Source: Mucilaginibacter rubeus (GTDB taxonomy: Bacteria; Bacteroidota; Bacteroidia; Sphingobacteriales; Sphingobacteriaceae). From it: 64,000 bases of DNA. The notes beneath the pieces are model-generated. The model was not told the origin of the DNA, searched no databases, and saw only the letters and a list, made by a program, of their open reading frames with translations. Below are positions 1-64,000 of the stretch, piece by piece (the first letter of the stretch is position 1; the number at the start of each line of letters is the position of its first letter). The translations under genes were made by a program, and so were the position numbers. The stretch spans positions 434,001 through 498,000 of the forward strand of contig NZ_BMKD01000004.1 in the NCBI RefSeq assembly GCF_014643835.1, in the 5' to 3' direction.

Positions 1-625
1 GGGTTGAATCGCTGATATAACGCGGTGCTTCCAATTGCAGTTCATTCAAGTATTTCAGGCGGTCGTTCATACCAGGAACATCCAGAGGCATAAAACCGGC
101 GTTAACTAAAATACCGGCACGTTTCGGGCTTAAGATCTGCGAAAAACGTTCCCACGATGCAAATGCGGCTACCTTGTTTTCAAAACCTTTTTGCTTATTC
201 AGAAATTCAAGCAGGTTCATGTTGGGGTTATAGATCCCATCGTTGGTGTTCATCCGCTTATCGGGGAAACCGGTAAATATTTCATTGTATCCCGGGTATG
301 AAAAATGATACGGGTTGGCTACTTCATCCTTGCAGCCCAAATCACGGTTTCCATACAGTTGTCCTTTTTCAACTACCGTGTTCCAAAAAAAAGGCATCAG
401 CAGTTTTCGACGATCTGAGATTGCGTCGGCCCAGAAATTTTTACGCACCTCATTTTTATCATACGTATCATTTGAATTGATGATGGCCGAATCGGCACCA
501 CGGAAAACCTCCTGCCAGCGTAAACCATCGATGGTGACAATAACTACATTTTGAGTTTTGCGCGTTTGTGCAAAGAGGAGGGTAAAAGATGCTGAAAACA
601 GCATCACTAAGATCAGCTTTTTCAT
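1..625 (-). CDS. Alkaline-phosphatase-superfamily enzyme, partial (C-terminus outside window)
   Basis: Reading in from the left edge on the minus strand gives an open frame of 208 codons starting at the ATG at 623-625. It begins with a secretion signal (MKKLILVMLFSASFTLLFAQ), followed by VVIVTIDGLRWQEVFRGAD, the metal-binding start typical of the alkaline phosphatase/sulfatase/phosphodiesterase fold, and by SYPGYNEIFTG, which lies where the Ser/Thr nucleophile region is expected. The C-terminal metal ligands are outside the window, so the substrate cannot be told. It is probably a periplasmic or secreted phosphomonoesterase or phosphodiesterase. It lies downstream of susCD but after a terminator hairpin, so it is at best partly cotranscribed. 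Family call fairly sure; specificity unknown. Confidence 0.8.
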   Translation of the reverse strand, partial: MKKLILVMLFSASFTLLFAQTRKTQNVVIVTIDGLRWQEVFRGADSAIINSNDTYDKNEVRKNFWADAISDRRKLLMPFFWNTVVEKGQLYGNRDLGCKDEVANPYHFSYPGYNEIFTGFPDKRMNTNDGIYNPNMNLLEFLNKQKGFENKVAAFASWERFSQILSPKRAGILVNAGFMPLDVPGMNDRLKYLNELQLEAPRYISDST

Positions 626-641
626 AGGTCGTGTTTAATCA

Positions 642-670
642 ATAAAGGCCCCAAACTAAGGGGCCTTTAT
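642..670 (-). terminator. Hairpin between susD-like gene and phosphatase gene
   Basis: An 11-bp perfect stem (ATAAAGGCCCC pairing with GGGGCCTTTAT) has a 7-base loop and lies between the susD-like stop and the phosphatase start. It probably ends or attenuates the susCD transcript. The U-run is weak, so partial read-through is possible. Confidence 0.65.
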
Positions 671-690
671 ATAGTGTTATTTACGGTTTG

Positions 691-2301
691 TTATTTAAGC
701 AACCACATGATGCCATTGATATCATCACTGCCGCCAAACTGGCTTGTTAATGCCGCTTTGTAATTTGTAGCGTTAACAGTACGCTCTGACTGCGGATATT
801 CAAAACGTGTAGGGATACGGCTGCTATTACCCGTCCCCGGCCCGGTAGTGAATGCAGGTACACCTGTACGACGATAAGTGAAATATGACTCAAGGCCTGA
901 GTGACGGAACAACGCGAGATATTTTTGCTGTAATATTTGTGTAAGACCTGTTGCACCGTCGGCATATTTTACAGCAGGTTGCGCATAGTAGGTTGTCCAG
1001 TTAACAGTAACCGGGAACACATCATAGCTCGACTGGTCGGCTGGACCTTTGGTTGCGCCCGGTCTGTAAAAGTATGCCGAAAATATACTTGAACCGGCAA
1101 CTGTTGGGATACCATAATACTGGTACGATGCCTGGATACCATTAATATAATAGGTTTCGGCATTGCCTGTTGCCCAGCCGCGGTTAATACCTTCGGCAAT
1201 ATTGAACATCAATTCAGGGTAGCCTATCTGGATACTTGGCTCGCCTATATAAGTTGAATAAAAGTGTTTACGGTTAATGAACGAGTAGCGCTGTAAGGTT
1301 GCATTGTTATACATCACACCAAGGTCAAGACCCGGATCGGCACCTACAAATGAATCAAAACTTGTTGGGCTTTGTTTCAGCGTATCAACCAAATAACGTG
1401 AAGGCTCTGCAGTTACAAAAACCCTTGGATCTTTAAATTTAGTAAGCAAACCGATATAAGTTGCCGATGAGTTTTGCCTTGATCCGTTTTGACCAAAGTT
1501 ATCCGGGTTTTGAGGATAGTAGTTACTCGGCGCTACAAATTTATATTGCAGGTTATCGTCATTGCTGGTCATCAGCGGGTATTTAGTTGGATTACCAACA
1601 ATAGCCGCAAATTGTGCTTTTACATCAATATCAGCTGTTTTTTTACTTAATGCAAGCAATAACCTGATGTGGAAACTGTTTACAGTTTTTTGCCACTTTG
1701 TAAGATCATTACCAAAGTAGATATCGTTTGACAAAGCGGCACCAACCCCTGTACCGCCCGAATTTGGATCGGCAATCAGTTTGGTTAAGTCGGCATTAGC
1801 GGCTTCAAGCCATGCTAAACATTGTACCATTACATCTTTCTGCGCATCATATTTGGGAGTAAGGTTATCCAGGCCTTTCAACGCATCGGTCATTGGGATA
1901 TCACCTTCTTCGAGGCTCATTTTGCTGAAGAAGTAAGCCCTGAAAAATTTACCCATAGCTTCATACGGGTTAACGGCAGCGCCACCGGTTGCTGCAGCAC
2001 GCTGCTCCATTACTACTACGTTTTTTAACGTGTTGTAATAGTTATCGCCACCGTCGGCAAAGGCATCATAACGGTTATTGCCATAATAATCGTAGTTATA
2101 AAGGTAATATTGCGAATAGATCTCATTGCTTGATTGTGGCAAATCAGCCATCTTATTAAGGATCCCGTTGAATAATAATGATGCCGGCACAACGCTTGGC
2201 ACATTATTATTTTTGGTAAGGTCCTCAAAACTTTTCTTACATCCGGTTACTGTTAGCAAAGCAAACGCCGGCAGTATTAAAATTCTAAATATCTTTTTCA
2301 T
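691..2301 (-). CDS. SusD/RagB-family nutrient-binding outer-membrane lipoprotein
   Basis: This 536-residue protein starts with a lipoprotein signal ending in the lipobox TVTGC, so it should be exported and lipid-anchored at the outer membrane. The body matches the SusD-like class with the CKKSFEDLTKNNNVPS opening and YPELMFNIAEGINRGW-type helices near the C-terminal third. SusD proteins form the lid of a SusC channel and capture the nutrient. It sits 11-17 bp downstream of the susC-like gene and is surely cotranscribed with it. I use the ATG at 2301 because the signal peptide starts cleanly there; an ATG two codons upstream (2307) is equally in frame. Substrate is not readable from sequence. 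Neighbouring phosphonate and phospholipid genes suggest an organophosphorus ligand, which is inference. Confidence 0.93.
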   Translation of the reverse strand: MKKIFRILILPAFALLTVTGCKKSFEDLTKNNNVPSVVPASLLFNGILNKMADLPQSSNEIYSQYYLYNYDYYGNNRYDAFADGGDNYYNTLKNVVVMEQRAAATGGAAVNPYEAMGKFFRAYFFSKMSLEEGDIPMTDALKGLDNLTPKYDAQKDVMVQCLAWLEAANADLTKLIADPNSGGTGVGAALSNDIYFGNDLTKWQKTVNSFHIRLLLALSKKTADIDVKAQFAAIVGNPTKYPLMTSNDDNLQYKFVAPSNYYPQNPDNFGQNGSRQNSSATYIGLLTKFKDPRVFVTAEPSRYLVDTLKQSPTSFDSFVGADPGLDLGVMYNNATLQRYSFINRKHFYSTYIGEPSIQIGYPELMFNIAEGINRGWATGNAETYYINGIQASYQYYGIPTVAGSSIFSAYFYRPGATKGPADQSSYDVFPVTVNWTTYYAQPAVKYADGATGLTQILQQKYLALFRHSGLESYFTYRRTGVPAFTTGPGTGNSSRIPTRFEYPQSERTVNATNYKAALTSQFGGSDDINGIMWLLK

Positions 2302-2318
2302 AATCATCGTATGTTTTA

Positions 2319-5300
2319 TTAGAATGATACATTTAAGTTAAAACCATAGCTACGTACTGTAGGCGACTGCAATACAGTTGAAGAAGTAGCATAGTTATAC
2401 TGATCTAAATCCACATCCTTGAAGCGTTTGTCTCCGTAGAAGTATAGCAGGTTACGGCCATAAACCGATACCGATGCTTTTTTGATGAATGATTTATCAA
2501 GCCATGCTTTAGGGAAATCATAACCAAGGGTTACTTCACGAAGTTTTGAGAAGGTTTTGCTCATCAGGTTTGACTCGTCGACATTGTAATATTTACTTAC
2601 ATAATCCTGCACAAATACAGTTTTGCCGTTAGGAGCGTATTGCAAAGCACCGTAGTTAATAATTTTACCTGTGGCCGGGTCATAGTTAATAGCGGCACCA
2701 TTTGACACGGTTACGCCTTCGCCTACATAACTGCCGTTATAACCCTTTTTACCAAAGTTTTGCCAGTCTTTATAACGGGCGTCACCCAAAGCACCTGTAG
2801 CGGTTTCAATGTTTGCACCACCACGCATGGTTTTATTGTGCATGTAATCGATGATCACACCACCAACCGAACCGTCAAACTGGAAACCCATATTGAAGTT
2901 TTTGTAACGCAGTTTGTTACTGAAGCTCCACGAGTATTTGGCATTTTCGTTGCCTAAATATTGCGGAACCGGCAATGCTAATGGTTTACCGGCAGCATCA
3001 TTGATGATTTGGCCCTGAGGAGTTCTTGCAAAAGCGGTACCATATAGTTTATCGGTACGGTCGCCTTTTTTGAAGAATGTTTTGTAAGTGTCCTGACCCG
3101 GAGGCAACTCTTCATAAACATCTTTAAAGGTAGCTACGTTAACTAAAACATTCCAGCTAAAACCGCCGAGATTTTTGATAGGGGTGCCTTCTAATGAAAA
3201 CTCATAACCGGTTTTCTTGGTTTTTAAAGCGTTAAGATATAAAGTGGTGTAACCAGTAGCCGTTGAAATTGAGTTAGCTAAAATTTGCGGACCGTCAATA
3301 TATTGGAAAGTAGTAGCCGATAAACCTAAACGATTTTGTAAGAATTTGATATCGAAACCTTCTTCGTAGTTAACGCGAGTTGAAGTTTTGATATTTGGCT
3401 GATACAAAAAGTCAGATGCAGAAGCTGCCGGTTGGCTGTTATAGGGTTTACTGGTTAAGTAGAATGGGTTAAGCTGATAGCTTGGGCCGTTATAAGGTGA
3501 GTTATAAGTACTGCCGTAACCAAGCGGGTTTAAGAATAATGGATTTGAATTTGGATTGCTGGTAGTTGTTGAACCGCCGTAAACCGAAATTGCGTTAAAT
3601 GGGGCCGGGCCAATTGTTGAGCTTGAAGCATCGGCTTTTACTGTTGAGTAAGATGCCCTTGCTTTTAAGAACGAAATAACCTCGGGCAGTTTAACGTAAT
3701 CAGAGATCACAGTAGCTGCCGATACACTTGGATAGTAATAAGTAGTTACGTTTTGGAAAGCCGACGATTTATCGATGCGGCCGGTGCTTGATAAGGTAGC
3801 ATATTTACCAAATGTAGCGTCAATTGAGTAGTAACCGCTTAATACACGTTCGGCCGATGAGAAGTTGGTTGACTGTACAGCATTTTTTGAGTTGCTGAAA
3901 GCGTAAACTTCCGGTACGTTCAAATAATCTGTTGATGTCCAGCTTGAGTTGTAGTTAAAGCTGCGCAGGTTTGAACCAACTAAACCTGATAAGTTCACGA
4001 AGTTTTTGATAGTGTAGTTGTAGTTAACAAATAACTCGGTGTTGTTATCAAACAGGTTACGGCGGTCTTCTCGGTAATCGCCCTGGTTACCTTCACGGCC
4101 ATAAGGGTGGGCCGAAAATGGAAGGTCTTCAGTACGAAGGATGTTATACGTATCAATTTGTGAGCGCAAAGTAACATTTAAGTTATCGTTGATTTTGAAG
4201 TTACCTGACAAGTAACCGTAAACGTCGTTTTTGTAATGGCCGCGGGTCCATTTTTGAGTTAACAGGTAAGGGTTATGGTAACGGGTGTACTCGGCAAATA
4301 CCGATTGTACGCCTTCTTTACCTGGCTGCCATATTGCTTTTATATCCGGCGCGTTGATATTCCAGTCGGCACCTGTCCATACAGCAATGTTATAGATAAT
4401 ACTGTTAGGGCCGTATTGCACATCTGGAAAGTTATCAGTTGATTGCCTGTTAAAATCAACGTTCGCTTCAAATTTCCAACGTTTTGTAGGAGTGAACTGA
4501 GCGTAAAAGTTAGCATTGGCTATATCAAGGTATTGAGAAGGGATATAGCTTGTCTGGTGCTGTTGTGAAACTGAAAAACGGGTTACATAAGTATCACCAA
4601 CCGAACCTAATGATATGTTATTGTTGGTTTGGTAACCGGTTTTCAAAAAGTTTTTCAGGTTGTCTTTACCACGTGCAACCCATGGAGTGCCCTGGCGCAC
4701 GCCGTTAACAACCGGGCTGTCATATTGCGGGATTAACTGACCAGCAAAGTAAGGGCCCCAAACGTCGTAATCGCTGTCCACACCACCTGGTGCACCACCT
4801 TTACCATCAACAAAGGTATAAAAAGTGTTTTCACCCGGACCAAACAAGCTTTGGGTACGAGGGAAAGCAAGGAAGCCCGTATTCATTACCGTACTGCTGT
4901 TAATATCAACTGTCAAGCCTTTTTTGTTTTTCTCGCCTTTCTTAGTGGTAATTAAAATCGCACCGTTTTGTGCACGGCTACCATATAGTGCGGCTGCAGA
5001 CGGGCCTTTTAACACTGTATAGGTCTCGATATCATCAGGGCTGATGTTATAGGTATCAGTATTAATAGGAAAACCGTCAACAACATATAATGTAACCGAG
5101 TTACCCCTGATCAATACAGATGGGTTACCCAAAAGTTCGGCCGAAGGGCCTACTGATAAACCGGCCACTTTACCTGTTAAACCTGTAATAGGGTTAGGGT
5201 CGCGGGCCATGGTAACATCGGCACCGTTTACTGATTGGGTTGAGTAACCGATACGCCTGGTTTCTTTCTTTACACCAAGGGCTGTCACAACAACCTCATT

Positions 5301-5615
5301 TAAAGCCTTGCTATCGCCAATCATAGTTACGTTTATGGTTGTTTTGTTATCAACTACAACGTAAACCGGCGCGTAACCTACAAATGAGTAAATGAGTGTT
5401 TGACCGGCAGTTGCCGTAATACTGTAACGGCCATCAATATCGGTAACAGTGCCTTTATTTTGTTCTTTAATTCTTACACTTACGCCCGGCAGGGGCAAGT
5501 GTTTGTCATCGGTAACAGTACCGCTTATTTTGGTTTGTCCGAATAAAATAGATGGAGCTACGCAAAATAACAAAACCGTTATTACGGTTTTTAATCTCTG
5601 GTAAATCTTGTTCAT
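2319..5615 (-). CDS. SusC/RagA-family TonB-dependent outer-membrane transporter
   Basis: This 1098-residue protein has a signal peptide (to about residue 26), then a carboxypeptidase-regulatory-like domain (KISGTVTDDKHLPLPGVSV, residues ~29-110), a TonB-box-like stretch (LNEVVVTALG), the plug domain (~120-230, with LYVVDGFPINTD and SAAALYGSRAQNGAILITTKKG), and a long 22-strand-type barrel ending in LNVSF with a C-terminal Phe. It imports a substrate too large or scarce for porins, using TonB-ExbBD energy, with its SusD partner just downstream. It is preceded by a promoter block shared with the PhnX-like operon (see 5656-5700), which argues that it serves the same pathway. No FecR/ECF pair sits beside it. 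Family certain, substrate inferred. Confidence 0.95.
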   Translation of the reverse strand: MNKIYQRLKTVITVLLFCVAPSILFGQTKISGTVTDDKHLPLPGVSVRIKEQNKGTVTDIDGRYSITATAGQTLIYSFVGYAPVYVVVDNKTTINVTMIGDSKALNEVVVTALGVKKETRRIGYSTQSVNGADVTMARDPNPITGLTGKVAGLSVGPSAELLGNPSVLIRGNSVTLYVVDGFPINTDTYNISPDDIETYTVLKGPSAAALYGSRAQNGAILITTKKGEKNKKGLTVDINSSTVMNTGFLAFPRTQSLFGPGENTFYTFVDGKGGAPGGVDSDYDVWGPYFAGQLIPQYDSPVVNGVRQGTPWVARGKDNLKNFLKTGYQTNNNISLGSVGDTYVTRFSVSQQHQTSYIPSQYLDIANANFYAQFTPTKRWKFEANVDFNRQSTDNFPDVQYGPNSIIYNIAVWTGADWNINAPDIKAIWQPGKEGVQSVFAEYTRYHNPYLLTQKWTRGHYKNDVYGYLSGNFKINDNLNVTLRSQIDTYNILRTEDLPFSAHPYGREGNQGDYREDRRNLFDNNTELFVNYNYTIKNFVNLSGLVGSNLRSFNYNSSWTSTDYLNVPEVYAFSNSKNAVQSTNFSSAERVLSGYYSIDATFGKYATLSSTGRIDKSSAFQNVTTYYYPSVSAATVISDYVKLPEVISFLKARASYSTVKADASSSTIGPAPFNAISVYGGSTTTSNPNSNPLFLNPLGYGSTYNSPYNGPSYQLNPFYLTSKPYNSQPAASASDFLYQPNIKTSTRVNYEEGFDIKFLQNRLGLSATTFQYIDGPQILANSISTATGYTTLYLNALKTKKTGYEFSLEGTPIKNLGGFSWNVLVNVATFKDVYEELPPGQDTYKTFFKKGDRTDKLYGTAFARTPQGQIINDAAGKPLALPVPQYLGNENAKYSWSFSNKLRYKNFNMGFQFDGSVGGVIIDYMHNKTMRGGANIETATGALGDARYKDWQNFGKKGYNGSYVGEGVTVSNGAAINYDPATGKIINYGALQYAPNGKTVFVQDYVSKYYNVDESNLMSKTFSKLREVTLGYDFPKAWLDKSFIKKASVSVYGRNLLYFYGDKRFKDVDLDQYNYATSSTVLQSPTVRSYGFNLNVSF

Positions 5616-5655
5616 CTGCTAAAGTTTAAGGGTGAAACAGTCAAATTTTTCATGC

Positions 5656-5700
5656 AGCAATACTAAACTTTGTTTATTATTAGTAAACCAATTTAGTATT
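5656..5700 (-). promoter_or_regulatory. Promoter/operator block of susCD, shared with the PhnX-like operon
   Basis: Read on the minus strand, these 45 bases align without gaps to 9340-9384 on the plus strand with 37 identities. The last 15 bases (AAGTTTAGTATTGCT) are identical. The block holds TAGTATTG, one base from the Bacteroidota -7 consensus TAnnTTTG, and a GTTT about 19 bases further upstream in place of the -33 TTTG. The implied leader to the susC ATG is about 37 bases. ACTAA-type half-sites at the upstream end could be a regulator site. Confidence 0.6.
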
Positions 5701-5792
5701 AAGCTATACTTAACTTGATGTTCACCCTGTGTTAAGCAGGTGATTTTTGTAACAGGCAGATTATATATTAATCACAAAAACTTAATATGATA

Positions 5793-6377
5793 TTATTCGT
5801 TTACCACCTGCAGATGCGCCAGGGCAATAGCTTTTAAATGATCAAGGTTATTTACGGGTACATACATTTCCTTGGCCATGTCGTCCCAGTAGCGCAGTCT
5901 GATGATAAGCTCGGCATCCTGGTTTAGTTCAAATTCGGCTGCTTCATCAGCAGTCATCACGCCTCCTTGAAACTCAAGGGTAGCTTTACTGGCATCCGAC
6001 AAACGGTTATAATATTCGGGGTATTTATAGGTAAGATATCTTTTGGCAATTACATGGCCCTGCACCAGGTTAGCAACCCTTTCAGAAAACCCACGCTCTA
6101 ACAGGTAATCGGCACCCAGGCGCTCATGGTCAACATTGCCCATGCCATCCATACTTCCTGCTTCTTCGGCATCGGCACAAAGATGCCCTATATCATGAAA
6201 AAAAGCGGCAAGTACAACTTCATCGTCATAGCCTTCGGCTTCAGCGAGTGAAGCTGCCTGCGACATATGCTCCAGTTGGGAAACAGGCTCTCCTATATAA
6301 TCGGCATCGCCAAATTTTTCGTATAAAGAAAACACTTCATCAACTACAGCTTTCGGATTATATTGAGATGGTGCCAT
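5793..6377 (-). CDS. phnZ: PhnZ-like HD-domain oxygenase (phosphonate degradation HDIG protein)
   Basis: This 194-residue HD protein has the layout of the mixed-valent di-iron oxygenases of phosphonate breakdown. It keeps the metal ligands H37, H61-D62 (FFHDIGH), H84, H108 and D165. It also has the YIGEP motif (Y27, E30) that corresponds to the substrate-gating Tyr/Glu of PhnZ. PhnZ converts (R)-2-amino-1-hydroxyethylphosphonate to glycine and phosphate. Ordinary HD phosphohydrolases lack this YxGE lid, so the oxygenase reading is preferred. PhnY, the 2-oxoglutarate dioxygenase that normally makes the hydroxylated substrate, is not in the window. The gene is divergent from an XRE-cupin regulator and upstream of susCD in the same direction, with a 177-bp gap. 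Confidence 0.82.
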   Translation of the reverse strand: MAPSQYNPKAVVDEVFSLYEKFGDADYIGEPVSQLEHMSQAASLAEAEGYDDEVVLAAFFHDIGHLCADAEEAGSMDGMGNVDHERLGADYLLERGFSERVANLVQGHVIAKRYLTYKYPEYYNRLSDASKATLEFQGGVMTADEAAEFELNQDAELIIRLRYWDDMAKEMYVPVNNLDHLKAIALAHLQVVNE

Positions 6378-6621
6378 GCAATTAAAATTTTTAGGTGCAA
6401 ATAAACAGCATGCAGGTTAGGTAATTATTAAATATTCATGAAATATATCAATCAGAACCGATTTAACATTAAATTTTAATACAACAGGGCCGCTTATATT
6501 GTTAAGACAGACAATTTCAAAACGCACGTATTGTTTATTGAAACTTAACTGATACAACAATATTATATAAATATCCGTTAACATTTACACTATACTGTTC
6601 AAAGCGTAACAAAAAAATCAT

Positions 6622-6651
6622 TTTGGATAAATAGCCTGATTAATTACTTTG
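6622..6651 (+). promoter_or_regulatory. Candidate promoter of the XRE-cupin regulator
   Basis: TTTG at 6622-6625, an 18-base spacer and TTACTTTG at 6644-6651 resemble the Bacteroidota TTTG / TAnnTTTG promoter with one mismatch in the -7 box. The start codon follows 22 bases later, giving a short leader. The rest of the 296-bp phnZ/regulator spacer is AT-rich, and I see no copy of the susC/PhnX-like promoter block in it. Confidence 0.4.
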
Positions 6652-6673
6652 CGCACCAAATAACCTGCTATAG

Positions 6674-7252
6674 ATGGAAGAAGACATACTGATACAGATC
6701 AGTAACCGGATAAAAGAACGCCGCCGGGAAAAAAATATAACCGTACAGGAACTTGCTATAAGGGCTAACGTAAGCAAAGGCCTGATATCCCAAATTGAAA
6801 ACAGCCGTACCATTCCATCGCTTATCGTACTGATAGATATTATTAAAGCACTGGAGATAGATTTGAACGAGTTTTTTAAAGATATGCGTTCAAAAAGCGA
6901 TCATCTCCCAGTTTTGGTAAAGCGCAAACACGAATACGATCATTTTGAAAAAGAACATGCCGATGGTTTTCATTATCAGCGCATTTTCACCCAATCAATA
7001 AGCCAAAGTACTGTTGATATCGTAATATTGGAGCTTGAACCCGATGCCTCCCGTCCGCTTGTGGAAACAGAAGCGTTTGAATATAAATATATCCTGTCGG
7101 GCCAGATAGCCTACCAGTTTGATGACGACACCATAACCCTTAACCAGGGCGATAGCATGCTCTTTGACGGGCGCATCCCCCACACTCCAAAAAACATGGG
7201 CGATACCACGGCCAGCATGCTGGTGGTATACTTTTTTGAAGAGAAGAAGTAG
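6674..7252 (+). CDS. XRE-family transcriptional regulator with C-terminal cupin
   Basis: This 192-residue regulator has an N-terminal helix-turn-helix of the Xre/lambda-Cro type (residues ~8-65, RREKNITVQELAIRANVSKG followed by LISQIENSRTIPSL). A small-molecule-binding cupin follows (~110-188, with LNQGDSMLFDGRIPHTPKN). Proteins with this layout usually sense a metabolite made or used by the neighbouring genes. It is divergent from the phnZ-like gene and about 1 kb from the susC promoter, so it is a reasonable candidate regulator of the phosphonate genes. That role is inference from position. Confidence 0.88.
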   Translation: MEEDILIQISNRIKERRREKNITVQELAIRANVSKGLISQIENSRTIPSLIVLIDIIKALEIDLNEFFKDMRSKSDHLPVLVKRKHEYDHFEKEHADGFHYQRIFTQSISQSTVDIVILELEPDASRPLVETEAFEYKYILSGQIAYQFDDDTITLNQGDSMLFDGRIPHTPKNMGDTTASMLVVYFFEEKK

Positions 7253-7338
7253 TTTAGTGAATGGTTGATTGGGTTGATTAAGTTGAGTGGTGAATTGGAT
7301 ATAGAATAATACACTTTTATCAACAGAAAAAACTCCGG

Positions 7339-8151
7339 TTAGTGCGTCCACTCGGTAGGTGCTTTGCCAAATTCTTTTTTAAACGAATGGGAAAAATGGG
7401 CCAGGCTTTCAAATCCTAAATCAAGGTAAATTTCAGATGGTTTCCGGTTTTTATTTTCGATGAGGTGGCGCGCCTCCTCAAGCCGCCTGGTTTGCAGCCA
7501 GTGCCGGGGCGAAGTATCAAACGTTTTTTGGAAATCGCGTTTAAATCCCGCAAGGCTCCGACCGGTAAGTTGCGCGAATTTCTCGACAGGTACGTTAAAA
7601 TGAAAATTGCTGAGCATAAATTTTTCCAGGTCGATTTTATGAGGCTCCGAAAAATCGAACAGGAAATCTTTAAGCTCGGGCATAGTATGTAGTAATAAGT
7701 GTACGGCTTCCCTTACTTTCAGCATGCCCAGTTGTTTGGTTATTTTTTCGTTGGGATGGTGCACATAAGGAATCACAGATTGAAAAAAGCCCCGCAGAAA
7801 TTCACTTTCGGGGATTTTGATATTGGGCTGACCAGTGTATTTCCGTCCCGGCTCTATCTGTTCTTCCAGGGCAAGCTGCCGCAGCATATCTTCTTTCAGG
7901 CAAATGATGATGGTTTGATAGTCACCGCCATCAACGGGCATTTTGACGAGTTCGCCCAATTGATTTTTACGGATCAGCATCATTTCGCCGCTTTTCATAG
8001 AGATTTTTTGATTAGCGGTTTCGATACTGAATTGCCCTGAAACCTGTAGTACCAGGGTGCTATGCTCAAAAAAGCCTACCTTTTCCTTTCTCATCCTCGA
8101 GAAAAAAGAATAAAAGATAACGCCAGGAATTATTTCGGTTGGATTAGTCAC
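7339..8151 (-). CDS. AraC-family transcriptional regulator
   Basis: This 270-residue protein has an N-terminal sensing domain (~1-130, cupin-like, with a SGEMMLIRKNQLGE turn) and a C-terminal AraC/XylS double helix-turn-helix (~165-268). The DNA-binding part includes FAQLTGRSLAGFKRDFQKTF, TSPRHWLQTRRLEEARHLIE and DLGFESLAHFSHSFKKEFG. The overall form resembles the ExsA-like subgroup. It lies downstream of the aldo/keto reductase on the same strand with a strong terminator between, so it needs its own promoter in the AT-rich gap of about 50 bp. Its likely target is the direct repeat upstream of the reductase (9230-9259). Ligand unknown. Confidence 0.9.
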   Translation of the reverse strand: MTNPTEIIPGVIFYSFFSRMRKEKVGFFEHSTLVLQVSGQFSIETANQKISMKSGEMMLIRKNQLGELVKMPVDGGDYQTIIICLKEDMLRQLALEEQIEPGRKYTGQPNIKIPESEFLRGFFQSVIPYVHHPNEKITKQLGMLKVREAVHLLLHTMPELKDFLFDFSEPHKIDLEKFMLSNFHFNVPVEKFAQLTGRSLAGFKRDFQKTFDTSPRHWLQTRRLEEARHLIENKNRKPSEIYLDLGFESLAHFSHSFKKEFGKAPTEWTH

Positions 8152-8167
8152 TTTATGTAAATATATA

Positions 8168-8200
8168 AAACAGAAGGGGCTTATGCAGCCCCTTCTGTTT
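8168..8200 (-). terminator. Strong terminator after the aldo/keto reductase
   Basis: A perfect 14-bp stem (AAACAGAAGGGGCT with its complement) and a 5-base loop are followed on the minus strand by TTTTATATAT. The stem overlaps the reductase stop codon at 8199-8201. It separates the reductase transcript from the AraC gene. Confidence 0.85.
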
Positions 8201-9170
8201 ATCGTTGCAGGTATGTACCGCCCAATATTGCGCCTTGTGCAAAAGTGGTGTTAAGTGTATTCATTTCATCGGCACTAAATTCAATTTGCATAGCCTGTAT
8301 GTTTTCCGGCAGGCGCGATCTGCGGCTCATGCTCACCAGTGGCATAATGTTAACACCCTGGGCGTTTACCCACGCAATAGCAAGTTGGGTAGGCGTATAG
8401 CCTTTGTCGCTGGCCATTTGTTTTAATACTTCAACTTTTTCAAGGTTTTTCACCAGGTTTTCTCCCTGGAAACGTGAAAAGTGATTATGATAGCTATCTG
8501 CCGGAAGCGGCGCTTTCATATCGCCCGTAAGTAAACCTTCGGCGGTATTGGCAAATGCTACTACGCCAATGCCCAGTTCTTTAGCAGTAGGCAGCAGATC
8601 GTTTTCAATTTGCCTGTCAGCTAATGAGTAGCCTATTTCCAACGCGGTTACCGGGTGTATGCTGTTGGCTTTGCGTAACTGATCGGCTGTAATTTCAGAA
8701 ACACCAAGGTGGCGTACTTTACCTTCCTTAATCAGATCTGCAACGGTACCTATTACATCCTCTACCGGTACGCTGTTATCCAGCCGGCAAGGCTGATACA
8801 GGTCGATAGTGTCGATACCTAATCGCACTAACGAATAATTAATGAAATTTTTAATGGCTATAGGGCGAAGGTCTAAGCCAAGCCATTGACCATTATAAAA
8901 AATAGCGCCAAATTTTACGCTGATAAACGCGTCGTCCCTGCGGTCTTTGATGGCTTTGCCCACCAACAACTCATTATGACCGGCACCATAAAAATCGCCG
9001 GTGTTTAAAAAGTTGATGCCACTATCTAAAGCTGCCTGTATGGTAGCGATACTTTCGTTTTCATCATTGGCCTTGCTGCCCCAAACTGATGACATGCGCA
9101 TACAGCCCAGGCCCAGTTTTGAAACCAGCGGGCCGTTTTTGCCCAAATTTATTTTCGTTATATTTCCCAT
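8199..9170 (-). CDS. Aldo/keto reductase
   Basis: This 323-residue protein belongs to the NADPH-dependent aldo/keto reductase superfamily. It shows LGLGCMRMSS near the N-terminus, the catalytic Asp/Tyr region FLNTGDFYGAGHNE (~55-67), YQPCRLDNSVPVEDVIGT (~123-140) and the C-terminal nucleotide-binding turn VSMSRRSRLPENIQA. One oddity is NTGDFYG, where most members have DTADxYG; the Asp and Tyr are still present. The substrate is unknown. It may reduce an aldehyde, and a paired AraC activator suggests an inducible response rather than a housekeeping role. Confidence 0.9.
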   Translation of the reverse strand: MGNITKINLGKNGPLVSKLGLGCMRMSSVWGSKANDENESIATIQAALDSGINFLNTGDFYGAGHNELLVGKAIKDRRDDAFISVKFGAIFYNGQWLGLDLRPIAIKNFINYSLVRLGIDTIDLYQPCRLDNSVPVEDVIGTVADLIKEGKVRHLGVSEITADQLRKANSIHPVTALEIGYSLADRQIENDLLPTAKELGIGVVAFANTAEGLLTGDMKAPLPADSYHNHFSRFQGENLVKNLEKVEVLKQMASDKGYTPTQLAIAWVNAQGVNIMPLVSMSRRSRLPENIQAMQIEFSADEMNTLNTTFAQGAILGGTYLQR

Positions 9171-9226
9171 AGTTGATATTTAATTTAAAACAAAGATCAG
9201 GTATCTTGTTCATGGGTAAATTTCTT

Positions 9227-9263
9227 GCACGGCTCAATTTACTTGTCTGTGTGGCTCAAATTT
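9227..9263 (-). promoter_or_regulatory. Direct-repeat operator upstream of the aldo/keto reductase (candidate AraC site)
   Basis: Two copies of GGCTCAA with similar flanks lie at 9231-9237 and 9253-9259, exactly 22 bp apart, or two helical turns. Same-face tandem repeats are what AraC-family activators usually bind. They sit just upstream of where the -33 region of the minus-strand reductase should lie; GATCTTTG at 9191-9198 (minus strand) is a one-mismatch -7 box. Confidence 0.5.
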
Positions 9264-9339
9264 TTACGATAACTCTTTGTAAAACTCGCACACAAACTAT
9301 GGGAACAAAATCGACCATTTACCACCTTAACCAAACCTT

Positions 9340-9384
9340 AACACTAACTTAGTTTAATTTTAATAAAATAAGTTTAGTATTGCT
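9340..9384 (+). promoter_or_regulatory. Promoter/operator block of the PhnX-like operon
   Basis: This is the plus-strand partner of the susC block. TAGTATTG at 9375-9382 serves as the -7 box, and the ATG follows 21 bases after it. Two palindromes are visible: ACTAACTTAGT at 9343-9353 and GTTTAG-N5-CTAAAC at 9372-9388. The second overlaps the -7 box and expected start point, a usual repressor position. Confidence 0.6.
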
Positions 9385-9403
9385 AAACATTATAAATGTT
9401 GTT

Positions 9404-10090
9404 ATGAGTATAAAATTAGTGGTATTTGACATAGCCGGCACCACGGTTAAAGACGATCATGAAGTTAGCAAAGCTTTCAGGGCTGCCATGCAAAAGTCCG
9501 GTTATGAAGTTGGATTGGAAAAAATAGATCCGCTGATGGGGTATGAAAAAACCCTCGCTATCCGCAAAATGCTTACTGAACATGAGACTGATCAATCAGT
9601 TATTACGGACGAGCTGGTAACCACTATCCACAAAGAATTTGTGCAGCAAATGATTAACTTTTACCAGTTTGAGCCTGGCATTGAACCCCTGCCAAACGTA
9701 GAGGAAACGTTTGCTAAACTGCATGAGCAGGGCGTTAAAGTTGGTATCAATACCGGCTTTTCGCGCGATATTGCTGATACCATTGTTAACCGCCTGCAAT
9801 GGCAGGAAAAAGGGCTGATCGATTACGTTGTTGGATCGGACGAAGTTGAACTTGGTCGCCCGCACCCCTTTATGATCCAAAAAATGATGCTTGAGGCCGG
9901 CATAACTGATGCTTTGGAAGTTGCTAAAGTGGGGGATACCGAGGTTGATGTACGCGAAGGGCAAAACACCGGCTGCAAATACACTATAGGTGTAACCACT
10001 GGTATTTTTACCCGTGCCGAGTTGGAAACCTACAATCCTACCCATATTATTGACGACATTGCACAAGTAGTTGAGATTATAAACCAATAG
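9404..10090 (+). CDS. Phosphonatase-like HAD hydrolase (PhnX-like)
   Basis: This 228-residue haloacid-dehalogenase-superfamily protein is closest in layout to phosphonoacetaldehyde hydrolase (PhnX). Motif I is FDIAGTTV with nucleophile D9 and Ala at +2, as in PhnX, instead of the usual acid. The C1 cap holds LMGYEK with K49 near the position of the PhnX Schiff-base lysine. Motif III is GRPHP and motif IV is VGDTEVDVREG. It is shorter than PhnX (about 260-270 residues). It most likely cleaves a C-P bond of an aldehyde phosphonate, or a close phosphoester analogue, in the cytoplasm. I use the ATG at 9404; a TTG 24 bases upstream is in frame but lies inside the promoter box. The next gene starts 4 bp after the stop. 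Confidence 0.85.
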   Translation: MSIKLVVFDIAGTTVKDDHEVSKAFRAAMQKSGYEVGLEKIDPLMGYEKTLAIRKMLTEHETDQSVITDELVTTIHKEFVQQMINFYQFEPGIEPLPNVEETFAKLHEQGVKVGINTGFSRDIADTIVNRLQWQEKGLIDYVVGSDEVELGRPHPFMIQKMMLEAGITDALEVAKVGDTEVDVREGQNTGCKYTIGVTTGIFTRAELETYNPTHIIDDIAQVVEIINQ

Positions 10091-10094
10091 TATA

Positions 10095-11432
10095 ATGAGG
10101 CTGATTGAAAGTTTACGTGCAAAAGTAGCCCAATGGCCTTATGCACTGATTTCAGTTTTGGCAGCGGTTTCAGCCTTCGGAACGTATACATCCATGTATG
10201 CCTTTCGTAAGGCATTTGCAGCGGCAACTTTCACAGGTCATGAGTATTTTCATGTTGATTATAAAGTTTGGCTGGTTATAGCTCAGGTTATAGGCTATAT
10301 GAGCAGCAAATTTTACGGCATAAAGTTTATAGCCGAAGTTAACAGCAAAACCCGCGCCCGTTATATTTTAATCCTGATCGGGATTGCCTGGGCGGCGCTG
10401 CTGGCCTTTGCTTTTGTACCGGCCCCATGGAATATCGTGTTTCTTTTTATCAACGGTTTTCCGCTTGGCCTTATCTGGGGGCTGGTTTTTGGTTATTTGG
10501 AAGGCCGCCGCTCAACAGAGTTCATGGCCTCGGTATTGTCCATCAGCCTCATTTTTGCGTCGGGTTTTGTAAAAACAACCGGACGAACTTTAATAACCGG
10601 TTTCCATGTAAACGAATACTATATGCCATTTTTAACAGGGGCGGTGTTTGTGTTGCCGCTTTTATTTTTTGTAGGTTGTATGGAGCTTATCCCTGCCCCT
10701 ACCGCCGAAGATAAACGTCTGCGTTCGGAACGTACACCGATGAATGCAGCAGAGCGTAAACAATTCGTCATCCGTTTCTTGCCGGGTATTATCCTCACGC
10801 TCATTGTTTATGTATTACTCACCATTATGCGCGACGTGCGCGACAATTTTGAAGTAGAGATCTGGGCCAGCCTGGGCATTAAGGATAACAGCATCTTTAC
10901 TACTACCGATATTAAAATTTCGCTGGTGGTTTTAGTCGCCATGAGTTTACTGATCCTTGTACGAAAAAACCTTCGTGCTTTTAGTATCATCCATTTAATG
11001 ATCATTGCCGGTTGCGCGCTGGTAGGTATATCAACCATCCTGTTTACCCTTAAAATGGTAAGCCCAACCTTATGGATGACCTTGGTAGGCCTCGGCTTAT
11101 ACATGGGCTACGTTCCCTACAATGCTATATTTTTCGAGCGGATGATAGCATCGTTCCACTATAAAAGCAACGTGGGCTTTATCATGTACATTGCCGATTC
11201 GATGGGCTACCTTGGCAGTGTTAGTGTTTTGCTGGTAAAAGAACTTGGTCGCCCCTCAATAAGCTGGGGTGCCTTTTTCCGGGAAGGCGCAATGACGGTA
11301 GCCATTGTTGGCGGAATTTGCGGTATTTTATCGCTCATTTACTTTTTGCAAAGCGCTGCCCGTGATAAAAAAAAGATAATTGCGGGTGAAACTGATGAGC
11401 AACAAACGCTAACTTTCAATCCAGCCAATTAA
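10095..11432 (+). CDS. DUF5690-family multi-spanning membrane protein (MFS-like carrier)
   Basis: This 445-residue protein has about eleven or twelve hydrophobic segments and a large charged loop near residues 205-235 (PAPTAEDKRLRSERTPMNAAERKQ). That gives two halves, like a major-facilitator carrier. It resembles DUF5690 proteins, which have no assigned substrate. The start lies 4 bp after the PhnX-like stop and the FAD oxidoreductase follows 55 bp later, so it belongs to the operon. No PhnCDE-type ABC system is present in the window. It is therefore the natural candidate for inner-membrane uptake of the phosphonate after SusCD passage. That function is inference. Confidence 0.8.
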   Translation: MRLIESLRAKVAQWPYALISVLAAVSAFGTYTSMYAFRKAFAAATFTGHEYFHVDYKVWLVIAQVIGYMSSKFYGIKFIAEVNSKTRARYILILIGIAWAALLAFAFVPAPWNIVFLFINGFPLGLIWGLVFGYLEGRRSTEFMASVLSISLIFASGFVKTTGRTLITGFHVNEYYMPFLTGAVFVLPLLFFVGCMELIPAPTAEDKRLRSERTPMNAAERKQFVIRFLPGIILTLIVYVLLTIMRDVRDNFEVEIWASLGIKDNSIFTTTDIKISLVVLVAMSLLILVRKNLRAFSIIHLMIIAGCALVGISTILFTLKMVSPTLWMTLVGLGLYMGYVPYNAIFFERMIASFHYKSNVGFIMYIADSMGYLGSVSVLLVKELGRPSISWGAFFREGAMTVAIVGGICGILSLIYFLQSAARDKKKIIAGETDEQQTLTFNPAN

Positions 11433-11487
11433 ATCAATTGAGGTTTGAACAATTCAAACCAGTGAACTATAATGAACTATTGAACTA

Positions 11488-12624
11488 ATGAACAACAATA
11501 AAAGTGCAATAATCATAGGCGCAGGCATTGTAGGCTTGGCTACGGCCCGCGCTTTGGCCATTCGCGGCTATAAGGTAACGGTATTTGAGCGCAATGAACG
11601 CGCGGTGGGCGCTTCCATCCGTAACTTTGGTATGGTATGGCCGATAGGCCAGGCTACAGGGCCAATGTTTGAGCGCGCCATGCTATCAAAAAGCATTTGG
11701 AAAACAATTTGTACCGAGGCTAAGATCTGGCATAATGAGGTTGGTTCGCTACACCTTGCTTATCACGATGATGAACTGCAGGTAATTGAAGAGTATGTAG
11801 ATGTAAACAAGCAATACCGTGATTGCGCTGTGCTAACTCCAGGCGAAGCTGTTTCAAAATCGCCGGCAATCAATACCGATGGATTGAAAGGCGCCCTGTG
11901 GAGCGGCGAGGAAATGATTGTTGAATCGCGGGTAGCCGTCGGGCAGGTGGCAGCTTACCTCGCCGAAAAATTCGGTGTCGAATTTCACTGGAACACCGCT
12001 ATCAGCCGCATTGAACATCCAAAGGTAAGTTCAGGCACCCAAAGCTGGGAAGCCGACGAGATCTATATTTGCAGCGGCGCCGATTTTGAAACGCTTTATC
12101 CTGAACTATTCGCGCAAACACAGATCACCAAATGCAAACTCCAAATGATGCGTCTGGTTACTCAACCTGATGAATGGCGCATAGGCCCATCGCTATGTGG
12201 TGGCTTGTCTATGATCCATTACCCAGGTTTCCAGGCGGCATCTTCATTGCCTGCTTTGCGCAAACGCTACGAAGAACAGTATGCTACCCACCTGAAATGG
12301 GGCATCCATGTTATGGTATCACAAAACGGCAGCGGCGAGCTTACCATAGGCGATTCGCACGAATATGGTTTAGTTCATGACCCGTTTGATAAGGAATTTA
12401 TTAATAATTTGATAATTGAATACTTACATACATTCGCCAATTTTAAAGATTGGAAAATGCTGCAGTCATGGCACGGCATCTATCCTAAAATGACCAACGG
12501 CGCGTATGAGCTTATTGTTGATATTGAGCCCGGGGTAACCCTCATCAATGGCCTCGGCGGTAACGGCATGACCCTGTCATTTGGCCTATGCGAGCAAGAG
12601 ATTGCCAGGCGGAAAGACGGTTAG
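11488..12624 (+). CDS. FAD-dependent oxidoreductase of the phosphonate-cluster type
   Basis: This 378-residue DAO-fold flavoenzyme opens with the Rossmann motif GAGIVGLATARALAIRG (residues 9-25). VGASIRNFGMVWPIGQ follows near residue 41, the signature of the family (TIGR03364-like) that co-occurs with PhnX-like hydrolases, and a C-terminal FAD-closing GLGGNGMTLSFG lies near 356. Members of such clusters have been shown to oxidise 2-aminoethylphosphonate or its N-methyl form to phosphonoacetaldehyde. Other proposals involve the 1-hydroxy derivative. It would deliver the substrate of the preceding HAD enzyme. Soluble and cytoplasmic, with no signal peptide. Family sure; exact substrate not. Confidence 0.88.
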   Translation: MNNNKSAIIIGAGIVGLATARALAIRGYKVTVFERNERAVGASIRNFGMVWPIGQATGPMFERAMLSKSIWKTICTEAKIWHNEVGSLHLAYHDDELQVIEEYVDVNKQYRDCAVLTPGEAVSKSPAINTDGLKGALWSGEEMIVESRVAVGQVAAYLAEKFGVEFHWNTAISRIEHPKVSSGTQSWEADEIYICSGADFETLYPELFAQTQITKCKLQMMRLVTQPDEWRIGPSLCGGLSMIHYPGFQAASSLPALRKRYEEQYATHLKWGIHVMVSQNGSGELTIGDSHEYGLVHDPFDKEFINNLIIEYLHTFANFKDWKMLQSWHGIYPKMTNGAYELIVDIEPGVTLINGLGGNGMTLSFGLCEQEIARRKDG

Positions 12625-12639
12625 TTTTTTAGACCATAG

Positions 12640-12815
12640 TCCATGGTCGATAGTCCATGGATTGAAAAAACTGCATATCTTGGTTTTTCAATAAGCCAAC
12701 CATAGCTTATTGGCTATAACTATTGACAAAAACAATAACCAGGTCTATGAACTTTCGACCATAGACTAAAAACAAGAAAACCATGGTCTATGGACTATCG
12801 ACCATGGACTAAAAA
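12640..12815. repeat. Phrase-like inverted repeats of CCATAGTCCATGG type
   Basis: The spacer before the phospholipase gene holds several forward and reverse variants of a short word: CCATAGTCCATGG, CGATAGTCCATGG, GACCATAGACT, CCATGGTCTATGG, CGACCATGGACT. The left and right clusters are reverse complements of each other across about 130 bp. A smaller hairpin (AATAAGC / GCTTATT) lies between near 12690-12712. The right cluster runs up to the real start at 12823 and creates a false upstream ATG at 12790. Confidence 0.7.
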
Positions 12816-12822
12816 TAAAACT

Positions 12823-15378
12823 ATGTCTGATTCAAGGAGAGATTTTCTTAAAAAAGCAGCCCTATTAACCGGTGCAGCCGGCCTCGCCAGCATTTTACCC
12901 CAATCTATTCAAAAAGCAATGGCCATTAACCCGGCACCGGGCAGCACTTACCTGGATGCCGAGCACATTGTGATCCTGATGCAGGAAAACCGCTCGTTTG
13001 ATCATACTTACGGGATGCTGAAGGGGGTACGTGGTTATAATGACCCACGCGCTATTGATTTGCCCAACAAAAACAAGGTTTGGCTGCAATCGAACAAAAA
13101 AGGCGAAACGTATGCCCCTTTCCACCTTGATATCAAGAATACCAAAGCAACCTGGATGAGCTCGTTGCCGCATTCATGGAGCAACCAGGTTAATGCCCGT
13201 GACGACGGCAAATTTGACCAATGGCTTAACGTTAAGCGTAACGGTATTAAGGAATATTCCAACATACCTTTAACTATGGGTTTCCACAATCGCGAGGATA
13301 TCCCGTTTTACTATGCCCTGGCCGATGCCTTTACCGTTTGCGATCAAAACTTTTGCTCATCCCTGACAGGTACAAACCCAAACCGGTTGTATTTCTGGAG
13401 TGGTACTATCCGTGCCGAACAGCATGAAAACTCCCTTGCACACGTTTGGAATGACGATATGGATTATGGCACCCTCAACTGGGCTACCTTCCCCGAGCGT
13501 TTGGAGGATCATAATATATCATGGAAACATTACCAGAACGAAATTGCCATTGATACTGGTTTACAGGGTGAAGAAGATCCGTGGTTATCAAATTTCCAGG
13601 ATAACCCGCTGGAGTTTTTTGGCCAGTATAACATTAAACTTTACGATAAGCACATCGCCCATCTGCAAAAAAAGTCAACAGTTTTGCCTGATGAGATAAC
13701 CGCCCTTAAAAAACAAATTGCTGCTTTGCCGGCCGGCGATGCACATATAGATCATTTACAAAAGCAGCTTAAACAAAAACAACGCGACCTGGAGAACATC
13801 AAAAAAGACATGGCGAGCCTTGATCCTGGTAAATTTGCCAATCTTTCGCAACGCGAAAAAAACCTGCACCAAAAAGGTTTTGTAACCAATATCAATGATC
13901 CGCATTACCGCACTTTAAGTCCGCTGAAATATAATGATGATGGCACCGAGCGTGAAGTTTTAGTACCTAAAGGCGATGTATTACACCAGTTCCGTGCCGA
14001 TGTAAAAGGAAGTCAATTACCTACTGTAAGCTGGCTATCGGCCCCCGAGCATTTTTCTGACCATCCAAGCTCGGCCTGGTACGGTGCATGGTACGTATCT
14101 GAAGTGCTGGACATTCTTACCCAAAATCCCGAAGTTTGGAAAAAGACTGTTTTTATTTTAGCTTATGATGAAAATGATGGTTACTTTGACCATGTGCCTC
14201 CTTTCACCGCGCCTAATCCGCATAAACCGGGCACCGGTAAAGTATCAGAAGGTATCGACCCAAGCGTTGAATTCGTTACATTAGAACAGGAAAAAGCACG
14301 CAACAACTTCCCGGAAGTATTTGATCGCGAAAGCCCGATCGGTTTAGGCTTCCGTGTGCCGTTGGTAATTGCTTCACCATGGAGCCGCGGCGGATGGGTT
14401 AACTCCGAAGTGTTTGACCATACTTCAACCCTGCAATTTTTAGAGAACTTTTTAAGCCACAAAACTGGTAAAAAAGTAACCGAACCTAATATCAGCCAAT
14501 GGCGCCGTACCGTTTGCGGTGATCTTTCAAGCGTTTTCCGCCCATATAACGGCGAGAAGATCGAGAACCCTGAGTTTGTTGCAAGGGAAGCATTTTTGGA
14601 GAGCATTCACAAAGCCCAGTTTAAGAAACTGCCATCAGATTATAAGCTGCTTACCGCCGATGAAATTGCGCAGATCAATAAAGATCCGCATTCATCCCCA
14701 TATATGCCCCAACAGGAAAAAGGCATTAAACCTTCATCGGCACTGCCCTACCAGCTTTATGCCGATGGTAAATTAAGCGCTGATAAAAAATCGTTTGAGA
14801 TCAAATTTACTGCGAGTAACAAAGCCTTTGGTGCAAAAGCGTTGGGCTCACCATTTAACGTATATGCTCCCGGCAAATATGCTACGATGAATGATCCGCA
14901 GAAAATGGAAGATCTGCGTACCTGGGCCTATACCGTTAAAGCCGGCTATACCCTGGCAGATGTATGGCCGCTGCATGAATTTGAAAACGGCGAATATTAT
15001 TTACGCACCTATGGCCCTAACGGCTTTTTCCGCGAGTACCGGGGTAATACTGCCGATCCGCTGGTTGATGTTGTTTGCGAATACGAACAGGTTGCCGGTA
15101 AGTTAACAGGTAACATCTCCCTGAAAATAACAAATCATACAAGTAAGGCCCAAACTATTACGGTAACAGATCATGGCTACAAAACTCCCGATCATAAAGT
15201 TGCTGTAAAGGCAGGCTCAGGCGCAACCATTGCATTAAACTTAAGCAAAAGCCATAACTGGTATGATTTCAGTACAAAAGTTGACGGCTTTGATAAATTC
15301 GGTAAACGCTTTGCAGGTCGGGTTGAAACAGGAAGGTCAAGCTTCAGCGATCCATTAATGGGTAAAGAATTAGTATAA
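12823..15378 (+). CDS. Phosphocholine-specific phospholipase C, Tat-exported
   Basis: This 851-residue protein starts with a twin-arginine signal (SDSRRDFLKKAALLTGAAG). The phosphoesterase domain covers residues ~35-540, with the metal-binding HIVILMQENRSFDHTYG, SLTGTNPNRLYFWSGT and AYDENDGYFDHV. Two C-terminal beta domains (~640-850) are typical of bacterial PC-PLC/sphingomyelinase enzymes. It folds in the cytoplasm, is exported by Tat, and releases a phosphorylated headgroup from phosphatidylcholine- or sphingomyelin-like lipids. A charged coiled segment near 290-330 (KKQIAALPAGD, KQLKQKQRDLENIKKD) is an insertion. It follows the FAD gene in the same direction after a 198-bp repeat-filled spacer. 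I chose 12823 because the Tat motif starts there. Confidence 0.92.
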   Translation: MSDSRRDFLKKAALLTGAAGLASILPQSIQKAMAINPAPGSTYLDAEHIVILMQENRSFDHTYGMLKGVRGYNDPRAIDLPNKNKVWLQSNKKGETYAPFHLDIKNTKATWMSSLPHSWSNQVNARDDGKFDQWLNVKRNGIKEYSNIPLTMGFHNREDIPFYYALADAFTVCDQNFCSSLTGTNPNRLYFWSGTIRAEQHENSLAHVWNDDMDYGTLNWATFPERLEDHNISWKHYQNEIAIDTGLQGEEDPWLSNFQDNPLEFFGQYNIKLYDKHIAHLQKKSTVLPDEITALKKQIAALPAGDAHIDHLQKQLKQKQRDLENIKKDMASLDPGKFANLSQREKNLHQKGFVTNINDPHYRTLSPLKYNDDGTEREVLVPKGDVLHQFRADVKGSQLPTVSWLSAPEHFSDHPSSAWYGAWYVSEVLDILTQNPEVWKKTVFILAYDENDGYFDHVPPFTAPNPHKPGTGKVSEGIDPSVEFVTLEQEKARNNFPEVFDRESPIGLGFRVPLVIASPWSRGGWVNSEVFDHTSTLQFLENFLSHKTGKKVTEPNISQWRRTVCGDLSSVFRPYNGEKIENPEFVAREAFLESIHKAQFKKLPSDYKLLTADEIAQINKDPHSSPYMPQQEKGIKPSSALPYQLYADGKLSADKKSFEIKFTASNKAFGAKALGSPFNVYAPGKYATMNDPQKMEDLRTWAYTVKAGYTLADVWPLHEFENGEYYLRTYGPNGFFREYRGNTADPLVDVVCEYEQVAGKLTGNISLKITNHTSKAQTITVTDHGYKTPDHKVAVKAGSGATIALNLSKSHNWYDFSTKVDGFDKFGKRFAGRVETGRSSFSDPLMGKELV

Positions 15379-15400
15379 TATTTAAAACTTTTATCATTCA

Positions 15401-15427
15401 AAGCCGGGCTTCTGAGTCCGGCTTTTG
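15401..15427 (+). terminator. Terminator after phospholipase C
   Basis: AAGCCGG pairs with CCGGCTT across a 10-base loop and is followed by TTTGCTTTTT. It ends the forward phosphonate/phospholipid cluster. Confidence 0.75.
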
Positions 15428-15500
15428 CTTTTTATAGGTTTTATGAATTGCAGATGACACTAATCAGCAGTTAGTTATTGGGATTTTTAAAATATGATTA

Positions 15501-15539
15501 TATATTTGCGTAATCAGTTACATAATTAGTTACTAATTA
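15501..15539 (+). promoter_or_regulatory. Promoter and direct-repeat operator of the MarR-GNAT gene
   Basis: TATATTTG (15501-15508) fits the Bacteroidota -7 box TAnnTTTG; an ATTG about 20 bases upstream could serve as -33. Right after it come TAATCAGTTAC and TAATTAGTTAC as imperfect direct repeats, plus a further ACTAATTA that runs to the start codon. Repeats over the transcription start suggest autorepression by the encoded MarR domain. Confidence 0.45.
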
Positions 15540-15540
15540 T

Positions 15541-16494
15541 ATGGAATTTTTCAATAAAGTGGGCAAAATGGCTATTGGCAGCAGGTTAAGGATGCTTACC
15601 GAAACCATGGTTGAAGATGCTGCGCGGATCTACAAATTATATGATATCGATTTTCAGCCTAAATGGTTCCCGGTTTTTTATGTATTGCAGGATGGTGCCG
15701 AATTTACCATTACAGCTATTGCCAAAGAGATCGGCCACTCGCACCCTTCTGTAAGTAAGATCATCGCCGAAATGGTGAAGAACGGTTTTGTTATTGAGAA
15801 AAAGGATAAGGCTGATGGCAGGCGCAACATGGTAAGCCTGTCGGCTAAAGGGCTTGAGGTTGGAAAAAAAATCCAGGACCAGTATGCAGATGTAACCAAT
15901 GCCGTTGAAGAACTTTTATCCCAGGCAAACCATGACCTATGGAAGGCTATTGAAGAATGGGAATACCTGCTGGAACAAAAATCATTGTTGCGCCGGGTAC
16001 AGGCACATCAAAAAATAAGGGAGAGCAATAAAGTACACATCGTGCCTTATGAACCTAAATATGCCGGGGCTTTTAAAGCGCTTAATGAAGAATGGATCTC
16101 CAAATACTTCGTAATGGAAGAGGCCGATTATAAGGCCCTTGATAACGCCGACAGTTACATTATTAACAACGGCGGCCATATCCTGGTCGCGCTTTATAAT
16201 AACGAACCCGTTGGTGTATGTGCCCTACTGAAAATGGACGATCCTGATTATGACTATGAGCTTGCTAAAATGGCCGTTTCGCCAAAGGCGCAGGGAAAAA
16301 ATATAGGCTTTTTGCTCGGACAGGCTATTATCGAAAAGGCCAAAGCCCTTGGCAGCCATAAACTTTACCTGGAGAGTAACACCATTTTAAAGCCGGCCAT
16401 CAGCCTGTATCATAAGCTGGGTTTTGTAAAAGTTGCAGGCAGACCTTCACCATACGAACGGGCCAATATTCAGATGGAACTTGAGTTGAAATGA
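15541..16494 (+). CDS. MarR-type regulator fused to GNAT N-acetyltransferase
   Basis: This 317-residue protein joins a winged-helix MarR domain to a GNAT acetyltransferase. The MarR part (~1-145) has the recognition helix region IAKEIGHSHPSVSKIIAEMV and the wing KKDKADGRRNMVSLSAKG. The GNAT part (~165-317) has the acetyl-CoA loop VSPKAQGKNIGFLLGQ and the closing SLYHKLGFVKV. The fusion is a known architecture in which the enzyme half may modify or sense the effector, but no substrate is assigned. No other gene shares its transcript. It probably represses itself through the repeats at its promoter. Confidence 0.92.
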   Translation: MEFFNKVGKMAIGSRLRMLTETMVEDAARIYKLYDIDFQPKWFPVFYVLQDGAEFTITAIAKEIGHSHPSVSKIIAEMVKNGFVIEKKDKADGRRNMVSLSAKGLEVGKKIQDQYADVTNAVEELLSQANHDLWKAIEEWEYLLEQKSLLRRVQAHQKIRESNKVHIVPYEPKYAGAFKALNEEWISKYFVMEEADYKALDNADSYIINNGGHILVALYNNEPVGVCALLKMDDPDYDYELAKMAVSPKAQGKNIGFLLGQAIIEKAKALGSHKLYLESNTILKPAISLYHKLGFVKVAGRPSPYERANIQMELELK

Positions 16495-16526
16495 AAAGCC
16501 AGTTAGCGGGTTTACTACTTCCCTCA

Positions 16527-16556
16527 ATAGATATATTAACTATAGATATATTAACT
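16527..16556 (+). repeat. Perfect 15-bp tandem duplication
   Basis: ATAGATATATTAACT occurs twice head to tail between the MarR-GNAT gene and the next gene. It lies 85 bp upstream of the next ATG and may be part of that gene's control region or just slippage. Confidence 0.7.
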
Positions 16557-16641
16557 ATTGTATAACAATTGTGAATAAATTCAACAAACAGTTTATAGTA
16601 TTTTTTGTTTCTTGCAATTGAAACTTAAACACTATATCTAT

Positions 16642-17691
16642 ATGAAACATAAAAAACTCCTGCTCCCTACCCTAATATTATCTTTGAAAAACTTCAAAAA
16701 ACATCTTATCATTTGTCTGGGTATCTGCCTATTTTGCAGCACTGCTGTACAAGCTCAGTTTGGCGGTTTTGGGAAAGCCATATTGGATAAAGGAGCCGAT
16801 ATGGTATCGGGCGGCAGCCTTAATAAATTGCTGAAACAGCCGCAGGCCATTACCACCAGCTTTAATGACGTTAACAAGACAGGCTCCAAGCCACCATCGT
16901 TTATGGAAGGGCAGGTAGCCGAGCCTTTATACCTTTTGCCAAAAGCACCCGGGGGCGGTTTTAAGCTTTGCGCCGGTTTTTATGAAATGACCAGCAAAAG
17001 CTATTGTCTGCATGCTGGTACTCGTGGCCCCAGTACAGGCGATGGGTATATGCTTGCCCCGGTGCTTGGGCCCAAGCGCGATGTGGTGATACTGATATTA
17101 AAACATGCTGAAACTCATCCCGAGGTTGACCAGCATAGCATCCAGATATTATTATGGTCGATTATTGCACGCACCAGGTTTGTTGATATGGGGTCCGATA
17201 TTAAGCTTACCGCGACCAGGCTGCTATCAGCTAATGAACTGTTAATGCTGGAAGGCGGTGCGCTGGGTGTATTGCCCGCCAGTGTAATGGATAAAGCCAA
17301 AAGCCAATTGCCGCCTGCGGTTCAAAGTGTTTTTGAGGCCGAAAACAATATCCGCCGATTAGCTGCCTCTGGTAATTCATCTTACGAAGAGATGGAAAAG
17401 TATGCCATGTTAGCCGGTTTGGCTCCGGCGCCTGATCCGGCGGTACCGTCAGGCATATGGTCATTACACCCTGATGGATATTACATCCGGTTTTATCCGC
17501 ATAGCTATTCAAAAACCACTGTACAGATCTACGTGCCGAAAGAACTCCTCAGCACAAAACCCGATTTGGTTTACGACGGGCCTAATGGCATTGCCTGTCC
17601 GGCCAATGTGGGTTCGCAGCGCCTGGCTCAAACCAATGAACCGCTAAATCCTGATTATAATCAAAAATTAAAAACGATCTGTAATCAATAG
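16642..17691 (+). CDS. Secreted protein of unknown function
   Basis: I do not recognise a family. The 349-residue protein starts at the ATG at 16642 with a basic stretch and then a hydrophobic export signal (HLIICLGICLFCSTAVQAQ, cleavage near residue 39). The signal is longer than usual and may be preceded by a cytoplasmic tail, so a later start is possible. The mature part has FGGFGKAILDKGADMVSGGS, four Cys in pairs (KLCAGF, SYCLHAG, TICNQ, GIACPAN), and a helical middle (SIQILLWSIIARTRFVD, MEKYAMLAGLAPAPD). A final Cys near the C-terminus suggests a disulfide-stabilised periplasmic or secreted fold. It is a monocistronic unit with its own terminator. Confidence 0.6.
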   Translation: MKHKKLLLPTLILSLKNFKKHLIICLGICLFCSTAVQAQFGGFGKAILDKGADMVSGGSLNKLLKQPQAITTSFNDVNKTGSKPPSFMEGQVAEPLYLLPKAPGGGFKLCAGFYEMTSKSYCLHAGTRGPSTGDGYMLAPVLGPKRDVVILILKHAETHPEVDQHSIQILLWSIIARTRFVDMGSDIKLTATRLLSANELLMLEGGALGVLPASVMDKAKSQLPPAVQSVFEAENNIRRLAASGNSSYEEMEKYAMLAGLAPAPDPAVPSGIWSLHPDGYYIRFYPHSYSKTTVQIYVPKELLSTKPDLVYDGPNGIACPANVGSQRLAQTNEPLNPDYNQKLKTICNQ

Positions 17692-17711
17692 ATAGCGGAA
17701 AGGTTAAAGGG

Positions 17712-17750
17712 AAAAGGCGAAAGGTTTTGTCACTTTTCGCCTTTTTTTTG
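17712..17750 (+). terminator. Terminator after the unknown secreted protein
   Basis: AAAAGGCGAAA pairs with TTTCGCCTTTT and runs into a T8 tract. The convergent msrA gene ends about 115 bp downstream. Confidence 0.85.
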
Positions 17751-17864
17751 CTGGTGACCAATGCTTTATTCTTAAACAAACAGGCGGATGAAAAGACTTC
17801 CCTAATGGTTACCCGCAATAACGTGGTGTAGAGACAACAGAACAGTCAAATACAACATTTACAC

Positions 17865-18533
17865 TTAATTCATATCTTTATGCTGAAACTCGGGTTTCAA
17901 CAAGCTATTCATGGCCTTACGCAGCTTTATTACTTTAGGTACTGAAACATGGCTGATATACGGGCTATTCATATGCTGCCTGTAATATCCCTGGTGATAA
18001 TTTTCGGCAGGATATAATACCTTAAACGGAACAACCTGTGTAACAATAGGGCTGCTGTAATGATGTGTAGCGTTAACTTTAGCTATTACGCTTTCCAAAG
18101 TTTTCTTTTCTTCAGGTGTCCGGTAAAATGCTACCGAGCGGTAATCGTCGCCTACATCAGGGCCCTGCCTGTCTACAGTGGTTGGGTCGTGTGCATAAAA
18201 GAAAGCTTCGGCTAAAGCAGCGTAACTTATTTCGGCCGGGTTATAGTAAACCTGTACAGATTCGGCATGACCGGTATTTTTACCGCAAACATCCTCGTAC
18301 GATGGATTTTTAGTTGTGCCGCCGGCATACCCGGCTACTACTTTATTAACACCCTTCAATTCATACAAACCTTCCGAAAGGCTCCAGAAACAACCACCGG
18401 CAAAAGTGGCAACCTTTTCGCCCGCCTTTGGGGCAGGCAGGCTTGCAAAACCGTTTCCGCCGGTCTGCGCATCGGCACAGCCAAACAATATCAGCAGGCC
18501 AAGCAGGCATATATTTAACTTTTTTGTTAACAT
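17865..18533 (-). CDS. msrA: Peptide-methionine (S)-S-oxide reductase, lipoprotein form
   Basis: This 222-residue MsrA has a lipoprotein signal (lipobox LFGC, C19), placing it in the envelope rather than the cytoplasm. The catalytic motif is GGCFWSLSEG with nucleophile C48, where many MsrA have GCFWxxE. AGYAGG, YEDVCGKNTGHAESVQV and YHQGYYRQHM are also present. It reduces S-epimers of methionine sulfoxide in exported proteins. It is the second gene of a msrB-msrA operon with a 25-bp gap. That operon appears to be driven by the ECF sigma factor encoded divergently. Confidence 0.95.
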   Translation of the reverse strand: MLTKKLNICLLGLLILFGCADAQTGGNGFASLPAPKAGEKVATFAGGCFWSLSEGLYELKGVNKVVAGYAGGTTKNPSYEDVCGKNTGHAESVQVYYNPAEISYAALAEAFFYAHDPTTVDRQGPDVGDDYRSVAFYRTPEEKKTLESVIAKVNATHHYSSPIVTQVVPFKVLYPAENYHQGYYRQHMNSPYISHVSVPKVIKLRKAMNSLLKPEFQHKDMN

Positions 18534-18558
18534 GATATTTTTAATTTAAATAGTTTAA

Positions 18559-19053
18559 TTATTTAGCCGGAATAAACTTAAAAGCATATGAGTCCATGCA
18601 ATAGCGCTTGCCCGTAGGTGCAGGCCCATCATTAAAAACATGGCCGAGATGCAAACCGGTGCTGGCTTCAACTACCTCTTCGCGCACCATCCCATATGAT
18701 GTATCCTTAACAATTTTGATCGCATTTGGATCTATAGGTTTAAAGAAACTCGGCCAGCCTGTACCCGATTCAAACTTGGCATCCGAACTAAATAACGGTT
18801 TGCCGGTAGCCGCGCTCACATATGTTCCTTTTTCATGATTGTTCCAATAAGGATTGTGAAAGGGCTGTTCCGTCCCCCTATTTACCAATATCTCATACGC
18901 CTCGGGCGTTAATACCTGTTTCCAATAGCTGGCCGGCTTAGCCTGCGGATATGTTTTAGTGTCAACAGTTTTATCGGCATGCGGAGTGCTTTGACTGCAC
19001 GCGTTAAGGGCCAATAATATCAATGGGATAATAAACAGATTTATCTTTTTCAT
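18559..19053 (-). CDS. msrB: Peptide-methionine (R)-S-oxide reductase, lipoprotein, zinc-free form
   Basis: This 164-residue MsrB has a lipoprotein signal (LNAC, C19) and the catalytic RYCMDS with C152. GTGWPSFFKP and LHLGHVFNDGPAPTG are conserved. Both CxxC zinc pairs of many MsrB proteins are missing: GTYVSAATGKPLF and EVVEASTGLHLGH have Ser, Thr, Glu and Gly-type residues instead. It reduces R-epimers of methionine sulfoxide in envelope proteins and complements MsrA. The ECF-type -10 box ends only five bases before the ATG, so the transcript may start at or next to the start codon. Confidence 0.95.
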   Translation of the reverse strand: MKKINLFIIPLILLALNACSQSTPHADKTVDTKTYPQAKPASYWKQVLTPEAYEILVNRGTEQPFHNPYWNNHEKGTYVSAATGKPLFSSDAKFESGTGWPSFFKPIDPNAIKIVKDTSYGMVREEVVEASTGLHLGHVFNDGPAPTGKRYCMDSYAFKFIPAK

Positions 19054-19058
19054 GCCCT

Positions 19059-19089
19059 TTAGTCGTAGAAAAACAGAAAACCTTACAGG
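19059..19089 (-). promoter_or_regulatory. ECF sigma promoter of msrBA
   Basis: On the minus strand, CCTGTAAGGTT (19079-19089) is followed by a 13-base spacer and CGACTAA (19059-19065). The same boxes with the same spacing occur in the opposite direction before the sigma gene (19215-19245). That two-way match is strong evidence for one sigma factor reading both. Confidence 0.75.
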
Positions 19090-19214
19090 GGAACTAACGC
19101 ATTTCTGTCATTTTATTGTCTGAAATTGATCGGGTCTGCATTGATCTGGAATTAAAGAATTACTTGAATTCTGATCGTATTATGCTGTTTCCGTTTCAGA
19201 AAAAAAATAAAAAT

Positions 19215-19245
19215 CCTGTAAGGTTACCTTCTTCTTGCCGACTAA
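19215..19245 (+). promoter_or_regulatory. Autoregulatory promoter of the ECF sigma gene
   Basis: CCTGTAAGGTT at 19215-19225, 13 bases, then CGACTAA at 19239-19245. It matches the msrBA promoter in all 18 box positions. The leader to the sigma ATG would be about 70 bases and includes a 13-codon open frame. Confidence 0.75.
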
Positions 19246-19275
19246 CGCTCAAATTAAAAACAACAGGAAGATAGC

Positions 19276-19317
19276 ATGAACGATAAACTTTTACTCAAAC
19301 CATTACCGCCACATTGA
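19276..19317 (+). CDS. Possible 13-residue leader peptide upstream of the ECF sigma gene
   Basis: An ATG with an AGGAAG sequence 5 bases upstream opens a frame for MNDKLLLKPLPPH. It stops 3 bases before the sigma ATG. A purine-rich ribosome site is uncommon in this genome, and the tight spacing would allow coupling of translation. The proline-rich end could slow ribosomes. It may equally be a chance frame. Confidence 0.3.
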   Translation: MNDKLLLKPLPPH

Positions 19318-19320
19318 TTT

Positions 19321-19917
19321 ATGCAAAGCCAAAACAGCAACTACACCAGTCTTGATGACATTACCGATCCGCGTGCCTGGGTAGCGCAGCATGCCGACTA
19401 TCTTTATAAATATGCCCTTACCCGCATCAACGACGAAGAATTAGTCCGCGATCTTGTACAGGAAACTTTTTTGACCGCTCTCGAGCGCTTGCAAAAATTT
19501 GAGGGCAAAAGCACCGAACATGCATGGCTTACTGCAATACTGAAAAACAAGATTGTTGATGTTTACCGCAAAAAAGCATCCTCTTTTGTTAAAGAACCTG
19601 CGGTAACATTCGCCGAATATGAAACAGACGATTTTTTTGAACCTGATGCCCATAACTGGAAACCAGATCACCGCCCCGCAGAATTTGGTATGGAGCAAAC
19701 CGACCACCTTGAAAGCAAAGAATTTGAGCTGATACTGCAACGATGTTTAAAAAAAATGCCATCGCTCTGGTTCTCGGTTTTTACGATGAAACACCTCGAT
19801 GATGAGCCCGCCGATACCATCTGCAACCACCTTAGAATATCACCTTCCAACTTTTGGGTAATTATTCACCGCGCTAAATTAAGCCTGAGAGAGTGCCTTC
19901 AAAAAAATTGGATTTAA
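19321..19917 (+). CDS. ECF-type RNA polymerase sigma factor
   Basis: This 198-residue protein has sigma region 2 (~25-90, RDLVQETFLTALERLQKFEG and AWLTAILKNKIVDVYRKK). Region 4 (~140-195) has SLWFSVFTMKHLDDEPADTI and the HTH LRISPSNFWVIIHRAKLSLR. The linker of about 45 residues is rich in acidic and aromatic residues. A small zinc anti-sigma gene follows after 11 bp. The promoter before it is also found before the divergent msrBA operon, so it probably directs repair of oxidised envelope proteins. The ATG at 19321 is the only plausible start because a TGA lies just upstream. Confidence 0.93.
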   Translation: MQSQNSNYTSLDDITDPRAWVAQHADYLYKYALTRINDEELVRDLVQETFLTALERLQKFEGKSTEHAWLTAILKNKIVDVYRKKASSFVKEPAVTFAEYETDDFFEPDAHNWKPDHRPAEFGMEQTDHLESKEFELILQRCLKKMPSLWFSVFTMKHLDDEPADTICNHLRISPSNFWVIIHRAKLSLRECLQKNWI

Positions 19918-19928
19918 ACTAATAGAAT

Positions 19929-20201
19929 ATGGACGAATTAACCAAAATAGCCTACAACTGCAAAAAGGCTACTTACCTGATCGAGAAGCAGCATATAGGA
20001 GAGATCACCCTGCGCGAAAAACTGGAATTAAAGATCCACCTGGCAGGGTGCCGCGTTTGCAGGATATTTCAGCAACAAAGTACCGCCATTAATCGCATGA
20101 TCAAAAACATGTTCCATCAGTCTGTTGCCGGAAACATCAAGCTTGATGACAAATTTAAAGATGAATTGCAACACATGATAGATGAACAACTGGAAAAGTA
20201 A
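19929..20201 (+). CDS. Soluble zinc-binding anti-sigma factor (ZAS type)
   Basis: This 90-residue protein has no membrane segment. It shows C11 followed by H37-x3-C41-x2-C44 (HLAGCRVC), the pattern of zinc anti-sigma domains such as RsrA and ChrR. In those families oxidation of the Cys pair releases zinc and the sigma factor. Here the pair sits beside methionine sulfoxide reductases, so a redox-switch role fits well. It follows the sigma gene by 11 bp and is presumably cotranscribed and translated with it. The C-terminal helix (KFKDELQHMIDEQLEK) is not assigned. Confidence 0.82.
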   Translation: MDELTKIAYNCKKATYLIEKQHIGEITLREKLELKIHLAGCRVCRIFQQQSTAINRMIKNMFHQSVAGNIKLDDKFKDELQHMIDEQLEK

Positions 20202-20290
20202 AACCTATAGATAAAAACTATACTTCAAAACCCGCGATATAGCAAAATCTCAAAAGCAGGCATGAACGATAAGAGTCCGCTTCTCACCTG

Positions 20291-20659
20291 CTATGCCTCA
20301 GGCAATATCAATCGCTTTTTGATCACCCGCCTCAGGTGTTCGCTGTGAGTATCGCCCCACTGGCCGAGCTCATTAATGATGGGCATTATTGATTTCCCTA
20401 AATCTGTTAAATAATATTCTACTTTAGGCGGCTGCTGATTATATACTGTTTTGGCCACCAGTTCGTCATCCTCTAATTGATTTAGCTGGATATTCAACAC
20501 CCGGCGGGATGCTTCCGGGATATTTTTTTGTAATTGCCCCGGCCTGCTGATTCCCTGCGATATGTAATACAACAAATGGATCTTCCATTTGCCAAATACC
20601 ACCTCACGTATCAGGTCAAGCCCGCATTCTTCCTGTATAGGTAATTTCCTTTCATACAT
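20291..20659 (-). CDS. HxlR-family transcriptional regulator
   Basis: This 122-residue winged-helix protein has the HxlR pattern: a short Cys-containing N-terminus (QEECGLDLIREVVFGKWKI), the HTH GQLQKNIPEASRRVLNIQLN, and the wing VYNQQPPKVEYYLTDLG. HxlR proteins are often aldehyde or redox sensors. It is divergent from an SDR gene with a 146-bp spacer and likely controls that gene. Confidence 0.93.
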   Translation of the reverse strand: MYERKLPIQEECGLDLIREVVFGKWKIHLLYYISQGISRPGQLQKNIPEASRRVLNIQLNQLEDDELVAKTVYNQQPPKVEYYLTDLGKSIMPIINELGQWGDTHSEHLRRVIKKRLILPEA

Positions 20660-20805
20660 AATAATTCCGTTTTGGTATTATTTAAACTGCCAATTTCGGC
20701 GGCTACAGGGATAAATTTATCCGTATTGAATCATTTTTCCGTACTTGACCCGGCTACGATACATCCTGAACTTTGTGCGGTCAAATAAACAAAAAAGAGA
20801 GTAAA

Positions 20806-21606
20806 ATGATTGCAAAGGTAAATTTCAATATCGATCCAAATGAATTTAATGGTAAAAAGATCCTGGTTACAGCCGGAACAAAAGGTGCAGGCAAAGCCAT
20901 TTTTGAGCGCTTGCTTAAAGGTGGCGCCAATATCGTAACTACGGCCCGTGTGCAGCCAACGGATATTACCTCCCAACACTTTATCCAGGCCGACCTGAGC
21001 ACAAAAACCGGTACTGATAAAGTGATCAGCGAAACCCTTAAGCGTTTAGGCGGTATCGACATCCTGATCAACAACCTTGGAGGCTCTGAATCGCCGGCAG
21101 GCGGAGTTATGGTGCTAAGTGATGAAGACTGGGAAGCAGCCCTGCAAACCAATTTATTAGCGGCTGTTAGGTTAGACAGAGGATTGCTGCCAACCATGCT
21201 TAATCAAAAACAAGGGGTGATAGTGCACATTTCGTCCATACAACGTAAAATGCCGCTTTTCGAGGCAACATTACCATACGCAGCAGCAAAAGCAGCCCTG
21301 AGTAATTATAGCAAAGGCATTTCAAAGGAGCTTGCACCAAGAGGTGTGCGGGTTAATTCGGTAGCGCCAGGTTTTATCAATACCGGCGGGGCACAGGGTA
21401 TGATTGACAACCTGGCCTCACAAAACGGCGGTGACAAAGAAGCAGCACTAAAAACCATTATGGATTCGTTAGGGGGCATCCCCATGGGCCGCCCGGCAGA
21501 GCCTGAAGAAGTTGCCGAACTGGTAGCCTTCCTGGTATCAGACCGTGCTGCTTATTTAAACGGAAGCGAATTTACTATAGATGGAGGCACTATCCCTGTT
21601 GTATAA
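20806..21606 (+). CDS. Short-chain dehydrogenase/reductase
   Basis: This 266-residue SDR has the NAD(P) motif TAGTKGAGKAIFERL (with TKGAG in place of GxxxGxG spacing), INNLGGSES (NNxG), the catalytic Ser in VHISSIQRK, YAAAKAAL (Tyr-x3-Lys) and the closing YLNGSEFTIDGGTIPVV. It reduces or oxidises an unknown carbonyl or alcohol. I start it at the ATG at 20806, preceded by AAAGAGAG; a GTG 33 bases upstream is in frame but less likely. It is divergent from HxlR and ends at a clear terminator. Confidence 0.93.
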   Translation: MIAKVNFNIDPNEFNGKKILVTAGTKGAGKAIFERLLKGGANIVTTARVQPTDITSQHFIQADLSTKTGTDKVISETLKRLGGIDILINNLGGSESPAGGVMVLSDEDWEAALQTNLLAAVRLDRGLLPTMLNQKQGVIVHISSIQRKMPLFEATLPYAAAKAALSNYSKGISKELAPRGVRVNSVAPGFINTGGAQGMIDNLASQNGGDKEAALKTIMDSLGGIPMGRPAEPEEVAELVAFLVSDRAAYLNGSEFTIDGGTIPVV

Positions 21607-21623
21607 TCCATTAACTTATTTAC

Positions 21624-21655
21624 AATAGCGGATAATTTTTATCCGCTATTTTTTT
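21624..21655 (+). terminator. Terminator after the SDR gene
   Basis: AATAGCGGATA pairs with TATCCGCTATT (11 bp, 5-base loop) and runs into a T-tract. Confidence 0.88.
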
Positions 21656-21807
21656 ACAATTGAAACCCCTATCCCTTGCATACTAAAACCTAAGCTCAAA
21701 CGTATTTATGCTAATCACACCGGGGTTAAAATTTTTAATCCAAAGTAGCGTAATGCCTGCTGGTTACGTAAAGTTAAAATATCAGTTTACTACCAATATT
21801 TTATTTT

Positions 21808-22524
21808 ATGAAAACAGTTCAGCAAAAATTAACAAGGCGGGCAGGCATTATCGGGATGGTGTGTTTGCTGGCAACAACACTCAGCTCGTGTTTAAAAGAT
21901 CACAACAACTACGTTCAGCCGCCGGTGGCACTTGTTTCGGTCATCAATGCCTCACCCGATTCTGATCCGGTTGATTTTTATCTTGAGCCCAACAGGGCCA
22001 ATAATTTCCCAATTCGTTACGGTCATGGTATAGATTATATTAATGCCTACCCAGGTAAAAGAACAGCAACCTTTTATGTTTCGGGCACAAAGCAAAAAGT
22101 TGCAGACGATACCATCACCCTCGTAGCTAAAAAACTTTACTCGGTATACCTTGCCAACACAGCAGGTAAACGCGATGTAATTTTTGTTGCCGATTCTATT
22201 ATTCAGCCGGCCGCCGGGATGGCCAGTATCCGTTTGGCAAACCTCAGCGCCGATGCCGGTACGGTTGACCTGGTTACTTCAAAAGATTCGGTTCTGGCAT
22301 CAAACAAAGCATACAAGCAGGTATCTGATTTTGTGACTATTAAAGGCAATGTTACCTACACGCTTAACATTCGTCAAAAAGGCACTACTACGGTATTAGC
22401 CAGCCTTACTAACGTTAACCTTCGGGCGGGTTCTGTATATACCGTGTGGCTGCAGGGTATTAAAGCAGCAACCGACGATAAAAAACTAAGTGCAGATATT
22501 CAAACCAACGTTTACTATTATTAA
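21808..22524 (+). CDS. DUF4397-domain lipoprotein
   Basis: This 238-residue protein has a lipoprotein signal (TTLSSC, Cys near residue 29) and then a DUF4397-type beta domain. The opening is LVSVINASPDSDPVDFYLE, followed by a second repeat-like ASIRLANLSADAGTVDLV and a closing YTVWLQGIKAATDDKK. These domains resemble Ig-like folds found on surface lipoproteins of Bacteroidota; no function is known. The gene stands alone and ends with its own terminator. Confidence 0.88.
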   Translation: MKTVQQKLTRRAGIIGMVCLLATTLSSCLKDHNNYVQPPVALVSVINASPDSDPVDFYLEPNRANNFPIRYGHGIDYINAYPGKRTATFYVSGTKQKVADDTITLVAKKLYSVYLANTAGKRDVIFVADSIIQPAAGMASIRLANLSADAGTVDLVTSKDSVLASNKAYKQVSDFVTIKGNVTYTLNIRQKGTTTVLASLTNVNLRAGSVYTVWLQGIKAATDDKKLSADIQTNVYYY

Positions 22525-22548
22525 ATAACCTATACCTGTGTTGTAAGG

Positions 22549-22576
22549 CCCGGCCATTGTGCCGGGTTTTATTTTT
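22549..22576 (+). terminator. Terminator after the DUF4397 gene
   Basis: CCCGGC pairs with GCCGGG across a 6-base loop and is followed by TTTTATTTTTT. Confidence 0.75.
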
Positions 22577-22694
22577 TGTAGATCAACCTACAGGTTAACA
22601 ATTTCATAATATAAACTTCGCCATATTTAAACCTTACCATTATACATTTAACCCGGTTAATGTTTTTTTGATAAACCTCAAATTTCCGGAAAAG

Positions 22695-23486
22695 ATGGAT
22701 GAGCGTGTAGTGATCATTGTGCCGGCCCGCATGGCATCAAGTCGTTTATATGGCAAAGTAATGCTGCCTATATTGGGTAAAAGTTTACTGGCCCGCATGG
22801 TTGAGCGGTTGGATATGATCCAGCACCAGGCCAGCATTGTCATTGCCACCTCGGAAGGTGCCGGAGATGATGTTATAGCAAGAGAGGCCGAAAACCTTAA
22901 CATTCCCTGCTATCGCGGCAGCCTTGGCAACTTGTTGGACAGGCATTACCAGGCGGCCAAATTTTTCAACGCCGATGTAGTGGTAAAAATCCCTTCCGAC
23001 TGCCCGCTGATCGATCCGCGGATCATTGATAACGTGCTTGAATATTTTTTCAGCAACAGGCAAAAGTTTGATTATGTAAGCAACCTGTACCCGGCCACTT
23101 ATCCCGATGGCAACGACGTAGAAGTGATGACCCTGGCCTGCCTCAAACAAGCCTGGGAAAATGCCGGTCGCCCTCATGATCTGGAGCATACCTCGCCCTA
23201 CATCTATGAAAATCCGCTTATTTTTAACATCGGCAACGTAACCTGGGAAACCGGCCTGGATTATTCTATGTCGCATCGTTTTGCGCTTGATCACCCCGAG
23301 GATTTTTATTTCATCGAGCGTGTATTTAAAGAGCTGTACCCGGTTTGTAACCGTTTTTCATGCCAGGATATCCTTAACCTGCTGAAACTAAAACCCGAGA
23401 TCTACGAAATAAACGCCCGCTATAACAGCACCAACTGGTACAACAAACACCTGAGCGAAGTAAAGCCCGAGTTTGCGATGGCTTGA
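22695..23486 (+). CDS. SpsF-like cytidylyltransferase-family nucleotidyltransferase
   Basis: This 263-residue protein has the nucleotide-binding opening IVPARMASSRLYGKVMLPI (the PARxxSxRxxxK motif of CMP-sugar synthetases). IVIATSEGAGDDVIA and the metal-binding KIPSDCPLIDPRIID follow. It resembles SpsF, a member of the CMP-KDO synthetase superfamily acting in surface polysaccharide synthesis, and would activate an unusual acidic or modified sugar. No glycosyltransferase or sugar-modifying partner is beside it, which is unusual for this family. The ATG at 22695 is preferred over a TTG at 22668. Confidence 0.85.
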   Translation: MDERVVIIVPARMASSRLYGKVMLPILGKSLLARMVERLDMIQHQASIVIATSEGAGDDVIAREAENLNIPCYRGSLGNLLDRHYQAAKFFNADVVVKIPSDCPLIDPRIIDNVLEYFFSNRQKFDYVSNLYPATYPDGNDVEVMTLACLKQAWENAGRPHDLEHTSPYIYENPLIFNIGNVTWETGLDYSMSHRFALDHPEDFYFIERVFKELYPVCNRFSCQDILNLLKLKPEIYEINARYNSTNWYNKHLSEVKPEFAMA

Positions 23487-23829
23487 GGGTAGAGATTAGA
23501 GGCTGGTGATTGGAGATTAGCAGAAGTCCGTCTATCTCTCTCTTTTGGCGCAAGTGTTGTGTGGCTGCCTGTGGGATATGGCTCACTTGTGCCTAACTTC
23601 AAAAGTTTTTTTACTAATTATGGCGTTACCTTCGGCCCGGGCTATCCGCTCATACTACACAGGGCCTTAGCCACTTGGCCGGTATCCGCTTCTATCCCTA
23701 ACGCAAATTTAACATCAGATATTACCATTAGGAAACCGATATCAGGCAATCCTCAAATCAAGTATATCAAGGTACCTTATCAGCGAAATCAACGTAATCA
23801 TTTTAAAAATCAACGGTTATCTTTGCCGT
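23487..23829. other. 343-bp spacer with repeat sequences and no gene
   Basis: It holds a phrase-like stretch (AGATTAGAGGCTGGTGATTG, 23493-23512), an 84-bp repeat at 23621-23704 that recurs at 61418, and AT-rich DNA up to the dehydrogenase ATG. The open frame across it on the plus strand has repeat-derived composition and is not a gene. Confidence 0.7.
23621..23704 (+). repeat. 84-bp intergenic repeat, copy 1
   Basis: Shared anchors with 61418-61502 are CGGCCCGGGCTAT, GGCCGGTATCC and CTTCTATCCCTAAC. About three quarters of the positions agree. Both copies are on the plus strand and in gene spacers. The CCCTAACGC end resembles repeats seen in other Bacteroidota genomes. Confidence 0.7.
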
Positions 23830-24912
23830 ATGCTGATATCGCCATCCACTCTACGCGCATTTACCGAAAATATATTCAAAGCTATTGGCTGCAGCCATGA
23901 ACATGCGGTTTTAGCAGCCGACGTGTTGCTTAAATCAGATCTCCGTGGTATCGACTCGCATGGCGTAGCCCGCCTGAGCGGTTATGTACGCCTGTGGGAG
24001 AAGAAACGCATTAATCCTACGCCCAACATCCGGATAGTGCATGAAACGCCAACAACAGCCACGGTAGATGGCGATGCAGGCCTTGGTTTAGTAGTAGCTC
24101 CGTTTGCCATGGAGGTAGCCATTAAAAAAGCTGAGCTATACGGATCGGGTTGGGTATCAGTACGTAACTCCAACCATTTTGGTATTGCTGGTTATCATGC
24201 GTTAATGGCTGTGGAGAAAAATATGATCGGCTTTGCCATGACCAATGCCAGTCCACTGGTTGCTCCTACCTTTTCTAATGAACGGCTTTTAGGTACCAAC
24301 CCAATGTGTTATGCTTTTCCGGCAGGAAAATATCCCCCGGTAATTGTTGATATGGCAACTTCAGCAGCAGCCAATGGAAAACTGGAAATAGCTCAGCGCT
24401 TAGGCAAGCAGGTTCCCGAAGGCTGGATCCAGGATAAAGAAGGCAACTATACTACCGATCCGCATGCGCTAAAGACCGGCGGTTCCCTCCTGCCCCTCGG
24501 CAGCGACCGCGACCATGGCAGTCATAAAGGCTTTGGTTTAAGTGCAACAGTTGATATATTATCCGCGGTACTATCGGGAGCCAATTACGGTCCATGGGTA
24601 CCGCCGTTCGTGGCCTTTCTTGATCCGCCGAATGATCCCGTTGGCGCGGGTATAGGGCATTTTTTAGGTGCTATGCGCGTGGATGGCTTCCGTCCTGTTG
24701 ATGAGTTTAAAGATCATTTAGATAACTGGGTGGAGCGGTTTAAATCTTCAAGCACAGTTGATCCGTCACAAAAGGTCATTATCCCTGGTGAGCCGGAACT
24801 TGAAGCAGAAGCCGACAGGATGGCAAACGGCATTCCTTTGGTTGATGCGGTTGTAGAAGATTTGAATAAACTGGCGGAGAGGTTCAATATTAGCCCGCTG
24901 CCGCGGGTTTAG
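23830..24912 (+). CDS. Ldh-family NAD(P)-dependent oxidoreductase
   Basis: This 360-residue protein belongs to the malate/L-lactate (type 2) dehydrogenase family, which includes ureidoglycolate and diketogulonate reductases. Visible motifs are DLRGIDSHGVARLSGYV with catalytic His (~45), VSVRNSNHFGIAGYH (~110) and LLGTNPMCYAFPAG (~155). GSHKGFGLSATVDILSAVLSG lies near 235. It moves hydride between NAD(P)H and a 2-oxo/2-hydroxy acid; specificity cannot be told. The last codons lie within an inverted repeat (24897-25016). Confidence 0.92.
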   Translation: MLISPSTLRAFTENIFKAIGCSHEHAVLAADVLLKSDLRGIDSHGVARLSGYVRLWEKKRINPTPNIRIVHETPTTATVDGDAGLGLVVAPFAMEVAIKKAELYGSGWVSVRNSNHFGIAGYHALMAVEKNMIGFAMTNASPLVAPTFSNERLLGTNPMCYAFPAGKYPPVIVDMATSAAANGKLEIAQRLGKQVPEGWIQDKEGNYTTDPHALKTGGSLLPLGSDRDHGSHKGFGLSATVDILSAVLSGANYGPWVPPFVAFLDPPNDPVGAGIGHFLGAMRVDGFRPVDEFKDHLDNWVERFKSSSTVDPSQKVIIPGEPELEAEADRMANGIPLVDAVVEDLNKLAERFNISPLPRV

Positions 24913-25016
24913 CGCAGCGTAACCCGTGGTCAGCATAATGTAAGCTTCCAGCTTACGGAAATTCAGCTGAAAACTGAAACTATGGTAAACCACAGGTTGA
25001 AAGCCCGCGGCAGTGA
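24897..25016. repeat. Inverted repeat overlapping the end of the Ldh-family gene
   Basis: CTGCCGCGGGTTT at 24898-24910 covers the last codons and stop. Its near complement AAGCCCGCGGCAG sits at about 25001-25013. Between them are GTAACCCGTGGT, a TAAGCTTCCAGCTTA palindrome and AAACCACAGGTT. A repeat element seems to have settled at the gene end and supplied its stop codon. Confidence 0.55.
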
Positions 25017-25021
25017 TTTTA

Positions 25022-25070
25022 TTAAAGTGAAAAGCCTGTTTTGCTCCTCAAAACAGGCTTTTCACTTTAA
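25022..25070. terminator. Bidirectional terminator between Ldh gene and signal peptidase genes
   Basis: A perfect 21-bp stem (left arm 25022-25042, right arm 25050-25070) with a 7-base loop, flanked by A/T-rich ends. It can stop the plus-strand Ldh transcript and the minus-strand lepB transcript. Confidence 0.85.
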
Positions 25071-25095
25071 TTCCCCCTACAGGGGGTTAGGGGGC
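25071..25095 (-). repeat. GCCCCCTAACCCCCTG element at the lepB stop, copy 1
   Basis: Read on the minus strand, a CCCCCTAACCCCCTGTAGGGGG-type hairpin begins at the stop codon of the signal peptidase gene. A near-identical element follows the rpsB stop at 59303-59327. Confidence 0.65.
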
Positions 25096-26573
25096 TAATG
25101 GATCAGATTAAACAGCCTGCTCCAGCGGATCTTGTGGATGAACGATGCATTGTCGTCAACACTCATCCAAATGAACAGTGCTTTACCCACAATATGATTT
25201 TCAGGAACAAAGCCCCAGAAACGTGAATCTTCCGAGTTATGACGGTTATCGCCCATCATAAAATAGTAGTTGAGTTTAAAGGTATAGCTATCAGCTTTTT
25301 TTCCATTGATCAGGATGTCTTTACCGTTCACTTCAACCTTGTTGCCTTCATATACGGCTATCGCACGACCGTAGATCGGGAAGGTTAAACTATCCAGCTT
25401 TACTGTCCAGCCCTTTTTAGGTACAATGACAGGCCCGAAGTTGTCTACATTCCATTTATAGTCGGGAGTGTTAGCTCCTATTTTGTAGTTGGAGAAAATG
25501 GCAGGGTAAACCGGGTTCATCGGATCCGACGCCCCCGGCGGAGTTAGCCGCGGAGTAACTGACTTGATGTTTGAATATCCCCTCAGTGCCTTTGCCGATT
25601 CCTCGGTGGTATTGGTAATAAACTCAGTATTATTTACTGATGAAATATCCGACAAATGCAAATCTGTTGCTATCTGCGGGTTAAGCTCGTTCCCATCTGT
25701 TTTAACATCATAGGTTATTTCGCCTTTTGGTGGTGTAACAGCAGCTTTCCCATTTATAAATACCTGGGCCTTAACTACACTCAGCGTATCGCCCGGGGTA
25801 CCCTGGCAGCGTTTGATATAGTTTTCGCGTTTATCAACCGGCCTGAAATAAGGCGAATCGGCATCCATAGGATAATTGAACACTACCACATCACCTTTTT
25901 TAATATCACTTAAACCCGGCAGACGATAGTACGGCAGTTCGATACCATCCCAATAGGCTTTGGTATTGATAAGCGGCATGGTATGGTGTGCGAAAGGGAA
26001 TGCAACAGGCGTCATGGGTAAACGCGCTCCATAGTTCACTTTGCTTACAAACAGGTAATCGCCAATAAGCAATGAACTCTCCATGGAAGCACTGGGGATC
26101 ACATAAGCCTCGATAAACAGCGTGCGGATCAGTGTGGCAGCAATTACCGCAAAAATGATGGCATCAGCCCACTCACGTGCCTGGGTTTTCTTAAGTGCCC
26201 GCTTGTACTTCTCCCTGAATTCCGGGCTTGCAGATTGGCCCAAATATTTGGTATCCTTATCAAAACCCCATTTTGGGAAATAGATGAACTGCAGCACAAT
26301 GCCGGCGCAATGCTCTGCAAACGTGAACTTACCGTATGATTTAATAAAATCGATAGTTATACCCAAGGCAACAAGAAAGCCCAAACCGGGTATCAGCAAT
26401 AATATAAACCACCAGCCCGGCCTGCCGCTCAGTTTGATCATGACGTATAAATTGTACAAGGGCACTATAGCTTCCCAACCCGGCCGGCCGGCTTTTTCGA
26501 ATAATTTCCATAAGCCTATATAGGGCAATATGATTAAAACAATAAATGTTATTACAAATCCTAAAACGTTCAC
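25095..26573 (-). CDS. lepB: Signal peptidase I with N-terminal DUF5684-like membrane domain
   Basis: This 492-residue enzyme has an extra N-terminal membrane domain (~1-110, GLWKLFEKAGRPGWEAIVPL), then a membrane anchor and the periplasmic serine protease domain. The Ser/Lys dyad is S163 (IPSASMESS) and K254 (NYIKRCQG), with the closing [20 protein letters not shown] near 445. It removes signal peptides from exported proteins. The middle of the catalytic part holds a long insertion (~265-370) compared with E. coli LepB. It is the third in a row of three paralogs after dapB, 22 bp from the preceding one. Confidence 0.95.
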   Translation of the reverse strand: MNVLGFVITFIVLIILPYIGLWKLFEKAGRPGWEAIVPLYNLYVMIKLSGRPGWWFILLLIPGLGFLVALGITIDFIKSYGKFTFAEHCAGIVLQFIYFPKWGFDKDTKYLGQSASPEFREKYKRALKKTQAREWADAIIFAVIAATLIRTLFIEAYVIPSASMESSLLIGDYLFVSKVNYGARLPMTPVAFPFAHHTMPLINTKAYWDGIELPYYRLPGLSDIKKGDVVVFNYPMDADSPYFRPVDKRENYIKRCQGTPGDTLSVVKAQVFINGKAAVTPPKGEITYDVKTDGNELNPQIATDLHLSDISSVNNTEFITNTTEESAKALRGYSNIKSVTPRLTPPGASDPMNPVYPAIFSNYKIGANTPDYKWNVDNFGPVIVPKKGWTVKLDSLTFPIYGRAIAVYEGNKVEVNGKDILINGKKADSYTFKLNYYFMMGDNRHNSEDSRFWGFVPENHIVGKALFIWMSVDDNASFIHKIRWSRLFNLIH

Positions 26574-26595
26574 TTTGGTATTTTTATATTTTCAA

Positions 26596-27735
26596 TTAAT
26601 GTATGCCCCTGAACAACCGGTTCCACCTTATTTTATTAAAGAAGCTGGCTGTACTGTCAATACTCATCCAGGTAAATAAAGCTTTGCCTACTACGTGATC
26701 TTCCGGAACAAAACCCCAAAAGCGCGAATCTTCCGAATTATGACGATTATCACCCATCATAAAATAGTAGTTAAGCTTAAAGGTATAAGTATCGGCTTTT
26801 TTTCCGTTAATCATGATATCCTTACCCCCAACATTTACTTTATTATTTTCATAAATCTCGATAGCGCGGCCATAAACCGGGAAAGTCAGGCTATCCAATT
26901 TAACTGTCCAGCCTTTTTTAGGGATAATGATGGGGCCATAATTATCTACATTCCATTTAAAGTCAGGAAAATTAGGTGTGATCTTATAACGCGGGTACTT
27001 GGCAGGGTAAACCGGATTCAGCGGGTCACTGGTACCCTTAAGCGTTACCGCAGGCACAATTGATTTTACATTTGAATAAGTTTTCAAAGTAGCTGCCGAT
27101 TCTTTCCCCATCATCATTTCATAACGGTTGCCGGTATTGCCCCTGATATCTATCTTAAGTTCGTTCAAAATAGCCGGGTTAAATTCCTGCCCATTGGTTT
27201 CAACAAAATAACCTTCCTTTCCTCTTTCGGGATTTGGCGCTGCCTTACCATTAATATACACCTGTGCATTAACAACACTTAAGGTGTCTCCGGGGGTACC
27301 CTGGCAGCGTTTGATAATGTTTTCGCGCTTATCCACCGGCCTGAAATAAGGAGAATCGGCCTCTATCGGCGCGTTAAAAACCACGATATCCTGCTTCTTT
27401 ATATCACTTAGTCCTGGCAGGCGGTAATAAGGCAATTTTATTCCCCCCCAATAGGCCTGAGTGCCCCAGGGAGTGGTGTGGTGCATAAAAGGAAACGAAA
27501 CAGGCGTTATTGGCATCCTTGCGCCATAGTTAACCTTGCTTACAAACAGGTAGTCGCCAATTAAAAGTGAGTTTTCCATCGAACCGCTGGGGATAACGTA
27601 GGCTTCGATAAACAGCGTACGGATAAGCGTGGCGGCTATTACTGCAAATATGATAGCATCGCCCCATTCACGAAGCGCACTTTTTTTCTTTTTTACTTTA
27701 GTTGTATCTTTCTTTTTCCAGAATTTCCAGTTCAT
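26596..27735 (-). CDS. lepB: Signal peptidase I, short form
   Basis: This 379-residue paralog lacks the DUF5684-like domain and starts with a short basic tail ([20 protein letters not shown]) before the anchor. The dyad is S52 (IPSGSMENS) and K142 (IIKRCQG), and [20 protein letters not shown] is conserved. The insertion between the Lys box and the final box is retained. It is the middle gene of three, downstream of a 203-bp spacer full of short repeats and 22 bp upstream of the next lepB. Confidence 0.95.
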
Positions 27736-27938
27736 ATGATGTATCGAATGTGCAAATGTGCAGATTTTTTAATGTTTATATTTTATGTATAAGATATATG
27801 TTACACGTTATATGTTACGCTCCCTCATATTAATTATAGATTCCTATTATTAGGCACAAATTGATAACTATTTAATCTCTCATCTGCATATCTTCCCATT
27901 CATCTGCACATCTAAAATCTGCACATCTGCATATCTCT
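27735..27938. repeat. Phrase-like repeats (CATCTGCACATCTGCATATC) between lepB paralogs
   Basis: From 27880 to 27940 words such as CATCTGCATATC, CATCTGCACATC and TCTGCACATCTGC recur. Near 27735-27820 there are GTGCAAATGTGCAG and ATATGTTACACGTTATATGT. I see no gene or regular spacer array here. Confidence 0.65.
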
Positions 27939-29393
27939 CTAATTAATCCTCCTAAATACCCTGTCCCATCTTATTTTACAAAATGAAGGCGAATTGGCAT
28001 CCCAGCTCATCCATACCAATACGGCTTTACCTACAATATGGTCTTCGGGCACAAAGCCCCAAAAACGCGAATCTTCGGAGTTGTGGCGGTTATCGCCCAT
28101 CATCCAATAATAATCCATTTTAAAGGTATAACTATCGGCCTTGATGCCATTTATCGATATCTCATTGCCTTTAACCTGCACCCTGTTATTTTCATACACC
28201 TCAATGGCGCGCTGGTAAAAAGGCATGGTCATGCTGTCGAGCTTTACCGTCCAGCCTCTTCGCGGAATAATAATTGGCCCCAGGTTATCCTCGTTCCACC
28301 TGAAGCGTGGATCATGCGGAAAAACCTCATGATCGTACACCCCTCTTAACTTAATATCGGGCTTCACCGCCTTAATATAGGGATATGTTTTTAGCTTCTC
28401 GGCTGATTGTGCAGTCATATTCGCTGTAAAATCAACCCCGGTAAACTGTTGAATATCCGACAGATGAAGGTTATATCGCATATGGGGGCCAAACCCTCCT
28501 CCCGAACCATTGGTACGTACCCGGTATTCCATTTCTCCGTTAGGCGGGGCGGCTATTAAACGGTTATTTACGTATACCTGGCCGTACTCCAGCTTTATAA
28601 TGTCGCCGGGCGTGCCCTGGCACCGTTTAATATAATTTTCCTGCTTATCTACAGGACGGTAAAACGGCGAATCGGCATCCATTGGATAGTTAAATACTAC
28701 TGCATCACCCTTTTTTACTTCGCTGAAACCCGGCAGCCGATAGTAGGGCAGCTTAATACCATCCCAATAGGCTTTAGTACCGGTGAGCGGCATAGTGTGG
28801 TGTGCAAATGGAAATGCTATGGGGGTCATAGGCAGGCGTGCACCGTAATTGATCTTGCTTACAAATAAAAAGTCGCCTACCATTAGTGAGCTCTCCATAG
28901 ATGACGAAGGAATGGTGAAAGCCTCGAGGAAAAGCCCGCGGATAACCGTCGCCGCTATTACAGCGAAAAGGATAGCTTCCGTCCATTCCAGCACAGGTGA
29001 TTTATCAAGATCATGGTATTTTTCCCTGAAATCGTCACTTGCCGATGGACCAACGTACCGGGTATTTTTATCAAAGCCCCATTTGGGGATAAAAATAAAT
29101 GGCAACAGCACCGACACGGTAATTTGCCCGATGCCCACCTTGCCAAACGATTTAATGAAGTCAATGAGGATACCGATACTTATAATAAAGTTTATGCCCG
29201 GTATTAAAAGCAACAATAGCAACCAGAGCGGCCGCTGGCTTAGCTTGAGCATAACATACAGGTGATACACCGGGATCAGCGCTTCCCAGCCCGGGCGACC
29301 GGCTTTTTCAAAAAGTTTCCAGTATCCGGCCAGTATTAAAATCAATAGCGGGCCTGTAATGATATAAAACCCTATATAGCCCGCTATTGCCAT
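27939..29393 (-). CDS. lepB: Signal peptidase I with N-terminal DUF5684-like membrane domain
   Basis: This 484-residue paralog has the N-terminal membrane domain (~1-115, YWKLFEKAGRPGWEALIPVY). The catalytic dyad is S164 (IPSSSMESS) and K255 (NYIKRCQG), and the last box is [20 protein letters not shown]. It is first of the three in transcription order and lies 16 bp after dapB, the usual place of lepB in this phylum. The two further copies are probably later duplications, one of which lost or never had the membrane domain. Confidence 0.95.
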   Translation of the reverse strand: MAIAGYIGFYIITGPLLILILAGYWKLFEKAGRPGWEALIPVYHLYVMLKLSQRPLWLLLLLLIPGINFIISIGILIDFIKSFGKVGIGQITVSVLLPFIFIPKWGFDKNTRYVGPSASDDFREKYHDLDKSPVLEWTEAILFAVIAATVIRGLFLEAFTIPSSSMESSLMVGDFLFVSKINYGARLPMTPIAFPFAHHTMPLTGTKAYWDGIKLPYYRLPGFSEVKKGDAVVFNYPMDADSPFYRPVDKQENYIKRCQGTPGDIIKLEYGQVYVNNRLIAAPPNGEMEYRVRTNGSGGGFGPHMRYNLHLSDIQQFTGVDFTANMTAQSAEKLKTYPYIKAVKPDIKLRGVYDHEVFPHDPRFRWNEDNLGPIIIPRRGWTVKLDSMTMPFYQRAIEVYENNRVQVKGNEISINGIKADSYTFKMDYYWMMGDNRHNSEDSRFWGFVPEDHIVGKAVLVWMSWDANSPSFCKIRWDRVFRRIN

Positions 29394-29409
29394 TTATATT
29401 AAAAAGCTA

Positions 29410-30159
29410 TTAGCTGTTAAAATCAAACATGGCTTCAACAGAGTAAAAACCCTTTTTATCGTGCAGCCACTCGGCAGCCAGTACGGCGCCTAACGCAAAC
29501 CCATTACGGTTATGGGCAGTATGCTTAAATTCGATGCTATCCACTTCCGAATCATAAATAACAGTATGTGTACCCGGCACACTGTCAATCCTTAATGATT
29601 CTATAAGCAATTGGTTAGGTGCAACATTCGCATCGTCATCGCTGTCGTCGGTAGTTAATACATTAATCCACTCATTTTTGGTATCGGTGTTGTTAATGAT
29701 GCCTTCGGCGATGGTTATTGCCGTACCGCTTGGCGAATCCATTTTTTGGGTATGGTGGATCTCTTCAACCTGTACTTCGTAATAAGGGTACTTGTTCATG
29801 ACTTTAGCCAGCAGCTTATTCACGTAAAAAAATACGTTAACGCCAACGCTGAAGTTTGAAGCCCACAATAATGATTTATTCCCCTCAATACATTGCTGTT
29901 TTACTTCCGGTAATTTCTCGTACCAGCCTGTAGTACCAATAACAACAGGTACATTGGCATTAAAGCAATGCTCAATATTTGATAATACGGACGCCGGGGT
30001 AGTAAATTCAATTACCACATCTGCTTTTTGCAGGTTTTCGGGTGTAAGGTCATGGAGGGTTTCATGATCAATGGTAAGTACAATTTCATGCTTGCGGCTA
30101 AGGGCTATCTTTTCGATGATTTTGCCCATTTTTCCGTAGCCAAGTAACGCTATCTTCAT
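29410..30159 (-). CDS. dapB: 4-hydroxy-tetrahydrodipicolinate reductase
   Basis: This 249-residue enzyme reduces hydroxy-tetrahydrodipicolinate with NAD(P)H in the lysine/diaminopimelate pathway, feeding peptidoglycan. The Rossmann motif is LLGYGKMGKII (where many DapB have GxxGRMG). The catalytic region is EIHHTQKMDSPSGTA with the HH pair and Lys, and VVIGTTGWYE and ASNFSVGVNVF are present. Standard length. It sits in the par-DUF5683-dapB-lepB order. Confidence 0.96.
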   Translation of the reverse strand: MKIALLGYGKMGKIIEKIALSRKHEIVLTIDHETLHDLTPENLQKADVVIEFTTPASVLSNIEHCFNANVPVVIGTTGWYEKLPEVKQQCIEGNKSLLWASNFSVGVNVFFYVNKLLAKVMNKYPYYEVQVEEIHHTQKMDSPSGTAITIAEGIINNTDTKNEWINVLTTDDSDDDANVAPNQLLIESLRIDSVPGTHTVIYDSEVDSIEFKHTAHNRNGFALGAVLAAEWLHDKKGFYSVEAMFDFNS

Positions 30160-30182
30160 TTCAGGTATTATGGTTTTCCTTA

Positions 30183-30860
30183 TTAAAACGTAAAGGTAAC
30201 TTTTATACCCGGAATATAAGCATTATTAGCACCCTGCGCATAAACCGGCTGATTAATTATACCCGGGGCTACTTTGAACGACAAATTATTATCCACCGTG
30301 TATGAGTGGATGAACTTGGCATCGATATAAGCATCAATAGCCTGGATACCCCATACAGCTAAAAAGCCCAGTATGCTCAAATCACGGTTACGCCTTGAAT
30401 TTTCACGGGCATCGCTCAAGTTGGCATCGGGCACGTCTTTATAAAGGTTATATTCTGTATAATAAGGGTCGCCGGGATTAGGAGGAGTACCCTGGCGGTA
30501 TCTTGATAATGTTAAATATTCTTTGTAATAATGCTGGTTATATATAATGGCCGAGGTTAGCAAACCTAAACCTCCGTAAATTAACGGCACTTTCCACCAT
30601 CTGTGGTTGTAAACCTGGCCCCAACCAGGTATCATCAATGAATGCATTACTGCTTTATGCGGGATGTGGGTACTATCGGGATGATAGATCTTTTCTTTGG
30701 CAGGATCAATCTTTGGAGCAAATGAACCCGACGGGGTTTTAACAGGATGCTTTACTTTCAGCGTATCACTTTTTTTACTCCCCGTACTATCAACTACCTG
30801 AGCTTGTGCGGCAGAAATAAAAAAAGCTGATACGGCTAAAAAAAACAGGAATTTATACAT
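30183..30860 (-). CDS. DUF5683-domain envelope protein
   Basis: This 225-residue protein starts with a signal peptide (MYKFLFFLAVSAFFISAAQA), then a basic Lys/Pro-rich stretch. The DUF5683 core follows (~70-225), with HSLMIPGWGQVYNHRWWKVP, two hydrophobic segments (PLIYGGLGLLTSAIIY, SILGFLAVWGIQAIDAYIDA) and a short beta end. Function unknown, but position between parB and dapB is conserved in many Bacteroidota, hinting at an envelope or division role. Spacing to both neighbours is under 25 bp, so one operon. Confidence 0.9.
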   Translation of the reverse strand: MYKFLFFLAVSAFFISAAQAQVVDSTGSKKSDTLKVKHPVKTPSGSFAPKIDPAKEKIYHPDSTHIPHKAVMHSLMIPGWGQVYNHRWWKVPLIYGGLGLLTSAIIYNQHYYKEYLTLSRYRQGTPPNPGDPYYTEYNLYKDVPDANLSDARENSRRNRDLSILGFLAVWGIQAIDAYIDAKFIHSYTVDNNLSFKVAPGIINQPVYAQGANNAYIPGIKVTFTF

Positions 30861-30875
30861 TTTTTAAATTAACAA

Positions 30876-31787
30876 TTACCAATCAAGCATTTCAAGGATG
30901 CGGCCAAGATCATCTTCCGAAAGGAAAGGGATCTCGATAACACCGCTTCCGCGGCTGCCAACTTTTAGTTTTACCCTTGTACTAAATTTTGAAGCCAGGT
31001 CATCCTGGATCTTTTGCAACTGATATGATACCGGCTCCGGCTGTTTGCCTTCCTTTTTTACCGGCGACTTTTGCATCTCTCTTACCAGTTCTTCAACCTT
31101 ACGAACGGATAAACCTTCCTTTATAATATGCTGATGTATAAATAATTGTTTGGCAGGATCGGTTAGCGTTAAAATAGCTTTGGCATGCCCCATTGAAAGC
31201 TCGCCATCACGAATGGAGGCCTGGATAACCGGCGGCAACCTTAACAAACGAAGGTAGTTGGTCACTGTTGAGCGGTTTTTGCTTACTCTATCGCCCAGTT
31301 CTTCCTGCTTCAGGTTACATTCCTCAATCATGCGCTGAAAACTCAGGGCAACCTCAATTGCATTCAGGTTTTCGCGCTGAATGTTTTCAATAAGTGCCAT
31401 TTCCAGCATTTGCTGATCATTGGCAGTACGCACATAAGCCGGGATCTGGGTTAGGCCAGCCAGCTTTGACGCACGAAAACGACGCTCGCCTGATATCAGC
31501 TGATATTTATGTGCCCCTATTTTCCTGAGCGTTATCGGCTGAATTAAACCCTGCAGTTTGATCGACTCTGAAAGCTCGGCCAGTGCCTGCTCATCAAAAT
31601 CGGTACGTGGCTGAAACGGGTTAACCTCAATTTCGGCCAGTTTTATTTCATTAACCGAGCCAAGGTCATTTACCTCGGCCGGGTTTGCTGTTTCCCTGTT
31701 TCTGTTTTGGTATGGTTGTACGTTAGGCGTGTCGTTTAATAGCGCACTCAGTCCCTTTCCCAGGGCATTTCTCTTTTCACCACTCAT
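30876..31787 (-). CDS. parB: Chromosome-partitioning protein ParB
   Basis: This 303-residue protein has the ParB/Spo0J N-terminal CTP-binding fold (~45-140, with IEVNPFQPR, LIQPITLRK, LISGERRFRASKLAG). The central HTH is ~140-220 (NRSTVTNYLRLLRLP, LSMGHAKAILTL), and a dimerisation end follows. It binds parS and spreads with CTP to segregate the origin region with ParA. I looked for a centromere-like parS palindrome near the gene and saw none. Confidence 0.96.
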   Translation of the reverse strand: MSGEKRNALGKGLSALLNDTPNVQPYQNRNRETANPAEVNDLGSVNEIKLAEIEVNPFQPRTDFDEQALAELSESIKLQGLIQPITLRKIGAHKYQLISGERRFRASKLAGLTQIPAYVRTANDQQMLEMALIENIQRENLNAIEVALSFQRMIEECNLKQEELGDRVSKNRSTVTNYLRLLRLPPVIQASIRDGELSMGHAKAILTLTDPAKQLFIHQHIIKEGLSVRKVEELVREMQKSPVKKEGKQPEPVSYQLQKIQDDLASKFSTRVKLKVGSRGSGVIEIPFLSEDDLGRILEMLDW

Positions 31788-31790
31788 TTA

Positions 31791-32594
31791 CTATACTGTT
31801 GCTGTAGCTGTTGCCTGTTCACCCTTAACCAATCCGTTTTTTTCCAGAATTTCGCGGGCAAGGTTTAAATAATTTATTGCACCCTTACAGGTAGCATCAT
31901 GCATAATTACCGATACGCCAAAGCTCGGGGCCTCGCTTAAACGGGTATTACGCTGTATAATGGTATCAAAAACCATGTCTTCAAAATGGGTCCTAACTTC
32001 ATCAACCACCTGATTGCTCAAACGCAAACGCACATCGTACATGGTTAACAAAATACCTTCAATCTCCAGTTGCGGGTTAAGGCGCGATTGAACTATTTTA
32101 ATGGTATTTAACAATTTGCCCAAACCTTCCAACGCGAAATACTCGCACTGTACCGGTACAATTACCGAATCGGCAGCGGTTAAAGCGTTAATGGTGATCA
32201 AACCTAATGACGGTGAACAATCAATAATAATAAAATCATATTCATCCCTCACTTTTTCAAATACCTGTTTCATTTTAAACTCACGGCCGGTTAAATTGAT
32301 CATTTCAATTTCGGCACCTACCAGGTCAATATGTGCGGGTAATAAATCAAGATTGGGAGTTTCAGTTTTCTGAATGGCCTCATGAGGGTCAACCTCATTG
32401 ATGATACATTCATAGATACTGTTTTTTATATTGCGGGGATCGAAACCGATGCCCGAAGTTGAATTAGCCTGCGGGTCGGCGTCAACCAACAAGGTTTTAT
32501 AATCTAATACAGCTAAACTTGCAGCCAGATTTATAGATGATGTAGTTTTCCCTACGCCGCCTTTCTGGTTGGCTAAAGCAATAATTTTACTCAT
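31791..32594 (-). CDS. parA: Chromosome-partitioning ATPase ParA/Soj
   Basis: This 267-residue ATPase has the deviant Walker A KGGVGKTTSSINLA (residues ~10-23), Walker A' DADPQANST, and Walker B IIIDCSPSLG. It works with ParB, encoded 3 bp downstream. It is first in the parAB-DUF5683-dapB-lepB run. The 299-bp spacer before it is AT-rich, without a recognisable parS or a clean promoter match. Confidence 0.97.
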   Translation of the reverse strand: MSKIIALANQKGGVGKTTSSINLAASLAVLDYKTLLVDADPQANSTSGIGFDPRNIKNSIYECIINEVDPHEAIQKTETPNLDLLPAHIDLVGAEIEMINLTGREFKMKQVFEKVRDEYDFIIIDCSPSLGLITINALTAADSVIVPVQCEYFALEGLGKLLNTIKIVQSRLNPQLEIEGILLTMYDVRLRLSNQVVDEVRTHFEDMVFDTIIQRNTRLSEAPSFGVSVIMHDATCKGAINYLNLAREILEKNGLVKGEQATATATV

Positions 32595-32893
32595 TCTATA
32601 GTTTAAAAAAATTTATAGTTCTGTGATTTATAACAACGTTAAATAGAAACAGAAATTTCTACTTTCGTAAAGTTTTTATCCGGTGATAAAGATACGGAAT
32701 TAAATAATGTAGAATTCCACAGCTTTTGCCTATTTACAAACAATATTGATCAAATTAGTAAATTATCAGTGCGGCAATTAATAAATATTATTACTTAACC
32801 ATATTTATTACTAAACCATTCATTAACAAAATATTACAAATTATTCAACAACGATATTACTAATCAGATCAGTCAGCAATTTACTAATAATAA

Positions 32894-33415
32894 ATGATAA
32901 CCATAATATCGTCAACCAACAGACCGGGAAGCTCAACGCTCAAACTTGCTAACGTTTATCAGCAAAAACTGCAGGAAAAGGGTGTTGAAGCAGGCATCTT
33001 ATCACTTGCTCAGCTGCCTCCAAACGTTATTGAAACCGACCTCTACAACAAACGCAGCGCCGCATTTGAGCCTATCCAGCAAATAGTTACCAATACGGAT
33101 AAATTCATATTCCTTATCCCCGAATATAACGGCAGCTTTCCGGGTGTACTTAAGGTTTTCATTGATGCGTGTAGCTTCCCCGAAAGTTTTTATGATAAAA
33201 AAGCGGCGCTGATAGGCTTATCATCGGGCAAATATGGTAATATCCGAGGGGTCGACCATTTTACCGGCGTTTGCCATTACCTGCACCTCAACATTATGGC
33301 GCTTAAATTACATATAGCGGCCATACACAAAGAGTTTGATGAAGAAGGGAACCTGTTTAAGCCCGATACCATAAAATTTGTAAACGAGCAGATAGAAAAG
33401 ATCATTAAGTTTTAA
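32894..33415 (+). CDS. NADPH-dependent FMN reductase
   Basis: This 173-residue flavodoxin-like protein has the phosphate-binding SSTNRPGSSTLKLA at the N-terminus and the FMN-contact PEYNGSFPGVLKVFID (~75-90), plus GLSSGKYGNIRG. These proteins use NAD(P)H to reduce FMN, quinones or azo compounds. It is alone between parA (divergent) and a convergent hypothetical gene. Confidence 0.9.
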   Translation: MITIISSTNRPGSSTLKLANVYQQKLQEKGVEAGILSLAQLPPNVIETDLYNKRSAAFEPIQQIVTNTDKFIFLIPEYNGSFPGVLKVFIDACSFPESFYDKKAALIGLSSGKYGNIRGVDHFTGVCHYLHLNIMALKLHIAAIHKEFDEEGNLFKPDTIKFVNEQIEKIIKF

Positions 33416-33560
33416 CCTGTTTGATTTCACCGATTGATGGCTTAGTTTAGTCCAAGATTCAGGGCGGCAGTCAGAGATCAGTTTTTCATCCTATAAACTG
33501 TATGATTTACCTCTTGCTATGCCCTGCTCCCGCCCGGGTGTTGGGCTAAGATAAAGATGC

Positions 33561-34487
33561 TTACTCCCTCTTATAATCCTTATGCACAATCAAGAAACTC
33601 GCACGCTCTTCCTTATGAAAGGGAATATTCCAATTACCCTGGTAGGTAATTTTTGTAGGTAGCGGTTCGCCCTGGAAATTATTAAGCTCGATGTCCATCT
33701 GCACATTAAAATCAAAGAACATGTTGCTGAACTTCATATCGATATAGCGGCCAAGGATCTGAAAGGTACGCTCATCAAAAATGGTGGTCATTTCCTTGAT
33801 CATGGTATCGCTGTCGGATGTGCTCGGCTTGCACCTCACCTTAAAGCGGTAAACAGGAATGGTGTCGAGGTACTTACCACGCGCAAATTCGTAATAATAA
33901 TACTGGCGCATATCATTAGAGAAAATTTCCGTTTTGCTGCTGATGAAAGGAATCCCGCTTACCTTACGGCCCGGCGTAAAGATCAGCGTTTTGAGTTTGC
34001 TTTTGTATGATTCATTTTTACCTCCCGATCCCGGCAGGGCATCCCCTTTAGTAAAATCAGAGTTATAGGCGTTCATGAAAATAAAATCGAACATCTCAAC
34101 CGTATACAACTGGTACTTGCCGTTCTTTTTGTAAACATCACCGCTGTCCTTTTTAGCAACGTATTCTATTTTATGTTTACCGGCTGCGTTGCTGTGGAGT
34201 ATTTTACGGTAGATGCGCCCGTTTACCCGGTTCTTGCTGTCGTAAGTAAAAATTCGGTTTTCGGCAGTAAAGCCAAAGCCTTTCATATTCTGGAAGGCCT
34301 TATAAAAGCCTGTATCGGCCAATACGGCATCTATGAAATCCTGCGCATTGAGTTTATGTGAGCGGATATCAACCAATGAATCGATAACAATAGTACGGAT
34401 AGTATCAGGGTTAAAGCGATTGATCTGCTGCGCCTTTGTTAACAGACTGGCGGTACATAAGATAAGGAGAAGGAGAAGTTTTTTCAT
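33561..34487 (-). CDS. Exported protein of unknown function
   Basis: I do not recognise a family with certainty. This 308-residue protein has a signal peptide (MKKLLLLLILCTASLLTKAQ) and a mature part rich in beta-strand-like segments. A C-terminal half (TIFDERTFQILGRYIDMKFS, LNNFQGEPLPTKITYQGNW) recalls the concave beta-sheet fold of lipid-carrier or DUF proteins that handle outer-membrane components. Likely periplasmic. The gene follows the M20 amidohydrolase after a REP-like element and stands next to a convergent FMN reductase gene. Confidence 0.6.
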   Translation of the reverse strand: MKKLLLLLILCTASLLTKAQQINRFNPDTIRTIVIDSLVDIRSHKLNAQDFIDAVLADTGFYKAFQNMKGFGFTAENRIFTYDSKNRVNGRIYRKILHSNAAGKHKIEYVAKKDSGDVYKKNGKYQLYTVEMFDFIFMNAYNSDFTKGDALPGSGGKNESYKSKLKTLIFTPGRKVSGIPFISSKTEIFSNDMRQYYYYEFARGKYLDTIPVYRFKVRCKPSTSDSDTMIKEMTTIFDERTFQILGRYIDMKFSNMFFDFNVQMDIELNNFQGEPLPTKITYQGNWNIPFHKEERASFLIVHKDYKRE

Positions 34488-34506
34488 CGCGTTGTTTTCT
34501 ACAACA

Positions 34507-34587
34507 CGTCATTGCGAGGTACGAAGCAATCGCGAATATACAGGGCGGATCTGCCTCTGTGCGATTGCTTCGTGCCTCGCAATGACG
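34507..34587. repeat. REP-like inverted repeat, CATTGCGAGG type, copy 1
   Basis: Two 27-bp arms (34507-34533 and 34561-34587) differ at one position and enclose a 27-base loop. The ends are CGTCATTGCGAGG and CCTCGCAATGACG. It is the tightest of four members found in this window. Confidence 0.85.
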
Positions 34588-34597
34588 CATGGGGAAA

Positions 34598-35788
34598 TTA
34601 GTTGCCGAGTTGCTTTACCGCCAAATAAGCCATCAAACCGGTACTTATTTTAAATGCATCTTCTTCCACATCAAAAGTAGGTGTATGCACAGATGAAGTT
34701 ATTCCCCGGGCTTCGTTACGGGTGCCGAGGCGATAGAAACAGCTGCTGGCAGCCTGCGAGTAATAAGCAAAATCTTCGGCAGCCATCCAGATGTCCAGGT
34801 CGAGCACGTTTTCTTTCCCCAGGTAAGCTTCGGCATGGCCGCGGGTGGCATGGGTTAATTTTTCTTCGTTGATCAGGAACGGATAACCGCGCATGATATT
34901 GAAATCGCAGCTTCCGCCCATGCTTTCGGCAATGCCTTCGGCCATTTTTTTCATGCGTTTGTGAGCTTCCTCGCGCCATTTCTCATCCATGGTGCGGAAA
35001 GTACCTTCCAAATAAACCTCGTTAGGGATCACGTTGGTAGCCCCATTGGCTATAACCTTACCAAATGATAATACCGACGGACTTTTAGGATCGGCAAAAC
35101 GGCTCACTACCTGTTGTAGCGCGGTTAATATATGTGCGGTGATGATAACCGGATCGATATTTTGCTGCGGCTGAGCACCGTGACCGCCTTTACCTTTAAC
35201 AGTAACATAAAGTTCATCAGTTGAGGCCATATATTTACCTGCACGGAAACCAACTTTACCGGCATCAATCAAAGGCATTACATGCTGGCCCAATACGGCA
35301 GCCGGTTTGGGGTTTTCCAAAACGCCCTCTTTAATCATGAGGCTTGCACCGCCGGGAAGTTTTTCTTCGGCCGGCTGAAAGATCAACTTAACGGTGCCAG
35401 CAAACTGGCTTTTCAATTCGGTTAATATTTTAGCTGTACCTAATAATGATGAGGTATGCGCATCATGGCCGCAGGCATGCATCACGCCCGGGTTTTGCGA
35501 TTTATACGGAACATCATTGGCTTCCAATATTGGAAGCGCATCCATATCGGCACGCAATGCAACCACATTGCCGGCGTCAGACGGCTTTTCGCCTTTAATA
35601 AGGGCTACCAAACCTGTATCAGCCATTTTATGGTATTCCAGGCCAAGCTCTTCAAGCTTATTGGCTACAAACACCGAGGTTTGCAGTTCATGAAACGAAA
35701 GCTCGGGGTTGGCATGCAGGTGGCGGCGGTTAGCCACAACCTCATTGAATATTTTTGCGGATAATTCCTGTATTTGCTCTTTAATCAT
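34598..35788 (-). CDS. M20-family amidohydrolase
   Basis: This 396-residue metallopeptidase/amidohydrolase has the metal-binding HACGHDAHTSSLLG (~100-113), FQPAEEKLPGGASLMI (~140) with the catalytic Glu pair, and a late AAEDFAYYS (~350). It belongs to the hippurate hydrolase/IAA-amino-acid hydrolase branch and cleaves N-acyl amino acids. No signal peptide, so cytoplasmic. Its ATG overlaps the end of the SPOR gene by 8 bases (ATGATTAA), so the two are translationally coupled. Confidence 0.93.
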   Translation of the reverse strand: MIKEQIQELSAKIFNEVVANRRHLHANPELSFHELQTSVFVANKLEELGLEYHKMADTGLVALIKGEKPSDAGNVVALRADMDALPILEANDVPYKSQNPGVMHACGHDAHTSSLLGTAKILTELKSQFAGTVKLIFQPAEEKLPGGASLMIKEGVLENPKPAAVLGQHVMPLIDAGKVGFRAGKYMASTDELYVTVKGKGGHGAQPQQNIDPVIITAHILTALQQVVSRFADPKSPSVLSFGKVIANGATNVIPNEVYLEGTFRTMDEKWREEAHKRMKKMAEGIAESMGGSCDFNIMRGYPFLINEEKLTHATRGHAEAYLGKENVLDLDIWMAAEDFAYYSQAASSCFYRLGTRNEARGITSSVHTPTFDVEEDAFKISTGLMAYLAVKQLGN

Positions 35789-36245
35789 TATTAGGATCCG
35801 TTTTAGGGAGATTTATTTTTTCGGAAATGATGAATATGCTTGAAAACGATGAGCGCAGCTCTTGTACCAGTTTTTCTGCTTCGAGCCGGGTACGGAAATC
35901 GCCTGCTTTCACTTTAAAGTTGGGCTCGCGATAGCTGATGTAAGTACGCAGTTCGGGATATTGCTGCTGCAACCGGTTTTGCGCATTGTAGGCATCCTTG
36001 CGGTTTGATCCACTGAAGAATTGTACCCGGTAACCGTAGGATGAATAACCGGCGGCATCGGTACCTGCTGTACTGTTCAGCGTAAATCTTTTAGCTATCA
36101 GGCTGTCAACCAGCGGGTCTTTGATCACTTCAACCTTGCCGCGGGTTTGTGCAAAGCTTTGGGTTGATGCAAGTAGTAATAAAACAAAAAAGCAGTATCT
36201 GATAACGGCTGATTTAGCTTGATGATCAAATACTGCTTTTTTCAT
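35781..36245 (-). CDS. SPOR-domain envelope protein
   Basis: This 154-residue protein begins with a basic start and a signal segment (YCFFVLLLLASTQSFAQ). It ends with a SPOR domain (~70-145, YRVQFFSGSNRKDAYNAQNR, KAGDFRTRLEAEKLVQEL). SPOR domains bind denuded peptidoglycan at the division site. The stop overlaps the next gene's start. A REP-like element and secA lie upstream. Confidence 0.88.
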   Translation of the reverse strand: MKKAVFDHQAKSAVIRYCFFVLLLLASTQSFAQTRGKVEVIKDPLVDSLIAKRFTLNSTAGTDAAGYSSYGYRVQFFSGSNRKDAYNAQNRLQQQYPELRTYISYREPNFKVKAGDFRTRLEAEKLVQELRSSFSSIFIISEKINLPKTDPNND

Positions 36246-36268
36246 TCTTTTTATTTTTTAATAAATGT

Positions 36269-36362
36269 TGTCATGCCGAACTTGTTTCGGCACCCCACGA
36301 GCATGGTTGGCATCATGCTGGCAACTTATCCTATGAGATCCCGAAACAAGTTCGGGATGACA
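36269..36362. repeat. REP-like inverted repeat, CCGAACTTGTTTCGG type
   Basis: Arms TGTCATGCCGAACTTG and TTTCGGCA at the left and TCCCGAAACAAGTTCGGGAT plus GACA at the right enclose about 45 bases. Each arm is itself a small palindrome. It fills the secA-SPOR spacer and could act as a terminator or a processed RNA structure. Confidence 0.8.
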
Positions 36363-36373
36363 TTTTCAAAGGC

Positions 36374-39300
36374 TTAATTCTGCCCTACGCCGTGGCAGTT
36401 TTTGTATTTTTTACCGCTACCGCAAGGGCAAGGGTCATTACGGCCAATTTTGTTTTCAACCCTTACCGGGGTGATCTTTTGCGGCTCCTGCGGAAAATCA
36501 TCCATAGGCACACCGTTACTTTCGCTCACTACTTCGGCCTTGGTGGTTTTCATTTTGCGCAAGTCAAGCTTTGGCTCAGGCCTTGCTTCCCTTACCTCTT
36601 CGGCCTGTTGCTGAACCGGGATCCCGCCGCGGAACAGGAAGCTTACAATTTCCTTGTTCACGTTAGCCAGCATCCCCCTGAACAGTTCAAACGCCTCAAA
36701 CTTGTAAACCAACAGCGGGTCCTTTTGTTCGTAAACCGCGTTTTGTACTGATTGTTTTAACTCGTCCATTTCGCGCAGGTGCTCTTTCCATGCATCGTCG
36801 ATCAGGTACAGGGTAACGTTTTTCTCGAAAGATTTAAATACCTCGTGACCGTGATTTTCAACCGCCTTTTTAAGCGGAACGGCTACCTGGATACCGTGAA
36901 TACCATCGCTGAACGGAACAACAATGTTTTCAACATACTGACCGCGGGTTTCATAAACGTCTTTAATAACCGGATAGGCCTGTTGTGCAACTGCTTCCTG
37001 TTTACGTTTATAAAAGTCCATTACCGTTTGGAAGGTCAGATCAGTTAATGCCGGAATTGTTTTTGCAGTAAATTCGTCAGCGCTAAGCTCAATATCAACC
37101 GAGAACAAGCGGATCACTTCTAAGGTAAAGCCTTCGTAGTTGGCACTTTCTTTATATTCGGTAACAATGTCCTCAACCACATCAAAAATGGTGTTGCTCA
37201 GGTCAACATCCAAACGCTCACCAAACAGGGCGTTTTTACGTTTGGTGTAGATCACCGTACGCTGTGAGTTCATCACATCGTCATATTCCAGCAAACGTTT
37301 ACGAATGCCGAAGTTGTTTTCTTCCACTTTTTTCTGTGCGCGCTCAATTGATTTGGAGATCATAGAGTGCTGGATCACCTCGCCTTCTTCAATGCCCATA
37401 CGTACCATCAGGCTTGAAATCCGCTCTGATCCGAATAAACGCATCAGGTTATCCTCTAACGATACGAAGAACTGTGAAGAACCTGGGTCACCCTGACGAC
37501 CAGAACGACCGCGCAACTGCCTGTCGACACGGCGTGATTCGTGACGCTCGGTACCCACAATGGCTAAACCACCGGCTTCTTTAACGCCAGGGCCTAATTT
37601 AATATCCGTACCACGACCAGCCATGTTGGTAGCAATGGTGACAGTGCCGGCTTTACCAGCTTCAGCCACAATATCGGCTTCTTTCTGGTGCATTTTGGCA
37701 TTCAGTACGTTATGTTTGATACCGCGCAACTTAAGCATACGGCTTAATAATTCAGAAATTTCAACCGATGTTGTGCCAACCAGTACCGGGCGGCCAGCCT
37801 GGGTAAGGCTAACAATTTCTTCGGCTACCGCGTTGTATTTTTCACGTACAGTGCGGTAAACTAAATCCTGTTTGTCTTCGCGGGTGATGGCGGAGTTAGT
37901 TGGAATTTCAACCACATCCAGTTTATAGATCTCCCAAAACTCGCCTGCTTCGGTAACAGCGGTACCAGTCATGCCGCAAAGCTTATGGTACATCCTGAAG
38001 TAGTTTTGCAGGGTAATGGTTGCAAAAGTTTGGGTAGCATCCTCAACTTTTACGTTTTCTTTAGCCTCAATAGCCTGGTGTAAGCCATCAGAGTAACGGC
38101 GGCCGTCCAATACACGACCGGTTTGCTCGTCAACTATCTTTACCTTTCCTTCGTCAAGAATATATTCGGTATCTTTTTCAAAAAGGGTATAAGCTTTCAG
38201 TAACTGGTTAACCGAATGGATACGTTCAGATTTGATGGAGAAGTCACGCATCAATTCGTCTTTACGGGCAATCTTTTCTTCAGCGCTTAAGGTTGATTTT
38301 TCGATCTCGGCAATTTCGGTACCTACATCAGGCATCACAAAAAAGTGAGGATCTTCGCCGGATGCGGTGATCAGCTCGATACCTTTTTCAGAAAGTTCAA
38401 CCTGGTTATTTTTCTCGTCAATAACGAAGAATAATTCAGAGTCAACCTTAGGCATTTCCTTGCCCTGATCCTGCATGTAGTGATTTTCTACTTTTTGCAG
38501 GATGGTACGGTTACCGCCTTCACTCAAAAATTTAATTAATGCTTTGCTTTTTGGCAAACCGCGGAAAGCACGTAACAAAGCTAAACCACCACCATCAACA
38601 TCGGTATTACCGTCGTTAATAGCTTTTTTAGCTTCGTTCAATACGCCGTTAACGTAGTTTTTTTGCGCATTAACCAAACGCTCGATGCGTGGTTTCAACT
38701 CGTAAAATTCATGCTCATCGCCACGTGGGATAGGGCCTGATATAATTAAAGGTGTACGGGCATCGTCAATTAAAACGGAGTCAACCTCATCCACCATGGC
38801 ATAATGCAATTTGCGTTGTACCAGCTCTTCCGGGCTGCGTGTCATATTGTCACGCAGGTAATCGAAACCAAATTCGTTGTTGGTACCAAAAGTAATATCG
38901 GCCAAATAAGCGGCACGGCGCTGCTCAGAGTTTGGTTCATGTTTGTCGATGCAATCAACAGATAAACCGTGGAATTCATACAACGGGCCCATCCACTCAC
39001 TATCTCGTCGGGCCAGGTAATCGTTCACCGTTACGATGTGAACGCCTTGTCCGGCTAAAGCGTTAAGATATGCAGGCAGCGTGGCTACCAGCGTTTTACC
39101 TTCGCCCGTTGCCATCTCCGATATTTTACCCTGGTGCAATACGGTACCACCGATAAGCTGCACATCATAATGAACCATGTTCCAGGTAACCTCGTTACCC
39201 GCTGCTATCCATGTGCTGCTATGAAAAGCTTTATCGCCTTTAATAGTAACGTTTGGTTTGCGGGCAGCCAGCGTGCGGTCAAACTCGGTAGCGGTAACTT

Positions 39301-39685
39301 CTAATGAACTATTGGCAGCCAGGCGGCTTGCTGTTTCTTTAACTACAGCAAATGCCTCGGGCAATATATTCATCAATATGTCTTCAAGCTCTTTATTACG
39401 GTCTTTTTCAAGCTTATCAAGCTGAGTATAAAGCTCAACTTTTTCGGCTACATCCATATCAAGCTCGTTTTCTGTACGATCTTTAATGGCTTGTATTTCA
39501 CTGTCGATACCAGAAAGGCCTTCGGCAATGGTTTCTTTAAAATATATGGTCTTAGCCCTAAGCTCATCATTACTCAGGGAGCCAAGCTTAGCATATTCAG
39601 CCTTAATTTTCTCAACTATAGGCTGTATACTTTTTACATCCCGTTCTGATTTGCTTCCGAAAAGCTTACTGATAAAATTTAACAT
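36374..39685 (-). CDS. secA: Preprotein translocase ATPase SecA
   Basis: This 1103-residue motor drives proteins through SecYEG. Walker A is ATGEGKT (~190), the DEAD-type box is DEVDS (~300), and GTTSVEISE and the RGTDI and [10 protein letters not shown] boxes of NBD2 are clear. The C-terminus carries the zinc motif [14 protein letters not shown] for SecB or ribosome contact. It is longer than E. coli SecA (901), mainly through insertions at about 330-420 and 440-500 that are common in Bacteroidota. It is transcribed from a probable promoter at 39755-39762. Confidence 0.98.
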
Positions 39686-40079
39686 ATTATTTTATTATGA
39701 TACAACCCGGCTCAACAATTGCGCCATAGCAACCGTTAGAGCCAAATTGACAGGCAAATGTAAGATTTTGTGCCGAATGCCGAAAGGATAATGCTTTAAA
39801 CCGTTATGCGGGGATGCAAGATTGACATTACGGTGTTTTATTGTTATTGTCTGAATCTGAATTTGCAAAATTAGAGGATTTACATAATGATGCCTGAACC
39901 AAATTATAGATTTATAAAGCGGAATGTACAAAGCATAAAGCTTAAAACTTTATAGCAGGATACTTAGCAAATCCGATAAACCCCTTAATTCGTTTAATTC
40001 ATGTTCAGAAAGCCCCACCCCGTTGTCGTAAGGGCACGGCAACGGGGTAAAAACTGGCCTTTAGTCTTAATCACTCACC
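39686..40079. other. 394-bp spacer between secA and the broken permease gene
   Basis: It holds the secA promoter, AT-rich DNA, a phrase-like piece (AAAGCATAAAGCTTAAAACT near 39938; AATTCGTTTAATTC near 39988) and a hairpin at 40017-40048 (ACCCCGTTG with CAACGGGGT) that follows the permease reading frame. No gene is seen. Confidence 0.7.
39755..39762 (-). promoter_or_regulatory. Candidate -7 box of the secA promoter
   Basis: TACATTTG on the minus strand is an exact TAnnTTTG match, about 70 bases before the secA ATG. The -33 element is less clear; TTTCGG lies around 18 bases upstream. Confidence 0.45.
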
Positions 40080-42473
40080 CTATTCTGTTTTCAAACTTTT
40101 TACCGGATTCATTGAAGCTGCTTTTATACTTTGATAACTTACCGTGAGCAGCGTTATAGCGATGGCTCCTATTGCGGTGAGGCCAAATATCCACCATGAT
40201 AAATCGGCCCGGTATTTATAATCCTGCAGCCAGCCCTGCATAAAGTAATAAGCTGTTGGTATGGCTATCAATAATGATACCGATACCAGGAGCACAAATT
40301 CCTTCGACATTAATTGCCATAGGCTAAATATTGAAGCACCCAGCACTTTGCGTACACCAATCTCCTTAGTGCGTTGTTCGGCCATGAATGATGCCATGCC
40401 AAACAAGCCCATGCAGCTTATAAAAATGGCAAGCAGCGTAAAGAAGCCGGCGAGTTTGCCTATGCGCTCTTCGTTGGTGAATTTACGGGCATACTCTTCG
40501 TCGGTAAACTTATATTCAAAAGGAGTACCTGGCGCATATCTTTTAAACATGGCTTCAATTTCGGCCAACGCGTCGTGCGCGCTCATTTTAGGGTTCAGGC
40601 GGATATCAAGCAGGCTAAAATCATTTTTATCCAACAAGAATAACGATGGCTTAACCGGCTCATATGGCGACGACATCACCATATCTTTGATTACACCTAT
40701 GATCTTAAACTTTTTAAACCAATCTACCGTTTCGCCAACCGGGTGTTTAAAGTTCATGAACCTGGCGGCCGACTCATTGACGATAATACCCAGCGAATCG
40801 GCAAGGTTATTCTTTTCAAAATCACGCCCGTCAACAATTTTCCACTGGGCTACTTTTCCAAACTCGGGGCTAATAGTTATTGTACCAAAATCATCCTGTA
40901 AGCCCGCTGGCTTATCCCGTCAGTTAAGGCCGCTGTTATTTGAATAAACGCCTGTAAGCGGACTGCCAGACTCAGCCATTTCAATAATTGCGCCGGATTT
41001 AAGCAGATCGGTCCTTACCGCTTCAAAATGCTTGTGGATCTCGTTCGTGCGCATGTCCATCTGCACAAGGCCCGTGCGCTCATACCCAATAGGCCTGTTC
41101 TTGGTAAACTGCACCTGCCTGAAAACAATGGTGGTACCGATGATTAGTGTAACCGAAACGGTAAACTGCACTACAACAAGAACCTTACGTGGTATAGCGG
41201 CAAAGCGTCCGGCCTTAAAAGTACCTTTAAGCACCTTAACCGGTTGAAACGACGACAGGTAAAAAGCAGGGTAGCTTCCCGCTATTAAGCCTGTAAAGAT
41301 GCTGAAACCTAAACCCATCAACCAAAATACAACATTGCCCCAAAGCACATGCATTGTTTTATCGGCAACGGTATTAAACCAGGGCAATGTAAGCTGTACC
41401 AGCAATATAGAAACTCCAAAAGCAAACACGGCGATCATGAGCGATTCAATAAAAAACTGGCTGATAAGCTGGCTCCTTAACGAACCTACCGTTTTGCGGA
41501 TCCCTACTTCCTTGGCCCGTTTCTCACTCCGGGCGGTACTCAGGTTCATGAAATTGATGCAGGCCAGCAGCAGCACAAACACACCGATGATGCCAAACAT
41601 CCATACAAATTTGATATCGCCGCCGGTATTAAACCCACCTTTAAACTCCGAGGACAGGTGCCATTTGCTCATGGGATGTAAGAAAACCGCAGCCTTAAAA
41701 CTCACGCCCACATTATCGCCCTGGGCTTTAAGACCATCAAGTTTTATATTCCTGATCTCTGCCGATACCTTATCCAGATTGGCACCCGGTTTTAGCTGAG
41801 CGAAGATTTGCCAGGAATTATTGCCCCAGCGCGTACGGGCATTTTTTAACCAGGGCATTGTGGTCATGTACAGATCCCATGGGGCAACAAAACCAAGATC
41901 CCGAAAATTGCTGTTATGCGGTATATCCTCATACACTCCCGTTACCTTAACATTCCACTCATTATCAATTTTAATGGTCTTGAGCATCGGGTCGGCATCG
42001 CCAAAAAGCGCTTTAGCCAGTGACGCAGAAAGCATAATAGATGAAGGATCTGCCAGGCCCGAATGTGTGCCTTTCAGCATTTTGAGGCTAAGCAGGTCAG
42101 GTGCTTCGGCCTGCATGTAGTTCCCTTGTTTGGTAAGCTTTTTATCACCATAAGCCATAATATGCGTATCTGTCCAGGTTGAAAGCACTACATATTTAAA
42201 GTCATGCTTAAAATCATCCCGGAGTTTATACCCGAGCGGCATAGGCATGGCTGTTTGTGCATCTGTAACACCATTAAAGGTTTGATTTTGCCACACCTGC
42301 ACAATACGGTCATAATTGTCAAAACTCTTATTGTACGATAACTCATCCCAGATCCACAGGCCAATAAGCATAGCTACCGCCATACCTACCGACAGGCCTG
42401 TAATATTGATAAACGTATGCGCCTTGTTCTTAACAAGGTTTCGCCACGCAACGGTTAAATAGTTTTTAAACAT
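40080..42473 (-). pseudogene. MacB/FtsX-type ABC transporter permease, interrupted by one in-frame TGA
   Basis: The frame runs 797 sense codons plus the final stop, except for TGA at 40920-40922 (codon 518). Both halves are in the same frame with no indel. The first part (517 residues) carries the N-terminal membrane helix, MacB-type periplasmic domain and first FtsX module (SEKRAKEVGIRKTVGSLRSQ). The second has the rest of the second periplasmic domain and FtsX module (TKEIGVRKVLGASIFSLWQL) ending ASMNPVKSLKTE. Aligned with the neighbour at 42557, the stop falls on the Trp of FDWDGKPAGF. Downstream residues (RDKPAGL) stay well conserved, so the change is recent, a read-through site or a sequence error. 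It is the last of five tandem paralogs. Confidence 0.85.
40920..40922 (-). other. In-frame TGA at a conserved Trp codon
   Basis: Minus-strand codons read N-S-G-L-N-stop-R-D-K-P-A-G-L. The paralog at 42557 has GGFDWDGKPAGF and the one at 45097 has GGVDWIGKDP. A single G to A change at the third base of TGG explains it. Confidence 0.85.
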
Positions 42474-42479
42474 AACTAA

Positions 42480-42556
42480 AGTTCATTGGTTCACTTGTTC
42501 ATTAGTTTGTTGGTGTCTCCCCTTCTTCTAACCTCTAATCTCCAACCTCTAACCAC
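42480..42556. repeat. Phrase-like repeats after a permease gene
   Basis: GTTCATTGGTTCACTTGTTC and ATTAGTTTGTTGG are followed by CTAACCTCTAATCTCCAACC. The first phrase recurs at about 44925-44957 and in shorter form at 50003-50032; the second recurs at 50162-50188. Confidence 0.7.
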
Positions 42557-44917
42557 TTATTCTGATCTCAAATTCTTTACCGGGTTGGCCAGCGCCGCTT
42601 TTATGGCGTGGTAGCTAACCGTTAATAAAGTGATTACCACGGCGCCAACTCCTGATGCCGCGAAGATCCACCAGGTTATGGTCGACCGGTATTCATACTT
42701 ATGCAGCCAGTTGTTCATATAATAGTATGTTGCCGGAATAGCTATAAAGAGCGATATGGTAACTAAAACCACAAACTCGGTGGAAAGCAACCGCCAAAGA
42801 TTAGCCACCGAAGCACCCAATACTTTGCGCACCCCTATCTCCTTGATGCGTTGTTCGGCAACAAATGAAGCCAGACCGAATAAGCCAAGGCACGATATAA
42901 ATATAGCCAGCACCGCAAATATGGTAGCGAGGTTGCCGATCCGTTGTTCGTCCGAAAACTTGCTCGCGTATTCATCATCGTTAAACTTAAAATCAAACGG
43001 GCTTCCGGGGTTATATTTTTTGAACACAGGTTCTATCTTTTTTAAAGCTTCCTGCATGGGCATAGTTGGTTTAACCCTCAGCGTTATGAAATTAACCCAG
43101 CCGGGCAACATCATAAATACAGTAGCTACAGTTTTTTTGTAAGGCGATTCCATCACCATATCCTTCACAACGCCCGTAACAATGTGATCCTGTTTGTTCC
43201 ACCTGATCACTTTGCCCACCGGATTTTTAATACCGCTCATTTTCACTGCCGATTCGTTCAGGATAAAGGCACCGGTATCCGTAGGGAAGTTTCTTGAAAA
43301 ATCGCGGCCCTGGATAATTTTCCAGCCTACGGTATGCCCAAAATCATAAGTTGTAGCAACGGTACCAAAAGTTGGATCGAAGCCTGCAGGCTTGCCATCC
43401 CAATCGAAACCTCCGTTATTTGCCCAAATTTCTGTAGTAGTACTGTTTGATTCGGCCATATCCTCAACCGCACCGGTTTGGATCAGGTCGTTACGCATAG
43501 TTTCATAATGTCCGTAAATCTCAGGAGTCCTCATTTCGATAGAAAGCAAGCCTGCACGCGAATAACCGACCGGCCTGTCTTTAGCATACTGGATTTGCCT
43601 GAACACAACTATAGTACCTATAATCAGCGCTATGGATACCGTAAACTGCACAACAACCAAAACCTTACGCGGCAGAGACGCAAAACGACCTACCTTGAAA
43701 GTCCCCTTTAAAACCTTCACCGGCTCAAATGATGAGAGGTAAAATGCCGGATAACTGCCTGCTATGACGCCTGTAAATAAGGTAAAACCCAAAGCCAGGA
43801 GCCAAAACCAAACATTGCCAAATGGCATATTTATTTGCTTATCGGCAATGTGATTAAATGATGGCAGCGCAATCAAAACTATACCCACCGTAACCACCAG
43901 CGCCAAACAGGCAAATATTACCGATTCGCTTAAAAACTGGTTGATGAGTTGTGAGCGCATGGAGCCGATCGACTTTCTGATTCCCACTTCCTTAGCGCGT
44001 TTCTCGCTTCGGGCAGTGCTCAGGTTCATGAAATTGATACAGGCCAGTAACAATACAAATACGCCGATGATACCAAACAGCCAAACCATTTCAATAAGCC
44101 CGCCAACCGGTTTGCTGTTTTTAAAATCGCTGTACAGGTGCCATTTGCTCATGGGATGCACCTGTATACTTTCATCATTCATCTTAAAATGCGGCTTGGT
44201 AATGTTTCTGATCTTGGCCGATACTTTATCAAAATCCACGTTATCGGCCAGCTGAACATACAATGAGCAGCCATGATTGTCCCATGCTCCTGTTTGCGTG
44301 CCCCACCAATTGTCTTTATTAAAAAAAGGCATCAGGAACTTTGTTTCATAAAATGAAGTATTGCGTGGCAGGTCTTCATATACGCCGATAACTTTTAAGT
44401 TTGTTTTATTATCAGCTTTGATAGTCTTATTGACCGGATCGGCATTGCCAAACAGCGCTTTGGCAATTGATTGAGATATAACTATTGATGAAGGATCCCT
44501 GAATTCGGTATAACTGCCTTTTACCATTTTCAATGCAAGCATGGCCGGCAAATCACCCTCGGCCCAGGCCCCAATTTGTGATATCTTTTTATCACCTACC
44601 GAAAGAATATGTGCCCCACCCCAAAAAAGCGAAGTATGTTTAAAATCGCTGGCATACTTAGTGCGCAATTCGGCACTCAGCGGTACCACGGTCGATCGAA
44701 AAGTAGGCGTTTCGCCATTTGCCGTTTGTGTAACCATAATCTGCCCCATGCGGTTGTAGGTGCTATGGTACTTATCAAACGATAGCTCGTCCCAGATCCA
44801 AAGACCGATAAGCATGGCCACTGCCATCCCCACCGATAAACCCGCAATGTTAATAAAGGCATGCACCTTGTTTTTAACAATATTACGGAACGCGATTTTG
44901 ATGTAATTCTTTAACAT
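42557..44917 (-). CDS. MacB/FtsX-type ABC transporter permease
   Basis: This 786-residue protein has an N-terminal helix (~20-40, NIAGLSVGMAVAMLIGLWIW) and a MacB-like periplasmic domain. The first FtsX module (~280-420) has EKRAKEVGIRKSIGSMRSQL; a second periplasmic domain and second FtsX module (~665-786) follow, with RIKEIGVRKVLGASVANLW. Such double-module permeases need a separate ATPase; none is encoded here. They are thought to extrude peptides, antibiotics or lipoproteins. It is fourth in transcription order and closest in sequence to the broken gene that follows. Confidence 0.93.
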   Translation of the reverse strand: MLKNYIKIAFRNIVKNKVHAFINIAGLSVGMAVAMLIGLWIWDELSFDKYHSTYNRMGQIMVTQTANGETPTFRSTVVPLSAELRTKYASDFKHTSLFWGGAHILSVGDKKISQIGAWAEGDLPAMLALKMVKGSYTEFRDPSSIVISQSIAKALFGNADPVNKTIKADNKTNLKVIGVYEDLPRNTSFYETKFLMPFFNKDNWWGTQTGAWDNHGCSLYVQLADNVDFDKVSAKIRNITKPHFKMNDESIQVHPMSKWHLYSDFKNSKPVGGLIEMVWLFGIIGVFVLLLACINFMNLSTARSEKRAKEVGIRKSIGSMRSQLINQFLSESVIFACLALVVTVGIVLIALPSFNHIADKQINMPFGNVWFWLLALGFTLFTGVIAGSYPAFYLSSFEPVKVLKGTFKVGRFASLPRKVLVVVQFTVSIALIIGTIVVFRQIQYAKDRPVGYSRAGLLSIEMRTPEIYGHYETMRNDLIQTGAVEDMAESNSTTTEIWANNGGFDWDGKPAGFDPTFGTVATTYDFGHTVGWKIIQGRDFSRNFPTDTGAFILNESAVKMSGIKNPVGKVIRWNKQDHIVTGVVKDMVMESPYKKTVATVFMMLPGWVNFITLRVKPTMPMQEALKKIEPVFKKYNPGSPFDFKFNDDEYASKFSDEQRIGNLATIFAVLAIFISCLGLFGLASFVAEQRIKEIGVRKVLGASVANLWRLLSTEFVVLVTISLFIAIPATYYYMNNWLHKYEYRSTITWWIFAASGVGAVVITLLTVSYHAIKAALANPVKNLRSE

Positions 44918-44970
44918 GATTATAGTTCATTGGTTCACTTGTTCATTAGTTCATTGGTGCCTATCATTTA

Positions 44971-45052
44971 GTCATTGCCGGAGGATAACCGCATGCTAAG
45001 CAAATAGGCTCTGTATAGTATGCGGTTGCTTCATCGCTCTTCACAATGAGAT
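44971..45052. repeat. Decayed REP-like repeat, CATTGCGAGG type, copy 2
   Basis: GTCATTGCCGGAGGATAACCGC at the left and GCGGTTGCTTCATCGCTC then CACAATGAG at the right follow the layout of the intact copies with several changes. It shows that the family is old in this genome. Confidence 0.55.
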
Positions 45053-45096
45053 AAAATATTATTTCTTAACTCCGAAATCGAACATCCGAAATCAAA

Positions 45097-47472
45097 TTAT
45101 TCCGACCTCAAACTTTTTATCGGGTTGATCAGCGCTGCTTTAATACTTTGGAAACTTACAGTTGCCAGCGCTATCAAAATAATTAACGTACCCGATAGTC
45201 CAAACATCCACCATTGTACCTGTGTACGGTAAGCATAACCCTGCAGCCATTTTGAAGCAGCATACCAGGCTATTGGTGAAGCAATAAGTAAGGCGATTAC
45301 TACCAGTAACATAAACTCCGATGATAAAAGCCTGAACAACGAGCCTACACTCGCGCCCAGTACCTTGCGGATGCCTATCTCCTTTACGCGCTGCTCGGCT
45401 GTGAACATGGCTAAACCAAGCAAGCCAAGACATGATATAAAGATGGCTAAAAAGGCAAATGCATCTGATAGCTTACCAATTACCTGCTCGTTCTGGTACA
45501 ACTTCTGGTATTCCTCATCCGAAAAATTATAATTGAACGGGAAGGCCGGATTTAGCTGTTTGCACAGCTTTTCCATGCTGGCCAGTGCTTCGCGGGTTTT
45601 GCCGGGCTGCGTACGTAACAGGATACTGCCATAGTTTTCGTTTTCGGCACATCTTAACACCAATGGCTTAATTTCTTCATGCATGGAGTTAAAATGAAAA
45701 TCTTTGATTACACCTACAATTTTGCCATGTTTGCCCCAAAAAGTCAGCGGCTGGCCTATTGGGTTTTTATACCCTATCCTTTTCAGCGCGGCTTCGTTAA
45801 GGATATAGCCGACAGAATCCGTTGGGAAATCTTTCGAAAAATCGCGCCCCTGCAGTACTTTGATCTTCATAGTTTTCACAAAATCGTATCCTACCGATGC
45901 CTGGGTGAACTGGATATTAACATTGGGGTCCTTACCTATCCAGTCAACACCGCCCGTTCCATTCTGGATATTGGTAGGTGTAGTGGTGATCCGCGTAATT
46001 GATTGAACCCCGGGCATTCTCAAAGCCTCTTGCTTAACAGTGCTGTATTTGGCTGTCAAATCACCTTCAAGCGGAATATAAACCAGGTTTTCGCGGTCAT
46101 AACCCAAATTTTTCGATTGGATAAAATTCATCTGTCCCGATATGACTATAGTACCGGTAATCAGCACAACTGATAGTACAAACTGAAACACCACCAGCCC
46201 TTTACGGAACAAAGTGGTACCGGTATCAAGCTTCAGCGCTCCTTTGAGCACTTTAACCGGATTGAACGACGACAGGAATAAAGCCGGATAACTCCCCGAT
46301 ACTAAACCGGTTATCAGCGTAATTACCCCAAGTTTGAACCAAAAAGCAGCATCATAAAAGGGCAATTCAATTTGCTTTTGGGTTACCTCGTTAAAAAACG
46401 GCAACAACAGTACAAGCAATATCAGGGAAACCAAAACCGAAAGTGCGGTAATGAGCATCGACTCGGCAATGAACTGGCCTATTAAAGCCGAACGCACGGC
46501 ACCTACTACCTTGCGTACCCCAATCTCTTTAGCCCGTTTAACCGAGCGGGCTGTAGTTAAGTTCATGAAGTTGATACAGGCTATCAACAAAATAAACACC
46601 GCCACTATGCTGAAAATACGTACATATTCAATACGCCCTCCTACAATTTTTCCATCTTCAAAATTGCCCCGCAGGTAAGTATCGCTATAACGCATCATCC
46701 CCAGGTCGATGATAAAAGTTGATGTTTTACGGTTTGTACCATTATAAGAATCTAAAAAATGAGGGATCTTTTTGGCAAACTTCACCGGGTCGGCATCCGG
46801 GCGAAGCATAATAACAGCGGCTGGCCCCTGGTTGCCCCAGTCGCGCGCCCAGGTGTTTTCATCCAAAAAGTTATACCAGTTCATCACAAAATCAAACTTT
46901 TGCGAGCTGTTATTCGGCATGTCCTCATATACAGCAGTAACTGTAAAATCTTTAGCGTTTTCATAGCGGATTGTTTTACCAATGGCTGCCTCCGCGCTGC
47001 CAAAAAAACGGTTAGCCATTTTACGCGAGATGGACAAGCTCTTTGGGGTATTTAATGCAGTTTTGGCCGAACCCTGAAGCAGTTTATAACTAAAGATGTT
47101 AAAATAATCTTCGCCGGCGGAGGTACCGCCAATCTTTAATATTGTATCGCCTACCTGGAAGGTATTCCATTGGTCGAAACCCATATTTGCACCGTACTGT
47201 ACTTCCGGGAATACTTTTTTTATCTCTTCGGTAGTACGGCCCGGAGTATTGTAACTACCATGCAGCTTATGGTCGTATTTTTGTAACTCATAAACTGCAT
47301 AGATCCGTGACCCATTTTTAAACCACGAATCCATATCCAGCTCATTCTGCACCCAAAGCATGATCAGCAGGCTGCACACCAAACCTACCGAAAGCCCCGC
47401 AGCATTAATAAAGGCATGCGTTTTATTACGCAGCAAATTACGCCAGGCTACTTTTAAATAGTTTTTTATCAT
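45097..47472 (-). CDS. MacB/FtsX-type ABC transporter permease
   Basis: This 791-residue protein has the same two-module plan: N-terminal helix (NAAGLSVGLVCSLLIMLWVQ), periplasmic domain, FtsX module with VKRAKEIGVRKVVGAVRSAL (~320), second periplasmic domain with GGVDWIGKDPNVNI, and the last module with RVKEIGIRKVLGASVGSLF (~700). It ends in INPIKSLRSE, the array's shared tail motif. It is third in transcription order; spacers of 101 and 179 bp separate it from its neighbours. Confidence 0.93.
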   Translation of the reverse strand: MIKNYLKVAWRNLLRNKTHAFINAAGLSVGLVCSLLIMLWVQNELDMDSWFKNGSRIYAVYELQKYDHKLHGSYNTPGRTTEEIKKVFPEVQYGANMGFDQWNTFQVGDTILKIGGTSAGEDYFNIFSYKLLQGSAKTALNTPKSLSISRKMANRFFGSAEAAIGKTIRYENAKDFTVTAVYEDMPNNSSQKFDFVMNWYNFLDENTWARDWGNQGPAAVIMLRPDADPVKFAKKIPHFLDSYNGTNRKTSTFIIDLGMMRYSDTYLRGNFEDGKIVGGRIEYVRIFSIVAVFILLIACINFMNLTTARSVKRAKEIGVRKVVGAVRSALIGQFIAESMLITALSVLVSLILLVLLLPFFNEVTQKQIELPFYDAAFWFKLGVITLITGLVSGSYPALFLSSFNPVKVLKGALKLDTGTTLFRKGLVVFQFVLSVVLITGTIVISGQMNFIQSKNLGYDRENLVYIPLEGDLTAKYSTVKQEALRMPGVQSITRITTTPTNIQNGTGGVDWIGKDPNVNIQFTQASVGYDFVKTMKIKVLQGRDFSKDFPTDSVGYILNEAALKRIGYKNPIGQPLTFWGKHGKIVGVIKDFHFNSMHEEIKPLVLRCAENENYGSILLRTQPGKTREALASMEKLCKQLNPAFPFNYNFSDEEYQKLYQNEQVIGKLSDAFAFLAIFISCLGLLGLAMFTAEQRVKEIGIRKVLGASVGSLFRLLSSEFMLLVVIALLIASPIAWYAASKWLQGYAYRTQVQWWMFGLSGTLIILIALATVSFQSIKAALINPIKSLRSE

Positions 47473-47489
47473 ATGCTTAGTTCATTTAC

Positions 47490-47573
47490 TTTATATCATT
47501 GGGTCATCAGGTCATTAAGTCATTTTTAACTCAATGACCTGATGACGCGAAGCAAATGACTTAATGACTTTCG
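47490..47573. repeat. Phrase-like inverted repeat between permease genes
   Basis: GGTCATCAGGTCATTAAGTC and its near complement, ATGACCTGATGAC plus GACTTAATGAC, face each other across a short AT stretch. It can fold as a hairpin in the permease transcript. Confidence 0.65.
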
Positions 47574-50003
47574 TCACTCCGCCTTCAGGCTCTTCACCGG
47601 GTTCATCCGTGCAGCTTTTATGGCTTGCGTGCTTACGGTTAACAGGGCTATTATCATAGCCAGCATACCGGCAAGGGCAAACATCCACCAGCTTATCGTT
47701 ACTCGGTATTCAAATGCCTGCAGCCATTTGCTCATGCCCCACCATGCTATTGGCGTGGATATTACAAGGGCTATCAATACAAGCTTTACAAAATCTTTTA
47801 ATAATAACTGCACAATACCCGTTACGCTGGCGCCAAGCACCTTACGTACACCTATTTCCTTACTGCGCTGTTCGGCACTGAAAGCTGCCAAGCCAAACAG
47901 GCCAAGGCAGGATATCACTATCGCCATCAGCGTAAAGGCATTAATAATTTGCGACAAGGTAACTTCAGTTTCATACTGCTTTTGCACCTCGGTATCTAAG
48001 AAAGAATATTCAAAAGGTGCGTCGGCTATGTCTTTACGCCACAGCGCTTCCATTTTGCCCAGCAGCGATTTATAGTTTTTGCTATCTGTTGATACCACCA
48101 TCACATTAAACTGTCGCGGATCATTACGGTAAACCAGCATAAACGGCTTTACTTCCATATGCAGGGAGTTGTAATTAAAGTCCTTCATTACCCCGGCCAC
48201 TTCAACAAAGGTTACCGGGTCCGGATCATATTGGGTATACAATCGTGTACCCGGAGCAGTCTGCGGGTTTAGTCCCAGGCGCTTACATAAGGTTTCATTA
48301 ATGAGTACCCGGGTAGTATCCCCTATCCGGAAGTCCCGGCCGGCAATTATTTTAATGCCGTTCGCTTTGGCAAAAAACTCATCAGTATTAATATTTTGTG
48401 CATCAGTTGCAGTGGTCATATTGCCTCCTGCAGTGTAAACTCCGTGATCATGCGGTACAAACTGGCTCAGGTAATTATCGGCATTGCTTACGGTTTTAAC
48501 TTCGGCCAGCTGCCTTAAATCATTTGCAAAATTCTTCATTTTGCCCTGCGTGGTATTGGTATAAAAATTAAAGATGAGCTTTTGATTTTGGTCAAAGCCG
48601 AGGTCTTTATTTTTTACGAAATTGAGCTGACTGTAGATCACGATAATACCTGTTATAAGTACTATCGACAGCACAAACTGAAACACTACCAATGATTTAC
48701 GGATTCCTGCTGCCGAAATATGACTGGTAAAATTCCCTTTGATCACCTTGATAGCCTTAAACGCCGACAAGTAAAATGCAGGATAGCTTCCGGCTACAAA
48801 ACCGGTAACCACAACTATGCCCGTCAGCATTAGCAAAAGCCTGTAATTGCTAAAAAACGATAAATGAATATCGGTATGGGTTACCTGGTTTAAATATGGC
48901 AGCAGCAATACGAGTAATGGCAATGCGATGGCTACGCCCATAAGCGTCAGCATAAACGATTCGCCCAAAAACTGCTTCATCAAATCGCCCTGGCCCGCGC
49001 CTATTACTTTGCGTACACCTACTTCTTTGGCACGTTTTGATGCACGCGCTGTTGAAAGGTTCATGAAATTAATACAAGCCACTACCTGTATCAGTACAGC
49101 CACCAGTATCATAATGTACAGGAATGCAGGATCAAGTGTTTTGGTTAGCTCATGCTCATGCCCTGGCGTTGTATGAATGGTAGTTACAGGCTGCAGGTGC
49201 AGCGCCTTTTTCATGCCGATGGCCTTCAATTGGTCGGCACCATATTTATTTAAAAAGTCAGGAAGCTTTTTTTCAAGGGCTGCTGCGCTGGCATTAGGGC
49301 GCAGCTTTACATAGGCATATAAAAAGTTATTACCGGCCCATGCGGTATTTTGCCGTACGTACTGACCTAAGCCGCCACTGTTCATAGCCATAAACATACT
49401 CACTTTGATATGCGACTGACCGGCGCTTTCGTCAACCACCCCCGTAACCTTAAAATCGTGTTTGCCGAATGAATTATCGATAGAGATCATTTTCCCTATA
49501 GGATCCTCGCTGCCGAAAAGTTTATCGGCTACCGGCTTCATTAATACAAGGCTGTAAGGCTCGGCCAGTACTTTATTGGCATTACCACTAACAAAATGAA
49601 AGTTAAACACATCAAAAAAAGTAGAATCGACATAAGCCGCATTCTGTTGATAAAATGATTTTTCTTTGTAGCGTAACAGATGCTGTTTAGCTCCAAAACC
49701 TTCGGTTGTTACCAGCCGGGTAAACTGCAAAACCTCGCCAAAATCATTTTTCATGGCCGGCGCTATTGGCGGCGAGCTTGCCGCGCCATCATGCTTATCA
49801 CCCGTGAGCTCAAGCGTTGTGGTAATACGGTACAGGTCTTTAACATCTTTGTGTTGCTTATCATAACTGTACTGATCCTGCACATAAAGCAAAATATAAA
49901 GGCAACACAGTGTACCTGTAGCCAATCCCACTATATTAATTAAACTAAAGGTTTTGTTTTTCAACAAAAACCGCCATGCCGTTTTTAAATAACTTTTAAT
50001 CAT
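47574..50003 (-). CDS. MacB/FtsX-type ABC transporter permease
   Basis: This 809-residue member is more diverged. It has an N-terminal helix (NIVGLATGTLCCLYILLYVQ), a periplasmic domain with a His/Pro-rich loop, an FtsX module with SKRAKEVGVRKVIGAGQGDL (~325), and the last module with RSKEIGVRKVLGASVTGIV (~715). It ends ARMNPVKSLKAE. It is second in the array, upstream of the 45097 gene and downstream of the FecR-like fusion. No ATPase partner is encoded nearby. Confidence 0.93.
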   Translation of the reverse strand: MIKSYLKTAWRFLLKNKTFSLINIVGLATGTLCCLYILLYVQDQYSYDKQHKDVKDLYRITTTLELTGDKHDGAASSPPIAPAMKNDFGEVLQFTRLVTTEGFGAKQHLLRYKEKSFYQQNAAYVDSTFFDVFNFHFVSGNANKVLAEPYSLVLMKPVADKLFGSEDPIGKMISIDNSFGKHDFKVTGVVDESAGQSHIKVSMFMAMNSGGLGQYVRQNTAWAGNNFLYAYVKLRPNASAAALEKKLPDFLNKYGADQLKAIGMKKALHLQPVTTIHTTPGHEHELTKTLDPAFLYIMILVAVLIQVVACINFMNLSTARASKRAKEVGVRKVIGAGQGDLMKQFLGESFMLTLMGVAIALPLLVLLLPYLNQVTHTDIHLSFFSNYRLLLMLTGIVVVTGFVAGSYPAFYLSAFKAIKVIKGNFTSHISAAGIRKSLVVFQFVLSIVLITGIIVIYSQLNFVKNKDLGFDQNQKLIFNFYTNTTQGKMKNFANDLRQLAEVKTVSNADNYLSQFVPHDHGVYTAGGNMTTATDAQNINTDEFFAKANGIKIIAGRDFRIGDTTRVLINETLCKRLGLNPQTAPGTRLYTQYDPDPVTFVEVAGVMKDFNYNSLHMEVKPFMLVYRNDPRQFNVMVVSTDSKNYKSLLGKMEALWRKDIADAPFEYSFLDTEVQKQYETEVTLSQIINAFTLMAIVISCLGLFGLAAFSAEQRSKEIGVRKVLGASVTGIVQLLLKDFVKLVLIALVISTPIAWWGMSKWLQAFEYRVTISWWMFALAGMLAMIIALLTVSTQAIKAARMNPVKSLKAE

Positions 50004-50048
50004 TTTATTAGTTCATTTGTTCAATGGTTCATTATAGTGCTTTCAAAC

Positions 50049-50140
50049 ATGTCATTGCGAGCGTAGCGTGGCAATCGCACGGAAGCATCGCCGCTCTGTA
50101 TAACGTGCGATTGCTTCGTCGTCCCTCCTCGCAATGACAT
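50049..50140. repeat. REP-like inverted repeat, CATTGCGAG type, copy 3
   Basis: ATGTCATTGCGAGCGTAGCG begins the left arm, followed by TGGCAATCGC; the right arm is GCGATTGCTTCGTCGTCCC then TCCTCGCAATGACAT. It shares its unusual GCGTAGCGTGGC form with the copy at 58144. Confidence 0.8.
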
Positions 50141-50191
50141 ATTTTATATTCCAAAATCAACCTAACCTCTAATCTCCAACCTCTAACCGCT

Positions 50192-52975
50192 CTACTCCGC
50201 TTTCAAGCTCTTTACCGGGTTCATTAACGCGGCTTTAATGCTTTGATAGCTTACCGTAGCAAGGGCTATCATAATTGCGGCCACCCCCGCCAGCGCAAAC
50301 ATCCACCAGCTAAGCTGTACGCGATAGGTAAAATCCTGCAGCCATTGGGTCATTGCATAATAGGCTATAGGCGTTGCTATCACAATGGCAATAAATACCA
50401 GTTTTACAAAATTCATGGATAACATTGCAGTGATATTGCCAATAGTAGCGCCTAATACCTTGCGGATCCCTATTTCCTTGCTGCGCTGCTCGGCCATGAA
50501 AGCAGCCAGGGCAAACAGACCGAGACAAGCAATCATGATAGCCAGTACCGCAAAACTTGTGAAAATACGCCCCATACGCTGTACATCGGCATACATGCTG
50601 GCAAAACGCTCGTCCATAAAAGTGTATCTAATGGGCTGGTTTGGTGCAAACTGTTTCCAGGTTGCAGTGATTTGGTCGAGCGCTTTTTTTACATCACCGG
50701 CTTTTATTTTTACCGATACTATCGATTCGCTTGAGCTTAAATGCATCACCAATGGCTCGATACCGTCGCGCATCGAGTTAAAATTAAAATCCTGCACCAC
50801 GCCGATAATTGTTTTACCCGGGCCATAGTTAACTATCTTTTTCCCTATCGGATTTTTAAGTCCGAGTTTGTTGGCCATCATTTGGTTAATGATCACCGCC
50901 TGCGAGTCGGCTTTCATATCGGGAATAAAGTCGTGGCCAGCCACCAGTTTAATGCCCAGTGTTTTGAGATAATCATGATCCACATCCCAAAACTGACCAC
51001 CTACAGTAGGATCTATTTTTTCTCTTCCCTCAATAAAAAATTGGTTGCCATTACGCTTAGTGCCCGAAACCGGTAAAAAATCGCTGATTGATGCACTTTT
51101 AACTGTGGATAGTTTCAGCAATTCGCTTTTAAATGGTTTCACCTGGTTATCAAGCGTATTGGTACCTTGTATCATCACCACCTGATCTTTCTCAAAACCT
51201 ACTTTTTTGTTAAGCAGGTATTGCATCTGGTTATAAATAACTACCGTGCTGATGATGAGGATAATAGATGTAGCAAACTGGAAAACCACCAGCACATTAC
51301 GCAATACCGAACTTTTACTTCCGGTACTTAAATTGCCTTTAAGCACTTCGGCTGGTTTAAAGCCCGAGAGGTAAAACGCAGGATAAATGCCCGCCACAAT
51401 GCCAATTAAGAATGCCGCCGCCAGCACTACCGGTACTAACCACCAAACCGCCCACGGCATAGTAAGCGATTTGGACGCCAGCGTATTAAAATATGGCAGT
51501 AGTACCCAGGCCAGGATCAGGCCTAATACAAACGAGAAAAAGCTATACAATAATGATTCGGCCAAAAACTGCCTTATCAAACCACTTCGCTGCGAGCCAA
51601 CTACTTTACGTAACCCAACCTCTTTGGCCCTGTTAGCCGATTTGGCTGTAGAAAGGTTAATAAAATTGATACAGGCAATCACCAAAATAAAACCGGCCAC
51701 CGCGCCAAACAACCACACGAAACGGATATCCCCGTGCGACATGCCATCATGAATATCGTACGAGCGTAAATTGATATCCTGTACATTTTGAACCACTAAA
51801 TTAAAAATGCTCATTACCCTGCTGGCGCGTTTATCGCCATTATGTGTCATGCTGGGGATGTAATAATTTTTCAGGATGCCATCATTTACCTTTTTATTAA
51901 ACTGTGCTATGTTGGTGCCGGGTTTCAGCGCCATGTATATATGATAATTATTGGCATCCCAGGTTGCCTGTTCGCCATTCCAGAACTCAACACCGGCAAG
52001 GGTGATAAAGAACTTAAAATCGTGCAGATGCGAATTACCGGGGATATCCTGCATTACCGCGGCTATTTTAAAAGGTTTAGTTTTGTTATTGTTTAGGTAC
52101 ATTACCTTACCTACCGGGTTTTGACCGGGGAAGTATTTATCTGCCTTGCTTTTTGAAATCACCATACTCAATGGCTCGCTCAAGGCATGTTTTGAATCGC
52201 CGTAAACCATGGGCAGGTTCAAAATATCTATCAGGCCCTGATCTGCATAGGCAAAACCTTCTTCGTGGGTATTATCAGCCTGGTCTGCACGCTTTAACTC
52301 ATTGGCGCCGGCACCCCAAAAAAGTGAATTTGGCATTAAACGACCTGATTTCTCTACTTCCGGATAGTCCTGTTTAATCACTTTGGCCATCACCGAAGGC
52401 CAATCAACACCTTTTTCATCTACCGAGCCATCGTGGTAATGCCCAAGCAAACGGTAAACATTAGCTGCATTAGGGTAGCTTCTATCAAAACTCAACTCAT
52501 CGCGAATGTACAGAGCAATTAGCAGGCAGGCCGCAATACTAAACGCAAAGCCGCCAATTTTAATAGCGGCATACATTTTTTGCTTGCGTAATTGCCTTAA
52601 AGCGACTTTTAAATAATTTTTGATCATGGCAGTGCTATTTAAAAAGGGGCTATGTTGTTTTAATTTTTCCGTACTGTTATAATTAGCCTGCATGGTTTTC
52701 TCCGGTTTAACCGGAGAGGGCGTTTCAACTGCAACCGCTGGTTGTCCTGTACCCTCCATATCTTTGATCTTTGCCTGGATCTTACCAAACAAAACCGAAC
52801 CGTCACTCTTTGGCTTTTCCTCTCCATCATCCCACCATTTCGACATTAACCTTAGCTGGCTATGCAGCTCCGGGTTTTCGGCCAGCAAAGCGTTTAGCTC
52901 CTGCAACTCCTTTTCCGAAGCTTCATTAGCCAATTTCTTTGAAGCAAGGCTCCAAATGTGGTCATCCAAGTTCAT
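50192..52975 (-). CDS. MacB/FtsX-type permease with extra FecR-like N-terminal region
   Basis: This 927-residue protein is the first of the array. About 115 extra residues precede the usual MIKNYLKVALRQLRKQK start. The extra part (DDHIWSLASKKLANEASEKE, LNALLAENPE, MSKWWDDGEEKP) looks like the short helical N-terminus of FecR-type anti-sigma factors. A Pro/Glu-rich linker follows. The permease part has an FtsX module with ANRAKEVGLRKVVGSQRSGL and a last one with RSKEIGIRKVLGATIGNIT, ending LMNPVKSLKAE. The cytoplasmic N-terminus could contact a regulator or sigma factor. An internal start near the second Met-Ile-Lys-Asn would give a normal permease. Confidence 0.9.
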   Translation of the reverse strand: MNLDDHIWSLASKKLANEASEKELQELNALLAENPELHSQLRLMSKWWDDGEEKPKSDGSVLFGKIQAKIKDMEGTGQPAVAVETPSPVKPEKTMQANYNSTEKLKQHSPFLNSTAMIKNYLKVALRQLRKQKMYAAIKIGGFAFSIAACLLIALYIRDELSFDRSYPNAANVYRLLGHYHDGSVDEKGVDWPSVMAKVIKQDYPEVEKSGRLMPNSLFWGAGANELKRADQADNTHEEGFAYADQGLIDILNLPMVYGDSKHALSEPLSMVISKSKADKYFPGQNPVGKVMYLNNNKTKPFKIAAVMQDIPGNSHLHDFKFFITLAGVEFWNGEQATWDANNYHIYMALKPGTNIAQFNKKVNDGILKNYYIPSMTHNGDKRASRVMSIFNLVVQNVQDINLRSYDIHDGMSHGDIRFVWLFGAVAGFILVIACINFINLSTAKSANRAKEVGLRKVVGSQRSGLIRQFLAESLLYSFFSFVLGLILAWVLLPYFNTLASKSLTMPWAVWWLVPVVLAAAFLIGIVAGIYPAFYLSGFKPAEVLKGNLSTGSKSSVLRNVLVVFQFATSIILIISTVVIYNQMQYLLNKKVGFEKDQVVMIQGTNTLDNQVKPFKSELLKLSTVKSASISDFLPVSGTKRNGNQFFIEGREKIDPTVGGQFWDVDHDYLKTLGIKLVAGHDFIPDMKADSQAVIINQMMANKLGLKNPIGKKIVNYGPGKTIIGVVQDFNFNSMRDGIEPLVMHLSSSESIVSVKIKAGDVKKALDQITATWKQFAPNQPIRYTFMDERFASMYADVQRMGRIFTSFAVLAIMIACLGLFALAAFMAEQRSKEIGIRKVLGATIGNITAMLSMNFVKLVFIAIVIATPIAYYAMTQWLQDFTYRVQLSWWMFALAGVAAIMIALATVSYQSIKAALMNPVKSLKAE

Positions 52976-53451
52976 CTCTCAAACGGGCGTTAGTTTATCA
53001 AAGGCAGTGCACAACTGTTATTTTCGAATAAAACATGTGCCATTTATACAAAAATCTACATATCAAATACTTACACAAAAACACCCGTTATTACTGTACG
53101 AAAGCGTACATCTGGTGTCCGGTTTTAAGCAAGGTCATTCCTTAGCCTGAGCAGGCATGATAACACCAGCCACAACTGAACAGCTTTAACCAATCATTGG
53201 TGTTACCCCCCTCTTTAATTAAAAAGCTTATTTTCAATTATTTATTCAATAAAAATACGAATTGTGTTAACCCTGTTAACCAACTCCCAAGCCATCCGGT
53301 TTAAACTCACAATTTCTCTACTCTCCCGTAACATAATCCTATCCCGTGCGTCATAGGTGATTTACGCACAAAACATTTTGGCTGGCAGGGTGTATATTTG
53401 AAAATTAACTATCCTTAACAGCTTGTAAAAAGCAAACTTTTTGTACTACAT
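52976..53451. other. 476-bp divergent control region between permease array and M1 aminopeptidase
   Basis: It contains no gene. It holds a TGGCAC element at 53037-53042 (minus), a palindrome at 53095-53110, a GGTGTCCGG motif just after it, and a TATATTTG box at 53393-53400 (plus) before the aminopeptidase. That last box has no matching -33 TTTG at the expected distance. Confidence 0.6.
53037..53110 (-). promoter_or_regulatory. Possible enhancer-dependent control region of the permease array
   Basis: TGTACG-AAAG-CGTACA (53095-53110) is a perfect 6+6 palindrome. TGGCAC on the minus strand at 53037-53042 matches the -24 half of a sigma-54 promoter, but the -12 TTGC half is not matched. The palindrome would sit about 85 bases upstream of the start point, a normal enhancer distance. 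Confidence 0.35.
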
Positions 53452-55950
53452 ATGACTGATCGCAAACTAATTACAAAACTCATGCTGTCGTGTGTGCTTA
53501 CCACAGCTATGGCAACCGCTTACGGGCAGCAAACCCCTCCACCAGAAAACCCGGCATTAAAAATCTACCGGGCTGCACCAACTAAAATCAACGATCTTAT
53601 CCACACCAAGCTTGATGTGCGCTTCGATTACAAAAAACGCTACCTGTACGGTAAGGAATGGGTTACTTTGAAACCTCACTTTTATCCAACTGATAGCTTA
53701 AGGCTCGACGCTAAAGGCATGGACCTTAAAAATATCTCGGTAGTAAAAAATGGTAAAAATGTGCCGCTTAAGTTTACGTACCAGGACAGCCTTTCGGTAG
53801 CCATTAAACTGGACAAGGTTTACCGCAATAACGAAAGTTATACCATTTACATTGATTATACTGCCAAGCCCAATGAGCTGAAAGCTAAAGGCAGTGCAGC
53901 TATCAATGACGCAAAAGGTTTATACTTCATCAACCCCGACGGTACCGAAAAAGATAAACCAACCCAGATCTGGACACAAGGCGAAACCGAGAGCTCATCG
54001 GCCTGGTTCCCTACCATTGATAAGCCAAGCCAGAAAACTACTGAAGAGATCACGATGACCGTGCCGGCAAAGTACGTAACCTTATCAAACGGTAAACTAA
54101 CCGCCCAAAAAACAAATGCCGATGGCACCCGTACCGATACATGGAAGCAGGAATTACCGCATTCGCCGTATTTGTTTATGATGGCTGTAGGCGATTTCAA
54201 GATCTATAAAGATAAGTGGAAAGATAAAGAGGTAAGCTACTACCTGGAGCCTAAATATGCGCCTTACGCCAAAGAGATCTTTGGTTTCACGCCCGAAGCT
54301 ATCGACTTTTATTCAAAAACTTTAGGTGTTGATTTTCCATGGGTTAAATACTCACAAATTGTAGTACGCGACTACGTAAGCGGCGCTATGGAAAATACCT
54401 CGGCTACCTTACACGGCGATTACGTACAGGCTACCCACCGCGAACTGATAGACGCCAACTTTAGCAATGGCCGCAGCACTATTGTGCACGAGCTGTTTCA
54501 TCAATGGTTTGGCGATTATGTTACTGCCGAAAGTTGGAGCAACCTTACCGTAAACGAATCGTTTGCCAACTTCAGCGAAACCATCTGGGCCGAACATAAA
54601 TATGGCAAGGACGAAGCTGATGCGCATAACTATGCAGATATGCAAAGCTATCTCCGTTCGCAGGGAGCCAGTACTAAAAACCTGGTGCGTTTTTATTATG
54701 CCGATAAAGAGGACGTTTTTGACGCTGTAACCTACCAAAAAGGTGGCCGCATCCTGAACATGCTCCGCAATTATTTAGGCGATGCTGCATTTTATAAAGG
54801 ACTTAACATCTATCTGAAAACTAACGCCTTCAAAAACGGTGAAGCCCAGCAATTACGTTTAGCATTTGAGGAGGCCAGCGGCCAGGACCTTAACTGGTAT
54901 TTTAACCAATGGTATTATGGAGCCGGTCACCCGATACTGAACATCAGCTACAAATGGGACGAGGCAACTAAAACCGAAACCGTTTACCTGAAACAAACAC
55001 AGGATGGCCAAACCTTTAAACTGCCAATGGCTATTGATATTTACCAGGGCGGTAAAAAAGTGCGCCATAAAGAGTGGATGAATGACAAGGTAGATTCTAT
55101 TAGTTACCAACTGGCCGGCAAACCGGATCTGGTGAATGTTGATGCTGATAAGATCCTGCTTACCAAAAAAACTGATAACAAAACTATTGAAGAGTTTTCA
55201 TTCCAGTATTTTAACGCTCCTAATTACCTCGACCGTTACGAGGCTATAGAAGCTGCTGCATCAGATCAAACCCGTCCGCAAGCACAAAAAATCCTGATCG
55301 CGGCTTTAAAGGATAAGTATTATGGCCTCCGCATTAAAACCATCAGGGCATTAAACCTCACTAAAGATGATGTGCGTAATGCAGCCCAGCCAATATTGAT
55401 CGCATTAGCTCAAGCCGATAATAACACGCTTGTAAAAGCAGCTGCTATTACTGCATTAGGCAAATTGAAAGCAAGCGGTAATATGACTTTGTTTACCCAA
55501 TCCATATCGAGCGAATCATACGCTGTACAGGGCGCGGCCTTAAACGCCATTGCACAACTTGACCCGGCCAAAGCATTAAGCTTAGCCAAAGGCCTTGAAA
55601 AAGACAACAAAGGCGCATTAACTACCGCTATCATGACTTTATATACTACTAATGGTAATGATGCCGAATGGCCGTTTGTTTACCATGCGTTTACCGAGGC
55701 AGGGATTCAGGAAAAATTCAATTCCCTTAAAAACTTTGCTGACATGACTGCCAAAGTAAATAAGCCAGAGTACGCTCAGCAAGGTATTGAAGAGCTTAAA
55801 AATGCCGGCATTAAATTTAAGGTTTACGGAGCAGCACCATTTATAGTAACCCAACTGGAAGGTATCAAAACCTCACGTACTACTATGAAAGACGATGCAT
55901 CGGCAAAAGCTGCTGACGATGCTATCAAGGCTGTGAATGATGCCAAATAA
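53452..55950 (+). CDS. M1-family aminopeptidase with C-terminal HEAT-like repeats
   Basis: This 832-residue zinc peptidase has a signal peptide (to ~27) and an N-terminal beta domain. The exopeptidase motif is GAMEN (G311-N315) and the zinc site is HELFHQ with H346, E347, H350 and E369 in TVNESFANF. The C-terminal third (~590-832) has HEAT-like helical repeats. It removes N-terminal residues from peptides in the periplasm. It stands alone and ends at a 16-bp-stem terminator. Confidence 0.95.
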   Translation: MTDRKLITKLMLSCVLTTAMATAYGQQTPPPENPALKIYRAAPTKINDLIHTKLDVRFDYKKRYLYGKEWVTLKPHFYPTDSLRLDAKGMDLKNISVVKNGKNVPLKFTYQDSLSVAIKLDKVYRNNESYTIYIDYTAKPNELKAKGSAAINDAKGLYFINPDGTEKDKPTQIWTQGETESSSAWFPTIDKPSQKTTEEITMTVPAKYVTLSNGKLTAQKTNADGTRTDTWKQELPHSPYLFMMAVGDFKIYKDKWKDKEVSYYLEPKYAPYAKEIFGFTPEAIDFYSKTLGVDFPWVKYSQIVVRDYVSGAMENTSATLHGDYVQATHRELIDANFSNGRSTIVHELFHQWFGDYVTAESWSNLTVNESFANFSETIWAEHKYGKDEADAHNYADMQSYLRSQGASTKNLVRFYYADKEDVFDAVTYQKGGRILNMLRNYLGDAAFYKGLNIYLKTNAFKNGEAQQLRLAFEEASGQDLNWYFNQWYYGAGHPILNISYKWDEATKTETVYLKQTQDGQTFKLPMAIDIYQGGKKVRHKEWMNDKVDSISYQLAGKPDLVNVDADKILLTKKTDNKTIEEFSFQYFNAPNYLDRYEAIEAAASDQTRPQAQKILIAALKDKYYGLRIKTIRALNLTKDDVRNAAQPILIALAQADNNTLVKAAAITALGKLKASGNMTLFTQSISSESYAVQGAALNAIAQLDPAKALSLAKGLEKDNKGALTTAIMTLYTTNGNDAEWPFVYHAFTEAGIQEKFNSLKNFADMTAKVNKPEYAQQGIEELKNAGIKFKVYGAAPFIVTQLEGIKTSRTTMKDDASAKAADDAIKAVNDAK

Positions 55951-56160
55951 GCAGAAAATCAAAGGCTTAAAGCTAAAAGCTTTATAGCTTTGTTCATTCA
56001 CCTAAATACAAAAGGCCGCTCTTATCAAAGGCGGCCTTTTGTATTTAGCGTAAAGCGATGTGGTTGAGCTTAAGGCATAAAGCCAAAAGCGTTTTGAGTG
56101 TTAGCGTTATTAGCTTTGAGCTTTTTGCGTTCGGCTTTAAGCCTTCTGCTTTTAGCTTAA
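55951..56160. repeat. Phrase-like AAGCTTTAAGCC repeats between M1 peptidase and pyrH
   Basis: Words such as GGCTTAAAGCTAAAAGC, GCTTTATAGCTTTG, GGCATAAAGCCAAAAGC, GGCTTTAAGCCTTC and TGCTTTTAGCTTAAA flank a terminator on both sides. They are built from the same AAGC/GCTT parts in both directions, so the stretch folds on itself. Confidence 0.7.
56004..56046 (+). terminator. Terminator after the M1 aminopeptidase
   Basis: A perfect 16-bp stem (AAATACAAAAGGCCGC with its complement) and an 11-base loop. It can act in both directions and lies between the convergent M1 peptidase and pyrH ends. Confidence 0.85.
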
Positions 56161-56161
56161 A

Positions 56162-56866
56162 TTACTTTACCAGCGTACCAATATCTTCGCCTTTGGCAAT
56201 TTTCATAAAGTTACCTTCCTTGTTCATATCAAATACAATGATAGGTAGCTTGTTTTCCTGGCAAAGGGTTATGGCGGTCATATCCATTACATTCAGGCCT
56301 TTATCATATACTTCCTGGAAGGTAATCTCGTCGTAACGGGTTGCACTTGGGTCTTTCTCCGGGTCGGCAGTGTAGATGCCGTCAACACGGGTACCTTTTA
56401 ATACCACATCAGCTTTAATTTCAATGGCGCGTAATGAAGCGGCAGTATCAGTAGTAAAGTAAGGGTTACCAGTACCGGCACCAAAGATCACGATCTTGCC
56501 CATTTCCAGGTGGTGCATAGCGCGGCGACGGATATAAGGCTCACAGATCTGTTCCATTTTAATGGCCGATTGCAGACGGGTTTCCACACCAATGCTTTCT
56601 AAAGCATTTTGCAGCGCCATACAGTTAATCACTGTTGCAAGCATACCCATATAATCGGCCTGCGCACGTTCCATACCCGATTTTTCAGCACTTAATCCCC
56701 TGAAAATATTACCGCCTCCAACAACTACCGCAATCTCGATACCGGCATCATAAACGTTTTTAATGTCATGAGCATACTGCAAAACCTGGTTGTTATCAAT
56801 ACCATATTGCCTTGCGCCCATCAGCGATTCGCCCGAAAGTTTCAGTAATATTCTTTTGTATTTCAT
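56162..56866 (-). CDS. pyrH: UMP kinase
   Basis: This 234-residue amino-acid-kinase-fold enzyme phosphorylates UMP to UDP. It has the N-terminal [26 protein letters not shown], and the C-terminal [22 protein letters not shown]. Standard bacterial length. It is transcribed alone after nagA in the same direction, with 125 bp between. Confidence 0.97.
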
Positions 56867-56991
56867 TTGGTGTGATTTGCTAATAATAGAAAAAGATGAA
56901 ACCTGCTTTTGTTTATATCAAGAATTGATAAAGCTCTGTTCATACGGGAGTAGTTCGCCAAAAATAGCGAATAAATTTCAGTGTTAAAATT

Positions 56992-58116
56992 TTATGTTGT
57001 CTTTGTTAAAAAATCACCTTTTAGTATAGTCCCAAGCACTTCAAAATCAGCGTTAAAAATAACAAGGTCGGCATCAAAGCCTTTCTCTATTTTACCCTTT
57101 TTTGTTTGCGATGCTAACTCGGCGGGATATAATGAAGCCATATTTACGGCCTCAGCCAGGTCAATACCGGCCAATTTAACGCAATTTTCAACTGCTTTAA
57201 GCATGGTAAGGTTTGAACCTGATAAAGTACCGTCGGGCATGGTATACCTGTCGCCCCTTAGTTCATGTTGATAAGCTCCTTCTTTGGTTGAAGTAACGGC
57301 ATCAGTGATCAGGAAAAGTTTGTCACCAAGTTCGCGTTTAGCTAAACGTACCATTGCAAAATCAACATGGATACCATCGACTACAATACTGGTATATGGC
57401 TTTTCCTCAAAAATTGCAGGGATATAGCCAGGTTCGCGATGGTGCATAGATGGCATGGCGTTAAACAAATGCGTTACTGCCTGCACCGGTTTCTTTAAAA
57501 ATGATTTGCCTTCGGCATAAGTAGCATTACTATGGCCGGATGATATGATAACACCCTGCTCATATAAATAATCTATCACCTCCTGATCCTGCAGTTCGGG
57601 CGCAATGGTGATCATCTTGATAACACCATCAGCTTTTTCAAGCCAGCCTTTAACCTCAGTCAAAGTAGCCTTTTTGATAAACTTTTCGGGGTGAGCGCCC
57701 TTTTTTGCAGGGTTTAAATAAGGCCCTTCCAAGTGCAATCCCCAGAAAGCCCCCCTGCTTTTTTGGCTATAGATCTTAGCCGCTTCAATACCAGTTTCCA
57801 CAATTTCATTGGTATTGGTGCCGATAGTAGCAAACACGCCAATGGTGCCCTGGTTCAGCAGGTCATTCTCCAATTGTTCAAGCGCCTCAACGGTAGGTGT
57901 ACCGGCAAAAAGCTTACCGCCGCTGCCGTAGATTTGCAGATCGATAAATCCCGGAGCAAGGAAGGCACCGTTGAGGCTTTTCTTTTCAGCATCCGCCGGA
58001 ATAGCGCTTTCGTCTATAACATCAATGACAGTACCGTTTTCAATTAAAACGGCTTTACCTTCGGTGATGGTGCCGGCTGAAATGAGTTTGAGGTTGTAAA
58101 GGGCGAGAACAGGCAT
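56992..58116 (-). CDS. nagA: N-acetylglucosamine-6-phosphate deacetylase
   Basis: This 374-residue amidohydrolase-fold enzyme removes acetate from GlcNAc-6-phosphate during amino-sugar and peptidoglycan recycling. Motifs: APGFIDLQIYGSGG (N-terminal metal region, where many have HxH), HLEGPYLNPAKKGAHP with the metal Glu, SSGHSNATYAEG, VTHLFNAMPSMHHREPG, and LITDAVTST with the catalytic Asp. The first HxH motif is replaced by DLQIYG, a form common to single-metal NagA. No nagB or transporter lies beside it. Confidence 0.95.
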   Translation of the reverse strand: MPVLALYNLKLISAGTITEGKAVLIENGTVIDVIDESAIPADAEKKSLNGAFLAPGFIDLQIYGSGGKLFAGTPTVEALEQLENDLLNQGTIGVFATIGTNTNEIVETGIEAAKIYSQKSRGAFWGLHLEGPYLNPAKKGAHPEKFIKKATLTEVKGWLEKADGVIKMITIAPELQDQEVIDYLYEQGVIISSGHSNATYAEGKSFLKKPVQAVTHLFNAMPSMHHREPGYIPAIFEEKPYTSIVVDGIHVDFAMVRLAKRELGDKLFLITDAVTSTKEGAYQHELRGDRYTMPDGTLSGSNLTMLKAVENCVKLAGIDLAEAVNMASLYPAELASQTKKGKIEKGFDADLVIFNADFEVLGTILKGDFLTKTT

Positions 58117-58143
58117 GATTTAATAATTACGTATTCAACCATT

Positions 58144-58235
58144 ATGTCATTGCGAGCGTAGCGTGGCAATCGCGAATTTGCATAGTCGCCCTGCATAGCT
58201 TGCGATTGCTTCGTCGTCCCTCCTCGCAATGACAT
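58144..58235. repeat. REP-like inverted repeat, CATTGCGAG type, copy 4
   Basis: It has the same arms as the copy at 50049, ATGTCATTGCGAGCGTAGCG with TGGCAATCGC and the complementary right side, and differs mainly in the loop. It lies between tsf and nagA. Confidence 0.8.
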
Positions 58236-58272
58236 AGTATAGGAGGGATAACGACCCAACAGGGCAAAAAAA

Positions 58273-58296
58273 ATCCCCCGATTTTCATCGGGGGAT
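58273..58296 (-). terminator. Terminator of the rplM-rpsI-rpsB-tsf operon
   Basis: ATCCCCCGAT pairs with ATCGGGGGAT around a 4-base loop and is followed on the minus strand by T8. Confidence 0.92.
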
Positions 58297-58303
58297 AATA
58301 TGA

Positions 58304-59155
58304 TTAAGCTCCTAAAGCTACCCGCTTGAAGGCGGTTACTGTAAGGCCTTTTTCAACCGAGTCAAGGAATTGTGAAATGCTCTTAGACGAATCTTTCACA
58401 AACTCCTGGTTTAACAGGGTTGAGTCTTTGTAGAATTTATTCAACTTACCTGCAGCAATTTTTTCAACCATTGCTTCTGGTTTACCTTCTGCACGGATCT
58501 GCTCTTTAGCAATTTCAAGCTCACGCTCAATTACTGAAGCGTCAACGCCATCTTTATCCAAAGCGATAGGGTTCATAGCAGCAATTTGCATAGCTACGTC
58601 TTTACCTGCATCTTCTGCACCTGCACCATCAGCGCTTAAAGCTACCAATACACCTAAACGGAAGTTACCGTGGATGTAAGCAACAACTTTTTCGCCGTTA
58701 ACAACTTCATATTTAGATACGCCGATTTTCTCGCCGATTTTACCTGTTTTTTCGATGATCGCATCACCGATTTTAACGCGGGCAGTTTCAACGTCAATTT
58801 CAAGTGCGTAAAGCTCTTCGATTGAAGCTGGTTTTGCTTCAACAGCTTTGTTAGCAATTTCATTTGCAAAAGCGATGAACTCAGCGTTTTTAGCTACGAA
58901 GTCAGTTTCGCAGTTAAGCTCGATGATAACACCGGTTTTAAAATCTTCAGAAGTACGTGCAATAACAACACCTTCGTTTGATTCCCTGTCCTGACGGCTT
59001 GCTGCAACTTTAGCACCTTTTTTCCTTAAAAAATCGATAGCTGCTTCAAAATCACCGTTAGTTTCGGTTAATGCTTTTTTGCAATCCATCATACCGGCAC
59101 CGGTTTGCTGGCGCAGTTTGTTTACGTCGGCTGCAGAAATTTGTACTGTAGACAT
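58304..59155 (-). CDS. tsf: Translation elongation factor Ts
   Basis: This 283-residue guanine-exchange factor recycles EF-Tu. The N-terminal UBA-like part has VNKLRQQTGAGMMDCKKALT, followed by AAIDFLRKKG and the core NCETDFVAKN. Standard length and order after rpsB; a 172-bp spacer with a hairpin separates the two. Confidence 0.98.
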   Translation of the reverse strand: MSTVQISAADVNKLRQQTGAGMMDCKKALTETNGDFEAAIDFLRKKGAKVAASRQDRESNEGVVIARTSEDFKTGVIIELNCETDFVAKNAEFIAFANEIANKAVEAKPASIEELYALEIDVETARVKIGDAIIEKTGKIGEKIGVSKYEVVNGEKVVAYIHGNFRLGVLVALSADGAGAEDAGKDVAMQIAAMNPIALDKDGVDASVIERELEIAKEQIRAEGKPEAMVEKIAAGKLNKFYKDSTLLNQEFVKDSSKSISQFLDSVEKGLTVTAFKRVALGA

Positions 59156-59250
59156 GTTTTTTTGAGTTTTAAGATTTTTTATATCGGGTTACAAGTTACC
59201 GCTATGGTATTATGCTACTGTAACCTGCAACTATTTTTAATATTAAAAAT

Positions 59251-59282
59251 CCTCCCTGATGCTTTTAACGGAATCAGGGAGG
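59251..59282 (-). terminator. Hairpin between rpsB and tsf
   Basis: CCTCCCTGAT pairs with ATCAGGGAGG (10 bp, 12-base loop), with ATTTTTAA following on the minus strand. It probably attenuates read-through from rpsB into tsf or serves as a processing site. Confidence 0.65.
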
Positions 59283-59302
59283 CTTTAAATATTTGTTCCT
59301 TG

Positions 59303-59327
59303 TTCCCCCTTCAGGGGGTTAGGGGGC
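59303..59327 (-). repeat. GCCCCCTAACCCCCTG element at the rpsB stop, copy 2
   Basis: Minus-strand GCCCCCTAACCCCCTGAAGG and the following GGGAA directly follow the rpsB stop. Only one or two bases differ from the copy after lepB at 25071-25095. Confidence 0.65.
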
Positions 59328-60170
59328 TTATTCTTCTGTTTCAGCAGCCGGAGCTTCAGCTTCGCCTTCAGCAGCTACTTCAGCAACTTTACGGGTTCTT
59401 TTACCGCCTTCGTTAACTTCAGGAGCATCAGCTTTAGCTTTTGCAGCTACTGCTTCTTTTTCAGCTTCGTCTTCTTTCTCGCGTTTGCGCTCATCTAAAC
59501 CTTCTTCGATAGCTTTGATGATGATGCTGGTGATCAAAGAGATTGATTTTGTAGCGTCGTCATTCGCAGGGATCGGGAAGTCGATGTTTGAAGGGTCAGA
59601 GTTGGTATCAACCATAGCAAATGTAGGGATGTTCAACTTTAATGCTTCTGAAACCGCGATATGCTCTTTCTTAACGTCGATCAGGAATAAAGCAGCCGGT
59701 AAACGGTTCAGATCAGAGATACCACCTAAAAGGGTTTCTAATTTGATACGCTCACGCTGAATCATCAGACGCTCTTTTTTAGAAAGGTTGCTGTAAGTAC
59801 CGTCTTTAGTCAATTTATCGATGTTTGACATCTTTTTGATTGACTTACGTACAGTAGCAAAGTTAGTTAACATACCACCTAACCAACGCTCGGTGATGTA
59901 TGGCATGTTTACGCTTTTTGCATAATCAGCAACGATATCTTTCGCTTGTTTCTTTGTAGCTACGAATAATACCTTACGGCCTGATTTTACAATTTGTTTT
60001 ATAGCTGCAGCAGCTTCTTCAACCTTAGTTAAGGTTTTATTTAAATCGATAATGTGGATACCGTTACGCTCCATGAAAATGTACTGTGACATTTTCGGAT
60101 CCCATTTGCGGGTAAGGTGACCAAAGTGTACACCAGCGTCCAGTAAATCCTGATAAGTTGTTCTTGCCAT
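59328..60170 (-). CDS. rpsB: 30S ribosomal protein S2
   Basis: This 280-residue protein starts ARTTYQDLLDAGVHFGHLTR and has ITERWLGGMLTNFATV and IPTFAMVDTNSDPSNIDFPI. The C-terminal 45 residues are an acidic Ala/Glu-rich tail beyond the usual fold. It is the third gene of the L13-S9-S2-Ts run, 18 bp after rpsI. Confidence 0.98.
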   Translation of the reverse strand: MARTTYQDLLDAGVHFGHLTRKWDPKMSQYIFMERNGIHIIDLNKTLTKVEEAAAAIKQIVKSGRKVLFVATKKQAKDIVADYAKSVNMPYITERWLGGMLTNFATVRKSIKKMSNIDKLTKDGTYSNLSKKERLMIQRERIKLETLLGGISDLNRLPAALFLIDVKKEHIAVSEALKLNIPTFAMVDTNSDPSNIDFPIPANDDATKSISLITSIIIKAIEEGLDERKREKEDEAEKEAVAAKAKADAPEVNEGGKRTRKVAEVAAEGEAEAPAAETEE

Positions 60171-60188
60171 TTTGTTGTCCTCCTTTGA

Positions 60189-60575
60189 TTAACGTTTACT
60201 GAATTGGAATCTCTTACGTGCTTTCCTGCGACCTGGTTTTTTACGCTCAACCATACGGTCATCGCGGGTCATTAAGCCTTTAGCACGTAATGCCGGTTTC
60301 TTTTCAGCATCAAGTTCAACAATAGCTTTAGCGATAGCTAAACGAACGGCTTCTGCCTGTCCTTTTACACCACCACCTGCAACGTTTGCTTTAACATCGT
60401 ATTTTCCGGTGCTACCAGAAACCTCAGTGCTCTGAGTTACGATATATTGCAATGGCAAAGTAGGGAAATACTCTTTGTAATCTTTACCGTTAACGATGAT
60501 CGCACCATTTCCTTCTGTAAGGTAGATGCGGGCAACGGCTGTTTTTCTTCTGCCTGAAGTGTTAGTTGTTGGCAT
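60189..60575 (-). CDS. rpsI: 30S ribosomal protein S9
   Basis: This 128-residue protein has the usual S9 form: GRRKTAVARIYLTEGNG at the start and the basic end KKPGRRKARKRFQFSKR, which reaches the decoding site. It lies 25 bp after rplM and 18 bp before rpsB. Confidence 0.98.
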   Translation of the reverse strand: MPTTNTSGRRKTAVARIYLTEGNGAIIVNGKDYKEYFPTLPLQYIVTQSTEVSGSTGKYDVKANVAGGGVKGQAEAVRLAIAKAIVELDAEKKPALRAKGLMTRDDRMVERKKPGRRKARKRFQFSKR

Positions 60576-60600
60576 TTTTTTTCTCCTTAAAAATTAAAAA

Positions 60601-61038
60601 TTAAATGGCTGTTGGGTTTTGCGCTGCATGAGGATGCTCAGCACCTGCATATACATGCAAATTGCCGAATAATGCTTTACCCAAACGATTTTTAGGTAAC
60701 ATACCACGTACCGCTTTCTCGATGATGCGGGTTGGATGTTTCGCCAATAACTCCTTAGGAGAAATAAAACGCTGACCACCTGGATATCCAGTGTAACGAA
60801 CATAAACTTTGTCGCTTAGTTTGTTGCCGGTCAGTTTTACCTTGTCTGCGTTGATAACGATCACATTATCACCACAGTCTACGTTTGGGGTGAAATCAGG
60901 CTTGGTTTTACCACGGATGATCATTGCGATCTTCGTAGACAAGCGCCCCAAAATCTCGCCTTCGGCGTCAACAACAACCCATTGTTTGTTAACGGTTTTT
61001 TTGTTGGCTGAGACAGTTTTGTAACTTAACGTATTCAC
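60601..61038 (-). CDS. rplM: 50S ribosomal protein L13
   Basis: This 145-residue L13 has WVVVDAEGEILGRLSTKIA, YVRYTGYPGGQRF and the GMLPKNRLGKALFGNLHVYAG box. It is first in the operon. The leader between promoter and ATG includes a small hairpin (CCCCGTA with TACGGGG-like pairing near 61077-61090), possibly for autoregulation. Confidence 0.98.
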   Translation of the reverse strand: MNTLSYKTVSANKKTVNKQWVVVDAEGEILGRLSTKIAMIIRGKTKPDFTPNVDCGDNVIVINADKVKLTGNKLSDKVYVRYTGYPGGQRFISPKELLAKHPTRIIEKAVRGMLPKNRLGKALFGNLHVYAGAEHPHAAQNPTAI

Positions 61039-61092
61039 TTGCTTTAAATTAAATTGTTTAAACGTTTATTATACCCCGTATTTTCGGGACTG

Positions 61093-61123
61093 CAAAGATA
61101 GGGTTAATTATCTTATTAGCAAA
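61093..61123 (-). promoter_or_regulatory. Promoter of the rplM-rpsI-rpsB-tsf operon
   Basis: On the minus strand TTTG (61120-61123) is followed by exactly 19 bases and TATCTTTG (61093-61100). It is a perfect match to the Bacteroidota housekeeping promoter. The leader is about 45-50 bases. Confidence 0.88.
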
Positions 61124-61140
61124 TAGATTTTAAGGAAAAG

Positions 61141-61340
61141 ATTGCGACTGGACTGATGGAGTGTCTGAACCGGAATTTAAGGGGGGGGCGAAGATTGTCA
61201 GGATTTTATTTTGTCTGAACCCGAACTTGTTGAATTTTCGGAATAGTCAAAATTTTAGGAATTCGAAAAAATTCAATAATTCGTTTAATTCGAGTTCAGA
61301 CAACTACCAGAATCCGATAAACCCGGTTCAGAAAAAATCT
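61141..61340. repeat. Phrase-like repeats of GTCTGAACC / AATTCGTTTAATTC type
   Basis: GTCTGAACCGGAATTTAAGG and GTCTGAACCCGAACTTG at the left face ATTCGAGTTCAGAC and CCCGGTTCAGA at the right. AATTCGTTTAATTC and AATCCGATAAACCC both recur near 39970-39999 beside secA. Confidence 0.65.
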
Positions 61341-61417
61341 GTGTAATCAAAAATCAATCGGTGTAATCCCAATAAAAAAATCCGACATCCAACATCCGAA
61401 ATCTCAAATCAAAATAA

Positions 61418-61502
61418 TGGTGTTGCCTGCGGCCCGGGCTATACGTTCATACGCCTGCAGGCATTACGCGCATGGCCGGTATCCACTTCTATCCCTAACA
61501 CA
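61418..61502 (+). repeat. 84-bp intergenic repeat, copy 2
   Basis: This is the second copy of the element at 23621-23704. It keeps CGGCCCGGGCTAT, CATGGCCGGTATCC and CTTCTATCCCTAAC, with most changes in the middle. Confidence 0.7.
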
Positions 61503-61572
61503 GAAAACACATCCGGAATGCTATATGAGTATGATGCTTTACCTTCTTAAATCTACTAAATCAGTTCTCCAA

Positions 61573-62988
61573 TTATTTAGCTAAAGCAAAGTCCAATACC
61601 TCATCAGCAGGTGTTAGCGGGTTATCCTTTACCATAAAGTCTGGCATTACCGGGTGTTGATCATTAGTATTGCCGCTGGCCCTGATAAATTGCTTGGTTG
61701 AAGTAGTAAACGTAAATCCGGTATTGGGCAGTTTTAAAAAAATCAGCTCACCATAATCATTGGCCGGCTCGCCTGATGGTTCACCGATCAATGTAGCCAG
61801 CTTATAATCCTGAATGGTATTGGCCAGCATGTTGGCACTTGAAAAAGTATGCGGGCCAATCAGCACCAAAACGTTCCCTTTGAATAACAAATCATTAAAT
61901 GTTGGCCGGTCAGGCCTATCACCGCTATTTGATATAGTAGTACCATTAATGGCATTAAAATAATAAGCCATCTTTTGTGGCCCTTCTCCTTTTAACTTTT
62001 CATTAAGCTGATCTTTGTACTCCTGGCTTACTTTCCACTTTACACCTCCTGCCATCCGGAAAGGCTTATCGGTAATATAGCCTAATAACATTTCGGCTAA
62101 TGCCGAATTACCTCCCCCATTTTTTCGCAAATCGATGATCAGCACCTTGGCTTGTTTGTTTTTAATGGAAGTAAAGCACGAATCTAAAAACCGTTTAAAT
62201 ACAGCCGGTTCAGCTGTAAGTGTATTCAATGCTAAATAAGCTTTATCCGTATTCAAAAAATCAAATTGATGATCTGCAATTGGTTTAATCTTAGGCAGGT
62301 CTTTCGCTCTTGCAGCAATATTACTTCTGAAATCTGCCCATGAAACCGGGTTTACTACTGCACTATCTACATGGTTGTTGCGCAGGTAACGGATATGCCA
62401 TGGCCCGTTTACTCCATACAGATGCAAATACACGATGAGGTTACGACAGATATCAAGAGCTTTATATTGCGGCAGACCGCCCGCATAACCACCCAGCTTA
62501 CCCATCAATTTCTCTATAGTAATTCCATTGATGCTGATGATGGCATCGCCCGGCTTTAGTTTATCTTCCAAGGAAGCATCAAGTCTCACAATAAACCCTG
62601 TACCGTTAAACTCTCTTATCAGTACCGGAAATAAAAGATTTCCCCCAGCCTTCAATTCGTCAACTAACGATTCGGGATAGTTAAACACACTATGCCCTTC
62701 ATTCAATGCGCCTATCAGCCCTGCCATAATTGGCCACGCCTCTTTCGCTGTCATACCATCGTGCAGGCTGGCAAGCACCCTATCAGTGAGCCGCGAATAG
62801 GAAGCCTTACTTATGCTGTGATACATATCAGGATGCACGTCGGCAACCGTGGCAACCAGGTATTTTACATCTTCGGCTAACTGATGTTTTGAGTAGTGTT
62901 TTTCTGTAGCAAGAGTATCCTGTTTTTTTGCAGATAAGCCAACAACAGGCAACACCATTATTAGTAATAAGAGTAAAGGCAGCTTCAT
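61573..62988 (-). CDS. S41-family (C-terminal processing type) peptidase
   Basis: This 471-residue secreted protein has a signal peptide (MKLPLLLLLIMVLPVVGLSA), a helical N-terminal part and a degenerate PDZ-like region (KPGDAIISINGITIEKLM, ~155). The S41 core has LIIDLRKNGGGNSALAEML and LVLIGPHTFSSANMLANTI with the nucleophile Ser, then IGEPSGEPANDYGE. It cleaves exported or peptide substrates. I start at the ATG at 62988; an ATG at 62997 and a TTG at 63006 are also in frame. Confidence 0.9.
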   Translation of the reverse strand: MKLPLLLLLIMVLPVVGLSAKKQDTLATEKHYSKHQLAEDVKYLVATVADVHPDMYHSISKASYSRLTDRVLASLHDGMTAKEAWPIMAGLIGALNEGHSVFNYPESLVDELKAGGNLLFPVLIREFNGTGFIVRLDASLEDKLKPGDAIISINGITIEKLMGKLGGYAGGLPQYKALDICRNLIVYLHLYGVNGPWHIRYLRNNHVDSAVVNPVSWADFRSNIAARAKDLPKIKPIADHQFDFLNTDKAYLALNTLTAEPAVFKRFLDSCFTSIKNKQAKVLIIDLRKNGGGNSALAEMLLGYITDKPFRMAGGVKWKVSQEYKDQLNEKLKGEGPQKMAYYFNAINGTTISNSGDRPDRPTFNDLLFKGNVLVLIGPHTFSSANMLANTIQDYKLATLIGEPSGEPANDYGELIFLKLPNTGFTFTTSTKQFIRASGNTNDQHPVMPDFMVKDNPLTPADEVLDFALAK

Positions 62989-63158
62989 ATCAAACATGAT
63001 GCACAAAATAGCAAATTGGTTGCAAGCAGCTTCTTAATTGCTTGTAATTAGTTATTGGTCAGACGGCCGGCACTTATGGAATTTTTATTTTGTAATAAGT
63101 TTTTTACATTCAGATGATATAAATATATTAGCAGGAACACTAATTAATTCCTGAATAA

Positions 63159-64000
63159 TTGGCTCCCGCTGCTTACCGGCTCACCTTAACCTTGATTGTA
63201 CTTTTAAGTACCTGCAAGTTGTTTGCCCAAACCCTGGCCGATCCGGTTGATTCGTTACAAACACAGGTAGACGCCAATGGAATCTTAGCTTCCATATTCA
63301 GCGGCAAAAGCAGCAAACCTGCCGCAGCTACCGAACAGCTACGAAATCGTACCTATTGGTCGGTATTACCATCGGCAGCTTACAACCCAAGCGTGGGTTT
63401 TGCCGTTGGGGTTATCTCATCAGGAGGAAAATACTTTGGTGATCCTTCAACTACAACACTTTCGGTAATTAATGCCGGCTTTTACCTGTCAACAAGCGGG
63501 CTCTCTACTTTTGAGTTTAAACAAAACGCTTTTTCGGCTCAAAACAAGTGGAACCTGCAGGGCACTGTACAAATAGGGAAAACCGTTGCCATGGACAACG
63601 GCCTCGGCACCGGCAGGCGCAGTTTTGGTGAAGGCAGCTTTTTCATGAACAATACCCACTTTGAAAACAATCCGGATGCCTTCCCTATCCGTTATGTATA
63701 CATCAAAGCCAATGAGCGCATCTACCGTAAACTGGCACATCATATATATGTAGGTGCCGGGCTAAGCTTTAATTATTACAGCCATATAGATGATGACCGC
63801 AAGGATATCCCCATATCAAAAACTCATAACTACCGCTATAGTATCCGTAACGGCTTTCCTGTTAACTCGTACCAGGCTAATGGCTTGTTGTTCAATTTCC
63901 AGTTCAATAACCGCGACCAGCCTAACCGCCCGTTCAGGGGTATTTATGCCGATATAGTTTTTCGGAGCAACCAAACCTGGCTGGGAAGCAACCGCAATGC
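63159..64000 (+). CDS. BamA/TamA-like outer-membrane barrel protein, partial (C-terminus outside window)
   Basis: The plus strand is open from a TTG at 63159 to the window edge. It begins with an export signal (YRLTLTLIVLLSTCKLFAQ) and continues with barrel-like alternation: YWSVLPSAAYNPSVGFAVGV, FEFKQNAFSAQNKW, YVGAGLSFNYY, and NRDQPNRPFRGIYADIVF. The NxxxxPxRGxY motif is typical of Omp85/surface-antigen barrels. There is no POTRA domain before it, so it is the short barrel-only type. No ATG is available; the TTG at 63159 or another at 63192 must serve. A stop at 63156 excludes anything earlier. Confidence 0.72.
   Translation, partial: MAPAAYRLTLTLIVLLSTCKLFAQTLADPVDSLQTQVDANGILASIFSGKSSKPAAATEQLRNRTYWSVLPSAAYNPSVGFAVGVISSGGKYFGDPSTTTLSVINAGFYLSTSGLSTFEFKQNAFSAQNKWNLQGTVQIGKTVAMDNGLGTGRRSFGEGSFFMNNTHFENNPDAFPIRYVYIKANERIYRKLAHHIYVGAGLSFNYYSHIDDDRKDIPISKTHNYRYSIRNGFPVNSYQANGLLFNFQFNNRDQPNRPFRGIYADIVFRSNQTWLGSNRN

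Follow-up and report, generated by a model that had tools for sequence, protein, structure and literature searches.

Positions 1–15378 of the window (the whole stretch of Mucilaginibacter rubeus DNA that was analyzed, 64,000 nucleotides) carry a gene set that probably serves to scavenge phosphorus from 2-aminoethylphosphonate (AEP), probably its N-methyl form, and R-1-hydroxy-AEP (R-HAEP), ester-bound to phosphonolipids, phosphonoglycans, or similar molecules. The genes named in the sequence-only reading of this DNA are present, confirming that the gene set is real; in searches with Pfam and NCBIfam, the SusC, SusD, PhnZ-like, PhnX-like, DUF5690, FAD enzyme, and Tat phospholipase C (PLC) genes that it had placed within 15 kb all matched family models. 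The genes are as follows:

2–625, minus strand: alkaline-phosphatase (AP)-superfamily phosphoesterase, predicted to be exported; N-terminal 208 aa only, the gene crossing the window edge
691–2307, minus strand: SusD-type outer-membrane lipoprotein (SusD-like_2; PF12771, 217.8 bits)
2319–5615, minus strand: SusC/RagA TonB-dependent outer-membrane receptor (TIGR04056, 442 bits, above the cut-off)
5793–6377, minus strand: PhnZ-type HD-domain diiron oxygenase (TIGR03276, 217.1 bits; cut-off 214.6)
6674–7252, plus strand: XRE–cupin regulator (HTH_3 and Cupin_2)
9404–10090, plus strand: PhnX-like phosphonatase (TIGR03351, 201.1 bits, under the cut-off of 218.9)
10095–11432, plus strand: DUF5690, OPA-like MFS transporter, proposed aminophosphonate carrier (PF18943, 546 bits)
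11488–12624, plus strand: FAD-dependent aminophosphonate oxidase, PbfD type (TIGR03364, 443.7 bits; cut-off 285.1)
12790–15378, plus strand: Tat-exported PLC/phosphoesterase, accessory (PF04185 and PF05506)

We compared 201 genomes of the family, with 64 homologous loci gathered via the FAD gene and 35 control stretches drawn from 27 locus-bearing genomes; the SusC and SusD queries were of the types found in the loci. The FAD gene was present in 64 of the 201 genomes, and a PhnX-like protein was encoded in all 64. Among 41 genomes with a SusD orthologue, 40 carried the FAD gene, which lay at most 15 kb away in 37. SusC and SusD occurred together in 44 of the 64 loci and in 4 of the 35 control stretches, and the association of SusCD with the phosphonate genes exceeds chance. 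The sequence-only reading, which had named the co-occurrence of SusCD and the PhnX-like operon in relatives as its test, was not refuted by this comparison. SusCD was missing from 20 of the 64 loci (16 of 56 when full-length stretches were counted) and is therefore not obligatory. An exported phosphoesterase of some fold was found in 53 of the 64 loci and in none of the controls, a difference biased by the choice of query families, which came from the loci themselves; the enzyme type varied from locus to locus, PLC being present in 13. The gene set occurs in Sphingobacteriaceae, Chitinophagaceae, and Cytophagales-type genomes, and other Bacteroidota families have largely the same gene content in a shuffled order.

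Two regulators had also been counted in the system. The XRE–cupin regulator recurred in 45 of the 64 loci and in none of the 35 controls, but AraC was found in only one locus. AraC and the adjacent AKR, a gene that had gone unmentioned before, were rejected as members of the system: only one of the 64 loci has them, and neither was seen in the M. endophyticus locus L091. They look like passengers. An alignment of 23 intergenic stretches from the gap between phnZ and the regulator gene, including that of the window, contained no clear palindrome that could be a shared operator; the only feature was a promoter-like TTTG ... TACTTTG near the regulator, presumably a Bacteroidota-type promoter.

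The PhnX-like protein had PhnX chains as its best solved relatives. The putative Schiff-base lysine, which falls on the K of MGYEK when aligned with the solved PhnX chains, was present in 77 of 77 sequences, including that of the window, as were D17 and A19 of the DxAGT motif; we take the lysine to correspond to Lys53 of Bacillus cereus PhnX and the motif to be the nucleophile Asp with an Ala two residues on. The protein scored 119 bits against the PhnX equivalog TIGR01422, under the threshold of 220, and 21 of the 68 genomes with a TIGR03351-type protein exceeded the cut-off of that model. These features suggest a protein that works like PhnX yet is not filed as PhnX. Its ORF has an alternative TTG start at 9380.

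For PhnZ, the best solved relative was PhnZ itself (4mlm, 154 bits, versus 130 bits for TmpB), and the score against the TmpB model NF049941 was 147 bits (cut-off 300). Residues Y27, E30, H61, D62, H65, H84, H108, K112, S130, R162, and D165, aligned to 4mlm, were invariant in an alignment of 61 sequences with 60–61 rows having a letter at each position; Y24, E27, H62, and K108 in PhnZ numbering are presumably diiron ligands or substrate residues. In seven loci the HAEP lyase PbfA stands in place of PhnZ, and the two never occurred together in the 64 loci. Strict mutual exclusion holds per locus and was rejected for whole genomes, G015 and G137 carrying both genes at separate places.

For the FAD enzyme, the solved relatives at E ≤ 1e-5 were two chains, one labeled sarcosine oxidase and the other glycine oxidase, neither of them close. 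In the available text of PMC10590968, PbfD1 carries the TIGR03364 annotation, and the PbfD enzymes convert N-methyl-AEP and AEP to phosphonoacetaldehyde; the family has since been tested biochemically. The genome-wide pairing of FAD and PhnX-like genes fits the PbfD-type oxidation of N-methyl-AEP or AEP predicted here. PhnW was considered as the enzyme that removes the amino group; its model TIGR02326 matched none of the 201 genomes at E ≤ 1e-60, and no control genome matched either, hence this result is uninformative. The earlier proposal that the FAD and HAD enzymes form a phosphate-releasing pair is supported. PhnZ, which had been listed with these two under AEP pathways, belongs to a second C–P cleaving branch, for HAEP, with PbfA in its place in some loci.

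The protein encoded at positions 2–625, previously called a phosphatase-fold enzyme, proved to be a truncated AP-superfamily protein: it represents the first 208 residues of a protein of ~364 aa and is 87% identical to the full-length 364-aa protein of M. endophyticus L091. The fragment alone gave no Pfam or NCBIfam match at E ≤ 0.001, and a full-length relative matched PF01676. Residues D32, S108, D237, H241, D283, H284, and H297 (L091 numbering), which we take to be ligands or the nucleophile, were invariant in 19 of 19 relatives; the comparison with solved structures gave two weak NPP matches only (E = 0.4 and 0.54). The best solved relative of the PLC was the phospholipase C 9gy2 (445 bits). 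As judged by eye, the AP-superfamily enzyme has a Sec-type leader, the PLC a twin-arginine leader, and SusD a lipobox (LTVTGC).

The predicted structure of DUF5690 has the fold of an MFS transporter, and among the folds compared those of the organophosphate:phosphate antiporters (OPA) come closest to it. R38 and R246 were invariant (42 of 42) and align with R45 and R269 of GlpT, presumably its two phosphate-binding arginines; when the DUF5690 profile was aligned with single sequences, R38 fell on an Arg of GlpT and UhpT and R246 on an Arg of UhpC. Profile–profile comparison with OPA gave an E-value of 7e-6 (probability 84%). Matches of the profile to single OPA-type sequences (GlpT, UhpT, UhpC, and L052) were weak (E = 0.005–0.15) and overlapped those to other MFS proteins (YfaV, DgoT, EmrD, LacY, and CynX; E = 0.12–0.46), and a search of PDB sequences gave one meaningless match (E = 1.1). 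Pfam holds DUF5690 as a separate family and does not recognize it as MFS (MFS_1, E = 0.16), and no mention of it was found in the literature searched. DUF5690 occurred without the FAD gene in 25 of the 201 genomes. Among 20 extra DUF5690 places that were fetched, 15 proteins formed one separate clade (support 1.0) whose genes are without locus neighbors. The tree left out the other five: L227 has SusC, SusD, and PLC beside DUF5690, L234 has a PhnX-like gene and an ADH, and no gene of the locus lies around DUF5690 in L221, L224, and L232. An exclusive link between DUF5690 and phosphonates was ruled out, only L227 and L234 of the 20 having locus-type neighbors. The inward transport suggested in the sequence-only reading is probable in view of the OPA-like fold model, the conserved arginines, and the presence of DUF5690 in 61 of the 64 loci (58 of the first 60 FAD loci).

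We propose the following mechanism. SusC and SusD would catch an aminophosphonate-bearing molecule at the cell surface and pull it through the outer membrane using TonB energy, and the exported phosphoesterases (the AP-superfamily enzyme, and PLC where present) would cut the P–O–C ester, freeing the aminophosphonate. DUF5690, whose fold, residues, and linkage point to such a role, would move it into the cytoplasm, with the two conserved arginines holding the phosphonate group. There, by chemistry in print for relatives, the FAD enzyme would oxidize AEP or N-methyl-AEP to phosphonoacetaldehyde, and the PhnX-like protein, through its Schiff-base lysine, would split this into acetaldehyde and phosphate. 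PhnZ, whose residues likewise match relatives of published chemistry, is expected by analogy to convert R-HAEP to glycine and phosphate. The XRE–cupin protein is the probable regulator of the locus. A phosphonate is the candidate cargo of SusCD; a phosphate ester would also be compatible with the data. A bolder version, in which this is a "phosphonate utilisation locus" built around SusCD for AEP and HAEP attached to polymers or lipids, and DUF5690 is a new family of aminophosphonate carriers, is offered only tentatively.

Alternatively, the locus could perform general organophosphate scavenging of the phosphate utilization system (PUS) type under phosphate starvation, with SusCD and the phosphoesterases handling phospholipids or phosphodiesters, DUF5690 carrying phosphate esters, and the phosphonate enzymes playing a minor part. 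In the available text of PMC8115612, Flavobacterium switches on its PusCD loci when phosphate is depleted, and these loci adjoin mono- and diesterases. The PLC here and the GDPD and NPP-type enzymes in relatives' loci point the same way, as do four Bacteroidota loci (L144, L145, L163, and L166) that show only the AP enzyme and DUF5690 from the locus, and Rhodanobacter L160, where, by eye, DUF5690 follows NPP-type and GDPD-type genes. However, nearly all genomes with the SusD orthologue also have the FAD gene, and across the 64 loci, although these were collected by the FAD gene, it is the aminophosphonate enzymes that are constant and the phosphoesterase that varies. We consider this alternative unlikely.

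It is still less likely that only free aminophosphonates are imported and the exported phosphoesterases have other targets. Some loci have the FAD, PhnX-like, and DUF5690 genes without SusCD or a recognized phosphoesterase (the latter lacking in 11 of 64), and the cytoplasmic pathway can therefore stand alone; nevertheless, a small free zwitterion would hardly require SusCD, and most loci do encode an exported phosphoesterase in this biased panel. Nor is SusCD likely to derive from a glycan or other carbon utilization system that neighbors an independent phosphonate operon by chance, a reading already disfavored and highly improbable. SusCD pairs are common (up to 33 first-look candidates for the SusD query among the genomes listed), the susCD–phnZ genes and the FAD operon are divergent, and SusCD is not in every locus. 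Against this, profile scans of the genes at 1–15378 matched no CAZyme family, phnZ and susC share a strand with phnZ 177 bp upstream, and the association appears in several families with differing gene orders, above controls.

The preferred reading, phosphorus scavenging from ester-bound aminophosphonates, has partial precedents. A SusCD system for phosphonates had been thought new; this stands only in part because, in the available text of PMC8115612, SusCD co-localized with phosphonate-degrading enzymes is already described in Flavobacterium. Both PUS and the present locus place SusCD beside phosphatases or phosphodiesterases, but PUS is defined by induction on phosphate depletion; the present locus adds the XRE–cupin regulator, an assigned AEP and HAEP pathway, and DUF5690, and the text of PMC8115612, figures aside, does not name PhnX or PhnZ. 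The PbfD–PhnX pathway for AEP (PMC10590968) shares the TIGR03364 FAD oxidase and a PhnX-type hydrolase, whereas here the hydrolase is of the TIGR03351 type and SusCD, DUF5690, an exported phosphoesterase, and PhnZ are linked; "TonB" does not appear in the available text of that paper. The phnWX–pbfA and phnWX/phnWAY–phnZ clusters of PMC8154272 likewise add a HAEP branch (PbfA or PhnZ) to an AEP pathway, and its Table 1 contains no cluster with both PbfA and PhnZ; here, in contrast, AEP enters via the FAD enzyme, and genes for uptake at the cell surface accompany the pathway. AepP of Pseudomonas putida, an OPA-family AEP permease (PMC8316502), is a GlpT-related MFS carrier tied to AEP use, as is proposed for DUF5690, but DUF5690 is a Pfam family apart. 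Polysaccharide utilization loci share surface capture by SusCD followed by clipping, with CAZymes where this locus has phosphoesterases.

If the proposed reading is correct, SusCD uptake would reach beyond glycans and the organic phosphorus of Flavobacterium to bound C–P compounds with an assigned pathway, and DUF5690 would gain a testable function. The plasma-membrane phosphonoglycan of Acanthamoeba contains AEP and 1-hydroxy-AEP, and Bdellovibrio stolpii has sphingophosphonolipids with HAEP head groups. The former is possibly a fitting source in soil, its AEP and HAEP matching the FAD–PhnX and PhnZ/PbfA branches, and lipids of the B. stolpii type may be another. The locus would thereby draw attention to a source of phosphorus in soil, perhaps the phosphonoglycan of amoebae, that in our judgment is rarely considered.

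Two divergent gene groups fill the first 15.4 kb of the window:

2–625, leftward: exported alkaline-phosphatase (AP)-superfamily gene, start only
691–2307, leftward: susD
2319–5615, leftward: susC
5793–6377, leftward: phnZ
6674–7252, rightward: XRE-cupin regulator
7339–9170, leftward: AraC regulator and aldo-keto reductase (AKR), between the XRE-cupin and phnX-like genes
9404–10090, rightward: PhnX-like HAD
10095–11432, rightward: DUF5690
11488–12624, rightward: FAD oxidase, TIGR03364
12790–15378, rightward: Tat phospholipase C (PLC)

Among the matches listed, the closest named relative was Mucilaginibacter endophyticus (neighbourhood L091; DUF5690, 92%). The AraC and AKR genes are common to genome G001 and were not seen in L091, which is also without phnX-like at the place corresponding to 7339–9170. 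The phnZ/regulator gap (6378–6673) holds a promoter-like TTTG ... TACTTTG; the TACTTT columns are mostly conserved across the gap alignment, and the 9-mer TACTTTGCC occurs in 7 of 23 relatives' gaps. Further along, five MacB/FtsX-type permease genes stand in a row on the minus strand (40920–52975).

TIGR03364 scored above its cut-off in 64 of 201 genomes sampled from the family. Stretches of up to 20 kb were fetched around all 64 hits (56 of at least 19 kb, 8 shortened by contig ends) and compared by tblastn (E≤1e-12) with 35 control stretches lying 200–400 kb off in 27 of the same genomes. The resulting contrasts are upper estimates, the 53-to-0 one above all, because the FAD gene was used to collect the loci and the phosphoesterase panel and SusC/SusD queries were drawn from the loci themselves: 0/35 controls contained DUF5690 (61/64 loci), any exported phosphoesterase of the panel (53/64), PhnX-like (45/64), XRE-cupin (45/64), PhnZ (33/64), the window-type AP phosphoesterase (19/64), PLC (13/64) or AKR (1/64), while SusC was found in 47/64 loci versus 6/35 controls, SusD in 44/64 versus 4/35, both together in 44/64 versus 4/35, PbfA in 7/64 versus 1/35 and AraC in 1/64 versus 1/35.

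At the genome level, PhnX-like (E≤1e-40) was present in 68 of the 201 genomes, 21 of which exceeded the curated cut-off, and in all 64 with the FAD gene; when absent beside that gene, it therefore lies elsewhere in the genome. SusD orthologues (at least 48% identity, a threshold chosen after viewing the list, among hits of E≤1e-80) occurred in 41 genomes, 40 of which carry the FAD gene, either within 15 kb (37) or on another contig (3); G187 is the sole exception. All 35 genomes with PhnZ (E≤1e-30) have the FAD gene. DUF5690 (E≤1e-60) was detected in 88 genomes, including 63 of the 64; in the remaining one (G030, neighbourhood L052), a transporter matching OPA (organophosphate:phosphate antiporter) models adjoins the FAD gene (204.9 bits against TIGR00881, under the cut-off of 407.75).

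The chemistry of the FAD, PhnX, PhnZ and PbfA enzymes has been shown in print for relatives. According to excerpts of PMC10590968, PbfD1 carries the TIGR03364 annotation, and PbfD enzymes convert N-methyl-aminoethylphosphonate and aminoethylphosphonate (AEP) to phosphonoacetaldehyde, the PhnX substrate. PhnX chains were the best solved relatives of the PhnX-like protein; its Schiff-base lysine aligns with theirs, and all 77 aligned sequences carry both this lysine and the DxAGT motif. The window PhnZ is nearer to solved PhnZ than to TmpB, and ligand and substrate-contact positions were identical in all 60–61 rows bearing a letter in a 61-row alignment. The 1-hydroxy-AEP (HAEP) lyase PbfA, which converts R-HAEP to phosphonoacetaldehyde (PMC8154272, in part), was found in seven loci, none with PhnZ; NF049939 scored above its cut-off at the same seven places, two proteins reaching 682 and 634 bits against a cut-off of 525. 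Excerpts of the same paper already report that PbfA and PhnZ exclude each other per cluster; at the genome level, two of the genomes compared here carry both. The FAD gene is missing from locus L195 (G020), which has PbfA, PhnX-like, SusCD, DUF5690 and an NPP-type enzyme.

Relative to L038 (G001), DNA identity was 69% for SusD, 76% for SusC and 90–94% for the other locus genes; relative to M. endophyticus L091, it was 85%, 90% and, for the flanks, 84–87%. Compared with both, the window SusC/SusD (691–5615) seem to have been swapped by recombination. Judged from sequence identity, the receptor pair is varying independently of the pathway genes.

Searching named genomes with a DUF5690 profile extended the comparison to other taxa. 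Among the best 80 of 579 confirmed loci, counted by clustering, the FAD gene was found in 55, XRE-cupin in 49, SusD in 43, SusC in 42, PhnX-like in 38, PhnZ in 31, and PLC and AP phosphoesterase in 21 each. Largely the same content, in different gene order, was seen in Chitinophagaceae (L114, L134, L136, L141), Fulvivirga (L143), Cyclobacteriaceae (L147, L157) and Ohtaekwangia (L153), and 9/9 SusDs sampled across such lineages belong to PF12771. A divergent TIGR03364 type (28–30% identity to the window's) occupies the slot adjoining DUF5690 in L074–L090, mostly from other genera. A zinc alcohol dehydrogenase adjoins PhnX-like and a transporter in L234 (G189:C18), L075, L077 and L063, which may represent a variant that handles hydroxyalkylphosphonates. 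Fifteen DUF5690 proteins (L215–L220, L222, L223, L225, L226, L228–L231, L233) form a second, monophyletic subgroup that has no locus-type neighbours, and MIFGFRKSF occurs in the members whose sequence was printed. DUF5690 is also present in Xanthomonadales (L160, Rhodanobacter; L150; L146, Dyella); in L160, it follows exported genes that by eye are NPP-type and GDPD-type, and none of the phosphonate enzymes of the query set was found there.

The sequence-only reading had suggested that a SusCD system for phosphonates would be new; SusCD with phosphonate enzymes is already in print in a Flavobacterium report (PMC8115612, in part), and the combination is therefore not new. Among openly accessible papers, no other title or abstract opening in the matches listed for phosphonate with SusCD, TonB or Bacteroidota describes such a locus, and the word DUF5690 was not found in the literature searched.

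Our analysis shows the gene content, conservation and coupling of the locus, its catalytic residues and, by modelling, an MFS fold for DUF5690. In the mechanism we propose, SusCD would carry a phosphonate-bearing molecule, exported phosphoesterases would free the aminophosphonate, DUF5690 would import it, and the XRE-cupin protein may regulate the process. As to the source, excerpts of PMC8154272 name an Acanthamoeba polysaccharide as the first isolation source of R-HAEP, cite a 1973 paper whose title places both AEP and HAEP in the Acanthamoeba phosphonoglycan, and mention HAEP lipids in Bdellovibrio stolpii. If the source is a polymer or lipid of this kind, it would account for the combination of SusCD with a phosphoesterase.
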